A stretch of 64,000 nucleotides of DNA, taken from Allobosea caraganae. GTDB taxonomy: Bacteria > Pseudomonadota > Alphaproteobacteria > Rhizobiales > Beijerinckiaceae. Below the pieces are notes generated by a model. The model saw only the letters and a program-made list of their open reading frames with translations. It did no database searches and was not told the DNA's origin. Below, piece after piece: positions 1-64,000 of the stretch; position 1 is the stretch's first letter, and each line of letters opens with the position of its first letter. The position numbers and the translations under genes are program-made. The stretch is from the NCBI RefSeq assembly GCF_003351345.1, contig NZ_QQTO01000007.1, positions 1 to 64,000 on the forward strand. Reading direction: 5' to 3'.

Positions 1-2
1 AC

Positions 3-137
3 GCCCAGCGCCACCTCGTCGAATGCTGCTTCAGCAAGCTCAAACAGTTCCGAAGGGTCGCAACCCGCTTCGAGAAGACCGCAAGGAACTACCTCGCCGT
101 GATCACCCTCGCAGCAATCATCCTGTGGCTACGATAA
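3..137 (+). mobile_element. 3' end of an IS5-family transposase (partial)
   Basis: The first 45 codons in frame 3 read as the carboxyl end of a DDE transposase: an RHLVECCFSKLKQFRRVATR-type stretch followed by a hydrophobic IILWLR tail and a TAA stop at 135-137. This HLVE..F.KLKQFRR signature is typical of the IS5 family (IS427-like group), which cuts and pastes the element. Only the tail lies in the window; the rest is to the left. The IS right end is probably near 150, because CTAG at 151-154 fits the YTAR-type target of this family. The stop is followed at once by the 3' end of the convergent DUF3883 gene, so the element landed at the end of that gene. Confidence 0.8.
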
Positions 138-968
138 GTGTCCACGCAACCTAGTGGCCATCAGCGACACATGGGCCTCCAACGGCGGCCGCAGTTCGAA
201 CGCCTGCGGCTCTCGTGCGAAATTCCACAACCGCACCAGTCGCCAATCGTCACGACGCTCCTCGGCAACGGCCAGTTCATTGCGCGTGATGTGAAACGGT
301 GTGAGCTCCCAGCCATTGGTCGTTTTCACCTCGATCAGCCGATCGCTGCCGTCGGTTTCGAAGCTCAAGATGTCATAGCCGGCACCATCACCATCGACGT
401 GCGACACCCAGCGGATGCGCTCGGCAAGATCGGTCCGACCGACAGCGAGCAGGCTGGCACGCTCGTGGGCAAGGACGCGCTCTTCGCCTGCGCGGCCCAA
501 TGCTCGATTGCGGGCATCACGCTCGGCGACATCGTATTTGCGGGCGATGGCGGTCATCTGCTGGAGCTCGTCAGGCGGCGGCGCATTGCTGTGCGTCGGC
601 GGCGGGCCGATCCACAGCATGGCTTCTTCCCGAAGCACTGCTGGCGACGGCCCCATTGCCATTCGCGCGGTGGGGGCGAGCCAATCCGGATGGCGATCGA
701 GCCATCGCACCACCGCATCGACGAGCGAGGCCTGGAAATTAAAGGCGGGCTTGTAGCCGGGAATCCAGTCCTCACCGAGACCTTTGAGCACAGCACTGAT
801 GTTCTGATGCTTATATTCGATCGACCCGCGCGGGCGGCCGATCACTGCCTGCAGGAAGCGGTTGTGCTTGGCCTTGCTGTAGGGCCGCCCGACGATGTCG
901 TTCGCGAGCATCACGAAATAGTCCGCCACGATTGCGTCGTTCTGCTCGTCGGGCCAGTCACCGGCCAT
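129..968 (-). CDS. DUF3883 domain-containing protein, 3' end altered by IS insertion
   Basis: A 279-residue protein. The carboxyl half (about residues 165-255) has the DUF3883 look: GRAGEERVLAHERA, then a VSHVDGDGAGYDILSFE stretch, then RLIEVKTTNG, which resembles the D...E.K core of restriction-like nucleases. DUF3883 domains occur in restriction and phage-defence proteins and in island genes of unknown role. The amino half (KHNRFLQAVIGRPRGSIEYKHQNIS) looks like the small helical module often found ahead of DUF3883. The last codons (LRGHLS-stop) are read from the neighbouring IS sequence, so the native end has been replaced. Which process it serves cannot be told from the sequence. Confidence 0.75.
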   Translation of the reverse strand: MAGDWPDEQNDAIVADYFVMLANDIVGRPYSKAKHNRFLQAVIGRPRGSIEYKHQNISAVLKGLGEDWIPGYKPAFNFQASLVDAVVRWLDRHPDWLAPTARMAMGPSPAVLREEAMLWIGPPPTHSNAPPPDELQQMTAIARKYDVAERDARNRALGRAGEERVLAHERASLLAVGRTDLAERIRWVSHVDGDGAGYDILSFETDGSDRLIEVKTTNGWELTPFHITRNELAVAEERRDDWRLVRLWNFAREPQAFELRPPLEAHVSLMATRLRGHLS

Positions 969-1010
969 GGCGGCTCCCGAGCGGGCCGGCCAAGCTGGAG
1001 AAGGCCCGGA

Positions 1011-1435
1011 TCACGCCAGCAACTGCGCTGGCACGCCAAGCGCTGGCCCGGCATCGGCGAGCCGCTGATCGAGCGTATGCACCGTGGCGCCATGCTCCGA
1101 GGCGATGGCGAGGTGCAATGCATCCCCAGCACGAAGCCCAAGTGCATGCTGATCGGCAAACCTGGCCGCCGCCCGGAACTGCCCGCCTGTCACGCCTAGC
1201 ATCGTGAAGCTCTCGGCGACGAGCTTGTTGAACGTGGCGAGCGCCGCCGCTCGCTGCTCTAGGCTGATCTGTCCGGTCCGCAGTTTGATCGCCATGGCCG
1301 AGGACATCTCGGTGACGGTCCAGTCGCTGATCAGGAGCTGCGCCGGGTCTTGCTCCGCCAGCCAGGCCTGAACGCGCGGCGTCATCGCTTCGTTGGAGAG
1401 CGCCGCGACGATCAGCGACGTGTCGAGATAGAGCA

Positions 1436-1436
<1 letters not shown>
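1011..1436 (-). CDS. vapC: VapC-type PIN-domain toxin
   Basis: A 141-residue PIN-domain protein. The acidic residues expected for the Mg-dependent RNase site are visible: Asp5 in MLYLDTS, Glu43 in TVTEMSS, Asp105 in RAGDALHLA and Asp123 in TLDQRL. Proteins of this family cleave tRNA or rRNA and arrest growth unless bound by their antitoxin. The start codon overlaps the stop of the upstream antitoxin gene by one base (TGATG), so the pair is translationally coupled. Length and motif order are normal, and nothing suggests inactivation. Its place among excisionase-like and DUF6088 genes fits island maintenance. Confidence 0.92.
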
Positions 1437-1828
<392 letters not shown>

Positions 1829-2197
1829 TCAGCGCTCCCTCACCGGGCGCGTCTTGCGCAGGCGGACGTCAGGCGATGGCGCTTTCCTGATGCGGCCGGC
1901 ATCACTGTCCGCACGACGCTGTCTCAGCCAAGCCTCCACCTCGCCGAGGTCCCACACCACGCTTCGTGGCGTGAGATAGAAGCGGCGCGGGAATTCGCCT
2001 CTGACCTCCATGTCGTAAATCGTCGAATCCGCCAGAGGAACGATCATGCGCAGCTCATGTCGGCGGGCCGTCCGGGTCAGCCCGGTCAGCACGGTGGGTG
2101 GGCCGGCATGTTCGGGCAGTTCGGTAGGTTTGCCGTCCTCGTATGGCGCCATCAAGATAGGAAGGCGATTGGGAGTTCTGGTCATGGTCATCTCCAT
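1829..2197 (-). CDS. AlpA/excisionase-like winged-helix DNA-binding protein
   Basis: A 122-residue protein if the ATG at 2197 is used (2191 is also possible). The carboxyl half carries the AlpA/MerR-like pattern: the helix-turn-helix MIVPLADSTIYDMEVRGEFPRRFYLTPR followed by VVWDLGEVEAWLRQR, as in phage AlpA regulators and excisionases that act on integrase promoters or att sites. The amino half, rich in Pro and Thr (PYEDGKPTELPEHAGPPTVL), is a longer leader than most AlpA proteins have. Presence next to an att-like repeat and a toxin-antitoxin pair fits an integrated element. No integrase gene is visible in the window. Confidence 0.75.
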   Translation of the reverse strand: MEMTMTRTPNRLPILMAPYEDGKPTELPEHAGPPTVLTGLTRTARRHELRMIVPLADSTIYDMEVRGEFPRRFYLTPRSVVWDLGEVEAWLRQRRADSDAGRIRKAPSPDVRLRKTRPVRER

Positions 2198-2359
2198 CTT
2201 GGATTGAGATGACAGGACAGGCGTGCCGAACGTTGAGCGTCCAGCTTTGGTCGGAAACACGACTGGATGGCGGGACGGGTCGAACTTAATCGCCGACGTG
2301 GCGCTTTGGCGATTGAGAAGTGTCAGAAAACTGCATAGATTTCTGACGGCGAGGACGTG

Positions 2360-2953
2360 ATGCAGGGACTGGCAGAACGGATCATGGCACATGCGGGCGG
2401 CTTGCCCGAAGGTGCCGCCGTGTCCGCAAAGGGGCTGCTCCATCTCGGCAATCGCGCGGCGATTGATCAGGCATTGTCGCGCCTTGCCGAACGGGGCCGG
2501 CTGATCCGGGCAGGGCGCGGTGTGTATGTTTGTCCGGTCACAGGTCGGTTCGGCACAAGGGCCCCGTCGGTCGAGCAGGCGGTCCAGGCGTTTGCCAGAC
2601 TGCGGGGCGAGGTCGTCGTTCCGAGTGGAGCTGCTGCGGCTAACAGCCTTCGCCTCACAACCCAGGTGCCTGTTCGATTGGTCTATCTGACCTCGGGTCG
2701 TTCCCGGAGCATGAGTTTTGGCAAGCAGGTCGTCGAGCTTCGAAAAGCGCCGAAATGGCAACTGGTTCTCGAGGATCGGCCGGCTGGCAGCGCGATCCGA
2801 GCGCTGGGCTGGCTGGGGTCGGAGAATGCGGACGCCGCTTTGAAGATATTGAAGCGCAGGCTTTCGTCGACCGACTTCAGCGAACTCGTAGCGGCCGTAC
2901 CGCAGTTGCCAACCTGGCTCGCTCAGGCCGTTGGGAAGGCCGCATATAGCTGA
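2360..2953 (+). CDS. DUF6088 family protein (AbiEi-like antitoxin)
   Basis: About 197 residues. An amino-terminal winged-helix (GAAVSAKGLLHLGNRAAIDQALSRL, GRLIRAGRGVYVCP) is followed by an AbiEi-type carboxyl domain (LRLTTQVPVRLVYLTSGRSRSMSFG.QVVELRKAP). DUF6088 proteins resemble AbiEi, the antitoxin and repressor of type IV systems whose partner is a nucleotidyltransferase toxin. Downstream there is no nucleotidyltransferase, so the gene is an orphan or its partner was lost at the repeat at 3142. Start: GTG at 2357 and ATG at 2360 are adjacent; the ATG is preferred, with GGCGAGGA upstream. Confidence 0.75.
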   Translation: MQGLAERIMAHAGGLPEGAAVSAKGLLHLGNRAAIDQALSRLAERGRLIRAGRGVYVCPVTGRFGTRAPSVEQAVQAFARLRGEVVVPSGAAAANSLRLTTQVPVRLVYLTSGRSRSMSFGKQVVELRKAPKWQLVLEDRPAGSAIRALGWLGSENADAALKILKRRLSSTDFSELVAAVPQLPTWLAQAVGKAAYS

Positions 2954-2982
2954 AATCTTTTGGGCTCTGATGCCGGCTTAAA

Positions 2983-3162
2983 ATGTCCGATGCTGTCGAT
3001 AGATGGCGAAGGGTGCGTTTCCTGGAAACGCCGAAATTTGCCAATGAAATCAACAGCGAGCTTTTCGAGACGGTACGGGTGACGGTAGTCTTCGGGCGCG
3101 AAATTTTTTACACCAGCAATTTCAATGTGCTAACTGTAGAGCGAACAATCGAGTGGGAGTGA
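2983..3162 (+). CDS. Short open frame ending in a guaA-like tail (doubtful gene)
   Basis: A 59-codon frame, MSDAVDRWRRV to VERTIEWE-stop. The last residues TIEWE match the universal carboxyl end of GMP synthase (GuaA), and that part lies in the 23-bp repeat. The upstream part shows no GuaA similarity, so the frame is probably island DNA reading by chance into a duplicated att core. No convincing ribosome site is seen. It may not be expressed. Confidence 0.25.
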   Translation: MSDAVDRWRRVRFLETPKFANEINSELFETVRVTVVFGREIFYTSNFNVLTVERTIEWE

Positions 3163-3164
3163 GG
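3142..3164 (+). repeat. Left copy of 23-bp direct repeat: guaA 3'-end att-like core
   Basis: This 23-bp sequence (core ACAATCGAGTGGGAGTGA) is identical to 39233-39255 in the same orientation. Read in frame it encodes R-T-I-E-W-E-stop, the end of GMP synthase. Islands that insert by site-specific recombination into the 3' end of guaA leave a copy of this end at the far border. The neighbouring sequences of the two copies are unrelated, so the match is confined to the core. Confidence 0.65.
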
Positions 3165-3224
3165 GGGGCGAGACGGCGGCACTAGCGTCGGTAAACCAGA
3201 CCGGCGCCTCACCCGGAATCGAGA

Positions 3225-3260
3225 AAACGGGATGCCCTGACTAACTTTGGGATTCCCTGC
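3225..3260 (+). promoter_or_regulatory. Tandem GGGAT boxes (site a) ahead of the HdeD-like gene
   Basis: GGGATGCCCTG (3229) and GGGATTCCCTG (3249) are direct repeats with starts exactly 20 bp apart and differing at one of 11 positions. The second begins 138 bp before the ATG at 3387. Equivalent pairs precede three other operons in the segment. Regularly spaced direct repeats of about two helical turns are typical of AraC-family activators. Confidence 0.6.
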
Positions 3261-3386
3261 TCATCCGCCTCCTCATCAGGACCGGCATAACTAAGCGTGT
3301 CTACGGTCGCCGGTCGTTCTCAGGCGTCTCCGGCCTGGCAGCCGGCACGTGCGGCCTGGACGCGGAGCTCGGGGGATACAGGACCC

Positions 3387-3959
3387 ATGGCCAAGACCTT
3401 GTCCCAATCAACTGGAGACCTGCCCGGTCACGGCCTTGTCCGGGCGCTGTCGGGCAAGATGATCGCGCTGGGGATCATCCTGATCATTTGCGGGGGCGTC
3501 GCGATCGCGAGCCCTGCCATCTCGACCATGGCCGTCACCTTGTTCCTCGGACTGGTCCTGGCGGTGGGCGGCATCGTGAAGATCGTCCAGTCCTTCCTGA
3601 TGAAGGAATGGGGCGGCTTCGTCTGGCAATTGCTGGTCGGAATGATCGAATTGCTCGGTGGCCTGCTCGTCTACTTCAACCCGATGAAGGGTGCGGTCGC
3701 CATCGCCATCGTCATCGCGCTCGTGCTGATGGCGGAGGGGCTCGCCCAGCTCGGGCTCGCCTTCAGGATGCGCGCGCGGCGCGGCGTGGTCTGGATGTTC
3801 CTGTCCGGCATCGTCTCGATCGTGGTCGGCGCGGCGCTGGCGCTGCGGCTGCCCTATGACGGGGTCTATGCGCCCGGCACGCTCGTCGGCATCTCGCTCG
3901 TCTTCGCCGGCTGGGCCTATATCGCGATCGTGCTGGCCGCCCGCAGGGCCGCCGCCTGA
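3387..3959 (+). CDS. HdeD-like membrane protein (DUF308)
   Basis: A 190-residue integral membrane protein with about six transmembrane segments and the repeated DUF308 pattern (GIILIICGGVAIASPAIST, then GMIELLGGLLVYFNPMKGA). HdeD of Escherichia coli supports acid resistance at high cell density; the molecular activity of the family is not known. The ATG at 3387 was chosen because GGGGGATACAGG lies just upstream; the frame is open earlier but those codons do not look like this family. It is the first gene after the tandem GGGAT boxes and probably runs with the hydrolase 32 bp downstream. Confidence 0.88.
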   Translation: MAKTLSQSTGDLPGHGLVRALSGKMIALGIILIICGGVAIASPAISTMAVTLFLGLVLAVGGIVKIVQSFLMKEWGGFVWQLLVGMIELLGGLLVYFNPMKGAVAIAIVIALVLMAEGLAQLGLAFRMRARRGVVWMFLSGIVSIVVGAALALRLPYDGVYAPGTLVGISLVFAGWAYIAIVLAARRAAA

Positions 3960-3991
3960 GGGCGAAGACGAGATTCCCGAAGGGCGACAGG

Positions 3992-5479
3992 ATGCGTGGT
4001 TTCATCGGCAAGACGCTGAGGCGAGGCGCTGCGGTTCTCGTGATCGTCGCGCTCTCCCTGTTCGGATTGCGCATCTACGACACCCAGCGCGGTGCGCCGC
4101 TCGAGCCCTGGCATACCTTCGTCCCGCAGGAGCTCTCGCTCGCCGAGCTCGATCGCGGCAGTTGGGCCGACTACCTGAAGGCGGAGGATGCCGCGTTTGC
4201 CAGCGTCCGGGCCGAGGTCACGCAGAAGCTGGCGCCGGACGAGCGCATCCCGGTCAATCGCTATTTCGATGGCAGCGCGATCTATCCCGGCCATTTCAAG
4301 CAGGACTGGAACCGGTCCTACGTCATGGAGCCGCAGGGCAAGCCGGTCGGCGTTGCGGTCTTCCTGCACGGGTTGACGGATTCGCCCTACAGCCTGCGCC
4401 ATGTCGCCCGGCAATATCGCGATCGCGGCTTCCTCGCCATCGCGATCCGCCTGCCCGGCCATGGCACGGTCCCGGCCGGCCTCAGCGAGGTCGAATGGGA
4501 GGATTGGCTTGCGGCGACGCGCCTGGCCGTGCGAGAGGCGAGGCGGCGTGTCGCTCCCGACGTGCCGCTGCATCTGGTCGGCTTCTCGAATGGCGGGGCG
4601 CTCGCACTGATGTATGCGCTCGACGCGATCGAGAACCCTGAGCTGGCGCGGCCGGACCGCATCGTGCTGATCTCACCGATGGTCGGCATTACCGCCTTTG
4701 CGCGCTTCGCCGGGCTTGCGGCGCTGCCCGCGTTCCTGCCGCGCTTTGCCAAGGCGGCCTGGCTGAGCGTCCTGCCGGAGTTCAACCCGTTCAAGTACAA
4801 TTCGTTTCCGGTCAATGGCGCGCGGCAGTCGCATCTGCTGACCAATGCCTTGCAGCAGAAGATTTTGCAGCTGGCGCGTGCTGACCGGTTGAAGGACCTG
4901 GCGCCGCTCATCACCTTCCAGTCGGTGATGGATTTCACCGTGAGCACGCGGGCCATCATCACCTCGCTCTATGCGCATCTTCCCGCCAATGGCAGTGAGC
5001 TCGTGCTGTTCGACCTGAATCGCTCGACCAAGTTCGGGCCGCTGCTCAGCTCGGCCTCCGACACGCTGCTGACCCGCATCCTGCCGGCGCCACCGCGCAA
5101 TTTCCGGGTTGCGGTCATCACCAATGCCAGCGCTGATTCCAGCGCCATGGTCGAACGGGTGACGGAGGCTGGCGCGAGCGCGGAGACGGTGCGCGATCTC
5201 GGCCTGTCCTATCCGTTCGACGTGTTCTCGCTCTCCCACGTCGCCCTGCCGTTTCCGACCAGCGATGCGCTCTATGGCCTCAACCCCGATCCGGGCGAGG
5301 ACTTTGGCATCAAGCTCGGCGCCGTCGCGGCGCGGGGCGAGCGCGGCACCCTCATCGTGAACCTGGATTCGCTGCTGCGCATGTCGTCGAACCCGTTCTT
5401 TCCCTATCTGATCGACAGGGTCGACGAGCCGTTGCGCGGTATGGCGCCGGCATCGACGGCGGTGCCGACCAGCAAGTAG
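3992..5479 (+). CDS. Membrane-anchored alpha/beta-hydrolase
   Basis: A 495-residue protein with one amino-terminal transmembrane anchor (about residues 12-27), so the catalytic part is probably periplasmic. The serine hydrolase core is clear: the oxyanion strand FLHGLTDSP (about 124-132), RLPGHGT and the nucleophile elbow GFSNGG with Ser199. A carboxyl-terminal His is suggested by FSLSHVALPFP. The protein is longer than typical lysophospholipase-like hydrolases, with an extra carboxyl region after the catalytic core. Substrate cannot be told; an esterase or lipase acting at the envelope is reasonable. It follows the HdeD-like gene on the same strand and converges with the SLC13 gene, 13 bp away. 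Confidence 0.85.
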   Translation: MRGFIGKTLRRGAAVLVIVALSLFGLRIYDTQRGAPLEPWHTFVPQELSLAELDRGSWADYLKAEDAAFASVRAEVTQKLAPDERIPVNRYFDGSAIYPGHFKQDWNRSYVMEPQGKPVGVAVFLHGLTDSPYSLRHVARQYRDRGFLAIAIRLPGHGTVPAGLSEVEWEDWLAATRLAVREARRRVAPDVPLHLVGFSNGGALALMYALDAIENPELARPDRIVLISPMVGITAFARFAGLAALPAFLPRFAKAAWLSVLPEFNPFKYNSFPVNGARQSHLLTNALQQKILQLARADRLKDLAPLITFQSVMDFTVSTRAIITSLYAHLPANGSELVLFDLNRSTKFGPLLSSASDTLLTRILPAPPRNFRVAVITNASADSSAMVERVTEAGASAETVRDLGLSYPFDVFSLSHVALPFPTSDALYGLNPDPGEDFGIKLGAVAARGERGTLIVNLDSLLRMSSNPFFPYLIDRVDEPLRGMAPASTAVPTSK

Positions 5480-5492
5480 CGTCGGACTTCGC

Positions 5493-7298
5493 TCAGAACC
5501 GCCAGATCAGCGGCACGTAGAACACCGACATGATGAAGAACCAGATCATCAGCGGCGTGCCGAGTTTCCAGTAGCTGCTGAAGCTGTAGCCGCCCGGGCC
5601 CATCACCATCAGGTTGGTGGCGGTGGCGATCGGGGTCAGGAAGGAGGCTGCGCCAGCAACGCATAGGCTCATCATGATCGGCCGCGGCGAGACGCCCATG
5701 CTGGTCGCCGCCGCCATGGCGATCGGGATCACCAGCATGGTCGTCGCCGTGTTGCTCATGATCTGGCCGAGGCTCGCGGTCAGCACGAAGAGCCCGGCGA
5801 GAAAGACGAGCGGACCGGCGCCACCCGTGAGCGCGACGAGGTGGTCGGCGACGAGCTGGGCCGCGCCCGATTGCACCATGGCGGTCGAGAGCGGCATCAT
5901 CGCGCCGACGAGGATCACGGTCGTCCAGTTGATGGCGCGATAGGACTGCTCGACCGAGACGATACCCGCGACGATCAGCGCGCAGGCTGCCGTCAGCCCC
6001 GCGACCGCCGGCGGCACGATGCCGGTGGCGAGCATCAGCACGAGGCCGGCAAGCGCCGCGACTGCGATACCGGCGCCGGTGCCCATCGGCACGGCCTGCC
6101 GCCTGACGAGATCGGGCGAGTTGACCACTAGCACGTCGGGATCGTCGAGTCGGAGGTCGAGTGCCTTCCAGCTGCCCTCCAGCAGGATCGTGTCGCCGGC
6201 CTGGAGCACATCGCTCGGTTCGAGGTCGGCGCCCGCACGCTGCACCGCGAGCACGACGAGGTCGCCGCTATCGGTGACCATGCCCGGGAACATCTGGCGG
6301 CCGATCAGGGCTGAGCGCGGCGGGATGACGACTTCGGCAAGGCCGGAATGACGGCTGAACAGGCTCTGCCCTTCGTCGGCGGCATCGTCGCGCAGGGCGA
6401 GGTGCTTCTCCGCCGCGAACTTTGCCGCCGCTTCGGCATCACCCTTCACCAGCAGGTAGTCGCCCTCGGAGACTGCTGGCGCACGCAGTGGCGTTGCGGA
6501 GGCCCCGGCCTGCACCGCCATCAGCTCGAGGCCCGGATACCCGGCCAAATCCACATCCGCCGGCGCCATGCCGACATAGGGGGAGCTGGCGCGGATGCGC
6601 AGCCGGAAGACGCCGTCGACCAGTCCGTAATGCTCGACCAGCGTCTGGGCGTGGCGACTGAAATCGGCGGGCAGCCGCGCGCTGCTCTGCTCCGGTAGCA
6701 GGCGCCTGCCGAGCAGCAGGATGATCGCCATCGTGCCCAGCAGGAGCGGCAGCCCGACCAGCGCGAACTCGGCGAAGCCGAAGCCCGGCAGGCCGGCATC
6801 CTCCAGCGCCTCCGAGACCAGGATGTTCTTCGGCGCGCCGGTGAGCAGCATGTTCGCTCCGGCATGGGCGGAGAAGGCAAGCGGCATCAGCAGTTGCGAG
6901 GGCGACTGGCGCAGGCGGATCGCCGCCATGACCACGACCGGCATCAGCGCCGCCACCGCCCCGCCGCCGCTGATCAGGGCGGTCAGGCAGCCGGCGGCCG
7001 TCATGATGATGATCAGCAGGCGCGTGCGGTTGTTCTCGCCGGCCTTGGCGATGAGGATCTGGCCGGCCCAGGCGGTCACGCCGGTCTTTTCGAGCGCCGC
7101 GCTGACGATGAACAGGCTGGCGATGAAGAGCACGGCGCGATCGCCGAAGCCTGCCAACGCCTGTTCCAGCGTGACCACGCCGGCCGCCCAGAGCGACAGG
7201 GCGGCGGCGAAGGCGACGACGATCACCGGCAGCCTGTTCCACGCGAACAGGGCGATCGTGACGGCGATGATGATCGCGGTGCTTTCAATCGGGCTCAC
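5493..7298 (-). CDS. SLC13-family permease with TrkA-C domains (copy 1)
   Basis: A 601-residue secondary transporter of the SLC13/ArsB-like (CitMHS/DASS) superfamily. Membrane helices of the first half (to about 205) carry the FSAHAGANMLLTGAPKN loop; two central TrkA-C (RCK_C) ligand-binding segments follow (about 225-400: RIRASSPYVGMAPADVDL, then EVVIPPRSALIGRQMFPG); the second membrane half has SNTATTMLVIPIAMA and FLTPIATATNLMV. Families of this plan take up or expel anions such as sulfate or dicarboxylates. Starts at GTG (MSPIES). It lies 128 bp after the antiporter operon on the same strand and may be co-transcribed. A close paralogue is at 33634. Confidence 0.88.
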   Translation of the reverse strand: MSPIESTAIIIAVTIALFAWNRLPVIVVAFAAALSLWAAGVVTLEQALAGFGDRAVLFIASLFIVSAALEKTGVTAWAGQILIAKAGENNRTRLLIIIMTAAGCLTALISGGGAVAALMPVVVMAAIRLRQSPSQLLMPLAFSAHAGANMLLTGAPKNILVSEALEDAGLPGFGFAEFALVGLPLLLGTMAIILLLGRRLLPEQSSARLPADFSRHAQTLVEHYGLVDGVFRLRIRASSPYVGMAPADVDLAGYPGLELMAVQAGASATPLRAPAVSEGDYLLVKGDAEAAAKFAAEKHLALRDDAADEGQSLFSRHSGLAEVVIPPRSALIGRQMFPGMVTDSGDLVVLAVQRAGADLEPSDVLQAGDTILLEGSWKALDLRLDDPDVLVVNSPDLVRRQAVPMGTGAGIAVAALAGLVLMLATGIVPPAVAGLTAACALIVAGIVSVEQSYRAINWTTVILVGAMMPLSTAMVQSGAAQLVADHLVALTGGAGPLVFLAGLFVLTASLGQIMSNTATTMLVIPIAMAAATSMGVSPRPIMMSLCVAGAASFLTPIATATNLMVMGPGGYSFSSYWKLGTPLMIWFFIMSVFYVPLIWRF

Positions 7299-7426
7299 GT
7301 GTCGCGTCGTCCCGTGTTGAGGAAGCTTGTATTTCGTCCGGAGCGGCGGCCGGCCCTGACGCCGCTCGTTTCAGCCCCTGCATCGGCGTGTCGTCCGGAG
7401 ACCGGGATGCTGCATCGTGACATGGA

Positions 7427-9058
7427 TCAGGCTCCAAGCATCAGCGCGCCTGCGAGCAGGGCTGCAATTGTCACGAGTGACAGCCCTGCTGCCGGCCATC
7501 GACGCAAGGCGGCGTCGGCCTGCTGGATGCCGAGGATCAGGCGGCCGAGGGCCGGACTCCCAACCTCTGCGAGCACGACGATATCACCTTCCGGAATGGC
7601 TCCCCGCAATTTCGGAAGCCGGCTGACGGCGATCATCGCGAGCCCACCCAATGCCATCGGCCAGAGCAGCTTCCAGAGCGCCTCGGCCTGGAACAGGCTC
7701 TGCACGGTCTCGCCGGCAATGGCGGGGTAGAGCGACCAGGGGATGACCAGCGAAGCTGCCGCGACTGCGAGCCAGGGCAAGACCTGTCCGGGCGGGGCCG
7801 AGGCTTCGGGATTCTGCCTGGCATCACGGGCGACCGTCGCGAGGAAATGCAGCATCAGGAGCGTGCTGCCGACTCCGGCAAGGGTCATGGCGTAGCCGAG
7901 TGCGCCATAGCCGAGCATCGGCTTGGTCGCGAGCTTGGCCAGCGCGCCGCTGGTCAGCGGCATGCCGCCGAGGCTGAGCGCGAGGATGGCCGTCAGCAAC
8001 AGGACGGGGCGCAGGCGCGCACCGCCGGTTGCGGCCAGGATGCCGACGGCCAGGAAGAGTGCGCCCTTCACCAGCGTGTGGTGCACCGCGTAATAGGCGA
8101 CAAGCGTCGTCGCGCCCGTGTCGGCGTTTTCGAGGCCGGTGCCGATCAGCACGGCGAGCAGGCCCATCTGGCTGACCGTGGAATAGGCGAGGACGGTCTT
8201 GGCCCGCGTCTGGGTCACGCCAATGGCGACGCCATAATAGGCCGTGACGATTCCGACCGCGATCAGCACGGTTCCCCAGACCGGCACTCCGGTCTCGAAG
8301 GGCAGGAAGCGGATCAAGCCGATCACGCCGGCCTTGACCACCACGCCGCTGAGCACGGCCGAGGCCGGCATCGGGGCGGCCGGGTGGGCCAGCGGCAACC
8401 AGATATGCAGCGGCACGAGCCCCATCTTCAGCCCGAAGCCGAGGATGAGGAGGGCCATGATACTGTCGCGCATCGGCGACGCGGGCAAGGTCGCGACGAC
8501 GTCGCGGATCAGCGGGTTGGCGTCGGGATGGCTGGCCGCGAGCATGACGAAGGCCAGCAGCAGGCAGGCTTCGCTGAGCAGGGCGAGGACGACATAGACG
8601 ACGCCCGCCCTGTGTGCGCTCGCCGTTTGTTCGTGGACGATGAGCCCGTAGGCGGCCAGGCTGACCAGCGTGTAGACGAGGTAGAAGCTCGCGACGTCGC
8701 CGACGATGAAGACGCCGAGGCTCCCAGCCAGGGTCAGCAGCCACCAGACCGCGAAGCGCACCGTCGCCGGCTTCCGGCCCATATAGGGCGAGGCGAAGGC
8801 GCCGGCAGCGCTCCACAGAAGAGCCGCGCCGCCGAGCAGGATGGCGCCGGGCCGATCAAGCACCAGCGACATCCGGAACGGAGCCGGAAAGAACACGAAG
8901 GTGCCGTCCGGGACTAAGAACGCAGCCAGCAGCGCCGGGAGCGGCGCGGCGGCGAGCAGGAACGGTGCGCGCGCGCGGATGCCGCGGGACAGGCAGCAAG
9001 CCGCCATGGCGAGCGGCACGAGCACCGCGGCGGCCAGCAGCAGGCCGGAGGCGGTCAT
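7427..9058 (-). CDS. mnhD: Mrp-type antiporter D-like subunit 2
   Basis: A 543-residue proton-conducting-subunit homologue (NuoM/NuoN/MrpD family) with about 14 membrane helices. The transmembrane-7 Lys is present (Lys211 in GFGLKMGLVPLHIWLPLAHP) together with a second Lys in VVVKAGVIGLIRF. The TM5 glutamate that is normally essential is replaced by Thr130 (FYLVYTLVSLAAY), whereas the neighbouring D subunit keeps it. Start codon ATG at 9058 overlaps the stop of the previous gene by four bases (ATGA). It is the last antiporter gene of the operon. Part of the Mrp/Mnh sodium(potassium)/proton exchange complex by homology. Confidence 0.85.
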   Translation of the reverse strand: MTASGLLLAAAVLVPLAMAACCLSRGIRARAPFLLAAAPLPALLAAFLVPDGTFVFFPAPFRMSLVLDRPGAILLGGAALLWSAAGAFASPYMGRKPATVRFAVWWLLTLAGSLGVFIVGDVASFYLVYTLVSLAAYGLIVHEQTASAHRAGVVYVVLALLSEACLLLAFVMLAASHPDANPLIRDVVATLPASPMRDSIMALLILGFGLKMGLVPLHIWLPLAHPAAPMPASAVLSGVVVKAGVIGLIRFLPFETGVPVWGTVLIAVGIVTAYYGVAIGVTQTRAKTVLAYSTVSQMGLLAVLIGTGLENADTGATTLVAYYAVHHTLVKGALFLAVGILAATGGARLRPVLLLTAILALSLGGMPLTSGALAKLATKPMLGYGALGYAMTLAGVGSTLLMLHFLATVARDARQNPEASAPPGQVLPWLAVAAASLVIPWSLYPAIAGETVQSLFQAEALWKLLWPMALGGLAMIAVSRLPKLRGAIPEGDIVVLAEVGSPALGRLILGIQQADAALRRWPAAGLSLVTIAALLAGALMLGA

Positions 9059-10590
9059 GGCGCGATCACCGTCAGACTGTCGGGCCTGCCCAGTTGCAGG
9101 AATCCGAACGGCTGGAGCGGCACGAGGCCGAGCAGGACGGCCGCCAGTGCCAGGACCAGCGCCGCGAGTTCGAGCCGGCGCGGAATCGGCTTGCGCGGGG
9201 CGAGCGGGATCGCCGGCGTCGCCAGGGCGCGGTCGACGACACGGAAGACATAGCCACCTGCGAGCAGCCCGCCGGCCAGGATGGTGGCGGCGAGCCAGGG
9301 GTGGCCGCCAATGACGGCAGCTGTCAGCAGTAGGCATTTCGCGACGAAGCCGCCGCTCGGCGGAATCCCCATCAGCGACAATCCGGCAAGGCCGAAAGCC
9401 GCTGCGCTGATCGGGAGCGCCCGGCCGAAGCCGCCGAGATCGGAGATGCGGTCATGGCCGAAGGCCTCGGCGATGACGCCTGCCGCCAGGAACATGGCGG
9501 CCTTGGCGAGCGCGTGCGAGACGAGCTGGAGCGCCCCGCCGGTCCAGGCGATCGTGCCCCAGGGCGGCAACGTCTCGCTGCCGGCGGCGAGCGGGAAGAC
9601 GATGAAGAGATAGCCGATCTGCGCCACCGTGGAGTAGGCGATCATCAGCTTCAGCCGCGCCTGCTTCAGCGCCATGACGCTGCAGAACAGGATCGAGGCG
9701 GCGCCGAGAATGGCGAGGACCTGCCCGGCATAGGCCGCGGCCTGCGGCGGGGCGACATCGAGGATGAGCCGCAGGATCAGGAAGAACGGCGCCTTGATGA
9801 CCAGCGCCGAGAGGACCGCGCTCGCGGCGGCCGGGGCGCCGGCATGGGCGGGCGGCAGCCAGAGATGCAGCGGGAACAGGGCGGCCTTGGCGAGAAGGCC
9901 GGCGATCATCAGCGCCAGCGCCACCGAGAAGCCCGGTCCCTCCGCGCTTGCCTCCGAGAGCAGCCCGATGTCGAGCGTGCCGAAGCTGCCATAGAGCAGG
10001 GCGGTGCCGAGCAGGTAGAGCAGCGAGCCGAGCAGTGCGAACATCAGGTAGCGCAGCGCCGCGGCCACGGTTTCGGCGCGGCCGTCGAGGCAGACGAGCG
10101 GCACCGCAGCGAAGGTCAGCAGTTCCAGGGCGACGTAGAGGTTGAACAGGTCCTCGCCGACGAAGATCGCGTTCAGCGCGCTCCAGACCGCCATCAGCAG
10201 GATCCAGAACGTCGTCGGCGCCCGGCCGTGGCGCGTCGTGGGTTCGAGCCCATGCTGCGCATGGGCGAAGAAGCCGATGGCCGCGACGACCAGGGCCGTC
10301 ATCGCCAGCATCGCCACCGAGAGCCCGTCGGCCCGCAATGCGAGCCCCAGCGGGGGCTGCCAGCCGCCCACGACATAGGTGAGTGCGGCGCCGGTCCGCA
10401 GCAGTTCGACCACGATGGCGATGGCGACGCCCAGGCCGGTGGCGAGGGTCGTCAGTGCGATGCGCGCGGTCTGGCGCGGGCCGAGGGCCAGCATCGCGAG
10501 CACGGCGACCACCGGCAGCATGACCGCGAGGACAAGCAGGAAGCCGCCCGGCGTCGCGACATGGGCGGGCGCAGCCGCGAGCGGGGTCAT
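9055..10590 (-). CDS. mnhD: Mrp-type antiporter D-like subunit 1
   Basis: A 511-residue member of the proton-conducting antiporter family. The key charged residues are visible: Glu156 in LYVALELLTFAAV (TM5) and Lys235 in GLLAKAALFPLHLWLPPAHAG (TM7), with a further Lys in SALVIKAPFFLIL. These form the proton path in MrpD and in complex I NuoM/NuoN. It overlaps by four bases with both the C subunit upstream and the second D-like subunit downstream. Start ATG at 10590. The complex sits in the inner membrane and exchanges cations against protons. Confidence 0.9.
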   Translation of the reverse strand: MTPLAAAPAHVATPGGFLLVLAVMLPVVAVLAMLALGPRQTARIALTTLATGLGVAIAIVVELLRTGAALTYVVGGWQPPLGLALRADGLSVAMLAMTALVVAAIGFFAHAQHGLEPTTRHGRAPTTFWILLMAVWSALNAIFVGEDLFNLYVALELLTFAAVPLVCLDGRAETVAAALRYLMFALLGSLLYLLGTALLYGSFGTLDIGLLSEASAEGPGFSVALALMIAGLLAKAALFPLHLWLPPAHAGAPAAASAVLSALVIKAPFFLILRLILDVAPPQAAAYAGQVLAILGAASILFCSVMALKQARLKLMIAYSTVAQIGYLFIVFPLAAGSETLPPWGTIAWTGGALQLVSHALAKAAMFLAAGVIAEAFGHDRISDLGGFGRALPISAAAFGLAGLSLMGIPPSGGFVAKCLLLTAAVIGGHPWLAATILAGGLLAGGYVFRVVDRALATPAIPLAPRKPIPRRLELAALVLALAAVLLGLVPLQPFGFLQLGRPDSLTVIAP

Positions 10591-10934
10591 GGCTCGCTCC
10601 GCGGCAGATGCTCCGGCTGCGCTTCCAGCGTCTCGCGCCCGGTCAGGTCGAACAGGCGTTGCAGCAGCGCGACGGCGAGGGCCGTGGCCGAGAAGGCGAC
10701 GACGATGCCGGTGATCACCATCGCCTGCGGCACCGGATCGCCCTCGAAGCCGGCGCCGGCCCCGCGCCGGGCAACCGCGCCGAAGACGAGGAAGATGCCC
10801 GCGCCAAGGAGGTTGAAACCGACGATCCGGCGCAAGAGGCCGGGATGGGTGATCACCACGAACAGGCCGATGCCGACGAGGGCCGCCCCGCACAGCCCAA
10901 ACAGCGTCGCCGGGCCGAGCCATGCGGCAGTCAT
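10587..10934 (-). CDS. mnhC: Mrp-type antiporter subunit C (NuoK-like)
   Basis: A 115-residue protein with three membrane helices (LFGLCGAALVGIGLFVVI; LLRRIVGFNLLGAGIFLVFGAV; QAMVITGIVVAFSATALAVAL). This is the MnhC/NuoK fold; the QAMVITGIVVAFS motif is diagnostic. Family length is normal. Start and stop overlap neighbours by four bases, so translation is coupled along the operon. Confidence 0.9.
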   Translation of the reverse strand: MTAAWLGPATLFGLCGAALVGIGLFVVITHPGLLRRIVGFNLLGAGIFLVFGAVARRGAGAGFEGDPVPQAMVITGIVVAFSATALAVALLQRLFDLTGRETLEAQPEHLPRSEP

Positions 10935-11863
10935 CGACCGGGCGCCGTCTGCGCGGGGCCGGCAACGAGCAGGCCCAATGTCGCGGCGATCGACAGGGTC
11001 AGGGCTGCCTCGATGCCGACGATCAGCGGCTTGGCGATGCTCTCCGGATAGGCGAGGAAGCCGCCGGCCATCGCGAAGCCGAGAAAGCCGATCGCCAGGA
11101 ACAGCGTCGGCCCGCCGATCAGGACGAGCCGCACTGATCTGCGCCGCGTCTCGGGGGCAGGACGCAACCTGGCCAGCATGACGAGCAGCCACATCGCCGC
11201 AAGCACGGTGCCTCCCTGGAAGGTCCCGCCCGGGGCATCGGCTCCGACCCAGAACATGTACACCGCGATCAGGACGCCGAAGGGCGGCAGCGTCTGCGCG
11301 AGATAGGCGAGCGGCTCGGGCACGACGTCCGGGCGCAGGCTCGGGGCCCCGCCCCAGAGATGGTCGGGGGCGAGCGACCACACACCGATCAGCGCCAGGA
11401 TGAGGACGACCTTTTCCAGCAGGGTGTCGAGCGCGCGATAGGCGAGCAGGACCGCCGTCACCGGATTGCCGAGGCCGGTGCTGGGCAGAGCCGTCGCCGC
11501 GGCTGGCGCGAGCGTCGGAGCCGGGGAGGGGAAGGCGAGGACGGCGAGCGCGAGGCCGGCCGCGACCATCGCGCAGGCGATGGCTGCCAGCGTCTTGCCG
11601 CCGTGGCTCACTGAGGCGCCGCTGGCCTTGCCCGGGCGCAAATGCGCCTCGGCCCGGAGTAGCAGCACGCCGGTGACGCCGCCGCCGATCGCGGCCTCGG
11701 TCAACGCGACGTCGAGCGACGCGAGCCGCGTCCAGCCGAGCCCGAGCAGCAGGCCGAAGCCGATGAAGGCGACGATGGCGTTCCGGTCGTCGCGGACGCG
11801 GGCGATGTGCAGCGCCAAGGCCAGCAGCCACGCGACCAGAGCAAGGTCGAGCAGCAGGGTCAC
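10931..11863 (-). CDS. mnhB: Fused MbhD/MbhE-like and MnhB antiporter subunit
   Basis: 310 residues starting at a GTG (11863) that shares four bases (GTGA) with the mnhG stop. Residues about 1-80 match the DUF4040/MbhD module (LGWTRLASLDVALTEAAIGGGVTGVLLL), which in classical MnhA forms the carboxyl end of the large subunit; a middle part (about 110-185) resembles MbhE; the carboxyl third is MnhB (FGVLIAVYMFWVGADAPGGTFQGGTVLAA). The fusion supplies the part of the A subunit that would otherwise be missing from this operon. Predicted inner-membrane, with eight to nine helices. Boundaries between modules are approximate. Confidence 0.82.
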   Translation of the reverse strand: MTLLLDLALVAWLLALALHIARVRDDRNAIVAFIGFGLLLGLGWTRLASLDVALTEAAIGGGVTGVLLLRAEAHLRPGKASGASVSHGGKTLAAIACAMVAAGLALAVLAFPSPAPTLAPAAATALPSTGLGNPVTAVLLAYRALDTLLEKVVLILALIGVWSLAPDHLWGGAPSLRPDVVPEPLAYLAQTLPPFGVLIAVYMFWVGADAPGGTFQGGTVLAAMWLLVMLARLRPAPETRRRSVRLVLIGGPTLFLAIGFLGFAMAGGFLAYPESIAKPLIVGIEAALTLSIAATLGLLVAGPAQTAPGR

Positions 11864-12150
11864 GGGCCGGACTTGCGGCGATACACGGCGCCGGCGATGA
11901 GCTGGCTCGCGGTCGCGGCCGAGAGTTGCGCCAGCAGCCAGACGCAGACCAGTTTCAGGCCGGCCGTCACGCTGTCGCATTGGGGCAGGAGGCCAATGAC
12001 GATCAGGCCGAGCCCGAGATTGTCGGCCTTGCTGAGCGCGTGCAGGCGGCTCAGCGTATCGGGAAAGCGCAGCAGGCCGAGCGTGCCGGCGAGAAACAGG
12101 ATCGCGCCGGCCGTGACGAAGAGCAGCGTGAAGGCGTCGGCCGGTGCCAT
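11860..12150 (-). CDS. mnhG: Mrp-type antiporter subunit G
   Basis: 96 residues, three membrane helices, with the MnhG/PhaG signature GTLGLLRFPDTLSRLHALSKADNLG. ATG at 12150 overlaps the mnhF stop by one base; a GTG at 12153 would give a four-base overlap. Small accessory subunit needed for assembly and activity of the Mrp complex in studied systems. Confidence 0.92.
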   Translation of the reverse strand: MAPADAFTLLFVTAGAILFLAGTLGLLRFPDTLSRLHALSKADNLGLGLIVIGLLPQCDSVTAGLKLVCVWLLAQLSAATASQLIAGAVYRRKSGP

Positions 12151-12440
12151 CACGCGCCATCCTCCCTGCGTTCGGCCCCTTCGACGCTGGGGCTCGCCTG
12201 GCCGAGTGCGAAGGCTGCGCAGGAGAAGGCGGCGAACAGCATAAGCAGCAGGGCGACGTCGGTCATCGCGCCCGTCCCGGAGGCTGCTCCGAGAAGCAGG
12301 AGTGCGGCGGCCCCTCCGGTGCCGAGCAATTGCACGGCCATCATGCGCTCGACCGCGAATTCGGCGCGCAGCACCCGGAACAAACCGAGCGCCGTAACGG
12401 CCAGGATGAAGAGTGCTGCGCCGGTCAGGATGTCAGCCAT
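12150..12440 (-). CDS. mnhF: Mrp-type antiporter subunit F
   Basis: 96 residues with three hydrophobic segments and the MnhF signature FRVLRAEFAVERMMAVQLLGTGG. It overlaps the end of mnhE by eight bases. In the studied complexes this subunit is a small membrane component required for exchange. Nothing unusual was seen. Confidence 0.9.
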   Translation of the reverse strand: MADILTGAALFILAVTALGLFRVLRAEFAVERMMAVQLLGTGGAAALLLLGAASGTGAMTDVALLLMLFAAFSCAAFALGQASPSVEGAERREDGA

Positions 12441-12936
12441 GGCCGGCTCCGTCCCGCAGCATGCCGCAGAAGGCCGCCTCGTCCGCTGCGGTCTGCTCTT
12501 TGATGGGCTCGCGCTGGTCGAGGCAGTGAATGTGGAGCGTGCCGTCCGGATCGACCGCGACCGGCAGCTTGCCGGGCTGGAGGCTCATCAGCGCGCACAT
12601 GGCGCGGCGGGCCGTCCCGGCTGGGAGGCTCGTCCGGCAGGCGACCAGCCCTGGCTGGAGCATTGGGTGAGGCGCGAACGCACGGCGCGCCACGTCCACG
12701 CCGGCGACGATTGACTGGGGCAGGAAACGCAGCACGAAGCGCAGGAGGCCGAGAGCGTCGATCCCGCCATGGGCAGGCCAAAGCAGCCCGCTTGCCCAGG
12801 TCGCGGCGGCTGCGGCGGCCAAGCCAATGAGCAGGTTGATCGGCGTCGTGCCGATCAGGACGACCCAGAGGATCAGGAAGCCCACACCCCTGGCGAGGAG
12901 CGATGAGAGCGGTCGTGGGCCGATCGCTGGCGTCAT
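12433..12936 (-). CDS. mnhE: Mrp-type antiporter subunit E
   Basis: 167 residues from ATG 12936 (GGTGG about 6 bases upstream; ATG 12942 is an alternative). Two amino-terminal membrane helices (FLILWVVLIGTTPINLLIGLAAAAAATW) are followed by the cytoplasmic MnhE domain (PQSIVAGVDVARRAF, SLQPGKLPVAVDPDGTLHIHCLD). It is the first gene of the operon mnhE-F-G-B(fused)-C-D-D, which is preceded by tandem GGGAC boxes on the same strand. Confidence 0.9.
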   Translation of the reverse strand: MTPAIGPRPLSSLLARGVGFLILWVVLIGTTPINLLIGLAAAAAATWASGLLWPAHGGIDALGLLRFVLRFLPQSIVAGVDVARRAFAPHPMLQPGLVACRTSLPAGTARRAMCALMSLQPGKLPVAVDPDGTLHIHCLDQREPIKEQTAADEAAFCGMLRDGAGHG

Positions 12937-13236
12937 GGGCATCCACCGTTGATGAGATCGGCGAGTAATCGTCTTAATTGCCTGATAATAAAGTAGCATT
13001 CGCCCCTTGGGCGGTCATCGACCACCTGTCCCACTTCTGTGCCTGGCGTCCCAATCTGGCCCTGGCCGCGTTGCGCCGGCCGCGAGCGCGTGCAAGGCCG
13101 TGGCATCGGCGGTATGTCCTTGGACATGGCCGGCCGGTTCGGCCGTCCGGGCGTCGCGGCGGGGGCGAAGCATGACAGTTCGGCGCCAGTTTCGGCCGAT
13201 CAGCACCGTCAGCGTCGCGCTCAGTGAGCCGCGGCC
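12937..13236. other. Divergent control region between antiporter operon and phosphoesterase gene
   Basis: About 300 bp without a convincing gene. It contains the tandem GGGAC boxes (13025-13058, minus strand) and, between them and mnhE, an AT-rich stretch around 12968-12995 (TTTATTATCAGG on the minus strand) that could hold the -10 region. The plus-strand gene starts at 13237 without other clear signals. Confidence 0.55.
13025..13058 (-). promoter_or_regulatory. Tandem GGGAC boxes (site d) ahead of the antiporter operon
   Basis: Read on the minus strand: TTGGGACGCCAGG, then GTGGGACAGGTGG, with GGGAC starts 20 bp apart. The second box lies 96 bp before the mnhE ATG. Its GGGACAGGTGG matches GGGACAGGCGG of site b at 10 of 11 positions. 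The orientation follows the operon as at the other three sites. Confidence 0.5.
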
Positions 13237-14982
13237 ATGATCATCGAACCGCGCGCCGGCGACGCCGAGGACGATGCCAGCAGCACCAAGAAGCGCTCCC
13301 TGCTCGCCATCGCCGGAAGCCTGCTCGGAGAGATCAACCTGCCCAAGCTCGCGCTGGCTTGGATAATCCTCGCCGGCCTGCCCGGCCTGTTGCTCGGGCT
13401 CGCGCCATTGGTCGTCACGGCCTGGTTCGCGTCAGTCTCGGACAGGATCACCGCGCTCGCGAGCATCGGGCCATTGCTGATCCTCGCGCTGGTCGCGGCC
13501 TTGGGCTGGTATGGTGTCCGCCCGCTGTTTCGAGCCGCTGAGCGTAGCTTCTGGTCGCTGAATTCGCTGATGGTCCAGCCGGGCTATGCCCTGTGCCGGG
13601 AGGGTCTGCGACACCTGGCTGAACGCTTTCTGGCGTCGGAGGCCAGCGAGGACAAGCGCGCCCGGTTGCGGGCCGCGACGGCGTTCGGCGCCGGACTCGG
13701 CGCCTGCGCTGCCGCCGCCGGGCTGGCCGCGCTCGTCTGGCCATCGACGCGCTGGTCCGGCGAGTTCGCGGACCTCGCCCAGCCCTTGCGACTGGTCGTT
13801 CCCGCGCTCGCCAATACCGTCGTGCTGATGGCAGGCTATTTCGCGATCGCCTCGCTCGCCTGGGGCGTGGCCGATGCGAGCATGGACCAGCCGCGCGATC
13901 TGGCGGCCTTCGACGAGGTGCCGCCCTCAGCCGCCAGATGGCGCGTCGCCCATCTCTCCGACATCCATGTCGTCGGCGAGCGCTACGGCTTCAGGATCGA
14001 GAGCGGCCGGGCCGGTCCGCGCGGCAACGAGCGGCTCGCCCAGGTCCTCGAAACGCTCGGCCAGATCCATGCGAAAGACCCGCTCGATCTCGTCCTGATC
14101 ACCGGCGACATGACCGATGCCGGTCGTTCGGCCGAATGGGCCGAGTTCCTCGACGCGTTGGCGCGCCATCCCGCGCTGTCCGAACGGACCTTCATCCTGC
14201 CCGGCAATCATGACGTGAACATCGTCGACCGCGCCAATCCGGCCCGGCTGGAACTGCCGACGAGCCCGGGCAAGCGGCTGCGGCAGATGCGGACGCTCTC
14301 CACAATGGCTGCGGTTCAGGGCGAGCGTGTCCGTGTTCTCGACCAAAGCAGGACACAGCTCGGCGGCACGCTATCGGAGGCGCTGGAGCCGTATCGCCGG
14401 ACCATCGCGAGCTTCGCTGATGCCGGGACGCTGCGCCTGTCGGCAGGGCTGGCCAATATCTGGGCCGATGTCTTCCCGATGGTGCTGCCACCGGCCGATG
14501 AAGACGGGCTCGGAGTGGTGCTGCTCAACTCGAATGCCGAAACGCATTTTTCCTTCACCAATGCGCTCGGGCTGGTGGCGGAGGAGGACATGCAGGCGAT
14601 GCTCGCGATCCTCAGGCAGTTTCCGAAGGCGCGCTGGATCATCGCCCTGCATCATCATCCGGTCGAGTACCCCAGGAGGGCGAAGGCCTTCTCGGAGCGG
14701 ATCGGTACGGCGCTGATCAATGGCAGCCGCTTCGTGCGCCAGCTCAAGCCATTGGGCCATCGCCTGGTCGCGATGCACGGGCATCGCCATATCGACTGGA
14801 TCGGCCGCTGCGGCCCGCTGAAGATCGTCTCGGCCCCGTCTCCCGTCATGGAAGCGACGGATGACCAGCCAACGAGCTTCTACATCCATACGCTGGCTGC
14901 GGCGCCGGATGGCGGATTGGCGCTCCTCGCACCGCAGCGGATCGATATCGCGCCGGAGCCGGCTGCGGACCTTACGTCTTGA
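13237..14982 (+). CDS. Membrane-anchored metallophosphoesterase
   Basis: 581 residues. The amino-terminal 220 residues hold about four membrane helices; a calcineurin-like phosphoesterase domain follows. All dimetal motifs are present: HLSDIH (239-244), GDMTD (290-294), GNHD (323-326), HHHP (472-475) and HGHRH (514-518). The active site therefore should bind two metals and cut phosphoester bonds. A large membrane part is unusual for this family, and the true substrate (nucleotide, lipid or other) is unknown. It diverges from the Mrp operon and overlaps convergently with the AI-2E-type gene by 11 bp. Confidence 0.85.
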   Translation: MIIEPRAGDAEDDASSTKKRSLLAIAGSLLGEINLPKLALAWIILAGLPGLLLGLAPLVVTAWFASVSDRITALASIGPLLILALVAALGWYGVRPLFRAAERSFWSLNSLMVQPGYALCREGLRHLAERFLASEASEDKRARLRAATAFGAGLGACAAAAGLAALVWPSTRWSGEFADLAQPLRLVVPALANTVVLMAGYFAIASLAWGVADASMDQPRDLAAFDEVPPSAARWRVAHLSDIHVVGERYGFRIESGRAGPRGNERLAQVLETLGQIHAKDPLDLVLITGDMTDAGRSAEWAEFLDALARHPALSERTFILPGNHDVNIVDRANPARLELPTSPGKRLRQMRTLSTMAAVQGERVRVLDQSRTQLGGTLSEALEPYRRTIASFADAGTLRLSAGLANIWADVFPMVLPPADEDGLGVVLLNSNAETHFSFTNALGLVAEEDMQAMLAILRQFPKARWIIALHHHPVEYPRRAKAFSERIGTALINGSRFVRQLKPLGHRLVAMHGHRHIDWIGRCGPLKIVSAPSPVMEATDDQPTSFYIHTLAAAPDGGLALLAPQRIDIAPEPAADLTS

Positions 14983-16015
14983 GAGGCTCAGGGTCCTTCT
15001 CCGGTGAGCCAAAAAGTTCCGCCAGCCACAGGCTCGACGGATGCTGGGCGCAGAAGGTCAGGAAGGCGATGGTGATCGGCACGCCGATGAAGGCGCCGAA
15101 GACGCCCCAGAGATAGCTCCAGAAGAACACCGAGAACAGCACAGTCGCGGGCGAGATCGAGAGTGCGCTGCCGGCGACGCGCGGCTCGATATAGCTGCCG
15201 ACGATGAACTGGATCAGATTGAGGCAGGCGAAGACGGCGACCACGGCCTGCCACGAGCCGAACTGCGTCATCGCGAACACGGTCGGGAACACCGTCGCGA
15301 CCAGCGGTCCGATGAAGGGGATGTAGTTCAGCGAGAAGGCGATGAAGCCCCATTCCGCCGCGAGCGGCAGGCCGACCAGCGTGGCGAAGCCCCAGACCAG
15401 AAGGCCAGTGATGACGCTCATCAGCGTCCGGACCAGCATGTAGCGCCGGATCTTGCCGGCGGTGGCCGAACTTCCCCGGAACAGGACCTCGCCGGTCTCG
15501 CGATTGCGCATCGCGCGCACCTTGCGCCCGAAATCATCGACCTCGAGCAGCCCGAGGATGACGTAGACCAGCACCACCAGCCAGAAGCTCATGGTGCTGT
15601 TGAGCCGGCCGGTCAGGGTCTGCGCCGTGCGCAGGACCCAGCCCATGTTGAAGTTCTCGGACCAGACGCCGGCCACCGCGATGCCGTGCCCCTCCAGCCA
15701 GGTGGTGATCTGGTCGTAGAAGAGCTGGAAGCGCGCCGCGTCGCTGACGATCCAGCGGCCGACCCGCCCGAAGGCCCAGACGATCAGCGAGCCGAACCCG
15801 GCGAAGGCCACGACCATGATCACGACGCTGATGGCGAGCGCGAGCAGCTTGGGCAGCACGCTTTGCAGCCCCTTCTGCAACGGCCAGACCAGCGCGATGA
15901 TGAAGAGCGCGAAGGCGACGGGCGCAAACACCGAGCTCGCCACCGAGAGGGCGGCGACTGCCAGGATGGTCGCGATCAGGATCTGCGCGCCGTGTTGGAT
16001 CTTGCCGGTTGTCAT
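14972..16015 (-). CDS. AI-2E family transporter (PerM/TqsA-like)
   Basis: A 347-residue protein with about seven to eight membrane helices and the AI-2E family signature LNYIPFIGPLVATVFPTVFA followed by IEPRVAGSALSISPATVLFSVFFWSYLWG and the G.FIGVPI end. Members export autoinducer-2 or act as sodium/proton antiporters; which applies here is not known. It is the last gene of the long minus-strand operon that begins with the RND adaptor, 70 bp after the patatin gene. Confidence 0.88.
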   Translation of the reverse strand: MTTGKIQHGAQILIATILAVAALSVASSVFAPVAFALFIIALVWPLQKGLQSVLPKLLALAISVVIMVVAFAGFGSLIVWAFGRVGRWIVSDAARFQLFYDQITTWLEGHGIAVAGVWSENFNMGWVLRTAQTLTGRLNSTMSFWLVVLVYVILGLLEVDDFGRKVRAMRNRETGEVLFRGSSATAGKIRRYMLVRTLMSVITGLLVWGFATLVGLPLAAEWGFIAFSLNYIPFIGPLVATVFPTVFAMTQFGSWQAVVAVFACLNLIQFIVGSYIEPRVAGSALSISPATVLFSVFFWSYLWGVFGAFIGVPITIAFLTFCAQHPSSLWLAELFGSPEKDPEPLKT

Positions 16016-16085
16016 CTGAATCCCTGGTCAGGCAGGTCGAGCGAAGTCCGGGTGGACACGCAGCGTGGCGCGCCGTCTCGCGGGG

Positions 16086-17156
16086 TCATACCCCCTCGGT
16101 CAACTCGTCGAGGTCCAGCGTCGACCGCTTGCCGAGATCGTCCTTGTGCTCGCGGTAGAACGCTTCGGCCGAGTGCCGCCCTTCGTCGTGGAGCATGGTC
16201 AGGAACTCCCACTCCGCGTTGAGCTTGGAAGAATAGCCGAGATCGGCCATCGCCGCGCTGGTGACGCGGTGGATGCGCATCTTCGCCCAGCGTTCGCATT
16301 CACCGCTCTTGGGATTGGCCTGCTGTTGCAGCATCGCCATCATCCGCAGTTCCTTCAGCAGCACGGCGTTGAACGAGACCTCGTTGAGGCGGTTGAGGAT
16401 GTCGCGCGCGGTGCGCGGCGTGCCCGGGCGCTCGACCGGGTTGATCTGCACCAGGATGGTATCGAGCGCGTGGCTGTCCCGGATCAGCGGCGTCATGGTC
16501 GGGTTGCCGGAATAGCCGCCGTCCCAGTAGCCGTCGCCGTCGATCTCGACCGCCTGGAACAGTGTCGGCAGGCAGGCGGAGGCCAGCAGGGCGTCCGGCG
16601 TGATCTCGGCGTTGCGGAAGACGCGGCCGCGGCCGGTGCGCACATTGGTCGCGGTGACGAAGAGCTGGATCGGCCCAGTGGCCAGCGAACCGAAATCGAT
16701 GACCTCGGACAGAATGTCCGTCAGCGGATTGCTCCCGCCCGGGTTCAGGCTGTAGGGCGAGACGAGCCGGGACATCATGTCCATGGTGACGAAGAGCGGC
16801 GAGTTGTCGAGCGTCCAGCGGCCGAGCAGGACATCGAGCGGGCTGCGCTGGAACGGGCTGAACCGGGCGGCGTCGGAGACCTTGCGCCAGAACAGCTCGA
16901 GCGCCTGGCGCGCTCCCTCGCGTCCGCCCTTGGCATAGCCGGAAGCCAGCACGGCGGCGTTCATGGCGCCGGCCGACGTGCCGGAGATCGCGTTGATCTC
17001 GAGCCAGTCCTCTTCGAGGATCCGGTCGAGCACGCCCCAGGTGAAGGCGCCGTGCGCGCCGCCGCCCTGAAGCGCGAGGTCGATGGTCAGGAGCTCGCGT
17101 TTGCCGGTGCCGTGGCGGTCTCTCTCCGCGCTGGCAACTGAGGGAGCGCTGGTCAT
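16086..17156 (-). CDS. Patatin-like phospholipase
   Basis: A 356-residue patatin protein. The three family motifs are intact: oxyanion loop GGGAHG (31-36), nucleophile GTSAG with Ser61 (59-63), and the catalytic Asp in DGG (Asp212). It should hydrolyse acyl esters of phospholipids. No signal peptide is seen, so a cytoplasmic or translocated location remains open. Immediately upstream (36 bp) is the membrane protein gene of the same operon. Confidence 0.9.
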   Translation of the reverse strand: MTSAPSVASAERDRHGTGKRELLTIDLALQGGGAHGAFTWGVLDRILEEDWLEINAISGTSAGAMNAAVLASGYAKGGREGARQALELFWRKVSDAARFSPFQRSPLDVLLGRWTLDNSPLFVTMDMMSRLVSPYSLNPGGSNPLTDILSEVIDFGSLATGPIQLFVTATNVRTGRGRVFRNAEITPDALLASACLPTLFQAVEIDGDGYWDGGYSGNPTMTPLIRDSHALDTILVQINPVERPGTPRTARDILNRLNEVSFNAVLLKELRMMAMLQQQANPKSGECERWAKMRIHRVTSAAMADLGYSSKLNAEWEFLTMLHDEGRHSAEAFYREHKDDLGKRSTLDLDELTEGV

Positions 17157-17192
17157 GTCGTTCTCATCCTGGTTGCAAGGCGAGCGGCCGGG

Positions 17193-18929
17193 TCACGGCG
17201 ACTTCACCAATCCCGAAAAGCCGGCCACCGCCAGCAGGCTCAGAGCCCAGCCGACGATCGACTGGAAGTAGAAATAGTTGATGGCGATGCGACCGCCCGG
17301 CTTGGATGGGTTGGGCCGCCAGAAGGTCCTTTGTCCCATGTCCAGCACCGGCAACAGCGTATCGAGCGAGTACATCCAGGGGCTGAAGGCCGGGTAGCTC
17401 GATGCCTCCCAGCGCCGGCGGAAGCAGTCGAGCTGGGTCTGGCCCGGCTCGGCCAGCCCGTTCGTCTGCTGGGTAGCGAAGAGCGAGCGGTGCTCGGATC
17501 TGTCGATGCCGCACAGGGTCCATTCGGGCGCTCGCAGGACCACGGCGCTGTTCGGCATCACGGCGCCCCGATGTTCGGCATAGCCGAAGATGACAACGCC
17601 CAGGAACCAGAAGAGGATCAGCCAGACGAAGGCCAGCAGAGGCTGACGGCCATAGGCAAGCGTGACTCCGAGCACGCCGTCGGCGGCCGTCAGAAGTCCG
17701 CGCAGCAGGGGATTGCCGGCCCGTGCTCGCCGTGCCTTGCGCTGCAGGCGTTCCTTGACGACGAGCACGGCGCGAGCGTCCTCGCCATGGCCCATTTCGC
17801 GAAAGACGACTGCGAGCTGTTCATAAGGCTGGGGCCAGAAATCCTCGCCGCAGCGTTCGGGCATCTGACGCGCCAGCCAGTCGAGTCGGCTGTCGGCATC
17901 GACCGGACCGTCGATGAAGGCGCCGTAGCGGCAACGGTTGAGCAGCAGATCGCCGGTTTTCGGCCATGATGAGGCCTCGTCATGGATCGTGCCGACGGAG
18001 GCGCCGGTCAGCGTCAGCATGCCATTGATCTTGGCCTCGCGGCGCAGGAAGAACGCGCCCTCGACCACCGCGCGGCTCATGTCCAGTGCGGCCTCGCCGG
18101 GATTGTCGAGAACCGCGCCCGAGCAGTCCATGTCGGCGCCGATCCGGGACGCCGTCAGGCGGGTCTCGCCCTCGATGCGGGCGCTGCGCAGCAAGACGCT
18201 GCCGCGAGCCTCGAGCTCGCTCGCCTCGATGGCCACGCCGTCGGCGCGGGTGACGACGGCGCCGGCGCAGTCGAAATCGGCTGCGAGCTGCGCGCCCGAC
18301 AGGTTGATGCCGCCGCGAAGATTCGAGCCGCGCAGCAGCACGTTGCGTACCTCCAGGCTGGGGGCGAGCAGGGCGTAGCCGCCGGGGGCACGGATGCTCG
18401 CGCCGTCGCATTCGAGATTGCCGCCGAGGCGGGACTGGACGAGGTTGACCTCGCCATTGATCTCGGCGCCGCGCAGATAGACGCCGCCGCGCGCCTCCAG
18501 CCGCTCGGCCTGGAGGCCCGGCAGCAGCGAGCCGTCGAGGAACAGGCGGTTGATGATCGCGGCCCGTAGGATGGGCGCCGCTTCGAAATGGCAGTCGTTC
18601 AGGCCGATGTCGCGGAAGATGCGGCAGGCCTCGAGGTCGAGCACTTCCGTGATCCAGGCGCCGCTGATCCTGATGCCTTTCTCATGCGGCCGGCAGCCTT
18701 CCTCGCCGCCGAGCAGGAGGAAGCGCAGGAAGCGCGCCCGGACGAGCCGCGCCGGGTCGGGTTCGACCGGGCGCGAGCCGTCTCCGAGCCGGTCGAAGCT
18801 CCCGCTCAGAAGCTTGGCGACGACGTCCTCTTCCGCTGGCAGGAGTGGCCGGAAGTCGTCGAGGTGCGCGGTTGCGGTGGCCCACTGGGCTCGCTCCGCT
18901 TCCGCCCCGACGCCCCAGTCCGTCATCAT
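17193..18929 (-). CDS. Quasi-repeat beta-helix protein with carboxyl membrane anchor
   Basis: 578 residues. Residues about 80-320 are an array of short repeats of about 20 residues (ARGGVYLRGAEINGEVNLV, GSVLLRSARIEGETRLTAS), alternating hydrophobic positions and Gly/Asp/Cys, which suggests a solenoid related to pentapeptide-repeat or bactofilin-like folds. The carboxyl part has a helix (LLAFVWLILFWFLGVVIFGY), a loop with Cys residues, and a final helix (SIVGWALSLLAVAGFSGLV). Similar proteins are often labelled membrane-associated oxidoreductase without biochemical support, and no cofactor motif is visible. Its start shares four bases (ATGA) with the DUF1269 stop, so it is translationally coupled. 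Confidence 0.65.
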   Translation of the reverse strand: MMTDWGVGAEAERAQWATATAHLDDFRPLLPAEEDVVAKLLSGSFDRLGDGSRPVEPDPARLVRARFLRFLLLGGEEGCRPHEKGIRISGAWITEVLDLEACRIFRDIGLNDCHFEAAPILRAAIINRLFLDGSLLPGLQAERLEARGGVYLRGAEINGEVNLVQSRLGGNLECDGASIRAPGGYALLAPSLEVRNVLLRGSNLRGGINLSGAQLAADFDCAGAVVTRADGVAIEASELEARGSVLLRSARIEGETRLTASRIGADMDCSGAVLDNPGEAALDMSRAVVEGAFFLRREAKINGMLTLTGASVGTIHDEASSWPKTGDLLLNRCRYGAFIDGPVDADSRLDWLARQMPERCGEDFWPQPYEQLAVVFREMGHGEDARAVLVVKERLQRKARRARAGNPLLRGLLTAADGVLGVTLAYGRQPLLAFVWLILFWFLGVVIFGYAEHRGAVMPNSAVVLRAPEWTLCGIDRSEHRSLFATQQTNGLAEPGQTQLDCFRRRWEASSYPAFSPWMYSLDTLLPVLDMGQRTFWRPNPSKPGGRIAINYFYFQSIVGWALSLLAVAGFSGLVKSP

Positions 18930-19444
18930 GTGGCCGCTGGAGCTGCCGCCTCGCTGGTCGCGTGAGCCGCCAGCGCCTCGCGCAGAGCCGCTTCCTTGGT
19001 CTCGTCGAAGGAGGTGCTGATGAGCGTGCCGCCGACGCCCTTGAGGTCGGCGAGGACCTTGTCGGTCGTCATCTTGCGGATCAGCAGGAAGAGGCCGGCG
19101 GTGTTGGGCTGGAGGGCGCCGGCGGCATCCTTCATGAACTTGTCGTTGATGCCGACATCGCTGAGCTTGCCGCCGAGCGCGCCCGAGGCGGCGCCCAGCG
19201 CCGTCCCGACCAGAGGTGCCAGGAAGATGAAGCCGATCAGCGTGCCCCAGAGGGCGCCCGAGGCCGCGCCCGCCGCGGTGAGGTTCATCATCTGGTTGAG
19301 CTTCACGTTGCCCTTGTCGTCCTTGACGACGACGACGGCGTCGCCGAGCTCGATCAGATACTCGCGCTGGAGGGAAAGAACCTTCTGACGGACCTCTTCT
19401 GCTTTCTGCTCGGTCGGGAAGGCGATGAAAACCAGATCGCTCAT
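18926..19444 (-). CDS. DUF1269 family protein
   Basis: 172 residues. An amino-terminal ferredoxin-like part (SDLVFIAFPTEQKAEEVRQKVLSLQREYLIELGDAVVVVKD) precedes a glycine-rich hydrophobic hairpin (GALWGTLIGFIFLAPLVGTALGAASGALGG) and a carboxyl domain ending in an Ala-rich tail. This is the DUF1269 pattern of putative membrane-associated proteins of unknown function. It overlaps both neighbours by four bases (ATGA), tying it to the M17 peptidase and the repeat membrane protein. Confidence 0.8.
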   Translation of the reverse strand: MSDLVFIAFPTEQKAEEVRQKVLSLQREYLIELGDAVVVVKDDKGNVKLNQMMNLTAAGAASGALWGTLIGFIFLAPLVGTALGAASGALGGKLSDVGINDKFMKDAAGALQPNTAGLFLLIRKMTTDKVLADLKGVGGTLISTSFDETKEAALREALAAHATSEAAAPAAT

Positions 19445-20994
19445 GAGTTTAGTTCCATTGTTGGGGGTTGGGAGAGTGGGCGGCTGAGCGCCGGCGCCGA
19501 TTCCGCGGCGCGGCTGATGAGGAACTCGGCGAGCAGCGGCACGGGGCGACCGGTCGAGGCCTTGGCGGCTCCCGAGATCGAGGCAGTGCCGGCAATGTCG
19601 AGATGGGCCCAAGGATAGGCCGTGGCGAAGCGGGCCAGAAAGCAGGCCGCGGTGATCGCGCCGGCGGCGCGCCCGCCGAGATTGCTGGTATCGGCAAAGC
19701 TGCTGCCGAGCTGGCCGACATAGTCGTCCCAGATCGGAAGCTGCCAGACACGGTCCCCGGACACGCTCCCGCACCTCAGCAACTCGGCGGCGAGGGCGTC
19801 GTCATTGGCGAACAGGCCGCTCGCATGCGAGCCGAGGGCCACGACGCAGGCCTCGGTCAGGGTCGCGACATCGATCACGCAGGCCGGTGCGAAGCGCTCG
19901 GCATAGGTCAGGACATCGCATAGCAGCAGCCTGCCCTCGGCCTCGTGGGTGCGGATCTCGATGGTCTGGCCCGACATCGATGTCACCACGTCGCCCGGGC
20001 GGCTGGCGCTTCCGACCGGCATGCTCTCGGCCGCGGCGATCAGGCCGACGACGTTGATGGGCACCGCCAGGCGCGCGATGGTACGCATCACGCCCAGGAC
20101 GCTGCCGGCTCCGCTCATGTTGAACTTCATCTCGTCGGGGTCGGCGCCCGGCGTCAGTGGGGTGCCGCCGATATCGAAGGTGATGCCCTTGCCGACGAGG
20201 ACGACCGGCCTGCTGCCGATCCCGCCGCCGTTGGACTTCAGCACGATGAGCTTGCAGGGGTTGGCGGAGCTCCGGCCGACCACCAGGAAGGCCCCCATGC
20301 CGAGCGCCTCGAGATCCTGGCGCTCCAGAATCTCGACCTCGAAGCCGAATTCCTCGCCCATCTCCCGCGCGGTCTCGGCCAGGTAGGCGGGCGTACAGAT
20401 GTTGCCCGGCAGGTTTCCGAGGTCTTTCGCCAGCGCGACGCCCTCCGCGATCGCGACGCCCCGCCGCAAGGCGCCGACGAGTTCGGAGGTCAGGGTCTGC
20501 GGGACGAGCAGCATGATGCTGCGCCTTGCGCGGGCTCGCGCCTTTGAGCCGCAGGGCTGCGTCTCCGGCAGGACGAACGCATAGCCGCCATCGGTCAGGA
20601 CTTGCGCGGCCTGCTGGACACGCCAGTTCAGCGAGCGTCCGGGTACTTCGCTCTCCGCGAGGGTCACGACGGCTTCGGAGGCCACGCTCCCGGCGATGAC
20701 CTTGGCGGTGGCTGCGAGAGCCCGACAATAGGCCCGGTCGGAGAAGAGCGCTCGCTTGCCGAGGCTGACCAACAGGATGCGGGCCGCGACGGAGCCGGGC
20801 AGATGATGGATCAGCAGGGTCGTGCCGGGAGCTTCGTCCAGTTCGCCGCGCTTCAGGATCACGGACAGACGGCCCGCCGCCCGCCGGTCGAGTCGACGCG
20901 CCGACCTGGTCAGGGGGCCGCCGCTGAACACGCCGACGACGAGGAGTTCCGTCCTGAGCTTTTCCGCGTCGCCGACTGCGGGGATGATCTCCAT
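19441..20994 (-). CDS. M17 leucyl-aminopeptidase homologue with altered active site
   Basis: 517 residues from ATG 20994, the length of E. coli PepA. The fold is plainly M17 (DLGNLPGNICTPAYL, VGKGITFDIGG, AEGRL). Aligning with PepA, Lys269, Asp274, Glu353 and Arg355 remain, but three positions differ: Thr281 replaces the catalytic/ligand Lys282, Asn292 replaces metal ligand Asp293 (MKFNM instead of MK.DM), and Glu351 replaces Asp352 (THEAEGRL instead of NTDAEGRL). Catalysis on ordinary peptides may be lost or changed. Located in the RND operon, 114 bp after the second adaptor, with its stop coupled to the DUF1269 gene. Confidence 0.85.
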   Translation of the reverse strand: MEIIPAVGDAEKLRTELLVVGVFSGGPLTRSARRLDRRAAGRLSVILKRGELDEAPGTTLLIHHLPGSVAARILLVSLGKRALFSDRAYCRALAATAKVIAGSVASEAVVTLAESEVPGRSLNWRVQQAAQVLTDGGYAFVLPETQPCGSKARARARRSIMLLVPQTLTSELVGALRRGVAIAEGVALAKDLGNLPGNICTPAYLAETAREMGEEFGFEVEILERQDLEALGMGAFLVVGRSSANPCKLIVLKSNGGGIGSRPVVLVGKGITFDIGGTPLTPGADPDEMKFNMSGAGSVLGVMRTIARLAVPINVVGLIAAAESMPVGSASRPGDVVTSMSGQTIEIRTHEAEGRLLLCDVLTYAERFAPACVIDVATLTEACVVALGSHASGLFANDDALAAELLRCGSVSGDRVWQLPIWDDYVGQLGSSFADTSNLGGRAAGAITAACFLARFATAYPWAHLDIAGTASISGAAKASTGRPVPLLAEFLISRAAESAPALSRPLSQPPTMELNS

Positions 20995-21108
20995 AAAATC
21001 TCTCCACGGGGGCATCATGGCATCGCTTGGCTGGAGAAATGGCGTGATCCTGCCAGGACTTGTTCTGGTCGCTCTTGTCCGCTTCGGGCGGAGTGGTGCC
21101 ATCTCCGA

Positions 21109-22281
21109 TTACGAGGGGGACATGGCCGGGTGTCCCGGTTGCGGCAGCGCGGCAGCATTGCGGTCAACCTCCGGCGCTGGCGGGAGCTGCCGCACGCGCT
21201 GACCGAGATGCAGGGCCTGGATGCCGCCCGAGACGATGATCTCGCCGGGCTCCAGTCCTTGCGAGACGATGACCTGGCCGGGATCGAAGCGCAGCACATC
21301 GACATTGCGCAGCGAGACGGTCGATTTCGCTGGATCGACCACCCAGACGGCGGGCGAGAGGCCCTGCTGAGCCAGGGCGCTGGCAGGGATCGAGACGACC
21401 GAGTCGGAGGTCAGCTCCAGCGTCCCGACCACGGTCGACCCGAGCCGCATGGCTTCCGGAGGGTCCTGCAGGCCGACCCTGACCTGGAAGGTCCGGGTGA
21501 CGGGGTCCGCCTGCGGCGCGACCTCGCGGACCCGGCCGAGCGCGGTGACAGTGGGGGCGTCGGCGAGTGCGACCCGGATGGTGCTGTCTCCGGCCTGCGT
21601 CTCCAGCAGCCGCGCGGGCACGTTGAAGACCGCGTCGCGGCCGTCTTCGCGCGCCAGCTGGACCACGATTTGCCCGGGCTGCACGACTTCGCCGGGCTCG
21701 ACATTGCGGGTGGTCACGACGCCAGCGACACCGGCGCGCAAGTCGGTGAAGCCGAGCCGATCCTGTGCCAGCTCGACCTGCGCCTCGGCATTCTCGAGCT
21801 GGGCCTGCGCCACCTCCTGCGCCTTGAGCGCCTGGTCGAAGCGGGGCCGGGTGGTGAAGCCCTGCGCCATCAGCCCTTCCTGGCGCGCGAAGGTGCCGCG
21901 CGCGGTGTCGACCTCGCCGCGGGCCGCTTCGAGCGCGGCCCTGGCGGCGGTCAGCGCGTTCTGCTCGAGCGTCGGGGCGAGGCGGGCGATCACCTGCCCC
22001 GTCTTGACGCTGTCCCCGACATTGACCGACCGCTCCGTGACGCGCCCGCCGATGCGGAAGGCGAGCCCGACATTCTTCTCGGCCTGGATCTCGCCGCTCA
22101 GCTGGACGTCGTTGGCGAGCTTGCCGGCCTCGACCGTCACGACGCGAACTGGCCGTCCCTCAGTCGTGGCGGCTTGCTCGTTCTGGCAGGCGGCCAGGGC
22201 CAGGACCAGCGCCGTGGCGGCCACGCTGCGAACGAGGCCCATGCAGGCCGGCCGGAACCGCGTCTCTGAAAGGTGCGTCAT
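21109..22281 (-). CDS. RND periplasmic adaptor, lipoprotein (second copy)
   Basis: 390 residues. A lipoprotein signal ends at Cys32 (VLALAAC). The barrel-sandwich and coiled-coil hairpin (about 75-190) and the conserved GRVREVAPQADPVTRTFQVRVGL beta-barrel motif mark an AcrA/MexA-type membrane fusion protein. It bridges inner-membrane pump and outer-membrane channel. ATG overlaps the pump stop by four bases. The first adaptor, at the other side of the pump gene, shares the barrel motif almost exactly, so the two arose by duplication or form a hetero-adaptor pair. Confidence 0.9.
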   Translation of the reverse strand: MTHLSETRFRPACMGLVRSVAATALVLALAACQNEQAATTEGRPVRVVTVEAGKLANDVQLSGEIQAEKNVGLAFRIGGRVTERSVNVGDSVKTGQVIARLAPTLEQNALTAARAALEAARGEVDTARGTFARQEGLMAQGFTTRPRFDQALKAQEVAQAQLENAEAQVELAQDRLGFTDLRAGVAGVVTTRNVEPGEVVQPGQIVVQLAREDGRDAVFNVPARLLETQAGDSTIRVALADAPTVTALGRVREVAPQADPVTRTFQVRVGLQDPPEAMRLGSTVVGTLELTSDSVVSIPASALAQQGLSPAVWVVDPAKSTVSLRNVDVLRFDPGQVIVSQGLEPGEIIVSGGIQALHLGQRVRQLPPAPEVDRNAAALPQPGHPAMSPS

Positions 22282-25200
22282 CGTGCAGAAACTCCCATGG
22301 CGGCTTTGGCCGGGGCTCCCGCCGTCTTCGGTGCAGACGAGCCGCGACCGAAGACGGTAACGTAGAGAACAGGCAGCAGGACGAGGGTGAGGACTGTCGC
22401 GACGAGGAGGCCGCCCATGATGGCGAGGGCCATAGGTCCCCAGAACACGGTCGGCGCGATCGGGATCATGCCGAGCACCGTCGAGACCGCCGTCAGCATG
22501 ATCGGCCGGAAGCGCGTGCCGGCGGCATCGAGCGCCGCCTCGACGACGCCCTTGCCGGTGGCCCGCTCGGCCTCGATCTGACCGACCAGGATCACCGCGT
22601 TCTTGGTGATGATGCCGATCAGGGCGAGGATGCCGAGCAGCGCGACGAAGCCGAGCGGCTTGCCGGAGAGGAGCAGCGCTCCGACCACGCCGATCAGGCC
22701 GAGCGGCGCAATGCTGAGCACGATGGCGAGCAGCCTGAAGCTGCGCAACTCCGCCATCAGCACGGTGAACATGATCAGGAGCATCACCGGCACGACCGCG
22801 ATGACCGAAGCCTGCGACTTGGCGCTTTCCTCGACGGTTCCGCCCACAGCGATGCCATAGGCCGGCGGCAGCGTTTTCCTCAATTCGTCGATGGCGGGCT
22901 GCAGCGCGGTGACGACGGTCTCCGGCAATGTTCCGGGCTTGACGTCGGCGGCGACGGTCAGGTTCGGCACTCGGTCGCGCCGCCAGATCAGCGGTGCGTC
23001 GAGCCCGTAGCTGAAGGTGACGAACTGCGACAGCGGCACCGAGCGGCCGCCGGGCAGGGCGACCTGCATCGTCCGCAGCGTCTCCAGCGAGACGCGGTCG
23101 GCATCCTGGGCGCGCACGACGACGTCGACGAGGTAGATGTCGTCGCGCACCTGCGTCACGACCGTGCCGGAGACGACCGCGTTCAGGGTCGTCGCCAGCG
23201 CCTGCGAGCTCAGGCCGAGGCGGCGCGCCTCGTCCTGGTCGACGCGCAGGCGCAGTTCGCGTGACGGCTCGATCCAGTCGAAATTGACCTGCTCGGCCTT
23301 GGGATTCGCCGCGACGACCTGGGCGAGCTTCATCGCGATCGACCGGACTTCGGCGATATCAGGCCCGGTGACGCGATATTGCACCGGCCAGCCGACGGGC
23401 GGCCCGAGTTCGAGCGGGTAGACACGTGCGACGACGTTCGGAAACTGGTTGGCCAGAAGCGCTTCCAGCTTGGTCTTCAGCCGCTCGCGCGCCGCAACGT
23501 CCTTGGCGACGATCACCGCTTGGCTGAAGAAGTCGTTGGGCAGCTGCGCATTCAACGGCAGGTAGAAGCGAATGGCGCCGCGGCCGACATAGGTGCTCCA
23601 GCGCTCGACATCGGGATTGCCTTTCAGCGCCGCGTCGAAGCGGGTCGCGAGCTGCTCGCTGGCGTAGATCGAGGCGTTTTGCGGCAGCGTGAGGTCGACG
23701 AGCAGTTCGGGCCGGTCGGAGGCCGGGAAGAACTGCCGCGGCACCAGCGGTAGCGCCAGCACGGAGGCCGCGAACAGTGCCAGCGTTACCGCGATCGTGA
23801 TCCAGCGTAGCCTGATCGCACGCGAGAGCAGGTTCCTGAAGGTCCGTTCGACCCGCCCGGGTCCGGAGCCGGCCGATGCCGCATCCGGGGCCTTCAGCAT
23901 TGCGACGCCGAGCACGGGCGCGAAGATCACGGCCACGAACCAGGATACGACCAGGGCGATGCTGACGACGGCGAAGAGCGTAAACGTGTACTCCCCGGCG
24001 CCGCTCGCCGCGAAGCCGATCGGGACGAAGCCGGCTATGGTCACCAAGGTCCCGGCCGCCATCGCCATGGCGTATTTCTGGAAGGCGTAGGTCGCCGCCT
24101 TGGTCTTTTCCTCGCCGGCCGCCAGGCGCGTCACCATCGCGTCGGTCGTGGTCATGGCGTCGTCGACCAGCAGCGCGAGCGCGATGATCAGGGCGCCGAG
24201 CGAGATGCGCTGCATGTCGATGCCGCTGACCAGCATCCCGGCGAAGACGATGGCGAGCGTCAGCGGAATCGACAGGGCGACGACGAGTCCAGGGCGCACG
24301 CCCAGGCTGATGAAGCTCACGACCAGGATGATCCCGACCGATTGCCAGAGCGAGGTCATGAAGTCGGCGATGGCGTGGTCCACCGTCACGGCCTGGTCGG
24401 CGACGAGCCAGGGCTCGATGCCGAGCGGCAGGTTGGCGGTGATCCCCGCCATGACCTCGGTGATGTTCCGGCCGAGCGCCAGGATGTCGCCGCCGTCGCG
24501 CATCGCGATGCCCAGCCCGATCGCGTCCTGGCCGTTGACCCGGAACATCGGTTGCGGCGGGTCGGCCTGGCCGCGGCGCACCGTGGCAATGTCGGCGAGG
24601 CGGACCATGCGGTCGCCGACCGGGAAGTTGACGCTGAGAAGGTCCGCCTCGGATTGGAAGGCGCCGGAGACGCGCAGCGAGAGCTTCTCGTCCTGCGTCT
24701 GGATGATGCCGGCGGGCCGCACGACGTTCTGGCTCTGCAGGGCGCCGAGCAGCGCATTGCGGTCGATGCCGAGATTGGCGAGCTCCCTGACCGAGAACTC
24801 GACGAAGATGCGTTCGTCCTGCGCGCCGATGATCTCGATCTTCGAAACGTCGGGTACGAGCAGCAGGCGCGAACGGGCCGCCTCGACATGGTCCCGCAGC
24901 TCGCGGCTGGTGAAGCCGTCGGCGGTAAAGCCATAGATGATTCCAAAGGTGTCGCCGAACCGGTCGTTGAAGAACGGGCCGAGCGTGCCCGCCGGCAAGG
25001 TATGCCGCATGTCGGCGACGAGATTGCGGACCCTGTACCAGGTGTCCTGCACGTTGCGCGCTGGGATCGACTCCTTCAGGTTGACGAAAATCGTAGTCAC
25101 GCCGGGCGTCGTGTAGCTGCGGACGGTGTCCAGGCCGGGCGTCTCCTCGAGCTGGCGTTCGAGCCGCTCGGTGACCTGTGTCAGCGTGTCCTCCATGGTC

Positions 25201-25367
25201 GCCCCCGGCCAGGCCGCGGAGACCACCATCGACTTGATGACGAAGGACGGGTCTTCGTTGCGGCCGAGCCGGACGAAGGCGAGCACGCCGGCTGCCACCG
25301 CGATGATCATCAGGTAGATCACGACCGAGCGGGTCTTGAGCGCCCATTCCGAGAGGTTGAAGCTCAT
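22278..25367 (-). CDS. RND efflux pump inner-membrane subunit
   Basis: 1029 residues, the usual length of AcrB/MexF/VexF-like pumps. Twelve membrane helices with two large periplasmic loops. The proton-relay pair Asp402-Asp403 in ALLVDDAMTTTD is present. The sequence GIITKNAVILV and the carboxyl GRGSSAP end fit the hydrophobe/amphiphile RND group of the type found with paired adaptors. Substrates cannot be read from sequence. No TolC-like outer-membrane gene lies in the window, so the pump must use one from elsewhere. Confidence 0.92.
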   Translation of the reverse strand: MSFNLSEWALKTRSVVIYLMIIAVAAGVLAFVRLGRNEDPSFVIKSMVVSAAWPGATMEDTLTQVTERLERQLEETPGLDTVRSYTTPGVTTIFVNLKESIPARNVQDTWYRVRNLVADMRHTLPAGTLGPFFNDRFGDTFGIIYGFTADGFTSRELRDHVEAARSRLLLVPDVSKIEIIGAQDERIFVEFSVRELANLGIDRNALLGALQSQNVVRPAGIIQTQDEKLSLRVSGAFQSEADLLSVNFPVGDRMVRLADIATVRRGQADPPQPMFRVNGQDAIGLGIAMRDGGDILALGRNITEVMAGITANLPLGIEPWLVADQAVTVDHAIADFMTSLWQSVGIILVVSFISLGVRPGLVVALSIPLTLAIVFAGMLVSGIDMQRISLGALIIALALLVDDAMTTTDAMVTRLAAGEEKTKAATYAFQKYAMAMAAGTLVTIAGFVPIGFAASGAGEYTFTLFAVVSIALVVSWFVAVIFAPVLGVAMLKAPDAASAGSGPGRVERTFRNLLSRAIRLRWITIAVTLALFAASVLALPLVPRQFFPASDRPELLVDLTLPQNASIYASEQLATRFDAALKGNPDVERWSTYVGRGAIRFYLPLNAQLPNDFFSQAVIVAKDVAARERLKTKLEALLANQFPNVVARVYPLELGPPVGWPVQYRVTGPDIAEVRSIAMKLAQVVAANPKAEQVNFDWIEPSRELRLRVDQDEARRLGLSSQALATTLNAVVSGTVVTQVRDDIYLVDVVVRAQDADRVSLETLRTMQVALPGGRSVPLSQFVTFSYGLDAPLIWRRDRVPNLTVAADVKPGTLPETVVTALQPAIDELRKTLPPAYGIAVGGTVEESAKSQASVIAVVPVMLLIMFTVLMAELRSFRLLAIVLSIAPLGLIGVVGALLLSGKPLGFVALLGILALIGIITKNAVILVGQIEAERATGKGVVEAALDAAGTRFRPIMLTAVSTVLGMIPIAPTVFWGPMALAIMGGLLVATVLTLVLLPVLYVTVFGRGSSAPKTAGAPAKAAMGVSAR

Positions 25368-26470
25368 CGCGGCTCCGTCCCGGCCAGCCGGACGTGCTGG
25401 CCTTCCTTCAGAAGGCTGGCGCCGGCGGTGACGACAATGTCGCCAAGTGCGAGGCCCTTCTGGATGAGGGCCTCGGCAGGGTCGGCGCTGAGCACGTCGA
25501 GCTTCCGCATTGAGACGGTGAGGCTCTTGGGATCGACGATCCAGACGCCTGTGTCCTGCCCGCGCCGTGTCAGGGCCGTCGCCGGGATGGCGGTCCCGGA
25601 GGATTCGCTGCCTCGGATCGCGCCCGAGACCGCCGTGCCGAGGCGGAACGATTGCGGCGGCTCGGACAGGCCAACCCTGACCCGGAACGTCCGCGTCACC
25701 GGGTCGGCCTGCGGCGCGACCTCGCGCACACGACCGTTGACCGTCACGCTCGGATCGCTGGAGAGCGCGACATGCACGCGTGCGTCGGGCGGCAGCGTGC
25801 GGACCGCATCGGCCGGCACTTCGAAGACGGCATCGCGCCCCTCGCGCCTGGCGAGTTGCACGATCATGCGGCCGGCCGCGACGACTTCGCCCGGCTCGGC
25901 GCCGACGCGGGTGACCAGACCCGGCGCGTCGGCCTTCAAAGTCGTGAAGCCGACCACGTCTTCCGCTGACCGCACGCGCGCCTGCGCTGCGTCGACCTGC
26001 GCCTGCGCCGCGGTGCGCCCCTGCTCGGCGGCCTCGAAATCCGCCCGCGTCGTCACATTGCGCTCAAGCAGGTGGCTCTGGCGCTGCAACTGGTTCTCCG
26101 CTGTCCGCAACAGGCCTTGGGCGCTGACGAGAGCGGCCCGTGCCGAGCGCAACTCGTTGAGTTCGTTTTCCGGATCGAGGCGGGCGACGACGTCGCCCTC
26201 GCGCACGCTCGTGCCGACGCCGACCGTCCGCTCCGCCAGCCGTCCACTGACGCGGAAGGCCAGCGAAGCCTGGTCCTGCGCTTCGATATGCCCGGTGAAG
26301 CTGACATCGGCCGCTTCCCGCGGAGGCTCGACCGTGATGGTGCGCACCATCCGGACAGGTGGCGGAGCCATGGCGTCGTCTCGGTTGCAGGCTGCGACAG
26401 AGACGACGATGGCCGCGAGCGCCACGGCATTCCGGTATTGCGCGAAACTGGCCGTGCGAGGCGCGCTCAT
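25364..26470 (-). CDS. RND periplasmic adaptor, lipoprotein (first copy)
   Basis: 368 residues from ATG 26470 (GGGGA 7 bases upstream); ATG 26542 with GGGAG is an alternative giving a longer leader. Lipobox VSVAAC with Cys28. The hairpin (about 100-170) and barrel motif GRVREVAPQADPVTRTFRVRVGL identify an RND membrane fusion protein. First gene of an eight-gene minus-strand unit running to 14972: adaptor, pump, adaptor, M17 homologue, DUF1269, repeat membrane protein, patatin, AI-2E-type permease, most joined by four-base overlaps. Confidence 0.9.
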   Translation of the reverse strand: MSAPRTASFAQYRNAVALAAIVVSVAACNRDDAMAPPPVRMVRTITVEPPREAADVSFTGHIEAQDQASLAFRVSGRLAERTVGVGTSVREGDVVARLDPENELNELRSARAALVSAQGLLRTAENQLQRQSHLLERNVTTRADFEAAEQGRTAAQAQVDAAQARVRSAEDVVGFTTLKADAPGLVTRVGAEPGEVVAAGRMIVQLARREGRDAVFEVPADAVRTLPPDARVHVALSSDPSVTVNGRVREVAPQADPVTRTFRVRVGLSEPPQSFRLGTAVSGAIRGSESSGTAIPATALTRRGQDTGVWIVDPKSLTVSMRKLDVLSADPAEALIQKGLALGDIVVTAGASLLKEGQHVRLAGTEPR

Positions 26471-26696
26471 GCCTGCGTCCCCGTGGGTCGGGCCGACGTC
26501 GATTGCGGACTTGTTGCGCCGGTCAGCCCGCTGCCGCGACATGGTTTCTCCCGCAAGCCTTCCGGATTCATCATGCTTTTCCTCAGGCAACCGTAAGGCG
26601 GAGGCCGTGGAATCTCGGACGCAAAGCGAGATCCGTCGCACCAATCTCTTCGGATGGCGCAATGGACGCTATCAACAGCGCGGGACACGCGGATTA

Positions 26697-26734
26697 GCTC
26701 AGAATCCCAATTCTGCGCTGGTCATCCCAATTTT
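26697..26734 (-). promoter_or_regulatory. Tandem GGGAT boxes (site c) ahead of the RND operon
   Basis: On the minus strand AATTGGGATGACC is followed 20 bp later by AATTGGGATTCTGAGC. The second box with its flank (GGGATTCTGAGCTAATCCGC) matches site a at 16 of 20 positions. It lies 238 bp before the ATG at 26470 or 166 bp before the alternative at 26542, just past the 3' end of the MFS gene. The orientation is that of the RND operon. Confidence 0.55.
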
Positions 26735-27930
26735 CCGAGCGGTGGCTCCACCTCCGCAGCGACGGCGAGCGGGAGGAGATCGTCGCGTCTGAGGTTGGCC
26801 GCGACGGGGATCAGGAGCAGGACGCCGACGCCCGCGGCAGCGGCCATCAGGCCATAGATGTGCTCGCCCCACGAGCCGTACAGATAGCCGGCAAGCGCGG
26901 TCAGGGCCGCCATCGCCCCGGCCCAGCCGGCAGCCAGCCAGGCCTGAGCCTGGGCCAGCATCCCGCGCGGAGCGAATTTGGCGAGTAGGAAGACGCTGCT
27001 CAGATGCGTCGCCCCGAAAGTCAGGCCGTGCATCAGCTGGAGAAGGACGACGAAGGCGATATCGGGATCCGCGGCCATCCCAGCCCAGCGCAACGTGGCA
27101 ACCACTCCGCTGATGGCGAGCAGAGCGGCGGCGCCGGCTGGGCCGCGCACGACATGTCCCAGTAAGCTGAAGACGGTGATCTCGGAGACGATGCCCGCTG
27201 CCCAGAGGCTGCCCATGGTTCCGCCCGAAATGCCGAGGCTCTGCCAATGCAGCGTGCTGAAGCCATAGACGGCGGCATGGCTCGCCTGAACGAGCGCTGC
27301 GCCGGCGATGGTCAGGACCAGCAGATGCGGCCGCCCACGCCCCACGGTCGTTTCCCCGGAAACGGCTGGCGCCTCTGGCATGCGCATCCGCGCCACGACG
27401 ATCGCAGCGAGCGCGGTTGCCAGCGCCGAGAGCAGCAGCATTCCGATGATGGAGGATGCCGGAAGCCAGTCGAGCAGCCAGCCCGCAGAGAGACTGGCCA
27501 GGGCGAAGCCTGCCGAACCCCAAAGGCGGATGCGTCCATAACGGAGCTCGGCGGAACGCAACCCGTTCAGGCTGCGCAAGGTCACGGCATCGGTCAGGGC
27601 GATCAGCGGTCCTTGAGCGAGCGCAATCGCGACCACCAGGAGCAGGATCGGCAGGAAGCCGCGGGCAAATGCGAGCAGGGCAGTTCCGATGACGACGGCG
27701 CCCGAGCACACGACCAGTGCGGCGGACATGCGCCCATGCCGGTCGGCAAGGGCGCCGACGACCGGGTTGGCAACAATGCGGATCAGCAGAGGCGCGGCGA
27801 GCACGATCCCGATCGCCTCGTCGCCAAGCGATTGCGAACGCAGCCAGAGCGGGAAGAACGGCAGATTGACGCCGAGTTCGAAGAATAGCGCCGCATAGAG
27901 AAAGGAGAGGCGCCCGGTAGCCCGGTTCAT
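26722..27930 (-). CDS. MFS permease (HcaT-like group)
   Basis: 402 residues with twelve membrane helices. The amino end (YAALFFELGVNLPFFPLWLRSQSLGDEAIGIVLAAPLLIRIVANPVVGALADRHGR) is characteristic of the MFS_1-like/3-phenylpropionate permease (HcaT) group. Substrate is not known. Start ATG at 27930, 11 bp after the AraC gene stop, so the two form one unit and the regulator probably controls this carrier. The end of the gene touches the tandem boxes of the next operon. Confidence 0.85.
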   Translation of the reverse strand: MNRATGRLSFLYAALFFELGVNLPFFPLWLRSQSLGDEAIGIVLAAPLLIRIVANPVVGALADRHGRMSAALVVCSGAVVIGTALLAFARGFLPILLLVVAIALAQGPLIALTDAVTLRSLNGLRSAELRYGRIRLWGSAGFALASLSAGWLLDWLPASSIIGMLLLSALATALAAIVVARMRMPEAPAVSGETTVGRGRPHLLVLTIAGAALVQASHAAVYGFSTLHWQSLGISGGTMGSLWAAGIVSEITVFSLLGHVVRGPAGAAALLAISGVVATLRWAGMAADPDIAFVVLLQLMHGLTFGATHLSSVFLLAKFAPRGMLAQAQAWLAAGWAGAMAALTALAGYLYGSWGEHIYGLMAAAAGVGVLLLIPVAANLRRDDLLPLAVAAEVEPPLGKLG

Positions 27931-27940
27931 GCCGGATGCC

Positions 27941-29053
27941 TCAGCCTTGCCGGCTGGCCGGCGGGGCTGCGAATGATTGAGGGCCGGTGCGGCCATCTTC
28001 GCTGCCTCGTGCCGCTGACGAACTGGGCGCGATGTCCGGTGTTGCGTCGTGGAGGCCAAGCGGTTGCGTAGGCAGCCTGGCGAGGCTCCGCTCGCGCGCC
28101 TCGGTCGGGCTGTAGCCGAATTCGCGCCGGAATGCCCGGCTGAACGTCGAGTGATCGATGAAGCCCACTTCGTTGCCGATGACGTGTATCGAGAGGGCGT
28201 CGCGAGGCGAGTTGAGCCGGCGATGAGCCTCGCGCAGCCTTTCGCGATTGATGAAATGGGCGACGCCGCCGGTGCTCTCGAAGAACCGGTAGAGTTTGGA
28301 GCGGGACATCGCCATCAGCCGGGCCAGCTGCTCGGGGCCGAATTCGGGGGCGGCCATGTTCTGCCGGACGACGAGGCGGGCCCGATCGATCAGAAGCGAG
28401 GCGAGGGGAGCTTCCGCAGCTTCGGAGCGCTCCGCGCGCGGCGCGATGCAGGCTGCGACGAGCGAGCGGGTCGCGGCGGCCAGGCCGTGCGCATGGTCCG
28501 GCGGTATATGCGGCAGCTGCCGGGCGAGATTGTCCATGTAGCCCGCCAGCAGAGCCCCTAACTCGGGATCGATGTCGAGGTCATGCGCCCGCTCGAATTC
28601 CTCGAGCTCATCCCGGCAGAAATCCCGTGGCAGGAACAGTGTCAGCACTTCCGTATCCTCGGCCTGCCCCTCGAATGGCAGGGCCAGCGAGCGGAAGCTG
28701 AGACTGCCCTGGCGCGCGTTCGCCAAGGGTAGCGAGTCCTGGCGGTCGGAACGGGAATGCGCGAGCACGACGCACCAATGGTCGAGGAAGGACCTCTGCC
28801 GGTGCCGCCAACGGCGCGCGGGCGCGTTGGCGTAGAGCGTTCTCGTGAAGACGACGTCCCCGAACGTCCAGCAGGAAAATTCGGCCTCGAATGTCTCCGC
28901 GGCTTCCGGCGTCGGCAGCAGGTCGATCGTCTCGGCCAGCAGGGAGCGCCATGCATCGAACTGGTCTTCGGGGCGCAAGTCCTTCGTCGAGAACCGTCGA
29001 GCAAAAGCAGCGTCGGTCGATGCCTCCGGACTGGTAAAAGAGATGGCCCGCAC
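27941..29053 (-). CDS. AraC-family transcriptional regulator (FeaR-like)
   Basis: 370 residues. The amino part (FSTKDLRPEDQFDAWRSLLAETIDL... WTFGDVVFTRTLYANAPARRWRHR) fits the AraC_binding_2 sensor domain. The carboxyl AraC DNA-binding domain spans about 230-335 with two helix-turn-helices (GPEQLARLMAMSRSKLYRFFESTGG; VIGNEVGFIDHSTFSRAFRREFGYSPTEAR). A Ser/Ala-rich tail of about 35 residues follows. The start is GTG at 29053, supported by GGAAGGAGG 6 bases upstream. Members of this family bind two tandem half-sites about 20-21 bp apart, as seen ahead of four operons here; that link is inference. Confidence 0.88.
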   Translation of the reverse strand: MRAISFTSPEASTDAAFARRFSTKDLRPEDQFDAWRSLLAETIDLLPTPEAAETFEAEFSCWTFGDVVFTRTLYANAPARRWRHRQRSFLDHWCVVLAHSRSDRQDSLPLANARQGSLSFRSLALPFEGQAEDTEVLTLFLPRDFCRDELEEFERAHDLDIDPELGALLAGYMDNLARQLPHIPPDHAHGLAAATRSLVAACIAPRAERSEAAEAPLASLLIDRARLVVRQNMAAPEFGPEQLARLMAMSRSKLYRFFESTGGVAHFINRERLREAHRRLNSPRDALSIHVIGNEVGFIDHSTFSRAFRREFGYSPTEARERSLARLPTQPLGLHDATPDIAPSSSAARGSEDGRTGPQSFAAPPASRQG

Positions 29054-29229
29054 GACATCCTCCTTCCACTGACGTTGATGCAGCTTAGAGCCGAGGTCAT
29101 CCGCGAAAAGGTTGATTTCCTACATGTGCTGAAGAAAGTGTCGCGCCCTGCGCTAACATTGGCAAGCAATAAACCGCTGAAATTTTCTAAGCTGGCGGAA
29201 GTGACTGATCCCCTACGGCAATCCGGCTC

Positions 29230-30552
29230 TTATCGGCGTGGCGACGCGGCGTCGAATACCCGTATCGGCGCGGTGACGAGCAAGGTTGCTGCGGAACCGA
29301 ATGCATCAACTGCCAGCAATGGGCCGGACGTGTCCGAGTCGGTGATGACCTGCCCCTGCAGCAGCCTGTCGCCGATGAGGCGGACCGCTTGGGGGCTGGC
29401 CGCATAGAGGTCGTGGTTGATGCGGTCGCCGGCGTTGATGGCGCTGAGATCGAGCACGGTTATACCTGATAGGCCTGCCAACTGCTGCTGGTACTCATCG
29501 CGCGTCAGGTCGATTCCGCCGAGACGCGTCGCACCCCGCGAGATGAAGCGGGAGAGCTGCAGTGCCCGGTCGTTCTGCGAGACGAACAGCGTGATCCGCG
29601 GACGCTGCGGCCCCATGTCCTCGACCTGCCGCCTGAACACGCCGACATCGAGATCGGGCGAGGCAAGGACCAGGTTGCTGATTTTCCGGGGCACGCCGCC
29701 GCGTTCCAGCGCCAGCTGCCGGATGGCCTCCACCGCCGGCCAGCTTCCCATGGAATGGGCCAGGATGATGATCTCGCCAACGGATGGGCTGCTCGCGGCC
29801 GTCTTCAGAAGGTAGGCAAGGTCCGAGCGCGAATACGACGCATTGTCGAAATCGCGGCTGTAATCAAGCAGATGGCCCCGAGAGGGCCATGAGAACAGGA
29901 CGGGTGAAGCCTCGGCGTCGGCATCGTGCGTCAGTTGGGCGAAGCGAAAGACCGCCCGGTCGAATGGGGTGTTGAACCCGTGCACGAAGACGAAGACGCG
30001 CCGCTGTCGCCCGCCCGTCATCCGGAACCAGCTCGCGAGCTCCGCCTTGGCGACAGGATTCGCGGACGTGACGACAAAATCCGTGGCTGGATTGCCCGGC
30101 ACGCTGCGCGGCAGCTGGATGGTGCCGATCTCGCGCTGCCCGGGAATGGAGACGACGATGTTGCTGAACGAGACACCGTCGCCGCGGTCGCCACTATAGA
30201 GAACACCGGTTTCGTCGGAGGGCGCGCGCGTGGTCGCGGCGAGCATGTTGACGCGGTCGGTTCCAGGAACGGGCGCGACCGGCACGAGCATTCCTCTCGG
30301 CGCGGATGCGCAACTCGCGAGGGCGAGCGCCAGCATGATGCTCGCAACCGGCCCATGCCGGGGGCGGCATCGCGAGGGCCAGCCTCGGGGCGCGGGCTCG
30401 ACAACGCGGGGCAGCTTGGTGAGCGAGCAGCGATCGGCCGCGCCGCCGTGCCCTTTGCCGGTCGTTGGTCTCACGTCGACCCGCTCCATCCGCCGCATGA
30501 GATCGAGGCTTCCGATCGGCGTCAGAATAAAGAACCTGTCCGGTAGCGGCAA
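29230..30552 (-). CDS. DUF900 alpha/beta-hydrolase, predicted lipoprotein
   Basis: Up to 440 residues; the true start is uncertain because a lipobox (IMLALALASC) appears about 80 codons in, so translation probably begins later than 30552, perhaps at the ATG or GTG of the MERVDVRP stretch. The DUF900 domain is clear: RVFVFVHGFNTPFDRAVFRFAQL, VLFSWPSRGHLLDYSRDFDNASYSRSDL, the nucleophile elbow LAHSMGSW and LVLASPDLDVGVFRRQ. Members are serine hydrolases of unknown substrate, often exported. It diverges from the AbgT unit, whose tandem boxes lie close to its 5' end. Confidence 0.8.
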   Translation of the reverse strand: MPLPDRFFILTPIGSLDLMRRMERVDVRPTTGKGHGGAADRCSLTKLPRVVEPAPRGWPSRCRPRHGPVASIMLALALASCASAPRGMLVPVAPVPGTDRVNMLAATTRAPSDETGVLYSGDRGDGVSFSNIVVSIPGQREIGTIQLPRSVPGNPATDFVVTSANPVAKAELASWFRMTGGRQRRVFVFVHGFNTPFDRAVFRFAQLTHDADAEASPVLFSWPSRGHLLDYSRDFDNASYSRSDLAYLLKTAASSPSVGEIIILAHSMGSWPAVEAIRQLALERGGVPRKISNLVLASPDLDVGVFRRQVEDMGPQRPRITLFVSQNDRALQLSRFISRGATRLGGIDLTRDEYQQQLAGLSGITVLDLSAINAGDRINHDLYAASPQAVRLIGDRLLQGQVITDSDTSGPLLAVDAFGSAATLLVTAPIRVFDAASPRR

Positions 30553-30564
30553 TACGTACGGTAA

Positions 30565-30600
30565 CTTTGGGACAGGCGGCCCAAGTTTTGGGATTCTGTG
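30565..30600 (+). promoter_or_regulatory. Tandem GGGAY boxes (site b) ahead of the AbgT operon
   Basis: CTTTGGGACAGGCGG (GGGAC at 30569) and GTTTTGGGATTCTGTG (GGGAT at 30590), starts 21 bp apart, direct orientation. The second box lies 135 bp before the AbgT ATG, nearly the same as the 138 bp at site a. GGGATTCTG is shared exactly with site c. Confidence 0.6.
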
Positions 30601-30724
30601 CCGATGCCCAATCCGTGCGGAGAACTAAGGTCCCGGACTGAAGATCCGGGGCCGCTGCCCGGCGGCTATGCCAGCTGCATCATCCCCTTCGGGGGCACGG
30701 AAACCTTCGGCACGGGGGAAGACG

Positions 30725-32275
30725 ATGACAATCGAGAGCGTCGCGCCAAAGACCACGATGCAGAAGTTCCTCGATGCCGTCGAGAAGGTGGGGAACATGG
30801 TTCCCCACCCGGTGGTCATCTTCCTGATCCTCATCGGCATCGTCATCGTGCTGTCGGCGGTGCTCAGCCTGTTCGGAGCGGCGGTTACCTTCGAGCGCAT
30901 CAACGCGGAGACGCATCAGGTCGAGACGGCGAGCACGGCGATACGCAGCCTGCTGAACATCGACGGCATCCGCTTCATGTATTCGTCGCTGATCCCGAAC
31001 TTCATGGGCTTCACCGCGGTCGGGCTGATGATCGTCGCAATGATCGGCGCCGGCGTGGCCGAGGAATCCGGCCTGGTGACGGCGCTGATCCGAAAACTCG
31101 TCATCGTCTCGCCGGGCTGGGCACTGACCTACATCCTGTCCTTCGTCGGCATCATCGCCAGCATCGCGGCGGATGCCGGCTATCTGGTCCTGATCCCGCT
31201 CGCCGGCATCGCCTATCTCGCAGTCGGGCGCCATCCGCTCGCGGGCCTGGCGCTCGGCTTCGCGGCGGTCGCCGGTGCCTTCACGGTCAACATGCTGATC
31301 AAGCCGCTCGATGCGGTCCTCGTCGAGTTCACCAACGACGCCGCCCATCTGGTCGATCCCAACCGCTCGATCGGCCTGGCCTCGAACGTCTGGTTCTCCT
31401 GCGCGTCGGTGGTGTTCCTGACCGTCCTCATCGCCTTCATCACCGACAAGGTGATCGCGCCGCGCCTAGGAACATACAACCCGGCCCTCGCCGCCGAAGG
31501 CACCACGACGGAGCAGGGCGCGACGCTGTCCGAGCAGGAGTCCCGCGGACTGCGCTTCGCCGGCTTCGGCCTGCTCGCGCTGATCGCGGTCTTCTGCCTG
31601 CTGACGCTGCCGTCGGGGGCGCCGCTGCGCAACCCGACCACGGGCGAGCTGATCGGCAACTCGCCCTTCATGAACGGGCTCATCGCCCTCATCATGCTGA
31701 TGTTCCTGACGACCGGCTGGACCTACGGCATCGGCGCCGGCACGCTGAAGACGCTGCCGGAGGTGATCGCGGCGATCGAGAAGTCGATCAAGAACCTCGG
31801 CGGCACGATCTTCCTGTTCTTCGTCCTGAGCCAGTTCGTCGCCTATTTCACCTATACCAACATGGGCACGGTGATGGCGCTGAGCCTGTCCGGCGTGCTG
31901 CAATCGGCGAATATCGGCGCCCTGCCGCTGCTGCTCGGCTTCATCGTCGTCGTGGCGATCATCGACCTGTTGCTGACCGGCGCGATCGCCAAATGGGCGA
32001 TCTTCGCGCCCGTCTTCGTGCCGCTGCTGATGAAGCTCGGCGTCGAGCCTGAAGCCGTGCTGGCGGCCTACCGCGTCGGCGACTCGCCGATGAACGCGAT
32101 CACCCCGCTCAACGCCTATTTCGCGCTCGTCGTCGGCTTCGCCCAGAAATACGACAAGTCCGCCGGCGTGGGCACGATCGTCTCGCTGATGCTGCCCTAT
32201 GTCGTGTGGATTTTCGTGCTGTGGACGGCCCTCTTCGCCGTCTGGAAGATGCTCGGCCTGCCCTGGGGGCTGTGA
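30725..32275 (+). CDS. AbgT-family transporter
   Basis: 516 residues from ATG 30725 (GGGGGAAG upstream). The AbgT pattern is complete: VGNMVPHPVVIFLILIGIVIVLSA, DAGYLVLIPLAG, FTVNMLIKPLDAVLVEFTNDAA, GTIFLFFVLSQFVAYFTYTNMG and PLNAYFALVVGFAQKYDKSAGVGT. The family takes up p-aminobenzoyl-glutamate; the studied proteins YdaH and MtrF also export sulfonamide-like antimetabolites with proton coupling. The M20 peptidase gene 45 bp downstream could cleave imported aminobenzoyl-glutamate or small peptides. It is first in an operon with a tandem-box site upstream. Confidence 0.9.
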   Translation: MTIESVAPKTTMQKFLDAVEKVGNMVPHPVVIFLILIGIVIVLSAVLSLFGAAVTFERINAETHQVETASTAIRSLLNIDGIRFMYSSLIPNFMGFTAVGLMIVAMIGAGVAEESGLVTALIRKLVIVSPGWALTYILSFVGIIASIAADAGYLVLIPLAGIAYLAVGRHPLAGLALGFAAVAGAFTVNMLIKPLDAVLVEFTNDAAHLVDPNRSIGLASNVWFSCASVVFLTVLIAFITDKVIAPRLGTYNPALAAEGTTTEQGATLSEQESRGLRFAGFGLLALIAVFCLLTLPSGAPLRNPTTGELIGNSPFMNGLIALIMLMFLTTGWTYGIGAGTLKTLPEVIAAIEKSIKNLGGTIFLFFVLSQFVAYFTYTNMGTVMALSLSGVLQSANIGALPLLLGFIVVVAIIDLLLTGAIAKWAIFAPVFVPLLMKLGVEPEAVLAAYRVGDSPMNAITPLNAYFALVVGFAQKYDKSAGVGTIVSLMLPYVVWIFVLWTALFAVWKMLGLPWGL

Positions 32276-32320
32276 CGGCCGATCGCGTGATCCGAAACGA
32301 CGCAACCCTCACTTGATCGG

Positions 32321-33535
32321 ATGGATATCATGAGCAGTTCCTCCGTCCCTCTCGATGTCGATGCCGCGATCGACCACCTGATGAACTTCCTCTCGGTGGA
32401 GGGCGTGACCGGGCAGGAGGCCAATATCGCCGCCGCGGTCAGCGATGCGCTGAAGAAGATCGGCGTGCCGGCCTCGGCGATCCGCTTCGACGACGCCAAC
32501 ACGCGCATTCCGGTGCCGACGCAGACCGGCAACCTCATCGTCGACCTGCCCGGCACCAAGCCCGGTCCGCGCCTGCTGTTCTCGACCCATCTCGACACGG
32601 TGCCGCTCTGCGCCGGCGCCAAGCCCAGGCGCGAGGGCGACCGTATCGTCTCCGACGGCACGACCGCGCTCGGCGGCGATGCCCGCACCGGCGTCGCGCT
32701 GCTGGTGGTACTCGCCGAGACGCTGATCAAGCACAAGCTGCCCCATCCGCCGATCACCCTGCTCTTCACCGTCCGCGAGGAAAGCGGCCTGCACGGCGCC
32801 CGCGAGCTGAAGCCGGCGGAGCTTGGCGGCGCGGTCATGTGCATCAACGTCGACGGCCAGCTCGCCTCCGAGCTGATCATCGGCGCGGTCGGCCAGGAGA
32901 ACTGGGAGGTCGAGATCAAGGGTCGGGCGTCCCATGCCGGCGTGGCGCCCGAAAAGGGCATCTCGGCCACGCTGGTCGGGGCGATCGGCCTGTCCGAGGC
33001 GCACAACGCCGGCTGGTTCGGCAAGGTCGTCAAACCCGATGGCCGCGGCACCAGCAATGTCGGCATCTTCGGCGGCAAGGGCGGCACGGTCGCGGCCGGC
33101 GACGCGACCAACGTCGTCACCGATTACGCCTTCATCAAGGGCGAGGCGCGCAGCCCCGAGCTGACCTTCGCGGGCAAGATCGTCGATGGCTATGAGGCCG
33201 CCTTCGCCAAGGCGAAGGCTGCGGTCAAGGACCATGAGGGCGACACCGCCGAGGTGACCTTCCGCCGGCAGCCGGCCTATCCGCCGTTCGAACTGGGCAA
33301 GGACACCCCCGTCGTCCAGCGCGCCACCAAGGCGCTCAAGCTCCTCGGCATCGAGCCGACGCTGCTGTTCTCCAATGGCGGGCTCGATGCCAACTGGCTC
33401 GACAAGCACGGCGTGCCCACGATCACCATTGGCGCCGGCCAGGCCGAGATCCACACCATCAAGGAATTCGTGAAGCTCGACGAATACGAGAAAGGCTGCC
33501 GTCTCGGCATCCTGATGGCGACGCTGGACGATTGA
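32321..33535 (+). CDS. M20-family metallopeptidase (PepT-like)
   Basis: 404 residues (ATG 32321; the ATG at 32330, with GGATGG upstream, is equally possible). Two-zinc ligands are visible: His90 and Asp92 in THLDT, bridging Asp120 in GGDARTG, the Glu153-Glu154 pair in VREES, Asp178 in NVDG, and a final His in AEIHT. The lid domain includes KGRASHAGVAPEKGI. The closest resemblance is peptidase T and tripeptidase-like M20B proteins. It probably acts in the cytoplasm on substrate brought in by the AbgT protein. Confidence 0.88.
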   Translation: MDIMSSSSVPLDVDAAIDHLMNFLSVEGVTGQEANIAAAVSDALKKIGVPASAIRFDDANTRIPVPTQTGNLIVDLPGTKPGPRLLFSTHLDTVPLCAGAKPRREGDRIVSDGTTALGGDARTGVALLVVLAETLIKHKLPHPPITLLFTVREESGLHGARELKPAELGGAVMCINVDGQLASELIIGAVGQENWEVEIKGRASHAGVAPEKGISATLVGAIGLSEAHNAGWFGKVVKPDGRGTSNVGIFGGKGGTVAAGDATNVVTDYAFIKGEARSPELTFAGKIVDGYEAAFAKAKAAVKDHEGDTAEVTFRRQPAYPPFELGKDTPVVQRATKALKLLGIEPTLLFSNGGLDANWLDKHGVPTITIGAGQAEIHTIKEFVKLDEYEKGCRLGILMATLDD

Positions 33536-33633
33536 GGCCTTGTCGGATGCGGCTCGCCGGCACTCCCTCGCGTCGGCGCTCTGCGCCTCGGGGCGTGCCG
33601 ACGGGCCGGCTGGACAGTTAGGGAGCTGAGCGA

Positions 33634-35469
33634 TTGAGCCCGATAGCCTATACCGGCACGATCATCGCCGTCGCGGTCGTCCTGTTCATCTGGAACAGGA
33701 TCCCGGTGGTCATCGTCGCCATGCTGACGGCGTTGTCGCTATGGGCGACGGGTGTCCTGACCCTGCCGCAGGCGCTCGGCGGCCTCGGTGATCCCGCGGT
33801 CATCTTCATCGCGTCGCTCTTCGTCGTCAGTTCCGGGCTCGAGATCACCGGCGTCACGGCCTGGGCGGGACAGTTGCTGATCAGGGGGGCGGGCGAGGAA
33901 AGCCGGACGCGCCTGCTCCTTCTGACGATGCTTCTGGTCTCGCTGCTGACCGCGCTGATCAGCCTCAACGGCGCCGTTGCTGCCTTGCTGCCGGTGGTTG
34001 TGGTCATTGCAGTCCGGCTGAAGCGAAACTCCTCGCAATTGCTGATGCCGCTGGTCTTCTCCGCCCATGCCGGTTCGATGCTGGCTTTGACGGGGACGCC
34101 GGTGAATGTCCTGGTCTCGGAGGCGGCGAGCGATGCCGGTTTCGGCGGCTTCGGCTTCTTCGAGTTCACGCTGATCGGCGTGCCGCTGCTCGCCGGCACG
34201 ATGGCGATCATCATCCTGTTCGGGCAACGTCTGCTGCCGGAGCGCAACGGCGCGACCATGCCCGCCGATTTCAGCCGCCATGCCAAGACCCTGGTCGAGC
34301 AGTACGGGCTCGCCAGCGGCATCTACCAGATGCGCGTGCGCGCGAGCTCGCCTTATGTCGGCGTCGCGCCGGCCACGATCGACCTTTCCACCTTTCCCGG
34401 GCTGCAACTCGTCGCCATTCAGGAGGCCGACACGGCGGGTCCGCTGCGGCGATCTCTCGTGGCCGAGGGCGATCACCTGCTGGTGCGGGGCGACGCCGAC
34501 GCGGCCGCGGCACTCGCGGCCAAGCTGCATCTCGCCTTCCGCGAGGAGGCGAAGCAGGGCGAGGGCGCGGAGACGCTGTTCAACCAGCGCTCAGGCCTTG
34601 CCGAAGTCGTCATCCCGCCGCGCTCGGGCCTGATCGGCCAGAGCGTCTTCCCGGGCATGGTCACCGAGAGCGGCGACCTGATCGTGCTGGCCGTGCAGCG
34701 CGCCGGGGCGGAGATCGCCGCGGCGACCGCACCCAAGGATTCCGGCGGCATCGTGCTTCAGGCCGGCGATACGATGCTATTGCAAGGCACCTGGAAGGCC
34801 CTCGACATCCATCTCGACGATCCCGACGTGCTGGTCGTGAGCTCGCCGGAGATGGTGCGCCGCCAGGCCGTGCCGATGGGGCCGGGCGCCAGGCAGGCCG
34901 TCATCATCCTGATCGCGATGGTGCTGCTGCTTGCGACCGGCATCGTGCCTCCGGCGGTCGCCGGGCTGCTCGCCGCCGGCGCGATTATCCTGTCCGGGAT
35001 CATGAGCGTCGAGCAGTCCTACCGTGCCATCAGCTGGACCACGGTTATCCTCGTCGGCGCCATGATGCCGCTCTCCACCGCGATGGTCGAGACCGGGGCG
35101 GCGAAGCTGATGGCCGAGCGCCTCGTCTACATGGTCGGCGATGCCGGCCCGTTTGCACTGCTTGCCGGCCTGTTCGTGCTGACCGCTGTCATGGGCCAAC
35201 TGATCAGCAATACGGCGACTGCACTCATCGTCATCCCGATCGGCGTCGCGGCGGCCGCGAGCATGGGCATCTCGCCGCGCCCGGTGCTGATGAGCACCGC
35301 CGTCGCCGCTGCGGGGGCCTTTCTCACGCCGATCGCCACGCCGACGAACCTGATGGTGATGGGGCCGGGCGGCTACACGTTCAGCGATTACTGGAAGCTC
35401 GGGCTGCCGTTGCTGATCTGGTTTTTCGTCGTCGCGGTTTTCATCGTGCCGCTCATCTGGCGCTTCTAG
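33634..35469 (+). CDS. SLC13-family permease with TrkA-C domains (copy 2)
   Basis: 611 residues; TTG start at 33634 with AGGGAG eight bases upstream. Same architecture as copy 1 at 5493: first membrane half (VFSAHAGSMLALTGTPVN), two TrkA-C segments in the centre (about 225-410) and second half with SNTATALIVIPIGVA and FLTPIATPTNLMVMGPGGYTFSDYWKLG. The two copies share long identical stretches such as ADFSRHA.TLVE.YGL and are about 28 kb apart on opposite strands. Predicted anion/dicarboxylate carrier gated by a bound ligand. Fourth function of the AbgT unit by position. Confidence 0.88.
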   Translation: MSPIAYTGTIIAVAVVLFIWNRIPVVIVAMLTALSLWATGVLTLPQALGGLGDPAVIFIASLFVVSSGLEITGVTAWAGQLLIRGAGEESRTRLLLLTMLLVSLLTALISLNGAVAALLPVVVVIAVRLKRNSSQLLMPLVFSAHAGSMLALTGTPVNVLVSEAASDAGFGGFGFFEFTLIGVPLLAGTMAIIILFGQRLLPERNGATMPADFSRHAKTLVEQYGLASGIYQMRVRASSPYVGVAPATIDLSTFPGLQLVAIQEADTAGPLRRSLVAEGDHLLVRGDADAAAALAAKLHLAFREEAKQGEGAETLFNQRSGLAEVVIPPRSGLIGQSVFPGMVTESGDLIVLAVQRAGAEIAAATAPKDSGGIVLQAGDTMLLQGTWKALDIHLDDPDVLVVSSPEMVRRQAVPMGPGARQAVIILIAMVLLLATGIVPPAVAGLLAAGAIILSGIMSVEQSYRAISWTTVILVGAMMPLSTAMVETGAAKLMAERLVYMVGDAGPFALLAGLFVLTAVMGQLISNTATALIVIPIGVAAAASMGISPRPVLMSTAVAAAGAFLTPIATPTNLMVMGPGGYTFSDYWKLGLPLLIWFFVVAVFIVPLIWRF

Positions 35470-35521
35470 CGAAGGCCAGGGGCGTCACAGCAGTACTTCC
35501 ACCAGAGGCCGAGGGTAGATC

Positions 35522-35785
35522 ATGAAGAAAATTCTCATCATTGCGGCGTTCTCCACAACACTTGCTGCTTGCACTGCGCACGAAGAGCGCACGGCCGGTG
35601 GCGCGCTGATCGGCGCCGGAGCCGGCGCGATCATTGGCGGCGCCGTGACGGGCCGGCCCGGCGGCGCCCTGGCCGGTGCAGCGATCGGTGGTGCCGGCGG
35701 CGCGCTCGTCGGCTCGGCGACATCGCGGACCCGTACTTGCGTCGGACGCGATGAATTCGGCCGGCGGGTTCGCTTTGATTGTTGA
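35522..35785 (+). CDS. Glycine-zipper outer-membrane-type lipoprotein
   Basis: 87 residues: lipoprotein signal MKKILIIAAFSTTLAAC (Cys17), then a glycine-zipper hairpin (GGALIGAGAGAIIGGAVTGRPGGALAGAAIGGAGGALVG) and a short Cys-containing tail. Small lipoproteins of this type (YMGG/OmpA-zipper group) sit in the outer membrane and respond to envelope stress. It follows the second SLC13 gene by 52 bp. Confidence 0.85.
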   Translation: MKKILIIAAFSTTLAACTAHEERTAGGALIGAGAGAIIGGAVTGRPGGALAGAAIGGAGGALVGSATSRTRTCVGRDEFGRRVRFDC

Positions 35786-36098
35786 GCGAGGCCGTCATTG
35801 ACCTGCCATTGCCGGAGCGCAGCCTCTTTGGCTGAACTCGGCGATCGAACGCTGGCTACGTCGTGTGGCCTCTAGAGAAAGGTCCGGTTCCCGGCTGCCT
35901 CGTCCGCGCGAAAGCCGCGGGGCGCAGGACCGAAACACGTGGGCGCGAGACACCGGCGGATCGCATTGGTCCATGCGGCCTGCGGCGCCTCGCCTTGAAC
36001 CTATCGATTGTAGCCTTGGGAGCGCGGTGATGATCAGGGTCGGAGCGAAATACCAGCATCTTATCCGCAGCGGCGGCTGCATCTGCCACAATCCGCAA
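35786..36098. other. Intergenic region without an identified gene
   Basis: About 310 bp between the lipoprotein and amidohydrolase genes. Open frames here are only extensions or antisense frames of the amidohydrolase. No GGGAY box pair and no clear promoter was seen. Confidence 0.5.
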
Positions 36099-37478
36099 AT
36101 GCGCAGGGTCTCGGAGCGCCTGACCGATTTCTCGCGCCGCGGCTTCCTGGCTGGCCTGGGGGCGGCGCTGGTCGCGGCGGGGCAGCCCAGGCCCGTGCTC
36201 GCGGCTCCTGCGGTCTCGTCCGGCCCGGTCCTGTTCCGGAACCTCCGTCTCTTCGACGGCAAGGCCGACGCGCTTCGCACCGGAATCCAGGTGCTGGTCG
36301 AGGGCAGCAGGATCGCCGCCGTCGATACGACCAACAGCCCGCCGCCTGCCGACGCCCGCACGATCGATTGCGGCGGCCGCGTGCTGATGCCGGGCCTGAT
36401 CGATGCGCATTGGCACGCGCTGTTTGCCGCCGTGCCCCTGGCAATCCTGATGGCGGCGGATCCCGGCTATATCTTCGCCGTCGCCACGGCCGAGGCCGAG
36501 CGCACCTTGCTGCGCGGCTTCACGACGATCCGCGACCTGGGCGGCCCCGTCTACTCCTTCAAGCGGGCGATCGACGACGGGGTGATCGCTGGGCCGCGCA
36601 TCTATCCGTCCGGGCCGATGATCACCACCACCGGCGGCCATGGCGACCTGCGCCAGCTGACCGACCTGCCGCGTACCTCCGATCGGCTCAGCTCAGTCGA
36701 GACGCTGGGCGGCGCCATGATCGCCGACAGTGTCGGCGAGGTGCAGATGCGCACGCGCGAGCAGCTGATGCAGGGCGCTTCCCAGCTCAAGATCGTTGGT
36801 GGGGGCGGCGTGTCCTCGCCGCGCAGCCCGCTCGACATGTCCACCTTCAGCGAGACCGATCTTCGCGCCGCCGTCGCCGTGGCGAAGGACTGGAACACCT
36901 ATGTGACGGTGCACGCCTATGCGCCGAATACGATCCAGCGCGCCATCGCCGCCGGCGCCGCCTGCATCGAGCATGCGCATCTGATGGACGAGGAGACGGC
37001 GAAGCTGATGGCCGACAAGGGCGTCTGGCTGAGCATCCAGCCCTTCCTGAGCACCGAGGATGCCGTGCCGCTGACCGGCCCGAGCGGGGAAAGGCTGCTG
37101 CAGGTGATCGCCGGGACGCACACCGCCTACGAACTGGCGCGCAAATACAAGCTCAAGACGGCCTGGGGGTCCGACATGCTGTTCTCTCCGGCCGTGACCG
37201 CCCGGCAGGGAACGATGCTGACGCACCTGGCGCGCTGGTATGGCAATGCCGAAATCCTGCAGATGGCCACGTCGACGAATGCCGAACTGCTGGCCCTGTC
37301 GAATCTCCGCAATCCCTATCCGGGCCGGCTCGGGGTCATCGAAAAGGGCGCCTTCGCGGATGTCCTCCTGGTCGACGGCAATCCGCTCGAGACAATCGGG
37401 TTGATCGCGGACCCGGACAAGAATCTGAAGGTCATCATGAAGGACGGCAAAATCTACAAGAACACCCTTGCCGCTTGA
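36099..37478 (+). CDS. Tat-exported metal-dependent amidohydrolase
   Basis: 459 residues from ATG 36099. A twin-arginine signal (FSRRGFLAGLGAALVA, Arg13-Arg14) directs folded export. The amidohydrolase barrel shows His104 and His106 (DAHWH), the likely carboxylated Lys in QLKIVGGGG, His in VTVHAYAP and in CIEHAHL, and the final Asp in AWGSDMLF. Sequence resembles imidazolonepropionase-like or Xaa-Pro dipeptidase-like members (PGLIDAH, GRLGVIEKGAFADVLLVDGNPL). Substrate is unknown. A start further upstream (frame open from 35865) would bury the signal and was rejected. Confidence 0.85.
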   Translation: MRRVSERLTDFSRRGFLAGLGAALVAAGQPRPVLAAPAVSSGPVLFRNLRLFDGKADALRTGIQVLVEGSRIAAVDTTNSPPPADARTIDCGGRVLMPGLIDAHWHALFAAVPLAILMAADPGYIFAVATAEAERTLLRGFTTIRDLGGPVYSFKRAIDDGVIAGPRIYPSGPMITTTGGHGDLRQLTDLPRTSDRLSSVETLGGAMIADSVGEVQMRTREQLMQGASQLKIVGGGGVSSPRSPLDMSTFSETDLRAAVAVAKDWNTYVTVHAYAPNTIQRAIAAGAACIEHAHLMDEETAKLMADKGVWLSIQPFLSTEDAVPLTGPSGERLLQVIAGTHTAYELARKYKLKTAWGSDMLFSPAVTARQGTMLTHLARWYGNAEILQMATSTNAELLALSNLRNPYPGRLGVIEKGAFADVLLVDGNPLETIGLIADPDKNLKVIMKDGKIYKNTLAA

Positions 37479-37574
37479 GCAGGGAACGGAGGGACCGCCG
37501 CTGCCGGGACGCACTCAGTCCACATTTCAACGGTAGGCGTTCTTTCGGCTGGCATTATCCGGGGACTGCAACGA

Positions 37575-38816
37575 ATGCTCGTGCAGATCGGAACGCTCAT
37601 CGCTGCCACGGGCCTCGTTCAGCTCGCCAACGGCTTCTTCAACACCTTCCTGTCGCTGCGGCTCACCGTAGAGGACTTCGGCGCGACGCTGACAGGTATC
37701 GTGCTCAGCGCCTATTTCATCGGCTTCACCATAGGCGCGGTGAGCAGCGGGCAGGTGATCCAGCGCGTCGGCCACATCCGCGCCTACACGGCGTTCGCCG
37801 GCATGGTGGTGATCGCGACCGCGGTGATGCCGCTTTTCGCTTCGCCGATCGCCTGGATCCTGTGCCGGGCCGTCATCGGCATGGGGTGCGTCGGCCTGTT
37901 CATCACCACCGAGAGCTGGTTGAACGCCAAGGCGCAAGCCGACCAGCGCGGCCGGGTCTTCGCGATCTACATGGTCGGCACGTTTCTGGCGCTGGCCGCC
38001 GGGCAACTGCTGATCGGCAAGCTCGCCATCCAGTCGTCGACGCCCTTCAACATCATCGTTGCCCTCTTCGCGCTTGCCCTGGTGATGGTGAGCACGACGC
38101 GGGCCGAACCACCCGCGGTCACGCCGGAGGCCTCGACGCTACGCTATGGCGACCTCACCCGGCAGGCGCCCGTCGCGGTGGTCGGCTGCGTCATCAGCGG
38201 AATGATCAGCAGCGCCTTCTACGCGCTCGTGCCGGCCTGGATGCTGAGCAATCACGTCGCACAGGAGACCATCGCGCTGTTCATGCTCGTCGCGGTATTG
38301 GGCGGGCTCGCGCTGCAGGTCCCGGTCGGCCGCCTGTCGGACCGCGTCGACCGGCGGGTCGTTCTGGCCGGGCTCGCGCTCGGATTCTCGGCTGCCGCCA
38401 TCCTGCTGGTGCTGCTGCCGCGGCGCCTCGCCGCCGTCCTGCCGGTGGCTGCGTTGCTCGGCGGCTTCATGTCGACGCTCTATCCGGTCTGCGTCGCCCA
38501 CGCGCTCGACCGCATGCCGGCCGATCGCGTCGTCGCCGTCAGCGGCAGGTTGATCCTCGTCAGTGGCTTGGGGTCGGCGCTGGGGCCGATCGTCGGAGCC
38601 GGCGTCATGGCACGGCTGGATATCGACGGGCTGCTGTATTTCATGGCGGCGGCGGCTGCTCTGCTCGCGGGCGTCGCCGGGCTGCGCATCTTGGCCAGGG
38701 CGCCTCCAGTGAAGGTGGAACGCCCCTTCGAGGTCATCGATCCCATGACCGCACCGATCTCGCTGGAGCCAGAAGCCACCGACGAGGACGGCACGCCGCG
38801 CCCGGTTGCGGCGTGA
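37575..38816 (+). CDS. MFS permease (YcaD-like group)
   Basis: 413 residues, twelve membrane helices, amino-terminal motif QLANGFFNTFLSLRLTVEDFGATLTGIVLSAYFIGFTIGA and TTESWLNAKAQADQRGRVFAIYM typical of the YcaD/UMF group. The final 35 residues are hydrophilic and acidic. Substrate is not known. It is the last intact gene before the second 23-bp repeat. Confidence 0.85.
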   Translation: MLVQIGTLIAATGLVQLANGFFNTFLSLRLTVEDFGATLTGIVLSAYFIGFTIGAVSSGQVIQRVGHIRAYTAFAGMVVIATAVMPLFASPIAWILCRAVIGMGCVGLFITTESWLNAKAQADQRGRVFAIYMVGTFLALAAGQLLIGKLAIQSSTPFNIIVALFALALVMVSTTRAEPPAVTPEASTLRYGDLTRQAPVAVVGCVISGMISSAFYALVPAWMLSNHVAQETIALFMLVAVLGGLALQVPVGRLSDRVDRRVVLAGLALGFSAAAILLVLLPRRLAAVLPVAALLGGFMSTLYPVCVAHALDRMPADRVVAVSGRLILVSGLGSALGPIVGAGVMARLDIDGLLYFMAAAAALLAGVAGLRILARAPPVKVERPFEVIDPMTAPISLEPEATDEDGTPRPVAA

Positions 38817-38830
38817 CGCCCCGGCGATAC

Positions 38831-38985
38831 CTAGGCGACGGTCGGCGCCGCGGACAGCTCAGGCTTCCACTCGGCGTCTGGAACTCGGCGCGGTACCGCC
38901 CGGTCAGCTCGAGCAAGGTGCCGAGATTCTCTTGCGGCGCGTCGGCCTCGACGTCGAAGGACAAGCGGACAGGTACAGCGGCCGA
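38831..38985 (-). pseudogene. Fragment of an OsmC-like gene, frameshifted
   Basis: On the minus strand one frame reads AAVPVRLSFDVEADAPQENL, continuing GTLLELTGRYRAEFQT, the carboxyl end of an OsmC/Ohr-like peroxidase, and then has to change frame to reach a plausible tail AEWKPELSAAPTVA-stop at 38831. The residue usually Cys in RYCVVFQTL is Arg here, and the upstream part of the gene is absent. OsmC proteins reduce organic peroxides; this copy is broken at 5' end and by a frameshift. Confidence 0.45.
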
Positions 38986-39309
38986 GTTTGTGCGACCGTA
39001 TAAAGGCCTTCCACGAATGAGGTGCCTCGCTGACGGTACTTTTCTGAGAATGAACCGCTCTGCGGGAGGGCGTGGCAGTGTATCGAAAATGCGATAGTAG
39101 GTGATAGATGAGCCGCCCCAGATTGGGCAAATTATTCAATGAAATCAAAAGCGTAGATTATGGCGGCCTTGCAGCGGACACATTTCGGAGACAGGTATTT
39201 TCATAAATGAAAACAGTAGCTTAAAGCACACCCGAACAATCGAGTGGGAGTGAGGCGTGTAGGCGAAGGATGTTCCAGGTAGGGCTGCGCCGAAGCTGTC
39301 GTTGACGAC
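38986..39309. other. AT-richer spacer with the right 23-bp repeat
   Basis: No gene is supported here. The stretch 39040-39235 is visibly richer in A and T than flanking genes, has stops in all frames and leads into the second guaA-tail repeat. It resembles decayed DNA at an island border. Confidence 0.5.
39233..39255 (+). repeat. Right copy of 23-bp direct repeat: guaA 3'-end att-like core
   Basis: Identical over 23 bp to 3142-3164 and in the same orientation; it again encodes RTIEWE-stop, preceded by unrelated sequence with a stop in frame. A chance 23-bp identity within 64 kb is very unlikely. Together the copies mark the borders of the 36-kb segment. Confidence 0.65.
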
Positions 39310-39756
39310 CTATTCGGCGGGGACCGGGATGATGGTGGTGAAGCGCCACCCTTGAGTCGTGCGGACGGCGATCTGATTTATTAGGAACCTCAGCGTCCGT
39401 GCCGCTTGGCCGGGGGCGCCAATCGTGATCCGCGTGGGCACGTAGAGGTGCATTGTGTCCGGCCCGAGCCGTGTGATGCGGCACTCTGCAATCTCCGGTT
39501 CGAACTGCCAGGTGCCCCTGAAATTGTTCTCGAAGCGCTGCAGCACGGCTTCTCGCCCGAAAAACTGCCCGGCGCGAGCCACAAACATGACAGAGCCTGC
39601 GTAGGCTGGCGTGTCGGGGGCGAGGACGGCGTCGATTCCGGCGAGGTCGTGTGCATTCTCGGCTCGCACCTGGCGTTCGAACAAGGCGCGGACTTCGGCA
39701 GCTTCATCCGTTTGAGCCGCGCTCGGGCCAAGGTCGGCGGGAAGTGTTTGCGTCAT
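39310..39756 (-). CDS. SnoaL/DUF4440-like protein (NTF2 fold)
   Basis: 148 residues from ATG 39756. The NTF2-like cone fold is suggested by VRALFERQVRAENAHDLAGIDAVLAPDTPAY, FFGREAVLQRFENNFRGTW and TLRFLINQIAVRTTQGWRFTTIIPVP. Such proteins (SgcJ/EcaC group) are small enzymes or binding proteins of diverse function. No catalytic residues can be assigned from the sequence alone. It lies next to the right repeat, outside the bounded segment. Confidence 0.75.
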   Translation of the reverse strand: MTQTLPADLGPSAAQTDEAAEVRALFERQVRAENAHDLAGIDAVLAPDTPAYAGSVMFVARAGQFFGREAVLQRFENNFRGTWQFEPEIAECRITRLGPDTMHLYVPTRITIGAPGQAARTLRFLINQIAVRTTQGWRFTTIIPVPAE

Positions 39757-39950
39757 AGGTCCAAATCTTTCTCGGGTGCGCACCGTAGCGTCCAATATGC
39801 ATTTGCGCCGATATGGGCGGCGATTTCGAGGCTATGGCCGCAGAGTCCCGTGTGCACGACAAATTGGCGCATGGGCGTCCTACTCACAGGACCTGGCGAC
39901 GCGTCGAACAGGTGTTGGTGCGCATTGGAGCCCTGGCGCACGGCGCAGCG

Positions 39951-40373
39951 TCACCTTGGCCGGCGCACCGCTCTCACCTTGCCGCTGTTTCCGCCGCCGC
40001 AATAGAACCGCTCGCCGCCGTCGGCTTCGAGGCCGGACACGAAGACGCCTGCGGGCATGTCGAGCCGCTCCAAAACCTCGCCCGTTCGCGGATCGACGCG
40101 CCTGAGATCGCTCTCATCGCCTTCCCAGGTGCCGTGCCAAGCTCGCCATCGCTCCAGGTCACCCCGGTGACGAAGCGGTTGGACTCGATGGTGCGCAGGA
40201 TCGCTCCCGTCTCGGGGTCGATCTGGTGAATCTTCCGGTCCTGGTACTGGCCCACCCAGAGCGTCCCCTCGGCCCAGGTCAGCCCCGAATCGCCGCCGCC
40301 TCCGGGCGCCGGGATCGTGGCGAGCACCTGGCCGGTCTCCGGGTCGATCTTCTGGATGCGGCTCTCGGCGATC
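39951..40373 (-). pseudogene. Beta-propeller (Vgb/YncE-like) gene remnant, frameshifted and 5'-truncated
   Basis: The minus strand encodes propeller repeats: IQKIDPETGQVLATIP, IHQIDPETGAILRTIE, VTGVTWSDGEL, then in another frame WHGTWEGDESDLRRVDPRTG and a FVSGLEADGGERFYCGGG end. Joining the frames needs one extra base near 40138-40142 (GAGCT-TGGCACGG lacks one base), so a single-base deletion broke the gene. The 5' half is missing: similarity stops at about 40373, where plus-strand DUF899 sequence begins. Not expected to make a functional protein. Confidence 0.7.
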
Positions 40374-40868
40374 GCGGACGGGTTCAACGGCATCGTCGTC
40401 CATCTGGCGAACCATGACGTCACGCTGACGGCGGTGTCGCGGGCGCCACTCGCCAAGCTGCAGGCCTTCAGGCAGCGAATGGGCTGGACGTTTCCCTGGG
40501 CCTCGTCGGCCGGCGGCGAGTTCAATTACGACTTCAACGTCTCGTTCTCGGAGGAGGCGCAGCGGGCGGGAGCGATCGACTACAATTATCGGCGCGGCGG
40601 CTTCGTGATGGACGCGCTGCCGACCACCGGGCCTGTCGCCGAGTTCGCGGCCATGTCCGGAACCGACGTGCCGACCTATGCACGCGACAGGCCGGGCCTG
40701 AGCGCCTTCGCGCTGGAGGATGGCGTCGTCTACCATACCTACTCCACCTATGCGCGCGGCGTGGACGGCATCTGGGGCATGTTCCCCTGGCTCGACCGTG
40801 CGCCCAAGGGGCGCAACGAGGCCGGCGGCCCGTGGTGGCGCCACCACGACGACTACGGCAGGGGCTGA
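40374..40868 (+). pseudogene. DUF899 gene lacking its 5' part
   Basis: From about 40374 the plus strand reads ADGFNGIVVHLANHDVTLTAVS, MGWTFPWASSAGGEFNYDFNV, VYHTYSTYARGVDGIWGMFPWLDRAPKGRNE: the carboxyl two-thirds of a DUF899 (thioredoxin-like) protein, normally about 230-260 residues. The first ~80 residues, including the CPSC-type region, are missing because the gene is joined directly to the propeller remnant. A start is possible inside the other gene's sequence (ATG 40317), but the product would be chimeric. Confidence 0.7.
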
Positions 40869-40876
40869 GTGAGGCC

Positions 40877-41140
40877 GTGGCGATCCGTCGTGAAAATAGC
40901 GCGGCGTCCGCTTTCGGCACTGCCGATTGGCTCGGCCTCGCGGCCGCGCCAACCTTCGCGATCATGGCGCTGCTGACGGCAATGTTCGGTCGCGGTCAGC
41001 CGGACATCCTCTGTTCGGCGATGCATGATGCGTCGCCCCTGAGCGGAATGGTCACGATGTACGCGCTGATGAGCACCTTCCATTTGGCGCCTTGGCTGAG
41101 GCTGATCTCCAGCCAAGCCCGCGGCGGCCGCCGGAGCTGA
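40877..41140 (+). CDS. Small two-helix membrane protein, unknown function
   Basis: 87 residues from GTG 40877, nine bases after the DUF899 stop. Two hydrophobic segments (WLGLAAAPTFAIMALLTAMFG; SGMVTMYALMSTFHLAPWLRLI) are linked by a short loop with a Cys and a His. Proteins of this size and pattern often follow DUF899 genes, so it probably was the second gene of that operon. No function is known. Confidence 0.6.
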   Translation: MAIRRENSAASAFGTADWLGLAAAPTFAIMALLTAMFGRGQPDILCSAMHDASPLSGMVTMYALMSTFHLAPWLRLISSQARGGRRS

Positions 41141-41148
41141 TCCGGCGC

Positions 41149-42120
41149 CTATGTCAGCAGTACCGTCGCGCCGGTCGTCTGCCGCGCCGCCAGCCGGCGG
41201 TGCGCCTCCGCTGCCTCCGCGAGCGGCAGGCGGGCATGGACGGGGATCTTTACCGCCCCGCTCAGGACGACGTCGAACAACTCCTCGCTCATGGCGAGCA
41301 CGTCCTCGCGCTTTGCGAGATGCGTGAACAGCAGCTGCCAGGTGGCGAAGAGCGAGCCCTTCTGCATCAGCAGCATGATGTCGAATGGCTCGATCGGTCC
41401 CGAGGCCGTGCCGAAGCTGACGAAGGTGCCCAGCGGCCGCAGGCAATCGAGCGAGGCCGGGAAGGTCGCCTTGCCGACGCCGTCATAGACGACATGGCAA
41501 CCCGCGCCCCCGGTGATCTCCCGTACGCGCGCCGCAAAATCCTCTTTGCGGTAGTCGATGACATGGTCGCAGCCGTTCCGGCGGGCAAGCTCGGCCTTCT
41601 CGGGCGAGCCGACCGTGCCGATGACGGTCGCGCCGAGATGCTTGGCCCATTGCGTCAGGATCAGCCCGACGCCGCCCGCCGCAGCGTGCACCAGGATGAT
41701 GTGTCCGGCCGCGACGCGAAAAGTGCGGCGCAGCAGGTATTGCGCCGTCAGCCCCTTCAGCATCATCGCTGCGCCGGTCTCGAAAGCGATGGCGTCCGGC
41801 AAGTGCACGAGGTAGCGGGTCGGCACGATGCGCTCCTCGGCATAGGAGCCGAGCATCTCGACATAGGCCACGCGGTCGCCCGGCGCGAAATCGCGGACGC
41901 CTTCACCAACCGCGACGACCTCGCCCGCGCCCTCGTTGCCGGGGATGAAGGGCAGGGCAGGCGGCGCGTAGTCGCCGGTGCGGAAGTAGATGTCGGTGAA
42001 GTTGAGGCCGACAGCCCTGTTGCGGACGCGGACCTCGCCGGGCCCGGGCTGGCCGATCTCGACGTCCTCATAGGTCAGCACCTCTGGCCCGCCATGGCGG
42101 TGAACACGGATCGCTTTCAT
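41149..42120 (-). CDS. Quinone oxidoreductase (zeta-crystallin-like MDR)
   Basis: 323 residues from ATG 42120. GroES-like domain (VGLNFTDIYFRTGDYAPPALPFIPGNEGAGEVVAVGEGV) then a Rossmann domain with the NADPH motif HAAAGGVGLILTQWAKHLGA. No zinc-ligand Cys cluster is present, as in quinone reductases of this family. It reduces quinones with NADPH by homology. A LysR regulator is divergent, 108 bp away, and probably controls it. Confidence 0.92.
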   Translation of the reverse strand: MKAIRVHRHGGPEVLTYEDVEIGQPGPGEVRVRNRAVGLNFTDIYFRTGDYAPPALPFIPGNEGAGEVVAVGEGVRDFAPGDRVAYVEMLGSYAEERIVPTRYLVHLPDAIAFETGAAMMLKGLTAQYLLRRTFRVAAGHIILVHAAAGGVGLILTQWAKHLGATVIGTVGSPEKAELARRNGCDHVIDYRKEDFAARVREITGGAGCHVVYDGVGKATFPASLDCLRPLGTFVSFGTASGPIEPFDIMLLMQKGSLFATWQLLFTHLAKREDVLAMSEELFDVVLSGAVKIPVHARLPLAEAAEAHRRLAARQTTGATVLLT

Positions 42121-42228
42121 GATGTCGGCTTCCTCGCTGCGTTGCATGCCGGCCCGGGCTTGGCGGGAGATAGCGCGCAGCGAGCTACGGTTGTAGGCTG
42201 ATATCGGCGACATCAGAGTTCACCAAAA

Positions 42229-43098
42229 ATGATATCCGACCAGATCGGCCTCGACCTTCTCCGGACCTTCGTCGCGGTCTGCCGGCAGGGCAGCCTGAGC
42301 CGGGTCGCGGCGCAGACCGGCCGCACCCAATCGGCGTTGAGCATGCAGATGCGCCGGCTCGAGGGCCTGCTCGAGCGGCATTTGTTTCAGCGCACCGGCC
42401 GCGGCGTCGTGCCGACTCCCGAGGGCGAGCTCTTCCTGGGCTACGCGACCCGCATCCTCGCCCTTGGCGATGAGGCCGTGACGCGTCTGCGGCAGGCCGA
42501 GATCAGCGGCGTCGTGCGCGTCGGCCTCGCGGAGGAGATCGCGACCGCGTCGTTGCCGGCCGCTTTGGGACGGCTGCACCGCGCCTATCCCGACATCCGC
42601 CCCGACGTCGTGGTCGAGCACAGCGTCGCGCTCGGCCGGCTTTGGGGCGAAGACGGCCTGGACATCATGATCGGCCCCACCTCGGTCGTCACCGCCGATG
42701 CGCTGATCACATGGAATGTCGCGCTCCAATGGGTCGGAGCCCCCGACTATGCCCCAGATCCGGAGCGGCCGCTCGACCTCGTCGCCTTCGCCGCGCCCTG
42801 CCTGTGGCGCCGGCGCATGATCGATGCGCTGGTCGCGGCCGGCCGGGAGCACAAGGTCACGTTCACGAGCCAGAGCGTCACGGCTCTGCAGGCGGCGATC
42901 GAAAGCGGATTGGGCATCGGGCTGCTGCCGGCCGAATCCGTTCGGGCCGGGGCGATGCGGGTGTTGAAGACGTCGGCCGGCGTGCCGGAGCCGCTGACCG
43001 TCCAGTACGGCCTCTACGCCCATGACCGGCGAAAGCCGGTCGTGGACGCCGCGATCGCTGCGCTGCGGGAGGGCATACCGGCAATGCCGGGGCTGTGA
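42229..43098 (+). CDS. LysR-family transcriptional regulator
   Basis: 289 residues. The amino-terminal winged helix (LDLLRTFVAVCRQGSLSRVAAQTGRTQSALSMQMRRLEGLLERHLFQRTGRGVVPTPEGE) is typical LysR; the rest is the periplasmic-binding-like effector domain (VVRVGLAEEIATASLPAALGRLHRAYPDIRP...). Effector unknown. Divergent to the quinone oxidoreductase, the usual arrangement for a LysR protein and its target; the intergenic region is 108 bp. Confidence 0.92.
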   Translation: MISDQIGLDLLRTFVAVCRQGSLSRVAAQTGRTQSALSMQMRRLEGLLERHLFQRTGRGVVPTPEGELFLGYATRILALGDEAVTRLRQAEISGVVRVGLAEEIATASLPAALGRLHRAYPDIRPDVVVEHSVALGRLWGEDGLDIMIGPTSVVTADALITWNVALQWVGAPDYAPDPERPLDLVAFAAPCLWRRRMIDALVAAGREHKVTFTSQSVTALQAAIESGLGIGLLPAESVRAGAMRVLKTSAGVPEPLTVQYGLYAHDRRKPVVDAAIAALREGIPAMPGL

Positions 43099-43274
43099 CC
43101 CATTCTCGGGTTTGGCGATAATCGGCGGCGCGACGAGCGGCCTTCGGCGCAGACCGGAGATCTGCAAAAATATTTTGGTCTCGATGTCGATTTGGCATGG
43201 GCTCGTTCGTCGAGACCCTGAGGGGTGGGAGCACGACGTCGTCGCGCCAGTGCCCTCGGCAAGGAGACGAAGAC

Positions 43275-43631
43275 ATGCGTTTCATGATGATGGTCAAGAC
43301 CGGTAATACCGCGCCGCCTACGCCCGCGCTGATGGAGGCGATGGGCAAGCTCATCGAGCGCGAGTTCACGGCGGGCAGGTTGATCGACACCGGCGGTCTG
43401 CTGCCGAAGCCGATGGGCTTCGAGGTCCGGCTGTCGGGCGGGAAGGTCGAGGTGATCGACGGCCCCTTTACCGAGGCCAAGGAGGTTATCGGCGGCTATG
43501 CCATCTTCGAGCTTGCCGGCCGCGACGAAGCCCTCGCCAGCGCGCTCGAGTTCATGAACCTGCATAAGGAGCTGGCCGGGGACTGGGAGGGCGTCTGCGA
43601 AGTGCGCCCGATGGAGGCCCACGGGGCCTGA
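43275..43631 (+). CDS. YciI/DGPF-domain protein
   Basis: 118 residues. Signature MRFMMMVKTGN, the Gly-rich LIDTGGLLPKPMGFEVRLSGGKVEVIDGPFTEAKEVIGGYAIFEL (DGPF in its middle) and an EVRPM end identify the YCII-related DGPF family. Many members accompany ECF sigma factors; no such gene is adjacent here. Function is not known. GGAGACGAAGAC precedes the ATG at 43275. Confidence 0.88.
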   Translation: MRFMMMVKTGNTAPPTPALMEAMGKLIEREFTAGRLIDTGGLLPKPMGFEVRLSGGKVEVIDGPFTEAKEVIGGYAIFELAGRDEALASALEFMNLHKELAGDWEGVCEVRPMEAHGA

Positions 43632-43637
43632 CCGCGC

Positions 43638-43669
43638 GCCGTGCGCATCGGCGGCCCGATGCGCACGGC
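43638..43669 (+). terminator. Strong hairpin after the YciI-like gene
   Basis: GCCGTGCGCATCGG (43638-43651) pairs exactly with CCGATGCGCACGGC (43656-43669) around a four-base loop, seven bases after the stop at 43631. There is no T-run, so it may act with Rho or as a bidirectional structure. Confidence 0.5.
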
Positions 43670-43718
43670 CAAACCCTTGCGCGCCCGAGTCATTCGTGAA
43701 GATTTTCTTGCTTGCAGT

Positions 43719-43733
43719 GTTCTCTATTTGTTC
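43719..43733 (+). promoter_or_regulatory. Alphaproteobacterial LexA (SOS) box GTTC-N7-GTTC
   Basis: GTTC at 43719-43722 and GTTC at 43730-43733 are separated by exactly seven bases (TCTATTT). GTTCN7GTTC is the LexA operator of Alphaproteobacteria, as seen before recA and imuA/imuB/dnaE2. It lies 42 bp before the ATG of the 2H phosphoesterase gene in an AT-rich promoter region, so LexA repression of that gene is likely. Confidence 0.7.
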
Positions 43734-43774
43734 TAAATTAGGGCAATTCAGTCTGTGTTTGAGTAGGCGTTGAG

Positions 43775-44380
43775 ATGCGTGCTCCTTTGAAAGCGACTCC
43801 TGGTCGCCAAGGCGCAGTTGCGCCTTGGGCCCAAGGCCGGGACAACTACTTTTTCGCGGTGGTGCCGGATCGTGAGGCGGCGGCCTGGATCGATGATGTC
43901 GCTGATTGGCTGCGATCGCGATACCGGCTCAAGGGCCAGCGTTTCGCTGCGGAGCGTTATCACGTCACGCTTCATGGCGGCGCATTGCCGGGCGGGACGG
44001 AGGCTGAGCTCGTCGCGCGCATGGCGGCGGCGGCCGATGGCATGTCGCCAGCGGGTTTTGCCGTCGGTTTCGACCACGCGCTGAGTTTTCCCGGAGGCGG
44101 GGAGGAGCACCCTTTCGTGTTGTCGTTCAGCGATCAATTATGGGGGCTGAGGACGCTTCACGCCGCCCTCGGGCGGGCCATGGCCGCAAATGGGCTGCTC
44201 GTCGCGCGCTCGTTCACCCCGCACCTTACGATGCTCTATGACCCATGCGTCGTGCCCGAAACGGATATCGAGCCCATCCGCTGGACGGCGCATGACTTTG
44301 TGCTGATCCGGAGCCTGCACGGCCAGTCGCACTACCAGTTCCTCGGCCGCTGGCCGCTCAAGCCCTTGCCGACGCACTGA
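43775..44380 (+). CDS. 2'-5' RNA ligase-like 2H phosphoesterase
   Basis: 201 residues. Two H-x-T-x motifs define the 2H active site: His63-Val-Thr-Leu in RYHVTLHG and His150-Leu-Thr-Met in PHLTMLYD. 2H proteins act on 2'-5' linkages or 2',3'-cyclic phosphates of RNA (ThpR/LigT-like). Spacing and length fit the family. A LexA box 42 bp upstream predicts induction by DNA damage. The phosphoribosyltransferase gene converges from the other side. Confidence 0.88.
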   Translation: MRAPLKATPGRQGAVAPWAQGRDNYFFAVVPDREAAAWIDDVADWLRSRYRLKGQRFAAERYHVTLHGGALPGGTEAELVARMAAAADGMSPAGFAVGFDHALSFPGGGEEHPFVLSFSDQLWGLRTLHAALGRAMAANGLLVARSFTPHLTMLYDPCVVPETDIEPIRWTAHDFVLIRSLHGQSHYQFLGRWPLKPLPTH

Positions 44381-44424
44381 CCGGGTCGATTCAAGGCTGC
44401 GGGCTGTCCTCAGCTCCGCGTCAC

Positions 44425-45003
44425 TTAGTCGAGCCGATCCGGCCCCGTCTGCGGCAGCGCTTCCAGCACGTGCACCGCCACGCCCTCCCGCTCCAGCCGT
44501 TCGCGTCCGGCCATTCCGGCCAGCTCGAAGACGAAGAGCGCGGTGACGCACTTGGCTCCCAGCCGGCGGATCAGCTGCACGGCGGCAGCGGCAGTGCCGC
44601 CTGACATCAGCACATCGTCGAGAATGGCGACGGAACGGCCTTCGAACCGGCTCGCCTTCGAGACGACGACGCCGCTGCCGAGCTCGTAATTGGCCATGAC
44701 GCTGCGGATGACGTCGACCCGGATCGAGTCGACCTTGCGGATCTCGATGAAGCCGAGCCCGTTGCGATAGGCGAGGGCGCCTGCCAGGCCCAGCCCGCCG
44801 ATATCGATCCCGGCCAGCACCTCGACATGGTCCGGCAGGCGCTGCGCCAGGGCCGAGACGATCTTCTGCGTCGTCCGGCCATCGATCGTGCCGGCGCCGA
44901 TATCCGGAAAATCCGCGCCGGCGACAGGATGGTCCTTCCAGCGGCGATACGGAATTCGCAGGTCGCCGCCGCTGCCTGGCGCGAGGAATGTGACGCGATT
45001 CAT
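44425..45003 (-). CDS. Phosphoribosyltransferase-family protein
   Basis: 192 residues. The PRPP-binding motif VAILDDVLMSGGTAA (126-140) is intact, preceded by an adenine-type PRTase core (RVDVIRSVMANYELGSGVVVSKASRFEG) and a pocket sequence GLGLAGALAYRNGLGFIEIRK. It most resembles adenine/xanthine-type transferases, converting a base plus PRPP to a nucleotide, but the base is uncertain. Stand-alone gene ending 44 bp from the 2H gene. Confidence 0.82.
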   Translation of the reverse strand: MNRVTFLAPGSGGDLRIPYRRWKDHPVAGADFPDIGAGTIDGRTTQKIVSALAQRLPDHVEVLAGIDIGGLGLAGALAYRNGLGFIEIRKVDSIRVDVIRSVMANYELGSGVVVSKASRFEGRSVAILDDVLMSGGTAAAAVQLIRRLGAKCVTALFVFELAGMAGRERLEREGVAVHVLEALPQTGPDRLD

Positions 45004-45234
45004 GCTGCTCGCCGCCTTTGCCGCTTGTGTCGGAGGGGTCTCATATGTCCGTGCCGTATCGATGACAGCTGCAAGAAGGCGCCCTGCGTGACCTTGAGGC
45101 GAGCGGCCGGAATACTGTGTGGCCAAGAAAATATGATTGCGCCAGCCGCGTCAAAAATGGGTTAGTCCCGATTAGGGGGCCGGTGCTGCGGCCAGGCATG
45201 GATATAGTCGCGCTCTCTTGATCGAGGGCGCACC

Positions 45235-46590
45235 ATGCTGTCTGAGCCCGTCATCATCCTGGGCGAACCGCCGCAGGCCGGACTTGCCCGGCCGGCTGGG
45301 CGTTCCGGCCATGTGTCGACCGCTCCCGCCATGTCGGTCGAGATCGCGACGCCCGAGCGCTTCTTCACGATCGAGCGGGAATGGCGGGACCTGACCGGCC
45401 GCGCGCTTGCCGGCAATGCCTTCATGGAGCCGAGCCTCGTGGCTGCGGCGGCGCATGCCGACGGGGTGCGCGTGCATGTCCTGCTCGCCTGGGCATCCTT
45501 GCGGCCGGGCGAGCCTATTCGCCTTGCCGGCGCCTGGGCCTTCGCCTGCCGGCACCCGTCCTCGGACATCCCGGTCCAGGTCCTCAAGACCCCAGTCCAC
45601 GGCCATGCCGGCCTCGGCATACCGGTGCTCGATGCCGGCCTCGCCGCTGCCGTCCTGGCGCAGATGCTGGATGCGGTCGCCGAGGAGCCGGACTTGCCGA
45701 AGCTGATCGAGATCAACGGTTTCGACGGGGAGGGCCCGGTCGCGTCGTTGCTGATGGACGAACTGGCGCGACGCGGCTCGCGCCATGTCGAGCTCGAACG
45801 GCGCTGCCGGCCGCAACTCGTCAAGGGCGTCGCCGAAGCCGCGCCGCTCTCGGCCAGCCGCGAGCGGGCGCTGAGGCAGAAGCGCCGGCGCCTTGCCAGG
45901 AGCGGGCAGTTGAGCTGCACGGTCCATTGCACGCAGGACGAGGTGCATGCTGCGCTGGACGAGTTTCTCGCCCTGGAGGTCGCCGGCTGGAAGGGCAAGG
46001 CGATCGAACGCGGCCACGCGATCCGGCGGGAGCTTGCGCTCGAGGCGTTCTTCGGCCCGGCTCTCGACGGGCTGGCCGCGCATGGGCTCGTCAGGATCAC
46101 CGCGCTTCGCAGCGATGGCAGGCCGGTCGCCATGCAGGTGACGATCCGCTCCGGCGCGACGGCCTTCACCTGGAAATCCACCTATGACGAGGCGCGGCGG
46201 GATTGCGGGCCGGGCCTCCTGCTGCTGCAGGACGTCACCGCCGCGCTTCTCGCCGACCCCGCAATCGGCGCGGTCGATTCCTGCAATCACCGCGACGATG
46301 GCTACATGGCCGAATTCTGGAGCGGGCGTAAGCCGGTCCTCGACATGGTGCTGGACGTCCGGCGGGGGCGAACGCTCGGCTTCTCCCTGCTGAGCTCGTC
46401 CGAGTTCGCGCGCCAATGGCTCAAGGCCGAGGCCCGGCGCGTGCACAAGGCCCTGCGCGTCGCCACGGGGAGGGTGTCGTCGGCGATCCGATCCCTGAAG
46501 CGGGGCGAAGCGGGGAGCGGGCAAACCCAGGTGGCACCGCCCGGCGCCGCGCAATCCCGCGACCAGACTTCCGGAAGGCTGCCGCGATGA
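45235..46590 (+). CDS. CelD/BcsL-type GNAT acetyltransferase 1
   Basis: 451 residues with the GNAT_acetyltransf_6 (CelD/BcsL) fold; the core about 200-390 includes LALEVAGWKGKAIERGHA, FTWKSTYDEARRDCGPG and DSCNHRDDGY. Related proteins lie in cellulose and exopolysaccharide clusters and acylate sugar or peptide amines; substrate here is unknown. First gene of the polysaccharide cluster, translationally coupled (ATGA) to the next paralogue. Confidence 0.75.
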   Translation: MLSEPVIILGEPPQAGLARPAGRSGHVSTAPAMSVEIATPERFFTIEREWRDLTGRALAGNAFMEPSLVAAAAHADGVRVHVLLAWASLRPGEPIRLAGAWAFACRHPSSDIPVQVLKTPVHGHAGLGIPVLDAGLAAAVLAQMLDAVAEEPDLPKLIEINGFDGEGPVASLLMDELARRGSRHVELERRCRPQLVKGVAEAAPLSASRERALRQKRRRLARSGQLSCTVHCTQDEVHAALDEFLALEVAGWKGKAIERGHAIRRELALEAFFGPALDGLAAHGLVRITALRSDGRPVAMQVTIRSGATAFTWKSTYDEARRDCGPGLLLLQDVTAALLADPAIGAVDSCNHRDDGYMAEFWSGRKPVLDMVLDVRRGRTLGFSLLSSSEFARQWLKAEARRVHKALRVATGRVSSAIRSLKRGEAGSGQTQVAPPGAAQSRDQTSGRLPR

Positions 46591-47894
46591 CGATGTCCTC
46601 GGCTTTGCGCGAGCGCTTCGACGGCCTGCCGTCGCGCGGAACTGCCACGGCGGTGGCGCCGACGGCATTGGCCCAGAACGATATCAGGGTGGAGCTGGCC
46701 GACGCCGCCCGCTTCGGCGCGCTGGCCGAAGCCTGGACCTCGCTCGCCGCCCGCGCCTGCGTGCCGAATGCCTTCATGGACCCGGCGGTGGCGCTCGCGG
46801 TCGCCGAGGCCTGGCCGTATCCGGTTCGCGTCCTGCTCGCCTGGCGTGATGCCGAACCCGGCCCGGCGCCGCTTCTGGTCGGCGCCTGGCTGTTCGTCGA
46901 GCGGCGCACGCGCCAGTCCTGGCCCTATCGGGCGCTGGTCTGCCCGCCCTGTTCGGTCGCCTATCTCGGAACGCCCGTCGTCGATCCCGACCATGCCCGC
47001 GCCGTCTTCGCCGCGATCTTCGCGACGATCCGGGAAGCGCCGGACCTGCCGAAGATCGTGCAGGTCGGGGATGTCTCCGACGACCCGCTCCTGATGGACG
47101 CCCTGCGCTCGGCGCTGCTGGACGGAGCGGGAGCCTGGACGCCGATCGGGCGGCGCAGGCGCGCCAAGCTGGAAACGCGGCTCGACGCGAAGACCTATTG
47201 GGCCAACTCGATGTCTGCGAAGCACCGCCACGGGTTCGAACGCATGAGGCGGCAGCTCGCGCAGCAGGGCAAGCTGGAATTCGTCGCTGTCGGGCAGCCC
47301 GCCGCCGTTGCCGTCGGAATCGAGGAGTTCCTCGCCATGGAGGCCTCGGGCTGGAAGGGCGCGCGGCGCAGCGCGCTGGCCTCCGACCCTGCGACTGCGC
47401 TGTTCACACGCCGGATGCTGCAGGGCCTGGCCGAGCGCGGACGGGTCTCAGTGCAGTCGCTGCGCCTTGACGATGTTCCGATCGCGATCCTCGTCGTGCT
47501 CTATTCCGGCCCGGGCGCCTTCACCTGGCGGGTCGCCTATGACGAGCGCTACCGGCGCTATTCGCCCGGCATCCTCGGGCTTGAGAACACGACGGCGCAC
47601 CTACTGTCCGATCCCGCGGTCGCGTCGGCCGATTCCTGCAATCACATGGATGTCGGCTACCAGGCCGAGCGCTGGGGCGAGCGGCACGAGGTCATCGACT
47701 TCCTGATCGATCTCGGCTCGGCCCGCCCGCTCCGCCTGGCCGTGCTGGGCCGGCGCGAACGCGCGTTCCTGCGCTGCAAGGCGCTGGCGCGGCAGGCCTA
47801 CCATGCCGCGCGCCGGAAGCGGGCCGAGCTGACCCTGAAGCTGCGGGCGCGGCTCGGGCATGGCCCGGGACCCGCGGCAGCTCCGGGGGCGTGA
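46587..47894 (+). CDS. CelD/BcsL-type GNAT acetyltransferase 2
   Basis: 435 residues, paralogous to the preceding protein: the same blocks appear (MEASGWKGARRSALASDP, FTWRVAYDERYRRYSPGI, DSCNHMDVGYQ). Start ATG 46587 overlaps the previous stop by four bases. The amino part (about 30-160) diverges strongly from copy 1, so acceptor recognition may differ. It precedes the FAD oxidoreductase by seven bases. Confidence 0.75.
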   Translation: MTMSSALRERFDGLPSRGTATAVAPTALAQNDIRVELADAARFGALAEAWTSLAARACVPNAFMDPAVALAVAEAWPYPVRVLLAWRDAEPGPAPLLVGAWLFVERRTRQSWPYRALVCPPCSVAYLGTPVVDPDHARAVFAAIFATIREAPDLPKIVQVGDVSDDPLLMDALRSALLDGAGAWTPIGRRRRAKLETRLDAKTYWANSMSAKHRHGFERMRRQLAQQGKLEFVAVGQPAAVAVGIEEFLAMEASGWKGARRSALASDPATALFTRRMLQGLAERGRVSVQSLRLDDVPIAILVVLYSGPGAFTWRVAYDERYRRYSPGILGLENTTAHLLSDPAVASADSCNHMDVGYQAERWGERHEVIDFLIDLGSARPLRLAVLGRRERAFLRCKALARQAYHAARRKRAELTLKLRARLGHGPGPAAAPGA

Positions 47895-47901
47895 GGGCAG
47901 C

Positions 47902-49074
47902 ATGCGCCAGGTCGACATCGCCATCATCGGAGCAGGTCTTGCCGGTTCGGCCGCGGCGGTGCTGCTCGGCCGCAGCGATCATGAGGTCGTGCTGGTCGAT
48001 CCGCATCCGGTCTATCGCCCCGATTTCCGCTGCGAGAAGCTTGCGCCCGCCTCGGTGCGGCTGCTGCGGCGGATGGGGCTTGCCGGCCTGGTGCTGCCCC
48101 AGGCCGCGTGCAGCGGCGATCTCTGGATCGCGCGCTTCGGCCGTGTGGTCGACAGGATGCCGATCGATCAATACGGCATCCTCTACCAGGACCTGGTGAA
48201 TGCGGTTCGGGCCGGCATTCCCGACAAGGTGCCGCTCCTTGCCGGCACCGTCGCGGCGATCCGCCCGAGCGACGACCGCCAGATCGTCACGCTGATGACC
48301 GGCGAGGAGATCGAGGCTCGGCTCGTCGTGCTGGCGAACGGGTTGAACTGGGCGCTGCGGCGCTCGCTCGGCATCACCTGCCGGCTGCTGAGCCCGGTCC
48401 ATTCGACCACGCTCGGCTTCGACATCGTGCCGCTGGATCGCTGCCGCTTCGCCTTCGACTCGCTGACCTATTACGGCGAGCGCCCGCAAGACCGCACCTC
48501 CTATCTGACGCTGTTCAGGATGGGCGAGGGCGTGCGTGCCAATCTGATGACCTACCGGACGGCCGATGACCCGTGGCTGCAGGAGTTCCGCGCCACGCCG
48601 GAAGCGGCCCTGCTGCGCGTCATGCCTGGGCTTGCGCCTCTGCTCGGCCGGTTCGGCATCGTGGCGCCCATCCGCGTTCGCCCGGCCGATCTCTATGTCG
48701 CGGAGAACCTGGCGCAGCCCGGCATCGTGCTGGTCGGCGACGCCTTCGCCACGTCCTGCCCGGCAGCCGGCACCGGCACCGAGAAGGCGCTGAACGATGT
48801 CTGGCGCCTGTGCGAGGCGCATGTCCCGCATTGGTTCGCCAGCGATGGCATGGCGGCCGGCAAACTCGCCAGCTTCTACGACGACCCGGAAAAGCAGGCC
48901 GTCGACCGCAATTCGGAACAGGCTGCCCATGCCCTCAAGGCGGTGACGCTGATGCCGGGGCCGGCCTGGCAGGCGCGGCGCTGGGGACGGTTCGGCGGGC
49001 GCTGGCTCAAGGGCGTCCTGCGGCGCACGCGGATGGCGGGACGGATGACTTTCGCCGGGCATGGCGGCCGGTAG
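47902..49074 (+). CDS. FAD-dependent oxidoreductase
   Basis: 390 residues. Amino-terminal dinucleotide motif DIAIIGAGLAGSAAAVLLGRS with VVLVDPHP, and the second FAD signature GIVLVGDAFATSCPAAGTGTEKALNDV near residue 280. This is the PHBH/geranylgeranyl-reductase type of flavoprotein, which hydroxylates, halogenates or reduces a substrate. Enclosed by acyltransferase genes, so it probably makes or modifies an acyl group for the polymer; that is inference. Confidence 0.85.
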   Translation: MRQVDIAIIGAGLAGSAAAVLLGRSDHEVVLVDPHPVYRPDFRCEKLAPASVRLLRRMGLAGLVLPQAACSGDLWIARFGRVVDRMPIDQYGILYQDLVNAVRAGIPDKVPLLAGTVAAIRPSDDRQIVTLMTGEEIEARLVVLANGLNWALRRSLGITCRLLSPVHSTTLGFDIVPLDRCRFAFDSLTYYGERPQDRTSYLTLFRMGEGVRANLMTYRTADDPWLQEFRATPEAALLRVMPGLAPLLGRFGIVAPIRVRPADLYVAENLAQPGIVLVGDAFATSCPAAGTGTEKALNDVWRLCEAHVPHWFASDGMAAGKLASFYDDPEKQAVDRNSEQAAHALKAVTLMPGPAWQARRWGRFGGRWLKGVLRRTRMAGRMTFAGHGGR

Positions 49075-49123
49075 GCCGGCTCCGCTCGGCTTCGCGGTTC
49101 ACGGGCGGATCGGGGCATTTGCG

Positions 49124-50293
49124 ATGGGTGGATCAGGGGTGACATTGGCTCGGCTGGCCGCGGCGCCGCGCGGGCAGGAGGCCTTGCGCCTCGAAATCCG
49201 CGAGGATGTCGCGGCGCTTCATCGGCATTGGAGCGAGCTCGAGCAGCGCTGCGCCGACTGCACGATCTTCCAGACGGCGGATTGGTGCCTCGCCTGGGTC
49301 GAGGCGGCGCGGGAGGCGGGCGTGGTCGAGCGACCCCGCATCGTCGCGATCTGGCGCGGCTCCCGCCTGGTCCTGCTCTGGCCGCTGGCGATCCGGACGC
49401 TGTCGATGTTCCGCATCCTCCACGCGCTGGCGGAGCCTGCGACGCAATATGGCGACGTGCTGGTCGATGAGGACGAGGATCGCGCGGCGCTGGTCGAGAT
49501 GGCCTGGCGGGCGGTGCGCGCCATGCGCGATGTCGACGCGATCGAGCTTCGCCGGGTGCGCAACGGCTCGCAGCTTGCCGGCCTGCGCGACCTGATCGCG
49601 CATGGCGTCGACCGGTCGCGCGAGAGCGCGCCCCTGGTCGATTTCCACCTGCTCGCCGCGACCCCGGCCGAGGCCCAGCGCACCAGCCGCACGCGCAATG
49701 CCCTGCGCCGCCACGAGCGCCTTCTCGCGGAGCAGGGCCCGGTCGGCTTCGAGATCCTCGCGCGGCCGCAGGAGCAATGCGAGGCGCTGGCCGAAGCCTT
49801 CGCGCTCAAGCGCGAATGGCAGAAGGAGAAGGCGACGATAAGCGCCGGCTACGCCCATGGTGCCAGTGACGGCAGCCTGCTGCGCCTGGCGCGGGACGGG
49901 CACCTCTTCGTGGCGCGGCTGCGGGTCGGCGAGCGGACGGCGGCGCTGGAGATCGGCGCGATCAGGCAGCGCCGCTACTGGTCGCTGGTCCAGAGCTACG
50001 ACCTGCGCTTCGCCAAACACGCTCCGGGGCGGCTGCTGTTCTGGCACCTGCTGGCGAAATGCCCGGAGCTTGCGATCGACGTCTTCGACTTCCTGGCGCC
50101 GGCCACCCGGCACAAGCTGGAATGGTCCAATGCCGAGACCGGCATCCGCGACTATCTCGTCCCGGTCTCGCTCAGGGGCCGCGTGGCGGTGTCCTATCTC
50201 ACCATGGTCAAGCCGCGCCTGCGCGGTCTCTACGGCCGGCTTCCGCCGGGCCTGCGCCAGCGCCTGGGGCTGCTGGTCCGCGGCCTGAGCTGA
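49124..50293 (+). CDS. CelD/BcsL-type GNAT acetyltransferase 3
   Basis: 389 residues from ATG 49124 (an ATG at 49061 within the previous gene is also open). More distant paralogue of the first two: DCTIFQTADWCLAWVEAARE, REWQKEKATISAGY, LEIGAIRQRRYWSLVQSYDLRFAKHAPGRLLFWH. The pattern GNAT_acetyltransf_6 is still recognisable. It ends 160 bp before the O-antigen-ligase-like gene. Confidence 0.72.
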   Translation: MGGSGVTLARLAAAPRGQEALRLEIREDVAALHRHWSELEQRCADCTIFQTADWCLAWVEAAREAGVVERPRIVAIWRGSRLVLLWPLAIRTLSMFRILHALAEPATQYGDVLVDEDEDRAALVEMAWRAVRAMRDVDAIELRRVRNGSQLAGLRDLIAHGVDRSRESAPLVDFHLLAATPAEAQRTSRTRNALRRHERLLAEQGPVGFEILARPQEQCEALAEAFALKREWQKEKATISAGYAHGASDGSLLRLARDGHLFVARLRVGERTAALEIGAIRQRRYWSLVQSYDLRFAKHAPGRLLFWHLLAKCPELAIDVFDFLAPATRHKLEWSNAETGIRDYLVPVSLRGRVAVSYLTMVKPRLRGLYGRLPPGLRQRLGLLVRGLS

Positions 50294-50312
50294 AGCGCTG
50301 CTGGCGCTCATC

Positions 50313-50323
50313 GGAGGTACTCC
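50313..50323 (+). repeat. GGAGGTACTCC element
   Basis: An 11-bp sequence with GGAG/CTCC arms, found again at 59020-59030. Both copies precede plus-strand polysaccharide genes (141 and 335 bp before the next start). It could be a weak operator or coincidence. Confidence 0.25.
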
Positions 50324-50453
50324 AAGCGCGAGGCTCGACGCCGCCTGCGGCTGCGCGTTCAATGACCTGTCCGGACCTGCCCGCCGCGCGCGGGCGCTAC
50401 GGGAACGCCGGCGGCGGGGGCTGCGCCGGAATCTGGCTACCCAAGGAACAGCG

Positions 50454-51833
50454 ATGCCGCTCTCGCTCACAGCTCCGGTGACGGCCCACCCCGTCCGCGC
50501 CGAACAGGGGCGGGATTTCGGTGATCGCTACCTCGTCCTGCTCTGCGGCCTGCTGCTCGGCTATGCCACCTTCGGCAAGGGCTTCGCCTATATCGGCGTG
50601 CCGCCGCTCTTCGTCAGCGAGATCGTGCTCGTGCTGGGACTGGTCGCGCTGCTGGCGTCCGGCTGCTGGCTCGCCATGCTGATGACGCTGCCGAGCCTCG
50701 CGATCGTCCTGCTGATCGGCTGGGTCGTGCTGCGGACCTTGCCCTATCTCGGGCTCTACCGCTTCGATGCGCTGCGCGACAGCGTGCTCGCCATCTACGG
50801 CGTCTTCGCCTTCATCATCGTAGCGCTCCTGCTGCAGAAGCCGCAGCGCCTCGGCTGGCTGATCGGCAATTACAGCCGCTTCGCCCTGTTCTACGGCTTT
50901 TCCGGAGCGGCGCTGGCCTACGCCACCAGCGGCCTTTCCGACATCCTGTCCTGGCCGTTCTCCGGCGTGCCCGTGGTCTTCGTGCGGATGGGGGAGGCGT
51001 CGGTCCATCTCTGCGGGGCGGCGGTCTTCGTGCTGCTCGGCCTGCGGCGGGTTCCGCTGCTATGGGTCGGGGCCGTGCTGGTCGGCTTCGTCATGGTGTC
51101 GGTCAGCCGCGGCGCGATGCTGTCCTTCATCGTTCCGCTCTGCCTTGCGGCGCTGCTTGGCGGCAAGCTCCACCGCATCGTGCCGATCGCAGCAGCGGGC
51201 GGCGCGATCCTGTCGCTCGTCATGGTCCTCGGCGTGCAGGTCGAGACCGACGGCGGCCGCGTCATCGGCCCGGCGCAACTCATCAACAACGTCGAGAGCC
51301 TGGTCGGCCGCAGCGACGCGTCGAACCTCGACGGCACCAAGACCTGGCGGCTGCGCTGGTGGCATTCGATCGAGGACTACACCGTGCACGGCCCCTATTT
51401 CTGGACCGGCAAGGGTTTTGGCGTGAACCTCGCCATCGATGACGGCTATGTCGTCGGCGAGGACGGCGGCCGCGGCAGCGGCCAGCCGGTCCGCGCGCCG
51501 CATAACGCCCATCTCAACATGCTGGCGCGCGCCGGCGTGCCCGGTCTTGCGCTCTGGCTGTTCGTCTTCGCGACATGGTTCGCGCTGCTCTTCTCGCGCA
51601 TGCTGGCCGCGCGCCGGAACGGCGACGAGGACTGGGCCAAGCTGTTCATCTGGATCGGCTGCTACGGGCTCTCGCAGCTGATCAACGCTTCCTTCGACGT
51701 CGCGCTGGAGGGGCCGATGCTCGGCATCTGGTTCTGGTGCATCGTCGGGCTCGGCATCGGCTCGTCCATGCTCTACGGCGCGGCCCAGGATGTCAGGCTG
51801 TCGCCGGGCTCGCTGGCGCGGGGCGGGCGGTGA
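50454..51833 (+). CDS. O-antigen ligase/Wzy-like polymerase
   Basis: 459 residues with about eleven membrane helices. The long periplasmic loop and the carboxyl motif PVRAPHNAHLNMLARAGVPGLALWLF match the O-antigen ligase (Wzy_C, WaaL) family, with the functional His in RAPHNAHLN. It would polymerise or transfer polysaccharide units on a lipid carrier. The stop overlaps the GTG start of the beta-helix gene (GTGA), so both are made together. Confidence 0.88.
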   Translation: MPLSLTAPVTAHPVRAEQGRDFGDRYLVLLCGLLLGYATFGKGFAYIGVPPLFVSEIVLVLGLVALLASGCWLAMLMTLPSLAIVLLIGWVVLRTLPYLGLYRFDALRDSVLAIYGVFAFIIVALLLQKPQRLGWLIGNYSRFALFYGFSGAALAYATSGLSDILSWPFSGVPVVFVRMGEASVHLCGAAVFVLLGLRRVPLLWVGAVLVGFVMVSVSRGAMLSFIVPLCLAALLGGKLHRIVPIAAAGGAILSLVMVLGVQVETDGGRVIGPAQLINNVESLVGRSDASNLDGTKTWRLRWWHSIEDYTVHGPYFWTGKGFGVNLAIDDGYVVGEDGGRGSGQPVRAPHNAHLNMLARAGVPGLALWLFVFATWFALLFSRMLAARRNGDEDWAKLFIWIGCYGLSQLINASFDVALEGPMLGIWFWCIVGLGIGSSMLYGAAQDVRLSPGSLARGGR

Positions 51834-53275
51834 CGCGCGCGGCATGGCTGCTGGCCGTCCTCCTGCTGGGCCCGCTCCCGGCCATGGCCGCGCCGGGCGA
51901 GCGCAAGGCCTGCCCGGCCGGGGCGATCCGCATCGGCACCGAGCAATCGCTCTTCGCTGCAGTGGAGGAGGCCGCGCCCGGTGCGAGCTTCTGCATCGCG
52001 GCCGGACTGCACCGTCTTCAATTCGCGGCGCCGAAGGACGGGCAGCGCTTCTTCGGCGAGCCGGGCGCGATCCTGAGCGGGGCGAAGCTCCTCGACGGCT
52101 TCAGGCCGGACGGCCGCTTCTGGGCCGCGAGCGCGGATATTTCCATCGGGGTGACGCGCGGCGTCTGCGCGCCGGGCTACGAGGCCTGCGCGCGGCCTGT
52201 CGGAGTCTTCATCGACGACGAGCCGCAGCGTCAGGTCGCCCGCAAGGAGCTGCTCCGCCCCGGCGCCTTCTTCTACGACCGGCCGAAGCAGGAGATCGTC
52301 CTGGCCGAGCCGCCCGGCGGCAGGCGCGTCGAGGTGACCGCCGTTCCCTATGCCTTCTACAGCACGGCATCGTCCGTGCTGATCAGCGGCCTGACCGTCG
52401 AGAAATATGCCAACCCGGCGCAGGAGGGCGCGATCCGCGGCGATGGCGAGGCCTGGCGCGTCGAGAATGCGGAGCTGCGGCTGAACAGCGGCGCCGGCGT
52501 CTCGGTCGATGCCGACGGCGTCATCGTCAACTGCAACATCCACCATAACGGCCAGATCGGCGCGACCGCGGACGGGGTCGACATCCTGCTCGAAGGCAAC
52601 GAGATCTGGGCCAACAACATCTCCGGCTTCGAGCCTGGCTGGGACGCCGGCGGCGTCAAGATCACCGTGGCCACCGAGGTCACCTTCCGCAACAACCACG
52701 TCCACCACAATAACGGCCCCGGCCTCTGGTGCGACGAGCGCTGCGCGAACGTGGTCTTCGAGGACAATCTCGTCGAGTTCAACCAGGGCGCCGGCATCTT
52801 CTTCGAGCTCTCCTCGCAGGCGGTGATCCGCCGCAACACGCTGCGCCAGAACAACCAGGCCGGTGCCGGCTGGTATTGGGGCGCCGAGATCCAGATCGCC
52901 GCCTCCGAACTCGCCGATATCACCGGGAACACCATCGTCGTGCGCCCGTCCGGCCGGGCCGTCATGCTGATCGACCAGAACCGCTGGAAGGTCGGCGGCG
53001 GCTTCTACAAGACGCGCGGCAACCGCGTGCACGGCAACGACGTCACCTTCCTGGGCGCCGGCGCCACCGGCGGCGTCTCGGTCTCCGATCCCTCGGCCGA
53101 GAATTTCGCGATCATGGCGAAGGGCGCCAACGCCTTCGAGGGCAACACCTACCGCGCGCCCGCCGGGCAGGTTCCGGTCTTCGCCTGGGATACCGTCCAA
53201 GGGGATTTCGCCGGCTTTCGCGCGCTCGGCCAGGAGCAGCACGGCACGCTGATCATGCCGGAGGCAGCGCGCTGA
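51830..53275 (+). CDS. Secreted right-handed beta-helix protein
   Basis: 481 residues from GTG 51830. A signal peptide (AAWLLAVLLLGPLPAMAAPG) is followed by PbH1-type parallel beta-helix repeats from about 150 on (ENAELRLNSGAGVSVDADGVIVNCNIHHNGQIG, FRNNHVHHNNGPGLWCDERC, IRRNTLRQNN). Such folds occur in polysaccharide lyases, epimerases and hydrolases; catalytic residues cannot be assigned. Export and coupling to the ligase-like gene suggest it acts on the polymer in the periplasm or outside. It overlaps convergently with the acyltransferase gene by 23 bp. Confidence 0.8.
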   Translation: MTRAAWLLAVLLLGPLPAMAAPGERKACPAGAIRIGTEQSLFAAVEEAAPGASFCIAAGLHRLQFAAPKDGQRFFGEPGAILSGAKLLDGFRPDGRFWAASADISIGVTRGVCAPGYEACARPVGVFIDDEPQRQVARKELLRPGAFFYDRPKQEIVLAEPPGGRRVEVTAVPYAFYSTASSVLISGLTVEKYANPAQEGAIRGDGEAWRVENAELRLNSGAGVSVDADGVIVNCNIHHNGQIGATADGVDILLEGNEIWANNISGFEPGWDAGGVKITVATEVTFRNNHVHHNNGPGLWCDERCANVVFEDNLVEFNQGAGIFFELSSQAVIRRNTLRQNNQAGAGWYWGAEIQIAASELADITGNTIVVRPSGRAVMLIDQNRWKVGGGFYKTRGNRVHGNDVTFLGAGATGGVSVSDPSAENFAIMAKGANAFEGNTYRAPAGQVPVFAWDTVQGDFAGFRALGQEQHGTLIMPEAAR

Positions 53276-54380
53276 GCGCTGGCCCACCCGCGACGGCGTC
53301 GGGTGGCAATGGCTTGCCGGCGGGCTCGCCGGAGCTCATCCGGCGCAGCCTGCGGTCGAGCGGCTTCTCGACCAGAAGGAAGACCGCGACGCCGACCGCG
53401 ATGCTGAGGACGATGCCGATGATCCGCGCGGGCAGCACGAGCGAGGCCGGCACGTCGAAATGGCCGAGCAGCTTGCCGCCGGCGGAGAGCACGAACCAGT
53501 GCGACAGGTAGATGCTGAACGAGGCGTCGCCGAGCTTCCAGACCAGCCGGTTGAGCGCGTTGTCGGCGAAGAGCCCGCGGCAGGCGATGAAGCCGATGAA
53601 CAGCATGGCCGCGACGCCGATGCGGTAGATCGGGTGCAGGCCCCATTCCGGCGCGAGCCAGAACGCCGCGAGCGCGAAGGCGGCGAAGGGCAGCGCGCTC
53701 AGCGCCCGCTCGACCGGCCGCAGGCCTTCCAATGACCGGATCAGCCAGCCGAGGCCGAAGGCGAACATGAACGGGCTGAAGACATGCGAGACGATCGCCG
53801 AGGAGCCGGCGCCGGGCGCCCCCGCGATCACCGGGCTCGGCACCCCGGCGAACACGATCCCGGTCGCGCCGAATGCGGCCATTAGCCAGGCCAGGCCGAG
53901 CCGGGCCCGCGTGCCGCCGCCGAGCGTCAGCAGCATCGCCGCGACCGAGCTGTAGAAGATCATCTCGTGCTCGAGCGTCCAGCCGACGCCGAGGATCGGG
54001 AAGCCCATTTGCGGCAGGATCAGGTAGGATTTCGCCAGGGTGACGAGGTCGGGCGTGAAGTTGTTCAGCCGCCAGGCGCTGTTCAGCGCATAGGCCAGCA
54101 CCGCGAGGCTCGTGAAGAGCCAGTACATCGGGTAGAGGCGCAGGATGCGCGAGCGCAGGAACGACCAGCCGCTCTCGGACGTGCCGATGCGCATGCAGAT
54201 CACGTAGCCGGAGACGATGAAGAACAGCTCGACCCCCATCGCCGAAAACGGCTGATACCAGGCGGGCAGGGCGGCATTGGTGCTGATGTGCTTGGTCAGG
54301 AGGAAGGAGTGGCAGACCACGACCTCGCATGCTGCGAGCGCGCGCAGCCATTGAATTTCGACACGCCGTTCCCTCTGCAC
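53253..54380 (-). CDS. Acyltransferase 3 (OafA/YrhL-like)
   Basis: About 375 residues, ten to eleven membrane helices. The family motif IQWLRALAACEVVVCHSF gives the R...H pair, followed by FFIVSGYVICMRIG and SIYLSHWF. Such proteins add acetyl or other acyl groups to surface sugars. GTG at 54380 has GAAAGG eight bases upstream; TTG at 54386 is possible. Last gene of the minus-strand sugar block. Confidence 0.88.
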   Translation of the reverse strand: MQRERRVEIQWLRALAACEVVVCHSFLLTKHISTNAALPAWYQPFSAMGVELFFIVSGYVICMRIGTSESGWSFLRSRILRLYPMYWLFTSLAVLAYALNSAWRLNNFTPDLVTLAKSYLILPQMGFPILGVGWTLEHEMIFYSSVAAMLLTLGGGTRARLGLAWLMAAFGATGIVFAGVPSPVIAGAPGAGSSAIVSHVFSPFMFAFGLGWLIRSLEGLRPVERALSALPFAAFALAAFWLAPEWGLHPIYRIGVAAMLFIGFIACRGLFADNALNRLVWKLGDASFSIYLSHWFVLSAGGKLLGHFDVPASLVLPARIIGIVLSIAVGVAVFLLVEKPLDRRLRRMSSGEPAGKPLPPDAVAGGPALSALPPA

Positions 54381-54441
54381 AGTCAAGGCCTTTCGCAGCG
54401 TCCCGCCGCTGGATGGGCCTCGTTGTCTCCGAGGCCTCTTG

Positions 54442-55905
54442 TCATTTCGCGCCCCGTGCGGTGAGCACCGCAGGCACGGTCTCGAGCAGGATGTAGAGGT
54501 CGAGCCAGATCGACCAGTTCCGGATGTAGAACAGGTCCTGCTCCTTCTGCACCGCGAGATCGCCGCCGCTGCGCGAGCTGACCTGCCAGAGGCCGGTCAG
54601 GCCGGGCGGCACGCTGACGCGCAGCACCTGGAAGTCGGGGTCGAAGCCGCTCATGTGGTAGGCCGGGAAAGGCCTCGGCCCGACGATGCTCATCTCGCCG
54701 CGCAGGATGTTCCAGAGCTGCGGCAGCTCGTCGAGGCTGGACCGGCGCAGGACGTTGCCGATGCCCGGCAGCACCCGCGGGTCGTCGCTGAGCTTGAAGA
54801 AGCGGGCCCACTCGGCGGCGGCGCGCGGGTCGCTCTGCAGGTGCTCGCGCAGCCGCTCCTCGGCATTGCCGTACATGGTGCGCAGCTTCAGCACGTCGAG
54901 CACGCTGCCGTCGCGGCCGACGCGGCGCTGCCGGTAGAAGGCGGGCCCGGGGTCGGCGATCTTGACCGCGGCGGCCAGGATGATGACGAGCGGGGCTGCG
55001 GCGAGCGCGACGGGAAGCGCGATCGCGAGGTCGATCAGCCGCTTGAGCAGCAGGTTGCCGCGCCGGAACAGGTTGAAGCGCAGTTCCAGCCCGGCGGCGG
55101 CGCCGAGGTTGCGGCTATGCAGGCCGAGATTGGGGATGCCGCCGCCGCTCTCCGCCACGATCACGTGCGGGAAGGGCAGCCGCGACAGGCGCAGCGCCTC
55201 CGTCATGTCGGATTCGCTCAGGTCGGAGGCCGCGACGATGGCGACCTCCGCCAGCCCGGTCAGCCGATGCGCCTCGGTGAGGCCGCACAGGAGCGGCAGC
55301 GTGGTTTCGGAGCGGGCGTCCTCGGCCTGGTCGGTGACGATGCCGATGGGCTTCAGGCCGAGCTTGGGGTGGGCGAGCAGCATCCGGCCCATCTGGGCGC
55401 ATTTGTCCGGAGAGCCGATCAGGATGGTCGACGCTCCCCACAGGCCGGCGCGCATCAGAGCCAGCCGCGCCAGGCTCTCCAGATAGTGGCCGACCACGAA
55501 GAGCAGCGCCGCCACCATGCCGAGCGCGGCGATGTCGACCGGCGCGTGCCAGGCCGGCAAGGCGATGAAGGTCACCGCACCGAGGCCGAGCGCGCTGAGC
55601 GCGCGCAGCCGCAGCCGCTCGATCGGGCAGGAGCCCCAGCAGCTGTAGAGTCCGAGATAGGCATGCAACGGCAGAAGCACTGCGAACAGCGCGAAAGCCG
55701 CTTCAGGCCAGGCCCAGCTCGACGACGGCAGCAGGATCTCCCCGGTGGCGATGGCAAGCGCCGTCGCCAGGTAGTCGCTCGTGACCAGCGCGGCGATGAC
55801 CGCGACGCGCCGCCGGGAGGCCTGGAGCGGCCGCCGCAATCCGGCGGACGAGGCGCGCTTGCTCCAGTCCAGTGGCACTGTGGCCGATGTAGCCCCCCAA
55901 CGCAT
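54442..55905 (-). CDS. WbaP/ExoY-type polyprenyl glycosylphosphotransferase
   Basis: 487 residues: four amino-terminal helices and a Rossmann-like middle domain (STILIGSPDKCAQMGRML), then the bacterial sugar transferase domain from about 280: KRLIDLAIALPVAL, RQRRVGRDGSVLDVLKLRTM, VGPRPFPAYHM and GLTGLWQVSSRSGGD. It transfers a sugar-1-phosphate to undecaprenyl phosphate and so starts the repeat unit. Part of a minus-strand block with sugar enzymes. Confidence 0.92.
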   Translation of the reverse strand: MRWGATSATVPLDWSKRASSAGLRRPLQASRRRVAVIAALVTSDYLATALAIATGEILLPSSSWAWPEAAFALFAVLLPLHAYLGLYSCWGSCPIERLRLRALSALGLGAVTFIALPAWHAPVDIAALGMVAALLFVVGHYLESLARLALMRAGLWGASTILIGSPDKCAQMGRMLLAHPKLGLKPIGIVTDQAEDARSETTLPLLCGLTEAHRLTGLAEVAIVAASDLSESDMTEALRLSRLPFPHVIVAESGGGIPNLGLHSRNLGAAAGLELRFNLFRRGNLLLKRLIDLAIALPVALAAAPLVIILAAAVKIADPGPAFYRQRRVGRDGSVLDVLKLRTMYGNAEERLREHLQSDPRAAAEWARFFKLSDDPRVLPGIGNVLRRSSLDELPQLWNILRGEMSIVGPRPFPAYHMSGFDPDFQVLRVSVPPGLTGLWQVSSRSGGDLAVQKEQDLFYIRNWSIWLDLYILLETVPAVLTARGAK

Positions 55906-55945
55906 AGCCGTTAGCCCCTGCTTTCATTGCGCCGCTTCGGAGCGG

Positions 55946-56941
55946 CTATTCCGCCGCCTGCTGCGTAGCCGGCCGCTTGCTCTCGCCTGCGACCATCTCC
56001 GCGATCCAGCGATAGGTCGGCACGATGCCCTCCCGCAGCATGATCCGCGGTTCCCAGCCGAGGACTTCGCGCAGGCGGGAATTGTCGCTGTTGCGGCCGC
56101 GCACGCCCTGCGGGCGGGAGACGTCATGGCGCTTGACCACGCGCTTGCCGGCGACCTCGGCGACCATGTCGACGAGCTGGTCGATCGTCACGAGTTCGTC
56201 CGTGCCGAGGTTGAGCGGCTTGTCGTAGTCCGACTGCATGATCCGGTAGATGCCCTCGATGCAATCCTCGACATGCATGAAGGAGCGGGTCTGCTGGCCG
56301 TCGCCCCAGATCTCGATCGTGCCGCCGTCGGGAATACCGGCGATCTTGCGGCTGATCGCCGCCGGCGCCTTCTCGCGCCCGCCATCATAGGTCCCGAGCG
56401 GGCCGTAGACGTTGTGGAAGCGCACGACCCTGGTCGGGAAGCCCCAGTCCTCGCTGAAGTACTGGCACATCTTCTCCATGTAGAGCTTCTCGAGCCCGTA
56501 GCCCTCCTCGGGATCGGCCGGGAAGGCGTCGTCCTCGCGCAGCGGCGTCACGTCGGGCTTGGTCTGGAGGTATTGCGGATAGACGCAGGCCGAGGACGAG
56601 AACAGGAAGCGCTTCGCGCCGTTCTCGCGCGCCGCCTTGATCATGTTCACGTTGATCAGCGTGTTGTGCAGCGTGATCGGCGCGCGCGAGGAGGTGATGT
56701 AGCCGATGCCGCCCATATCTGCGGCGAGATGGTAGATCTCGTCGACGCCGGCCGTGGCGATCTCGCAGTTCTTCTCGCTGCGCAGGTCGAGGACCTCGAA
56801 CTCATGGGCGGCGGTCGGCGCATATTCCGGGTGCTTGATGTCGACGCCGCGGACATGGCGGCCCTTCTTGACGAGATAGTCGGCTAGGTGGTGGCCGATG
56901 AAGCCTCCGGCGCCGGTAACGAGAGCGGTCTTCTGCGTCAT
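55946..56941 (-). CDS. GDP-mannose 3,5-epimerase-like SDR
   Basis: 331 residues from ATG 56941. NAD motif TGAGGFIG (9-16), SSSACVYP, and the YxxxK pair Tyr148/Lys152 in YGLEK. The blocks DMGGIGYITS, YGLEKLYMEKMCQYF and VRFHNVYGPLGTYDGGREKAPAAI match GDP-mannose 3,5-epimerases. It would make GDP-L-galactose or a related sugar nucleotide; exact specificity is not proven. Followed by the WbaP-type gene 40 bp on. Confidence 0.85.
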   Translation of the reverse strand: MTQKTALVTGAGGFIGHHLADYLVKKGRHVRGVDIKHPEYAPTAAHEFEVLDLRSEKNCEIATAGVDEIYHLAADMGGIGYITSSRAPITLHNTLINVNMIKAARENGAKRFLFSSSACVYPQYLQTKPDVTPLREDDAFPADPEEGYGLEKLYMEKMCQYFSEDWGFPTRVVRFHNVYGPLGTYDGGREKAPAAISRKIAGIPDGGTIEIWGDGQQTRSFMHVEDCIEGIYRIMQSDYDKPLNLGTDELVTIDQLVDMVAEVAGKRVVKRHDVSRPQGVRGRNSDNSRLREVLGWEPRIMLREGIVPTYRWIAEMVAGESKRPATQQAAE

Positions 56942-57003
56942 AATCCCCTCCGTGGATCCAGGAAGTGAAGCGGCCGAGCCGGCCGAATGGCGTCGTTGCG
57001 GGT

Positions 57004-57831
57004 TCATCCGATCGTGGGTTGGCGCAGGCGCTGGACGGCCCGCAGCCAGAAGGCCGAGGCGGCGCGCCGGATCAGCATCCCGCTCGCCGCGGCGATGAAG
57101 CCGGGCACGATCCAGGCATAGCGGCGCAACAGCCGGCGCGGCTCCTGGTTCAGGCGGAACAGCCATTCCAGGCCGTTGCGCTGCATCCAGAGCGGCGCCT
57201 GCGCCTTGCGGCCGGCGAGGAAGTCGAAGGCCGCGCCGACGCCGATCATCACCGGCGCGTCGATGCGCCCGGCATGGCTCGCCATCCAGTATTCCTGCTT
57301 CGGCGTGCTCAGGCCGACCCAGACGATGTCCGGCTTCGCCGCATTGATCTGCGCGACGATGCCGGCATCTTCCTCGCTGCTGAGCGGCCGGAAGGGCGGG
57401 CTCAGCGTGCCCGCGACGGCAAGGCCGGGATAGCTGCGCGTCAGGGCGGCGGAGAGCGCATCGGCGACGCCGACATCGCCGCCATAGTAGAACTGACGAT
57501 AGCCGCGCTTTGCCGAGAGCGCGCTCAGCGCCCGCATCAGGTCCGGCCCGTAGACGCGCCGCGTCTTGGAATGGCCGAGCAGGCGTGACAGCCAGACCAG
57601 CGGCATGCCGTCGGGCGTCACCAGCCCGGCCTGGTTGTGGATCGTCCGCAGCGTTTCGTCGCGCTGGCTCTCCATCACGCCATGGGCGCCGGTGATGCAG
57701 ACATAGCGCTGCTTGCGCTCGGCGATCCAGGATTCGATCGTGTCGAGCGCCAGCGGCAGGTTGATCGCGCTGACCCTGACGCCGAGAATGTCGACGCGCG
57801 CCGGCTCCTTGCGGGTCCGTTCGGGGATCAT
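57004..57831 (-). CDS. WecB/TagA/CpsF family glycosyltransferase
   Basis: 275 residues. The family blocks are visible: [34 protein letters not shown] (catalytic Asp in TPDG), [24 protein letters not shown] and [32 protein letters not shown]. It transfers a sugar such as N-acetylmannosaminuronate to a lipid-linked acceptor. Its start overlaps the upstream decarboxylase-like gene by four bases. Confidence 0.9.
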
Positions 57832-58808
57832 GCCACGACCCTCCGCTCGGCCAGCCGCACCGGCGCCGCGGAGGTGCCGAGCAGCGCGTCGAAATAGGCG
57901 ATGGTGCGGCTGAGCCCCTCCTTCAGCTCGACGCGCGGCTGCCAGTGGATGAGCTGCGTCGCGCGGTCGATGTCGGGGCAGCGCTGGCGCGGATCGTCCT
58001 GGGGCAGGGGCCGGCGCACGATCTCGGAGCGCGAGCCGGTGAGCGCGATGATCGTCTCGGCCAGCTGCAGGATGGTGATCTCGTTGGGGTTGCCGAGATT
58101 GACGGGGCCCGCGACCTCGCCCTCGACGTTCATCAGCCGCACCAGGCCTTCGACGAGGTCGTCGACATAGCAGAAGGAGCGGGTCTGGCTGCCGTTGCCG
58201 TAGATCGTGATCGGCTCGTTGCGCAGCGCCTGGACGATGAAGTTGGAGACCACCCGCCCATCCTGCGGATGCATGTGCGGGCCGTATGTGTTGAAGATGC
58301 GGGCGACGCGGATCTGCAGGCCGTGCTGGCGCTGGTAGTCGTAGAACAGCGTCTCGGCGCAGCGCTTGCCCTCGTCGTAGCAGGCGCGCGGGCCGTTGAT
58401 GTTGACCAGGCCGCGGTAGTCCTCGCGCTGCGGGTGGATCTCGGGGTCGCCATAGACCTCGCTGGTCGAGGATTGCAGGATGCGCGCATGCAGGCGCTTC
58501 GCCAGGCCAAGCATGTTGATCGCGCCGATGACGCTGGTCTTGGTCGTCTGGACGGGGTCGTGCTGGTAGTGCACCGGCGAGGCCGGGCAGGCCAGGTTGT
58601 AGATCTCGTCGACCTCGACATAGAGCGGGAAGGTGATGTCGTGCCGGACCACCTCGAAACCGGTGACCGAGAGCAACTGAGCGATGTTGCCTCGATTGCC
58701 GGTAAAGTAATTATCGACGCAGAGCACCTCATCGCCGCCCTGAAGAAGTTTTCGACACAGGTGGGATCCGATGAAACCTGCCCCTCCGGTTACAAGAATT
58801 CGCTTCAT
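57828..58808 (-). CDS. UDP-glucuronate decarboxylase-like SDR
   Basis: 326 residues. NAD motif TGGAGFIG (7-14), SSTSEVYGD and Tyr144/Lys148 in CYDEGK. The sequences [37 protein letters not shown] and [19 protein letters not shown] mark the UDP-xylose synthase group, which converts UDP-glucuronate to UDP-xylose. First gene of the minus-strand block to 53253. Confidence 0.9.
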
Positions 58809-59354
58809 CTCGTTGATCTCCAGGGAAGGTATCAGTAACTTCGTGTATAAATTCGTAGTCTTACGTCATGTTGGCGCAGAAATGGGCTTTCTGCGGAATG
58901 TCTGCGCAGGCACGCCATCGAATGTGAATTCTTTCATCAACATGACGTCATCGTTTACTTGATGTCGCAGCGATGCAATTGACGCTTTTGGAGCGCGAGC
59001 TTCCAATGAAGCTGTTTTTGGAGGTACTCCGCCTCTGGCTGAACGCGAGGGGAGCTGCTGCAGGAGAGTGGGATGAAGTTTTCGGGCAATCATGAATTCG
59101 CTGCAGGGGCGGGGATACGATGCATGTCCATGCGCGAGGTCGCTGCGCAGCATGGCGAAAACTGCATAATCTCGCTGTTAGGCCGGTGGTTTAGTCGGAA
59201 AAGCAGCAGTAAATTCCAGGAGTAATCCCATCGCTCCTGTTGCTTGCCCCGAATAGCGCCCGGATTGTTCCCGCGTTGCTTTAGGCTCTCGTCTGTTCGT
59301 GCTCGGCCACTTGCGCCGGGCCTGTCTCCGATGACCGACGAAGGACGAGCCGTG
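58809..59354. other. Divergent intergenic region of the polysaccharide cluster
   Basis: About 545 bp, visibly richer in A and T than its surroundings (GTGTATAAATTCGTAG, CAACATGACGTCATCG around 58850-58950). It must hold promoters for the minus-strand sugar block and the plus-strand export genes. It includes the GGAGGTACTCC element at 59020. No gene is supported. Confidence 0.55.
59020..59030 (+). repeat. GGAGGTACTCC element
   Basis: Second exact copy of the element at 50313-50323, ahead of the export gene. See that entry. Confidence 0.25.
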
Positions 59355-60671
59355 ATGCCAGCACGCGCTTCCGCCACACTTCAAGGCGCTCTATCCCACC
59401 ATAATAAGAGCCGGCTCAGGGCTGGGGCCTCCTGGCCCGCGCGCCTTGCCCTGCTCGCAGCGCTCGCAGCCGCCGCGCCGGCTCCTCTGCTGGCGGCGCC
59501 CGACGCGCCGCCCGTCTATCGGGTCGCCCCGGGCGACCGCCTCAGCATCCTCGTCTTCGGGCAGGCAGAGCTGTCCGGCGAGTCGATGGTCGATGGCGCC
59601 AACACCGTCACGGTTCCGCTGATCGGTCCTGTCCCCGTGCTCGGCCTGAGCATCAAGGAGATCGAGCAGCGCATTACGCAGCGCCTGGCCGAGGGCTATG
59701 TGCAGAAGCCGGTCGTCTCGGTGCGGCTGACCGAGCCGCGGCCGATCTACGTGGTCGGCGACGTCAAGACGTCCGGCAGCTACGCCTTTCGCCACGGCAT
59801 CTCGGTGATCGGCGCGGTCGCGCTCGCCGGCGGCTTCACCGTCTCGGAGGAGCAGGCCCAGGTCGTGCTGCGCACCGACTACCTCCAGGCCGACGAGCGG
59901 CTGCGGACGATGGAGACGACGCGCGCCTCCCTGATCGCCCGCCGCATCCGGCTGGAGGCGCAGCGCGACGGCCGCAACGCGCTCGATTTCGGCGAGTTGA
60001 CCGGCCCCGGCGCGGCGAGCGAGCAGGTGACGCAGATCATCAAGGGCGAGCAGCAGATGCTCGCCTTCCAGAGCGACGCCCTGCAGCAGCAGGTCGCGAC
60101 GCTGGAGCAGCAGCTGCCGAAGCTGGAGACGGTCAAGGCCTTTCTCCAGGACCAGCTCACGGCCGAGAAGCGCCAGCTCGAGCTGGTCCAGATGCATCTC
60201 ACCGACTACAACACGCTCATGAGCTCGGGCCTGGCCCGGCGCTACACCGGCATCGAGCTGCAGCGCGAAGAGGCGCGCAACCGCGGCAACATCGCCCGCT
60301 TCTCCGGCGACATCTCCAGCAACGACATCAGCCGCGGCGAACTGACGATCCGGATCCAGCAGGCGAAGGACGCCTACCAGCGCCAGGTCAGGACCGAGTT
60401 GCAGGACACCATGCAGCGTCTCGCCGAGGTGGAGGCGGCCCTGCCGACGGCCCGGGCGACGCGCGAGCTCAGGCTGCGCCAGGTCGGCTTCGTCGCCGAC
60501 GCCGGCGGCGCGCCACGGCGCGCGCTCTTCGTCACCCGCACGATCGACCAGAAGGCCGAGACGGTGAGCGTCACCGACGACGCGCCGCTGCAACCCGGCG
60601 ACATCCTGCGCGTCGAGCGGCTGCGCGAGCCCGACCGTTCGGCCGAGCCGGTCTCCGTCACCTGGCGCTGA
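59355..60671 (+). CDS. Polysaccharide export outer-membrane protein (Wza/ExoF-like)
   Basis: About 438 residues; ATG 59355 has GAAGGA ten bases upstream (ATG 59331 is also open). A signal sequence (LALLAALAAAAPAPLLAAP) lacks a lipobox. The polysaccharide-export domain follows (YRVAPGDRLSILVFGQAELSGE, IKEIEQRITQRLAEGYVQKP) with a SLBB part (IYVVGDVKTSGSYAFRHGISVIGAVALAGG), then a long coiled coil about 190-380, as in ExoF/GumB-type proteins. It forms the outer-membrane channel or its periplasmic partner. Confidence 0.88.
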   Translation: MPARASATLQGALSHHNKSRLRAGASWPARLALLAALAAAAPAPLLAAPDAPPVYRVAPGDRLSILVFGQAELSGESMVDGANTVTVPLIGPVPVLGLSIKEIEQRITQRLAEGYVQKPVVSVRLTEPRPIYVVGDVKTSGSYAFRHGISVIGAVALAGGFTVSEEQAQVVLRTDYLQADERLRTMETTRASLIARRIRLEAQRDGRNALDFGELTGPGAASEQVTQIIKGEQQMLAFQSDALQQQVATLEQQLPKLETVKAFLQDQLTAEKRQLELVQMHLTDYNTLMSSGLARRYTGIELQREEARNRGNIARFSGDISSNDISRGELTIRIQQAKDAYQRQVRTELQDTMQRLAEVEAALPTARATRELRLRQVGFVADAGGAPRRALFVTRTIDQKAETVSVTDDAPLQPGDILRVERLREPDRSAEPVSVTWR

Positions 60672-60888
60672 GGGAGCTCTGCCGCCCAGGTCAGCGCCAA
60701 GTTCTGCCAAGGCCGGCAGGGCCGTTCAGCCAGCCTCCTGATGCAACCGCCTGCCCAATACTGCTGCGCCGCAGCATCATCGCCGCAGCGCAATAGGATT
60801 ACTCCCAGCGCACAGCTTCCATGCACCTGCGTAACCCCGTCCAATCACCGCATCGAAGCGCGTCGAACAACCCTCTCACGGGACGATC

Positions 60889-63042
60889 GTGGAACAGATG
60901 AACTGGGCCTTTCAAAATCCGATCCGGCTGGAAGGCGCCGTCCGGCGGCATTTCGAGAGCGTCGGCTACAGCGCCATGCTCACCCTGTGGCGGCGCAAGC
61001 GCATGATCCTCGCGCTGATGGCGCTGGCGGCGCTCGCAGCCCTGGTCGTGCTGCTGCGCAGCGACAAGCGCTACACCTCGAACGCGCTCGTCCAGGTCGA
61101 TTTCGGCCGTGACGACCAGACCGGCAACGGCCGGCAGGGCGGGGGGCTGTCCTTCGACCTCTCGGCCCTGGTCGAGACCGAGGCCCGCTTCATCAGCTCG
61201 CGGGCGATCGCCAGGCAGGTGGCCGACAAGCTGGCGGCCGAGCGCGGCGGGACGCCGCCGGCCGGCGAGCACGAGATCCAGCAGTTGATGCGCAACCTCA
61301 CGGTGCGCAACGACAGCCGCTCCTACCTGATCGACATCGGCTACACTGCGGAGGATCCGAAGCGGGCGGCCGAGATCGCCAACCTCTTCGTCGACACCTA
61401 CCTGAAGAACCGCAGCGAGACGAGCTTCGCCGCAGCGCGCCGGGCGAGCGAATGGTACGCGGCCCAGATCAAGGAGGCGCGCACGGCTCTGGAGGCGGCC
61501 GAGAGCGCCACCTCCGACTACCGCGCCGCCTACGACATCATCGACACGTCGAGCGATGGCGGGGCCCTGCAACAGCAGCAGATGCGCGAGATCGTCAGCC
61601 AGGCCAACGGCGCCTCGCTGGCGCGGCTGAATGAGGAGGCGCGGCTGGAGCGTGCCACGCGCGCCGTCGCCGACGGCACCATTCCGCCCGATATCGCGGC
61701 GCTGCCGCAGATCCAGCGCCTGAGCGAGAGCCGCGAGACCGCGCGCCGGCAGGTCGCCGAGCTGGTTGCGGCGTCGGGCGAGCGCCATCCCAATGTCGAG
61801 CGCGCCAGGGCCCTGCTCGACGAGACCGAGAGCCGCCTGCGCGAGGAGGTCCGCAAGGCCGTCACCACCATCTCCGAGGACGTCAACAATGCCCGCAAGC
61901 TCGAGGCCGGGCTCGAAGCCAGTGCCCGCAAGGCCAAGCTCGCGCTGATCGACAACAAGTCGCGCGAGGCCGAGCTGCGCACCTTGCAGGGCAAGGCCGA
62001 CGCCATCCGCAACCGCCTGAAGACGCTGAGCGACAGCTACGTCCAGGCTCAGGCGCTCTCGGATCTCAAGCCGGTCGCCGCGCAGGTCATGATCGCGGCC
62101 GAGCCGATCGATACGCCCTCGGGCCCGAAGGCCTCCCTCGTCCTTGGCCTCGCCCTGCTGGGGGCGGCGACTTTGGGGGCCGGTCTCGCCTTCCTGCTCG
62201 AACGCCGCGACACCGGCTTCCGGCGCGAGGACGAGGTCCTGCCGGAGACCGATTGCCCGTGCCTGGGCCTGATCGCGGCGACCTCGGGCACCGCGATGCG
62301 GCTCGACATCGCGGCGCGGCGCGAGACCATGCGGGCGATCGCCGCTTCCACCGGCCTGACCGCGTTCCAGACCAGCGCGAAAACCGTGCTCGTCACCTCC
62401 GCGCTGCCCGGAGAAGGCAAGTCGCTCGTGGTCGATTCCCTGGCGCTCAGCCTGATGGAGATGGGCCGCAGCGTCCTCATCATCGACGCGTCGCCGCGCA
62501 GCGAGCCCGCCCGCGAGAACCGGCCGGCGCTGGAGGACATGGTCGCCGACGCGTCGAGCCGCCGCCAGTTCCTCGAGAGCCGGCGCGGCGAGCCGTTGCC
62601 GGTGCTTCAGCGCCGCAACGCCAGCCTGCGCAGCAGCCTGCCGCTGGTTGCCGGCGAGTCCATGGCCCCGCTTTCGGTCATCCAGCGCCGGACCGGCCTG
62701 TCCGAGGGCGGGGCGGTCTTCGCCAACGCCGCCATCGGCGATCTGGTCCGGGAGGCCAGCTCGAAATTCGACGTCATCCTCATCGAGGCGCCGCCGGTCA
62801 TGCTCGTGGCGGACTCGCTCATCCTGGCGCAGGTCGCCGACATCGTCATCCAGGCCGTGCGTTGGCACGACACGCCCAAGTCGACGGTCTCAGCCGCGCT
62901 GAAGCGGCTGCGCGAGGCTGCCGTGCGCGTCAACGGCATCGTGCTGACCGGCGTCAACCCGGCCAAATACCAGAGCTACCACAGCTTCTTCGGCGCTTCG
63001 TCCACCCGGAAGTTCCGCAAATACTACGCAGCATTTGATTGA
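60889..63042 (+). CDS. Wzc-like polysaccharide co-polymerase with degenerate tyrosine-kinase domain
   Basis: 717 residues from GTG 60889 (ATG 60898 possible). A Wzz-type chain-length domain with two membrane helices (about 38-58 and 424-443) frames a long coiled coil, followed by a BY-kinase-like ATPase. Walker A is intact (SALPGEGKS, 504-512), but Walker A' reads IIDASPR (Asp533, Ser535 where a second Asp is usual) and Walker B reads LIEAPP (Glu633 for Asp). The tail has a few tyrosines (YQSYHSFF, KYYAAFD). It controls polymer length and export; kinase activity is doubtful. Confidence 0.85.
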   Translation: MEQMNWAFQNPIRLEGAVRRHFESVGYSAMLTLWRRKRMILALMALAALAALVVLLRSDKRYTSNALVQVDFGRDDQTGNGRQGGGLSFDLSALVETEARFISSRAIARQVADKLAAERGGTPPAGEHEIQQLMRNLTVRNDSRSYLIDIGYTAEDPKRAAEIANLFVDTYLKNRSETSFAAARRASEWYAAQIKEARTALEAAESATSDYRAAYDIIDTSSDGGALQQQQMREIVSQANGASLARLNEEARLERATRAVADGTIPPDIAALPQIQRLSESRETARRQVAELVAASGERHPNVERARALLDETESRLREEVRKAVTTISEDVNNARKLEAGLEASARKAKLALIDNKSREAELRTLQGKADAIRNRLKTLSDSYVQAQALSDLKPVAAQVMIAAEPIDTPSGPKASLVLGLALLGAATLGAGLAFLLERRDTGFRREDEVLPETDCPCLGLIAATSGTAMRLDIAARRETMRAIAASTGLTAFQTSAKTVLVTSALPGEGKSLVVDSLALSLMEMGRSVLIIDASPRSEPARENRPALEDMVADASSRRQFLESRRGEPLPVLQRRNASLRSSLPLVAGESMAPLSVIQRRTGLSEGGAVFANAAIGDLVREASSKFDVILIEAPPVMLVADSLILAQVADIVIQAVRWHDTPKSTVSAALKRLREAAVRVNGIVLTGVNPAKYQSYHSFFGASSTRKFRKYYAAFD

Positions 63043-63075
63043 GCTTTGCCCGACCTCGCTTCGACGGAGGTAACA

Positions 63076-64000
63076 TTGAATAACGGCCACGATCGCATTT
63101 TGATCACTGGCGGCAACGGCTATGTCGGCCGCCAGGTCACCCGCCAGCTCTACGGGCGCCACGAGATCTGCATCGCGGATAATATCCGCTACGGCCAGGT
63201 CCGCTTCTCGGACGACGAGCTCAAGCGCATCCGGCTGGAGCGGGTCGACATCACCGACCAGCGCGCCATCGCCGAGCTGGTCGCCGATTTCCGCCCGGAT
63301 GCGATCATCCACCTGGCGGCGATCCACTACATTCCGGAATGCGAGCAGGAGCCGGCCAAGGCCCTGCTGACCAACGTGGTCGGCGTGATGAACCTGCTGC
63401 TCGCCGCGCCGGAGGGCTGCTGCTTCGTCTATGCCAGTAGCGGCGCGGTCTACAAGCCCGACACCCAGCCGCATTGCGAGGGCACCGCCGCGCTGGAGCC
63501 CAACGACGTCTATGGGCTGAACAAGCTGCATGGCGAGCACTATGTCCGCTACCTCGCCAAGCAGCGCTCGCTCGCGGCCGTCGTCGTCCGGCTCTTCAAC
63601 GTCGTCGGCCCGGGCGAGACCAATCCGCACCTGCTGCCGGAGATCGTCGCGCAGCTCAAGGCCGGCCGCACCACGCTCAAGCTCGGCAACCGCTGGCCGA
63701 AGCGCGACTACATCCATGTCGAGGACGCGGCGCGGGGCTTCGCCACCATCGCGACCGATGCCGGGCTGGAGCCGGGCGCGACCGTCACCGTCAATCTCGG
63801 CACCTCGCACCCCTATTCTGTCGACGAGATCCTGAGCAAGCTGCGCGGCATCGCCCAGATCCGCTTCGCGCTGGAGCAGGACAGCGATCGCGTCCGCGCC
63901 GTCGACCGGCCCTTCCTCGCCGCCGACACCACCCAGATCCGCCAGCTTTTCGGCTGGGAGCCCGAATTCACCATCGACGACGCCCTGAGCGACCTCTGGC
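63076..64000 (+). CDS. NAD-dependent epimerase (GalE-like), cut by window end
   Basis: At least 308 codons from TTG 63076, which has GGAGG five bases upstream. NAD motif ILITGGNGYVGRQV, HLAAIHYIPECE, YASSGAVYKPD, the YGLNK (Tyr-x3-Lys) pair and RDYIHVEDAARGF place it with extended SDR sugar epimerases/dehydratases such as UDP-glucose 4-epimerase. The 3' end lies beyond 64000. It follows the Wzc-like gene by 33 bp and supplies a sugar nucleotide. Confidence 0.88.
   Translation, partial: MNNGHDRILITGGNGYVGRQVTRQLYGRHEICIADNIRYGQVRFSDDELKRIRLERVDITDQRAIAELVADFRPDAIIHLAAIHYIPECEQEPAKALLTNVVGVMNLLLAAPEGCCFVYASSGAVYKPDTQPHCEGTAALEPNDVYGLNKLHGEHYVRYLAKQRSLAAVVVRLFNVVGPGETNPHLLPEIVAQLKAGRTTLKLGNRWPKRDYIHVEDAARGFATIATDAGLEPGATVTVNLGTSHPYSVDEILSKLRGIAQIRFALEQDSDRVRAVDRPFLAADTTQIRQLFGWEPEFTIDDALSDLW

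Follow-up and report, generated by a model that had tools for sequence, protein, structure and literature searches.

We propose that an AraC-like protein encoded at positions 27941–29053 activates four promoters of a 36-kb island in Allobosea caraganae through tandem bipartite binding sites, a reading that sequence comparison suggests with a probability of roughly 0.83. All positions refer to a stretch of 64,000 nucleotides (64 kb), hereafter the window. The element is most likely a conserved operator of the AraC/XylS type serving a local four-promoter regulon, and its mechanism is probably ordinary. As a gene switch of Bosea-like soil bacteria, the regulon is apparently undescribed; no earlier description was found in the open-licence literature that we searched.

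The initial annotation had claimed four pairs of GGGAY boxes at a distance of 20–21 bp, and all four are present with the positions and strands it gave. The boxes start at 3229 and 3249 on the plus strand in site a (spacing 20), at 30569 and 30590 on the plus strand in site b (spacing 21), at 26728 and 26708 on the minus strand in site c (spacing 20), and at 13052 and 13032 on the minus strand in site d (spacing 20). We thereby confirmed that the four box pairs are real. Every pair is directed at a gene start, as had been claimed, and the annotated distances to the start codons (138, 135, 238 or 166, and 96 bp) as well as the 16 of 20 letters shared by sites a and c downstream of the boxes agree by eye. 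Sites a, b and d are intergenic, and site c includes the TGA stop codon (26724–26722) of the MFS gene before it. No other GGGAY pair at 20 or 21 bp occurs in the window, and the 58 remaining combinations of strand and spacing (10 to 40 bp) hold five pairs altogether. First-order Markov resampling of the window gave a mean of 1.53 pairs, with at least four in 16 of 200 resamplings, and four pairs at some two adjacent spacings were reached in 127 of 200. We dropped pair counting as proof, four observed versus about 1.5 expected not being significant. Because the pair count says little on its own, conservation of the wider sequence was examined. We count the element as real because this wider sequence is conserved in relatives, not because of the boxes themselves.

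The claim that the GGGAY boxes form a helically phased direct repeat held for the repeat and its phasing and required a refinement, in that a single box supplies just one of the two halves of a bipartite half-site. This half-site reads GGGAY-N5-GC-N2-A, and each site contains two of them as a direct repeat of 20–21 bp. An alignment of 31 sites drawn from several families has its invariant and nearly invariant positions in two identical GGGAY-N5-G-N3-A patterns; A14, G21, A25, G31, A34 and G41 are invariant in this alignment, and A45 and T46 are conserved in at least 90%. The distance from box A to box B within a half-site corresponds to one helical turn and that from half to half to two turns. 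On the plus strand, the distal and proximal half-sites are located at 3229–3243 and 3249–3263 in site a, a type also found in the genomes G013, G017 and G006, and at 30569–30583 and 30590–30604 in site b. On the minus strand, they are located at 26714–26728, with the MFS stop codon inside, and 26694–26708 in site c, and at 13038–13052 and 13018–13032 in site d.

We searched for the extended element with R1, a sequence-only model from 20 sites, and with the broader model R2. The whole-genome scan that the initial annotation had proposed, run with R1 over the 6.17-Mb genome, gave exactly four full sites, all of them in the window, with E-values between 1.4e-12 and 6.4e-7; the next match had an E-value of 0.27 and half the length. 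R2 returned the identical four sites, followed by a match at E 0.70. The concern that the pairs might occur at background frequency is thus borne out for the bare pairs, whose counts fall within chance, but not for the extended element, which is rare genome-wide. Conservation, the other point raised, was found as well, the sites being kept in relatives upstream of the same or related genes. Within the genus, R1 (E ≤ 0.1) detected 54 sites in 18 of 41 genomes, and these are the same 18 that carry the MnhE of the cluster. A scan with the AraC protein retrieved 21 loci, seven of them named Bosea and two Chelatococcus. Among the 11 closest loci (L001–L011), exact box pairs are present in both the b and c positions in ten; the eleventh, L009, without AbgT in the stretch examined, has weaker sites in these positions by R1. 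The flanks around the sites have diverged among relatives.

G013 and G017 have all four sites a–d. G006 is without the HdeD of the cluster, and its site a stands immediately before the hydrolase gene. In Agaricicola (L019), where the stretch searched contains no Mrp gene, a d-type site directly precedes the CitMHS gene, which in the window closes the Mrp block. Because of these two arrangements, the site seems to track the transcription unit rather than a single gene. Rearranged sites were also observed. In G030 (L145:5377–5516), AbgT and a block c gene that has been relocated are separated by two sites set back to back, a degenerate one of the b type (13 bits) and a strong one of the c type (43.6 bits). 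No close AraC is encoded nearby, and the arrangement may represent a rewired bidirectional control region; one G030 contig starts within site c. In G016 (L137:10877–10927), the AraC gene is located at the opposite end of the cluster and is preceded about 0.3 kb upstream by a site on the opposite strand, possibly for autoregulation.

The sites are followed by a conserved hexamer. We predict −10 elements at 3286–3291 for promoter a (plus strand; CATAAC, with CATAAT in G017), at 30626–30631 for promoter b (plus strand; TAAGGT) and at 12990–12995 for promoter d (minus strand; TACTTT), and an extended −10 element at 26666–26671 for promoter c (minus strand; TGNTAGCGT). TANNNT begins 36 or 37 nt past the first letter of box A in the second half-site in 42 of 55 sites, many of which are homologous, and at any other offset between 25 and 49 in at most three of the 55. 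For this count 60 sites were submitted, and five without a clean box pair (L171 8122, L194, L195, L196 and L198, all arginine-antiporter sites) were removed. When the hexamer is taken as the −10 element, the second half-site spans approximately −49 to −35 of the predicted transcription starts, which would lie near 3298 (a), 30638 (b), 26659 (c) and 12983 (d), and the proximal half-site adjoins or covers the −35 position of the predicted promoters. A scan for full sigma-70-type promoters gave no match in the four site regions. This silence says little because only 0–0.1 matches were expected per region; a missing match is what activator-dependent promoters would give, but chance would give it as well. 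Promoter c is predicted to be internal, between the MFS and RND genes on one strand. The start codon of MrpE is probably nearer 12936 because the longest frame (12999) opens upstream of the predicted start of promoter d.

The segment holding all four pairs had been described as bounded by repeats, and we located a perfect 23-bp direct repeat at 3142–3164 and 39233–39255 on the plus strand. It has two copies in the whole genome, which bracket the sites and the 36-kb cluster, and it is absent, with up to two mismatches allowed, from five relatives. The repeat pair is a candidate integration scar. The unique bracketing repeat and the occurrence of MnhE in 18 of 41 genomes of the genus make the cluster fit an accessory, transferable block that would have integrated here. 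To the left of the repeat, 129–2953 encodes a protein with a NO VEIN C-terminal domain, an AlpA-like protein and a DUF6088/AbiEi-type protein, genes of kinds common in defence or phage-related DNA.

Operon a consists of an HdeD-like membrane protein (DUF308; 3387–3959, plus strand) and an alpha/beta hydrolase (3992–5479, plus strand). Operon d, on the minus strand, probably covers the Mrp-type Na+/H+ antiporter genes at 7427–12999 (two D-like genes, a B/D/E fusion, F at 12150–12440, and E), and a CitMHS/SLC13-type transporter (5493–7298, minus strand) stands at the end of the block. Block c (14972–26542, minus strand), presumably a single transcript, encodes HlyD, an RND permease, a second HlyD, an M17 aminopeptidase, a DUF1269 protein, a conserved 578-aa protein (17193–18929) with a sub-threshold pentapeptide match only, a patatin and an AI-2E family transporter. 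The MFS transporter before it (26722–28059, minus strand) resembles 3-phenylpropionate transporters below the model cutoff. A DUF900 alpha/beta hydrolase (29230–30552, minus strand) diverges across site b from the AbgT family transporter (30725–32275, plus strand; listed frame opening at 30668), the first gene of operon b, which might extend through an M20 peptidase and a second CitMHS transporter (32321–35469, plus strand). An amidohydrolase follows at 35865–37478 on the plus strand, and the frame at 35856–36641 on the minus strand is its shadow frame. The R1 genome scan found no site before this amidohydrolase.

The proposed regulator (27941–29053, minus strand) carries a C-terminal AraC double helix-turn-helix (HTH_18, E 5.5e-15; HTH_AraC, E 4.7e-7). 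Its closest solved chain is PDB 5nla, which we take to be CuxR of Sinorhizobium meliloti, with residues 15–328 of 370 related at E 2.7e-45. The RFSTR stretch of 5nla, presumably the RxxxR motif of CuxR, reads RFSTK in the window protein, KFSTK in L001 and HFSTG in L004. CuxR uses an RxxxR motif, the residues of which are not specified in the accessible part of the source (PMC9045272). Because the candidate motif differs in all three proteins, c-di-GMP sensing as in CuxR is not supported. The first recognition helix is SRSKLYR or SRSRLYR in site users and SRTRLYQ in 5nla; this match is only suggestive because L012 and L013 also have SRSRLYR without a site on their short contigs. Among the genomes G000–G036, an AraC match at E ≤ 1e-40, a cut that we chose, is found in 15 of 37, the same 15 that carry sites; the match of G030 is only a 33% paralogue elsewhere in its genome. 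This co-occurrence within the genus reflects partly linkage, because the regulator and the sites share one island.

Across the order, 16 of 397 genomes had R2 sites at E ≤ 1e-3 and 8 of 397 had R1 sites. Thirteen of the 16 site-bearing genomes also belong to the 24 that have an AraC match at E ≤ 1e-45, where approximately one would be expected (hypergeometric p 1.6e-15, uncorrected for relatedness). When the training genomes are left out, seven of nine site-bearing genomes have the AraC protein (p 4e-9, likewise uncorrected), six of the seven being from one genus (g83) that was also a source of training sites and the seventh from a family (f24) also in training. The exceptions are G255, G338 (a fragment only) and G403, three of the 16, which have sites but no complete AraC passing this cut, and 11 of the 24 AraC-bearing genomes without a site at E ≤ 1e-3, among them G285 with a weaker c-position site. 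In G432, G361 and G410, whose own sites are outside training, the site starts 76–91 bp past the AraC match and precedes HlyD-RND genes, and on a Methylocella plasmid it lies between HlyD-RND and an AraC gene whose product is 39% identical. The suggestion that the AraC-family protein encoded at 27941 is the activator thus gains support from co-occurrence, with exceptions. In G170 and G265, the best AraC match is separated from the sites by 410 kb or located on a different contig, an arrangement that would fit AraC action in trans, and weaker homologues may be nearer.

Several related loci lack the site. Scans of 17 kb around the CuxR-type gene of S. meliloti with R1 (E ≤ 5) and R2 (E ≤ 1) gave no match, so this locus does not appear to use the operator. 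No R1 site at E ≤ 2 was found at Roseomonas and Ancylobacter plasmid loci with related pumps; the Roseomonas plasmid cluster, which combines a related AraC with glutaminase A, an RND pump and a patatin, has one partial R2 match (15.1 bits, E 0.005) and no full site. Neither model matched L012, L013, L014, L016, L017 or L018, which encode AraC relatives of 29–37% identity.

The genes behind the sites recur in relatives. Fourteen of 18 sites outside training face an arginine-ornithine antiporter (ArcD), an HlyD-RND pair or the hydrolase; the other four, L154 (G255), L190 (G403), L197 (G387) and L202 (G333), have no recognised target and were not counted as support. The hydrolase is the next gene after the site in G006, G170 and G265, and in G063 and G338 a site stands ahead of amidohydrolase relatives. 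In all four loci examined (G333, G363, Rhizobium sp. BK418 and G421), the antiporter is followed by arginine deiminase; this enzyme has been tied to acid resistance in other bacteria in the accessible parts of two sources (PMC3936950, PMC11172107). A second flavour of the site, with a degenerate distal box and a shared ACGCAAAGCATAGTT, was observed before arginine antiporter genes at L015:8637–8687 and L171:8119–8169 and is perhaps read by a related AraC branch.

The layout has counterparts among known AraC-family activators. The XylS site is located at −49 to −35. As far as the accessible parts of the sources describe them, XylS at Pm and MtlR at PmtlE are alike in combining an AraC-family activator with two bipartite half-sites in direct repeat; the sites of XylS, MekR and MtlR are direct repeats of bipartite halves (PMC4514859; for XylS also PMC5481539), the MtlR blocks lie at −72/−58 and −50/−36 (PMC4514859), and the repeat period is 21 for XylS and 22 for MtlR compared with 20–21 bp here. 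The half-site letters differ, being GGGAY-N5-GC-N2-A here and TGCA-N6-GGNTA or AGTGC-N5-AGTAT in the XylS/MtlR systems, and those regulators serve one catabolic operon, whereas one proposed regulator would serve four island promoters here. CuxR, despite being the closest solved relative, differs in having no matching site in the 17 kb around its gene and in a candidate motif that reads differently in the window regulator, L001 and L004.

We considered whether the sites are real and bound by another AraC-like protein or a factor encoded elsewhere, with the island AraC controlling something else. The genome itself has 14 AraC-like matches at E ≤ 0.001, the sites of G030, G255, G338 and G403 are without a close and complete AraC match, and only the best AraC match was placed in G170 and G265, so that weaker homologues could be nearer the sites. 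Such a binder is nevertheless unlikely, as the sites and this AraC branch occur together in several families, a site stands just past the AraC gene in several genomes, and the related CuxR-type locus lacks the site. The AraC protein might instead bind the sites as a repressor and keep the island off until a signal lifts the repression. AraC itself can repress, as is textbook knowledge, and the proximal half-site extends to the −35 position; yet neither inspection by eye nor the scan revealed a −35 match at the predicted promoters, and the layout is that of the activator-dependent XylS and MtlR promoters, which makes repression quite improbable.

The placement of a tandem motif before transporter genes could also suggest a transcribed RNA element in the leaders, such as a tandem hairpin or a riboswitch. 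The motif precedes the conserved −10 element and would consequently not be transcribed from that promoter, an Rfam search of the window at gathering scores returned no match, and the box spacing follows the DNA helix with one turn within and two between half-sites. We dropped this explanation, which has very little probability left. Chance pairs in GC-rich DNA would account for the bare pair counts, but the sites are kept at many loci while their flanks diverge, and the extended site is unique genome-wide, so that this explanation is close to negligible.

With activation by the AraC-like protein as the preferred reading, the element would be an activator-binding site of the AraC/XylS type, present in four promoters that have a −10 element and lack a recognisable −35. 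The regulator, most likely the island AraC-like protein, would bind as a dimer, each half-site receiving one DNA-binding domain, and would sense its signal through an N-terminal domain. Because the second half-site spans approximately −49 to −35, the bound regulator could contact RNA polymerase. When the signal is present, all four operons (HdeD/hydrolase, Mrp antiporter, RND pump and AbgT) would be turned on together.

The mdtEF RND pump belongs to the acid fitness island of E. coli. As described in the accessible part of PMC4918353, that island includes HdeD, and GadX controls hdeD; the GadX/GadW sites are of 42 bp according to a title in its reference list. The E. coli island (GadX/GadW/GadE) is similar in uniting HdeD, an RND pump and AraC-type regulators, and the present island differs by its Mrp, AbgT and peptidase genes, to which relatives add arginine deiminase. 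No glutamate decarboxylase or other proton-consuming enzyme was recognised among the window proteins searched. Based on the gene overlap with the acid fitness island and on the arginine deiminase behind the sites of relatives, pH or weak-acid stress might be the likeliest theme, which we favour only tentatively. A wider and equally provisional idea is an alphaproteobacterial AraC-controlled acid-fitness regulon that exists independently of the E. coli Gad system and whose single operator would serve interchangeable modules. The modules would be RND efflux, Mrp antiport, HdeD, and peptide and amino-acid breakdown, and elsewhere arginine/ornithine exchange with arginine deiminase. The island would integrate and move via the 23-bp repeats, carrying its own regulator and promoters.

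In summary, a 36-kb accessory island gains a precisely defined operator, predicted transcription starts for four promoters and a specific candidate regulator, and the same operator code can be read in other families of the order. Since distant relatives carry arginine deiminase behind the same site, the question of function can be tested directly. Previously unassigned pumps and antiporters become one testable response, which provides a lead on how these alphaproteobacteria may handle pH or toxic-acid stress.
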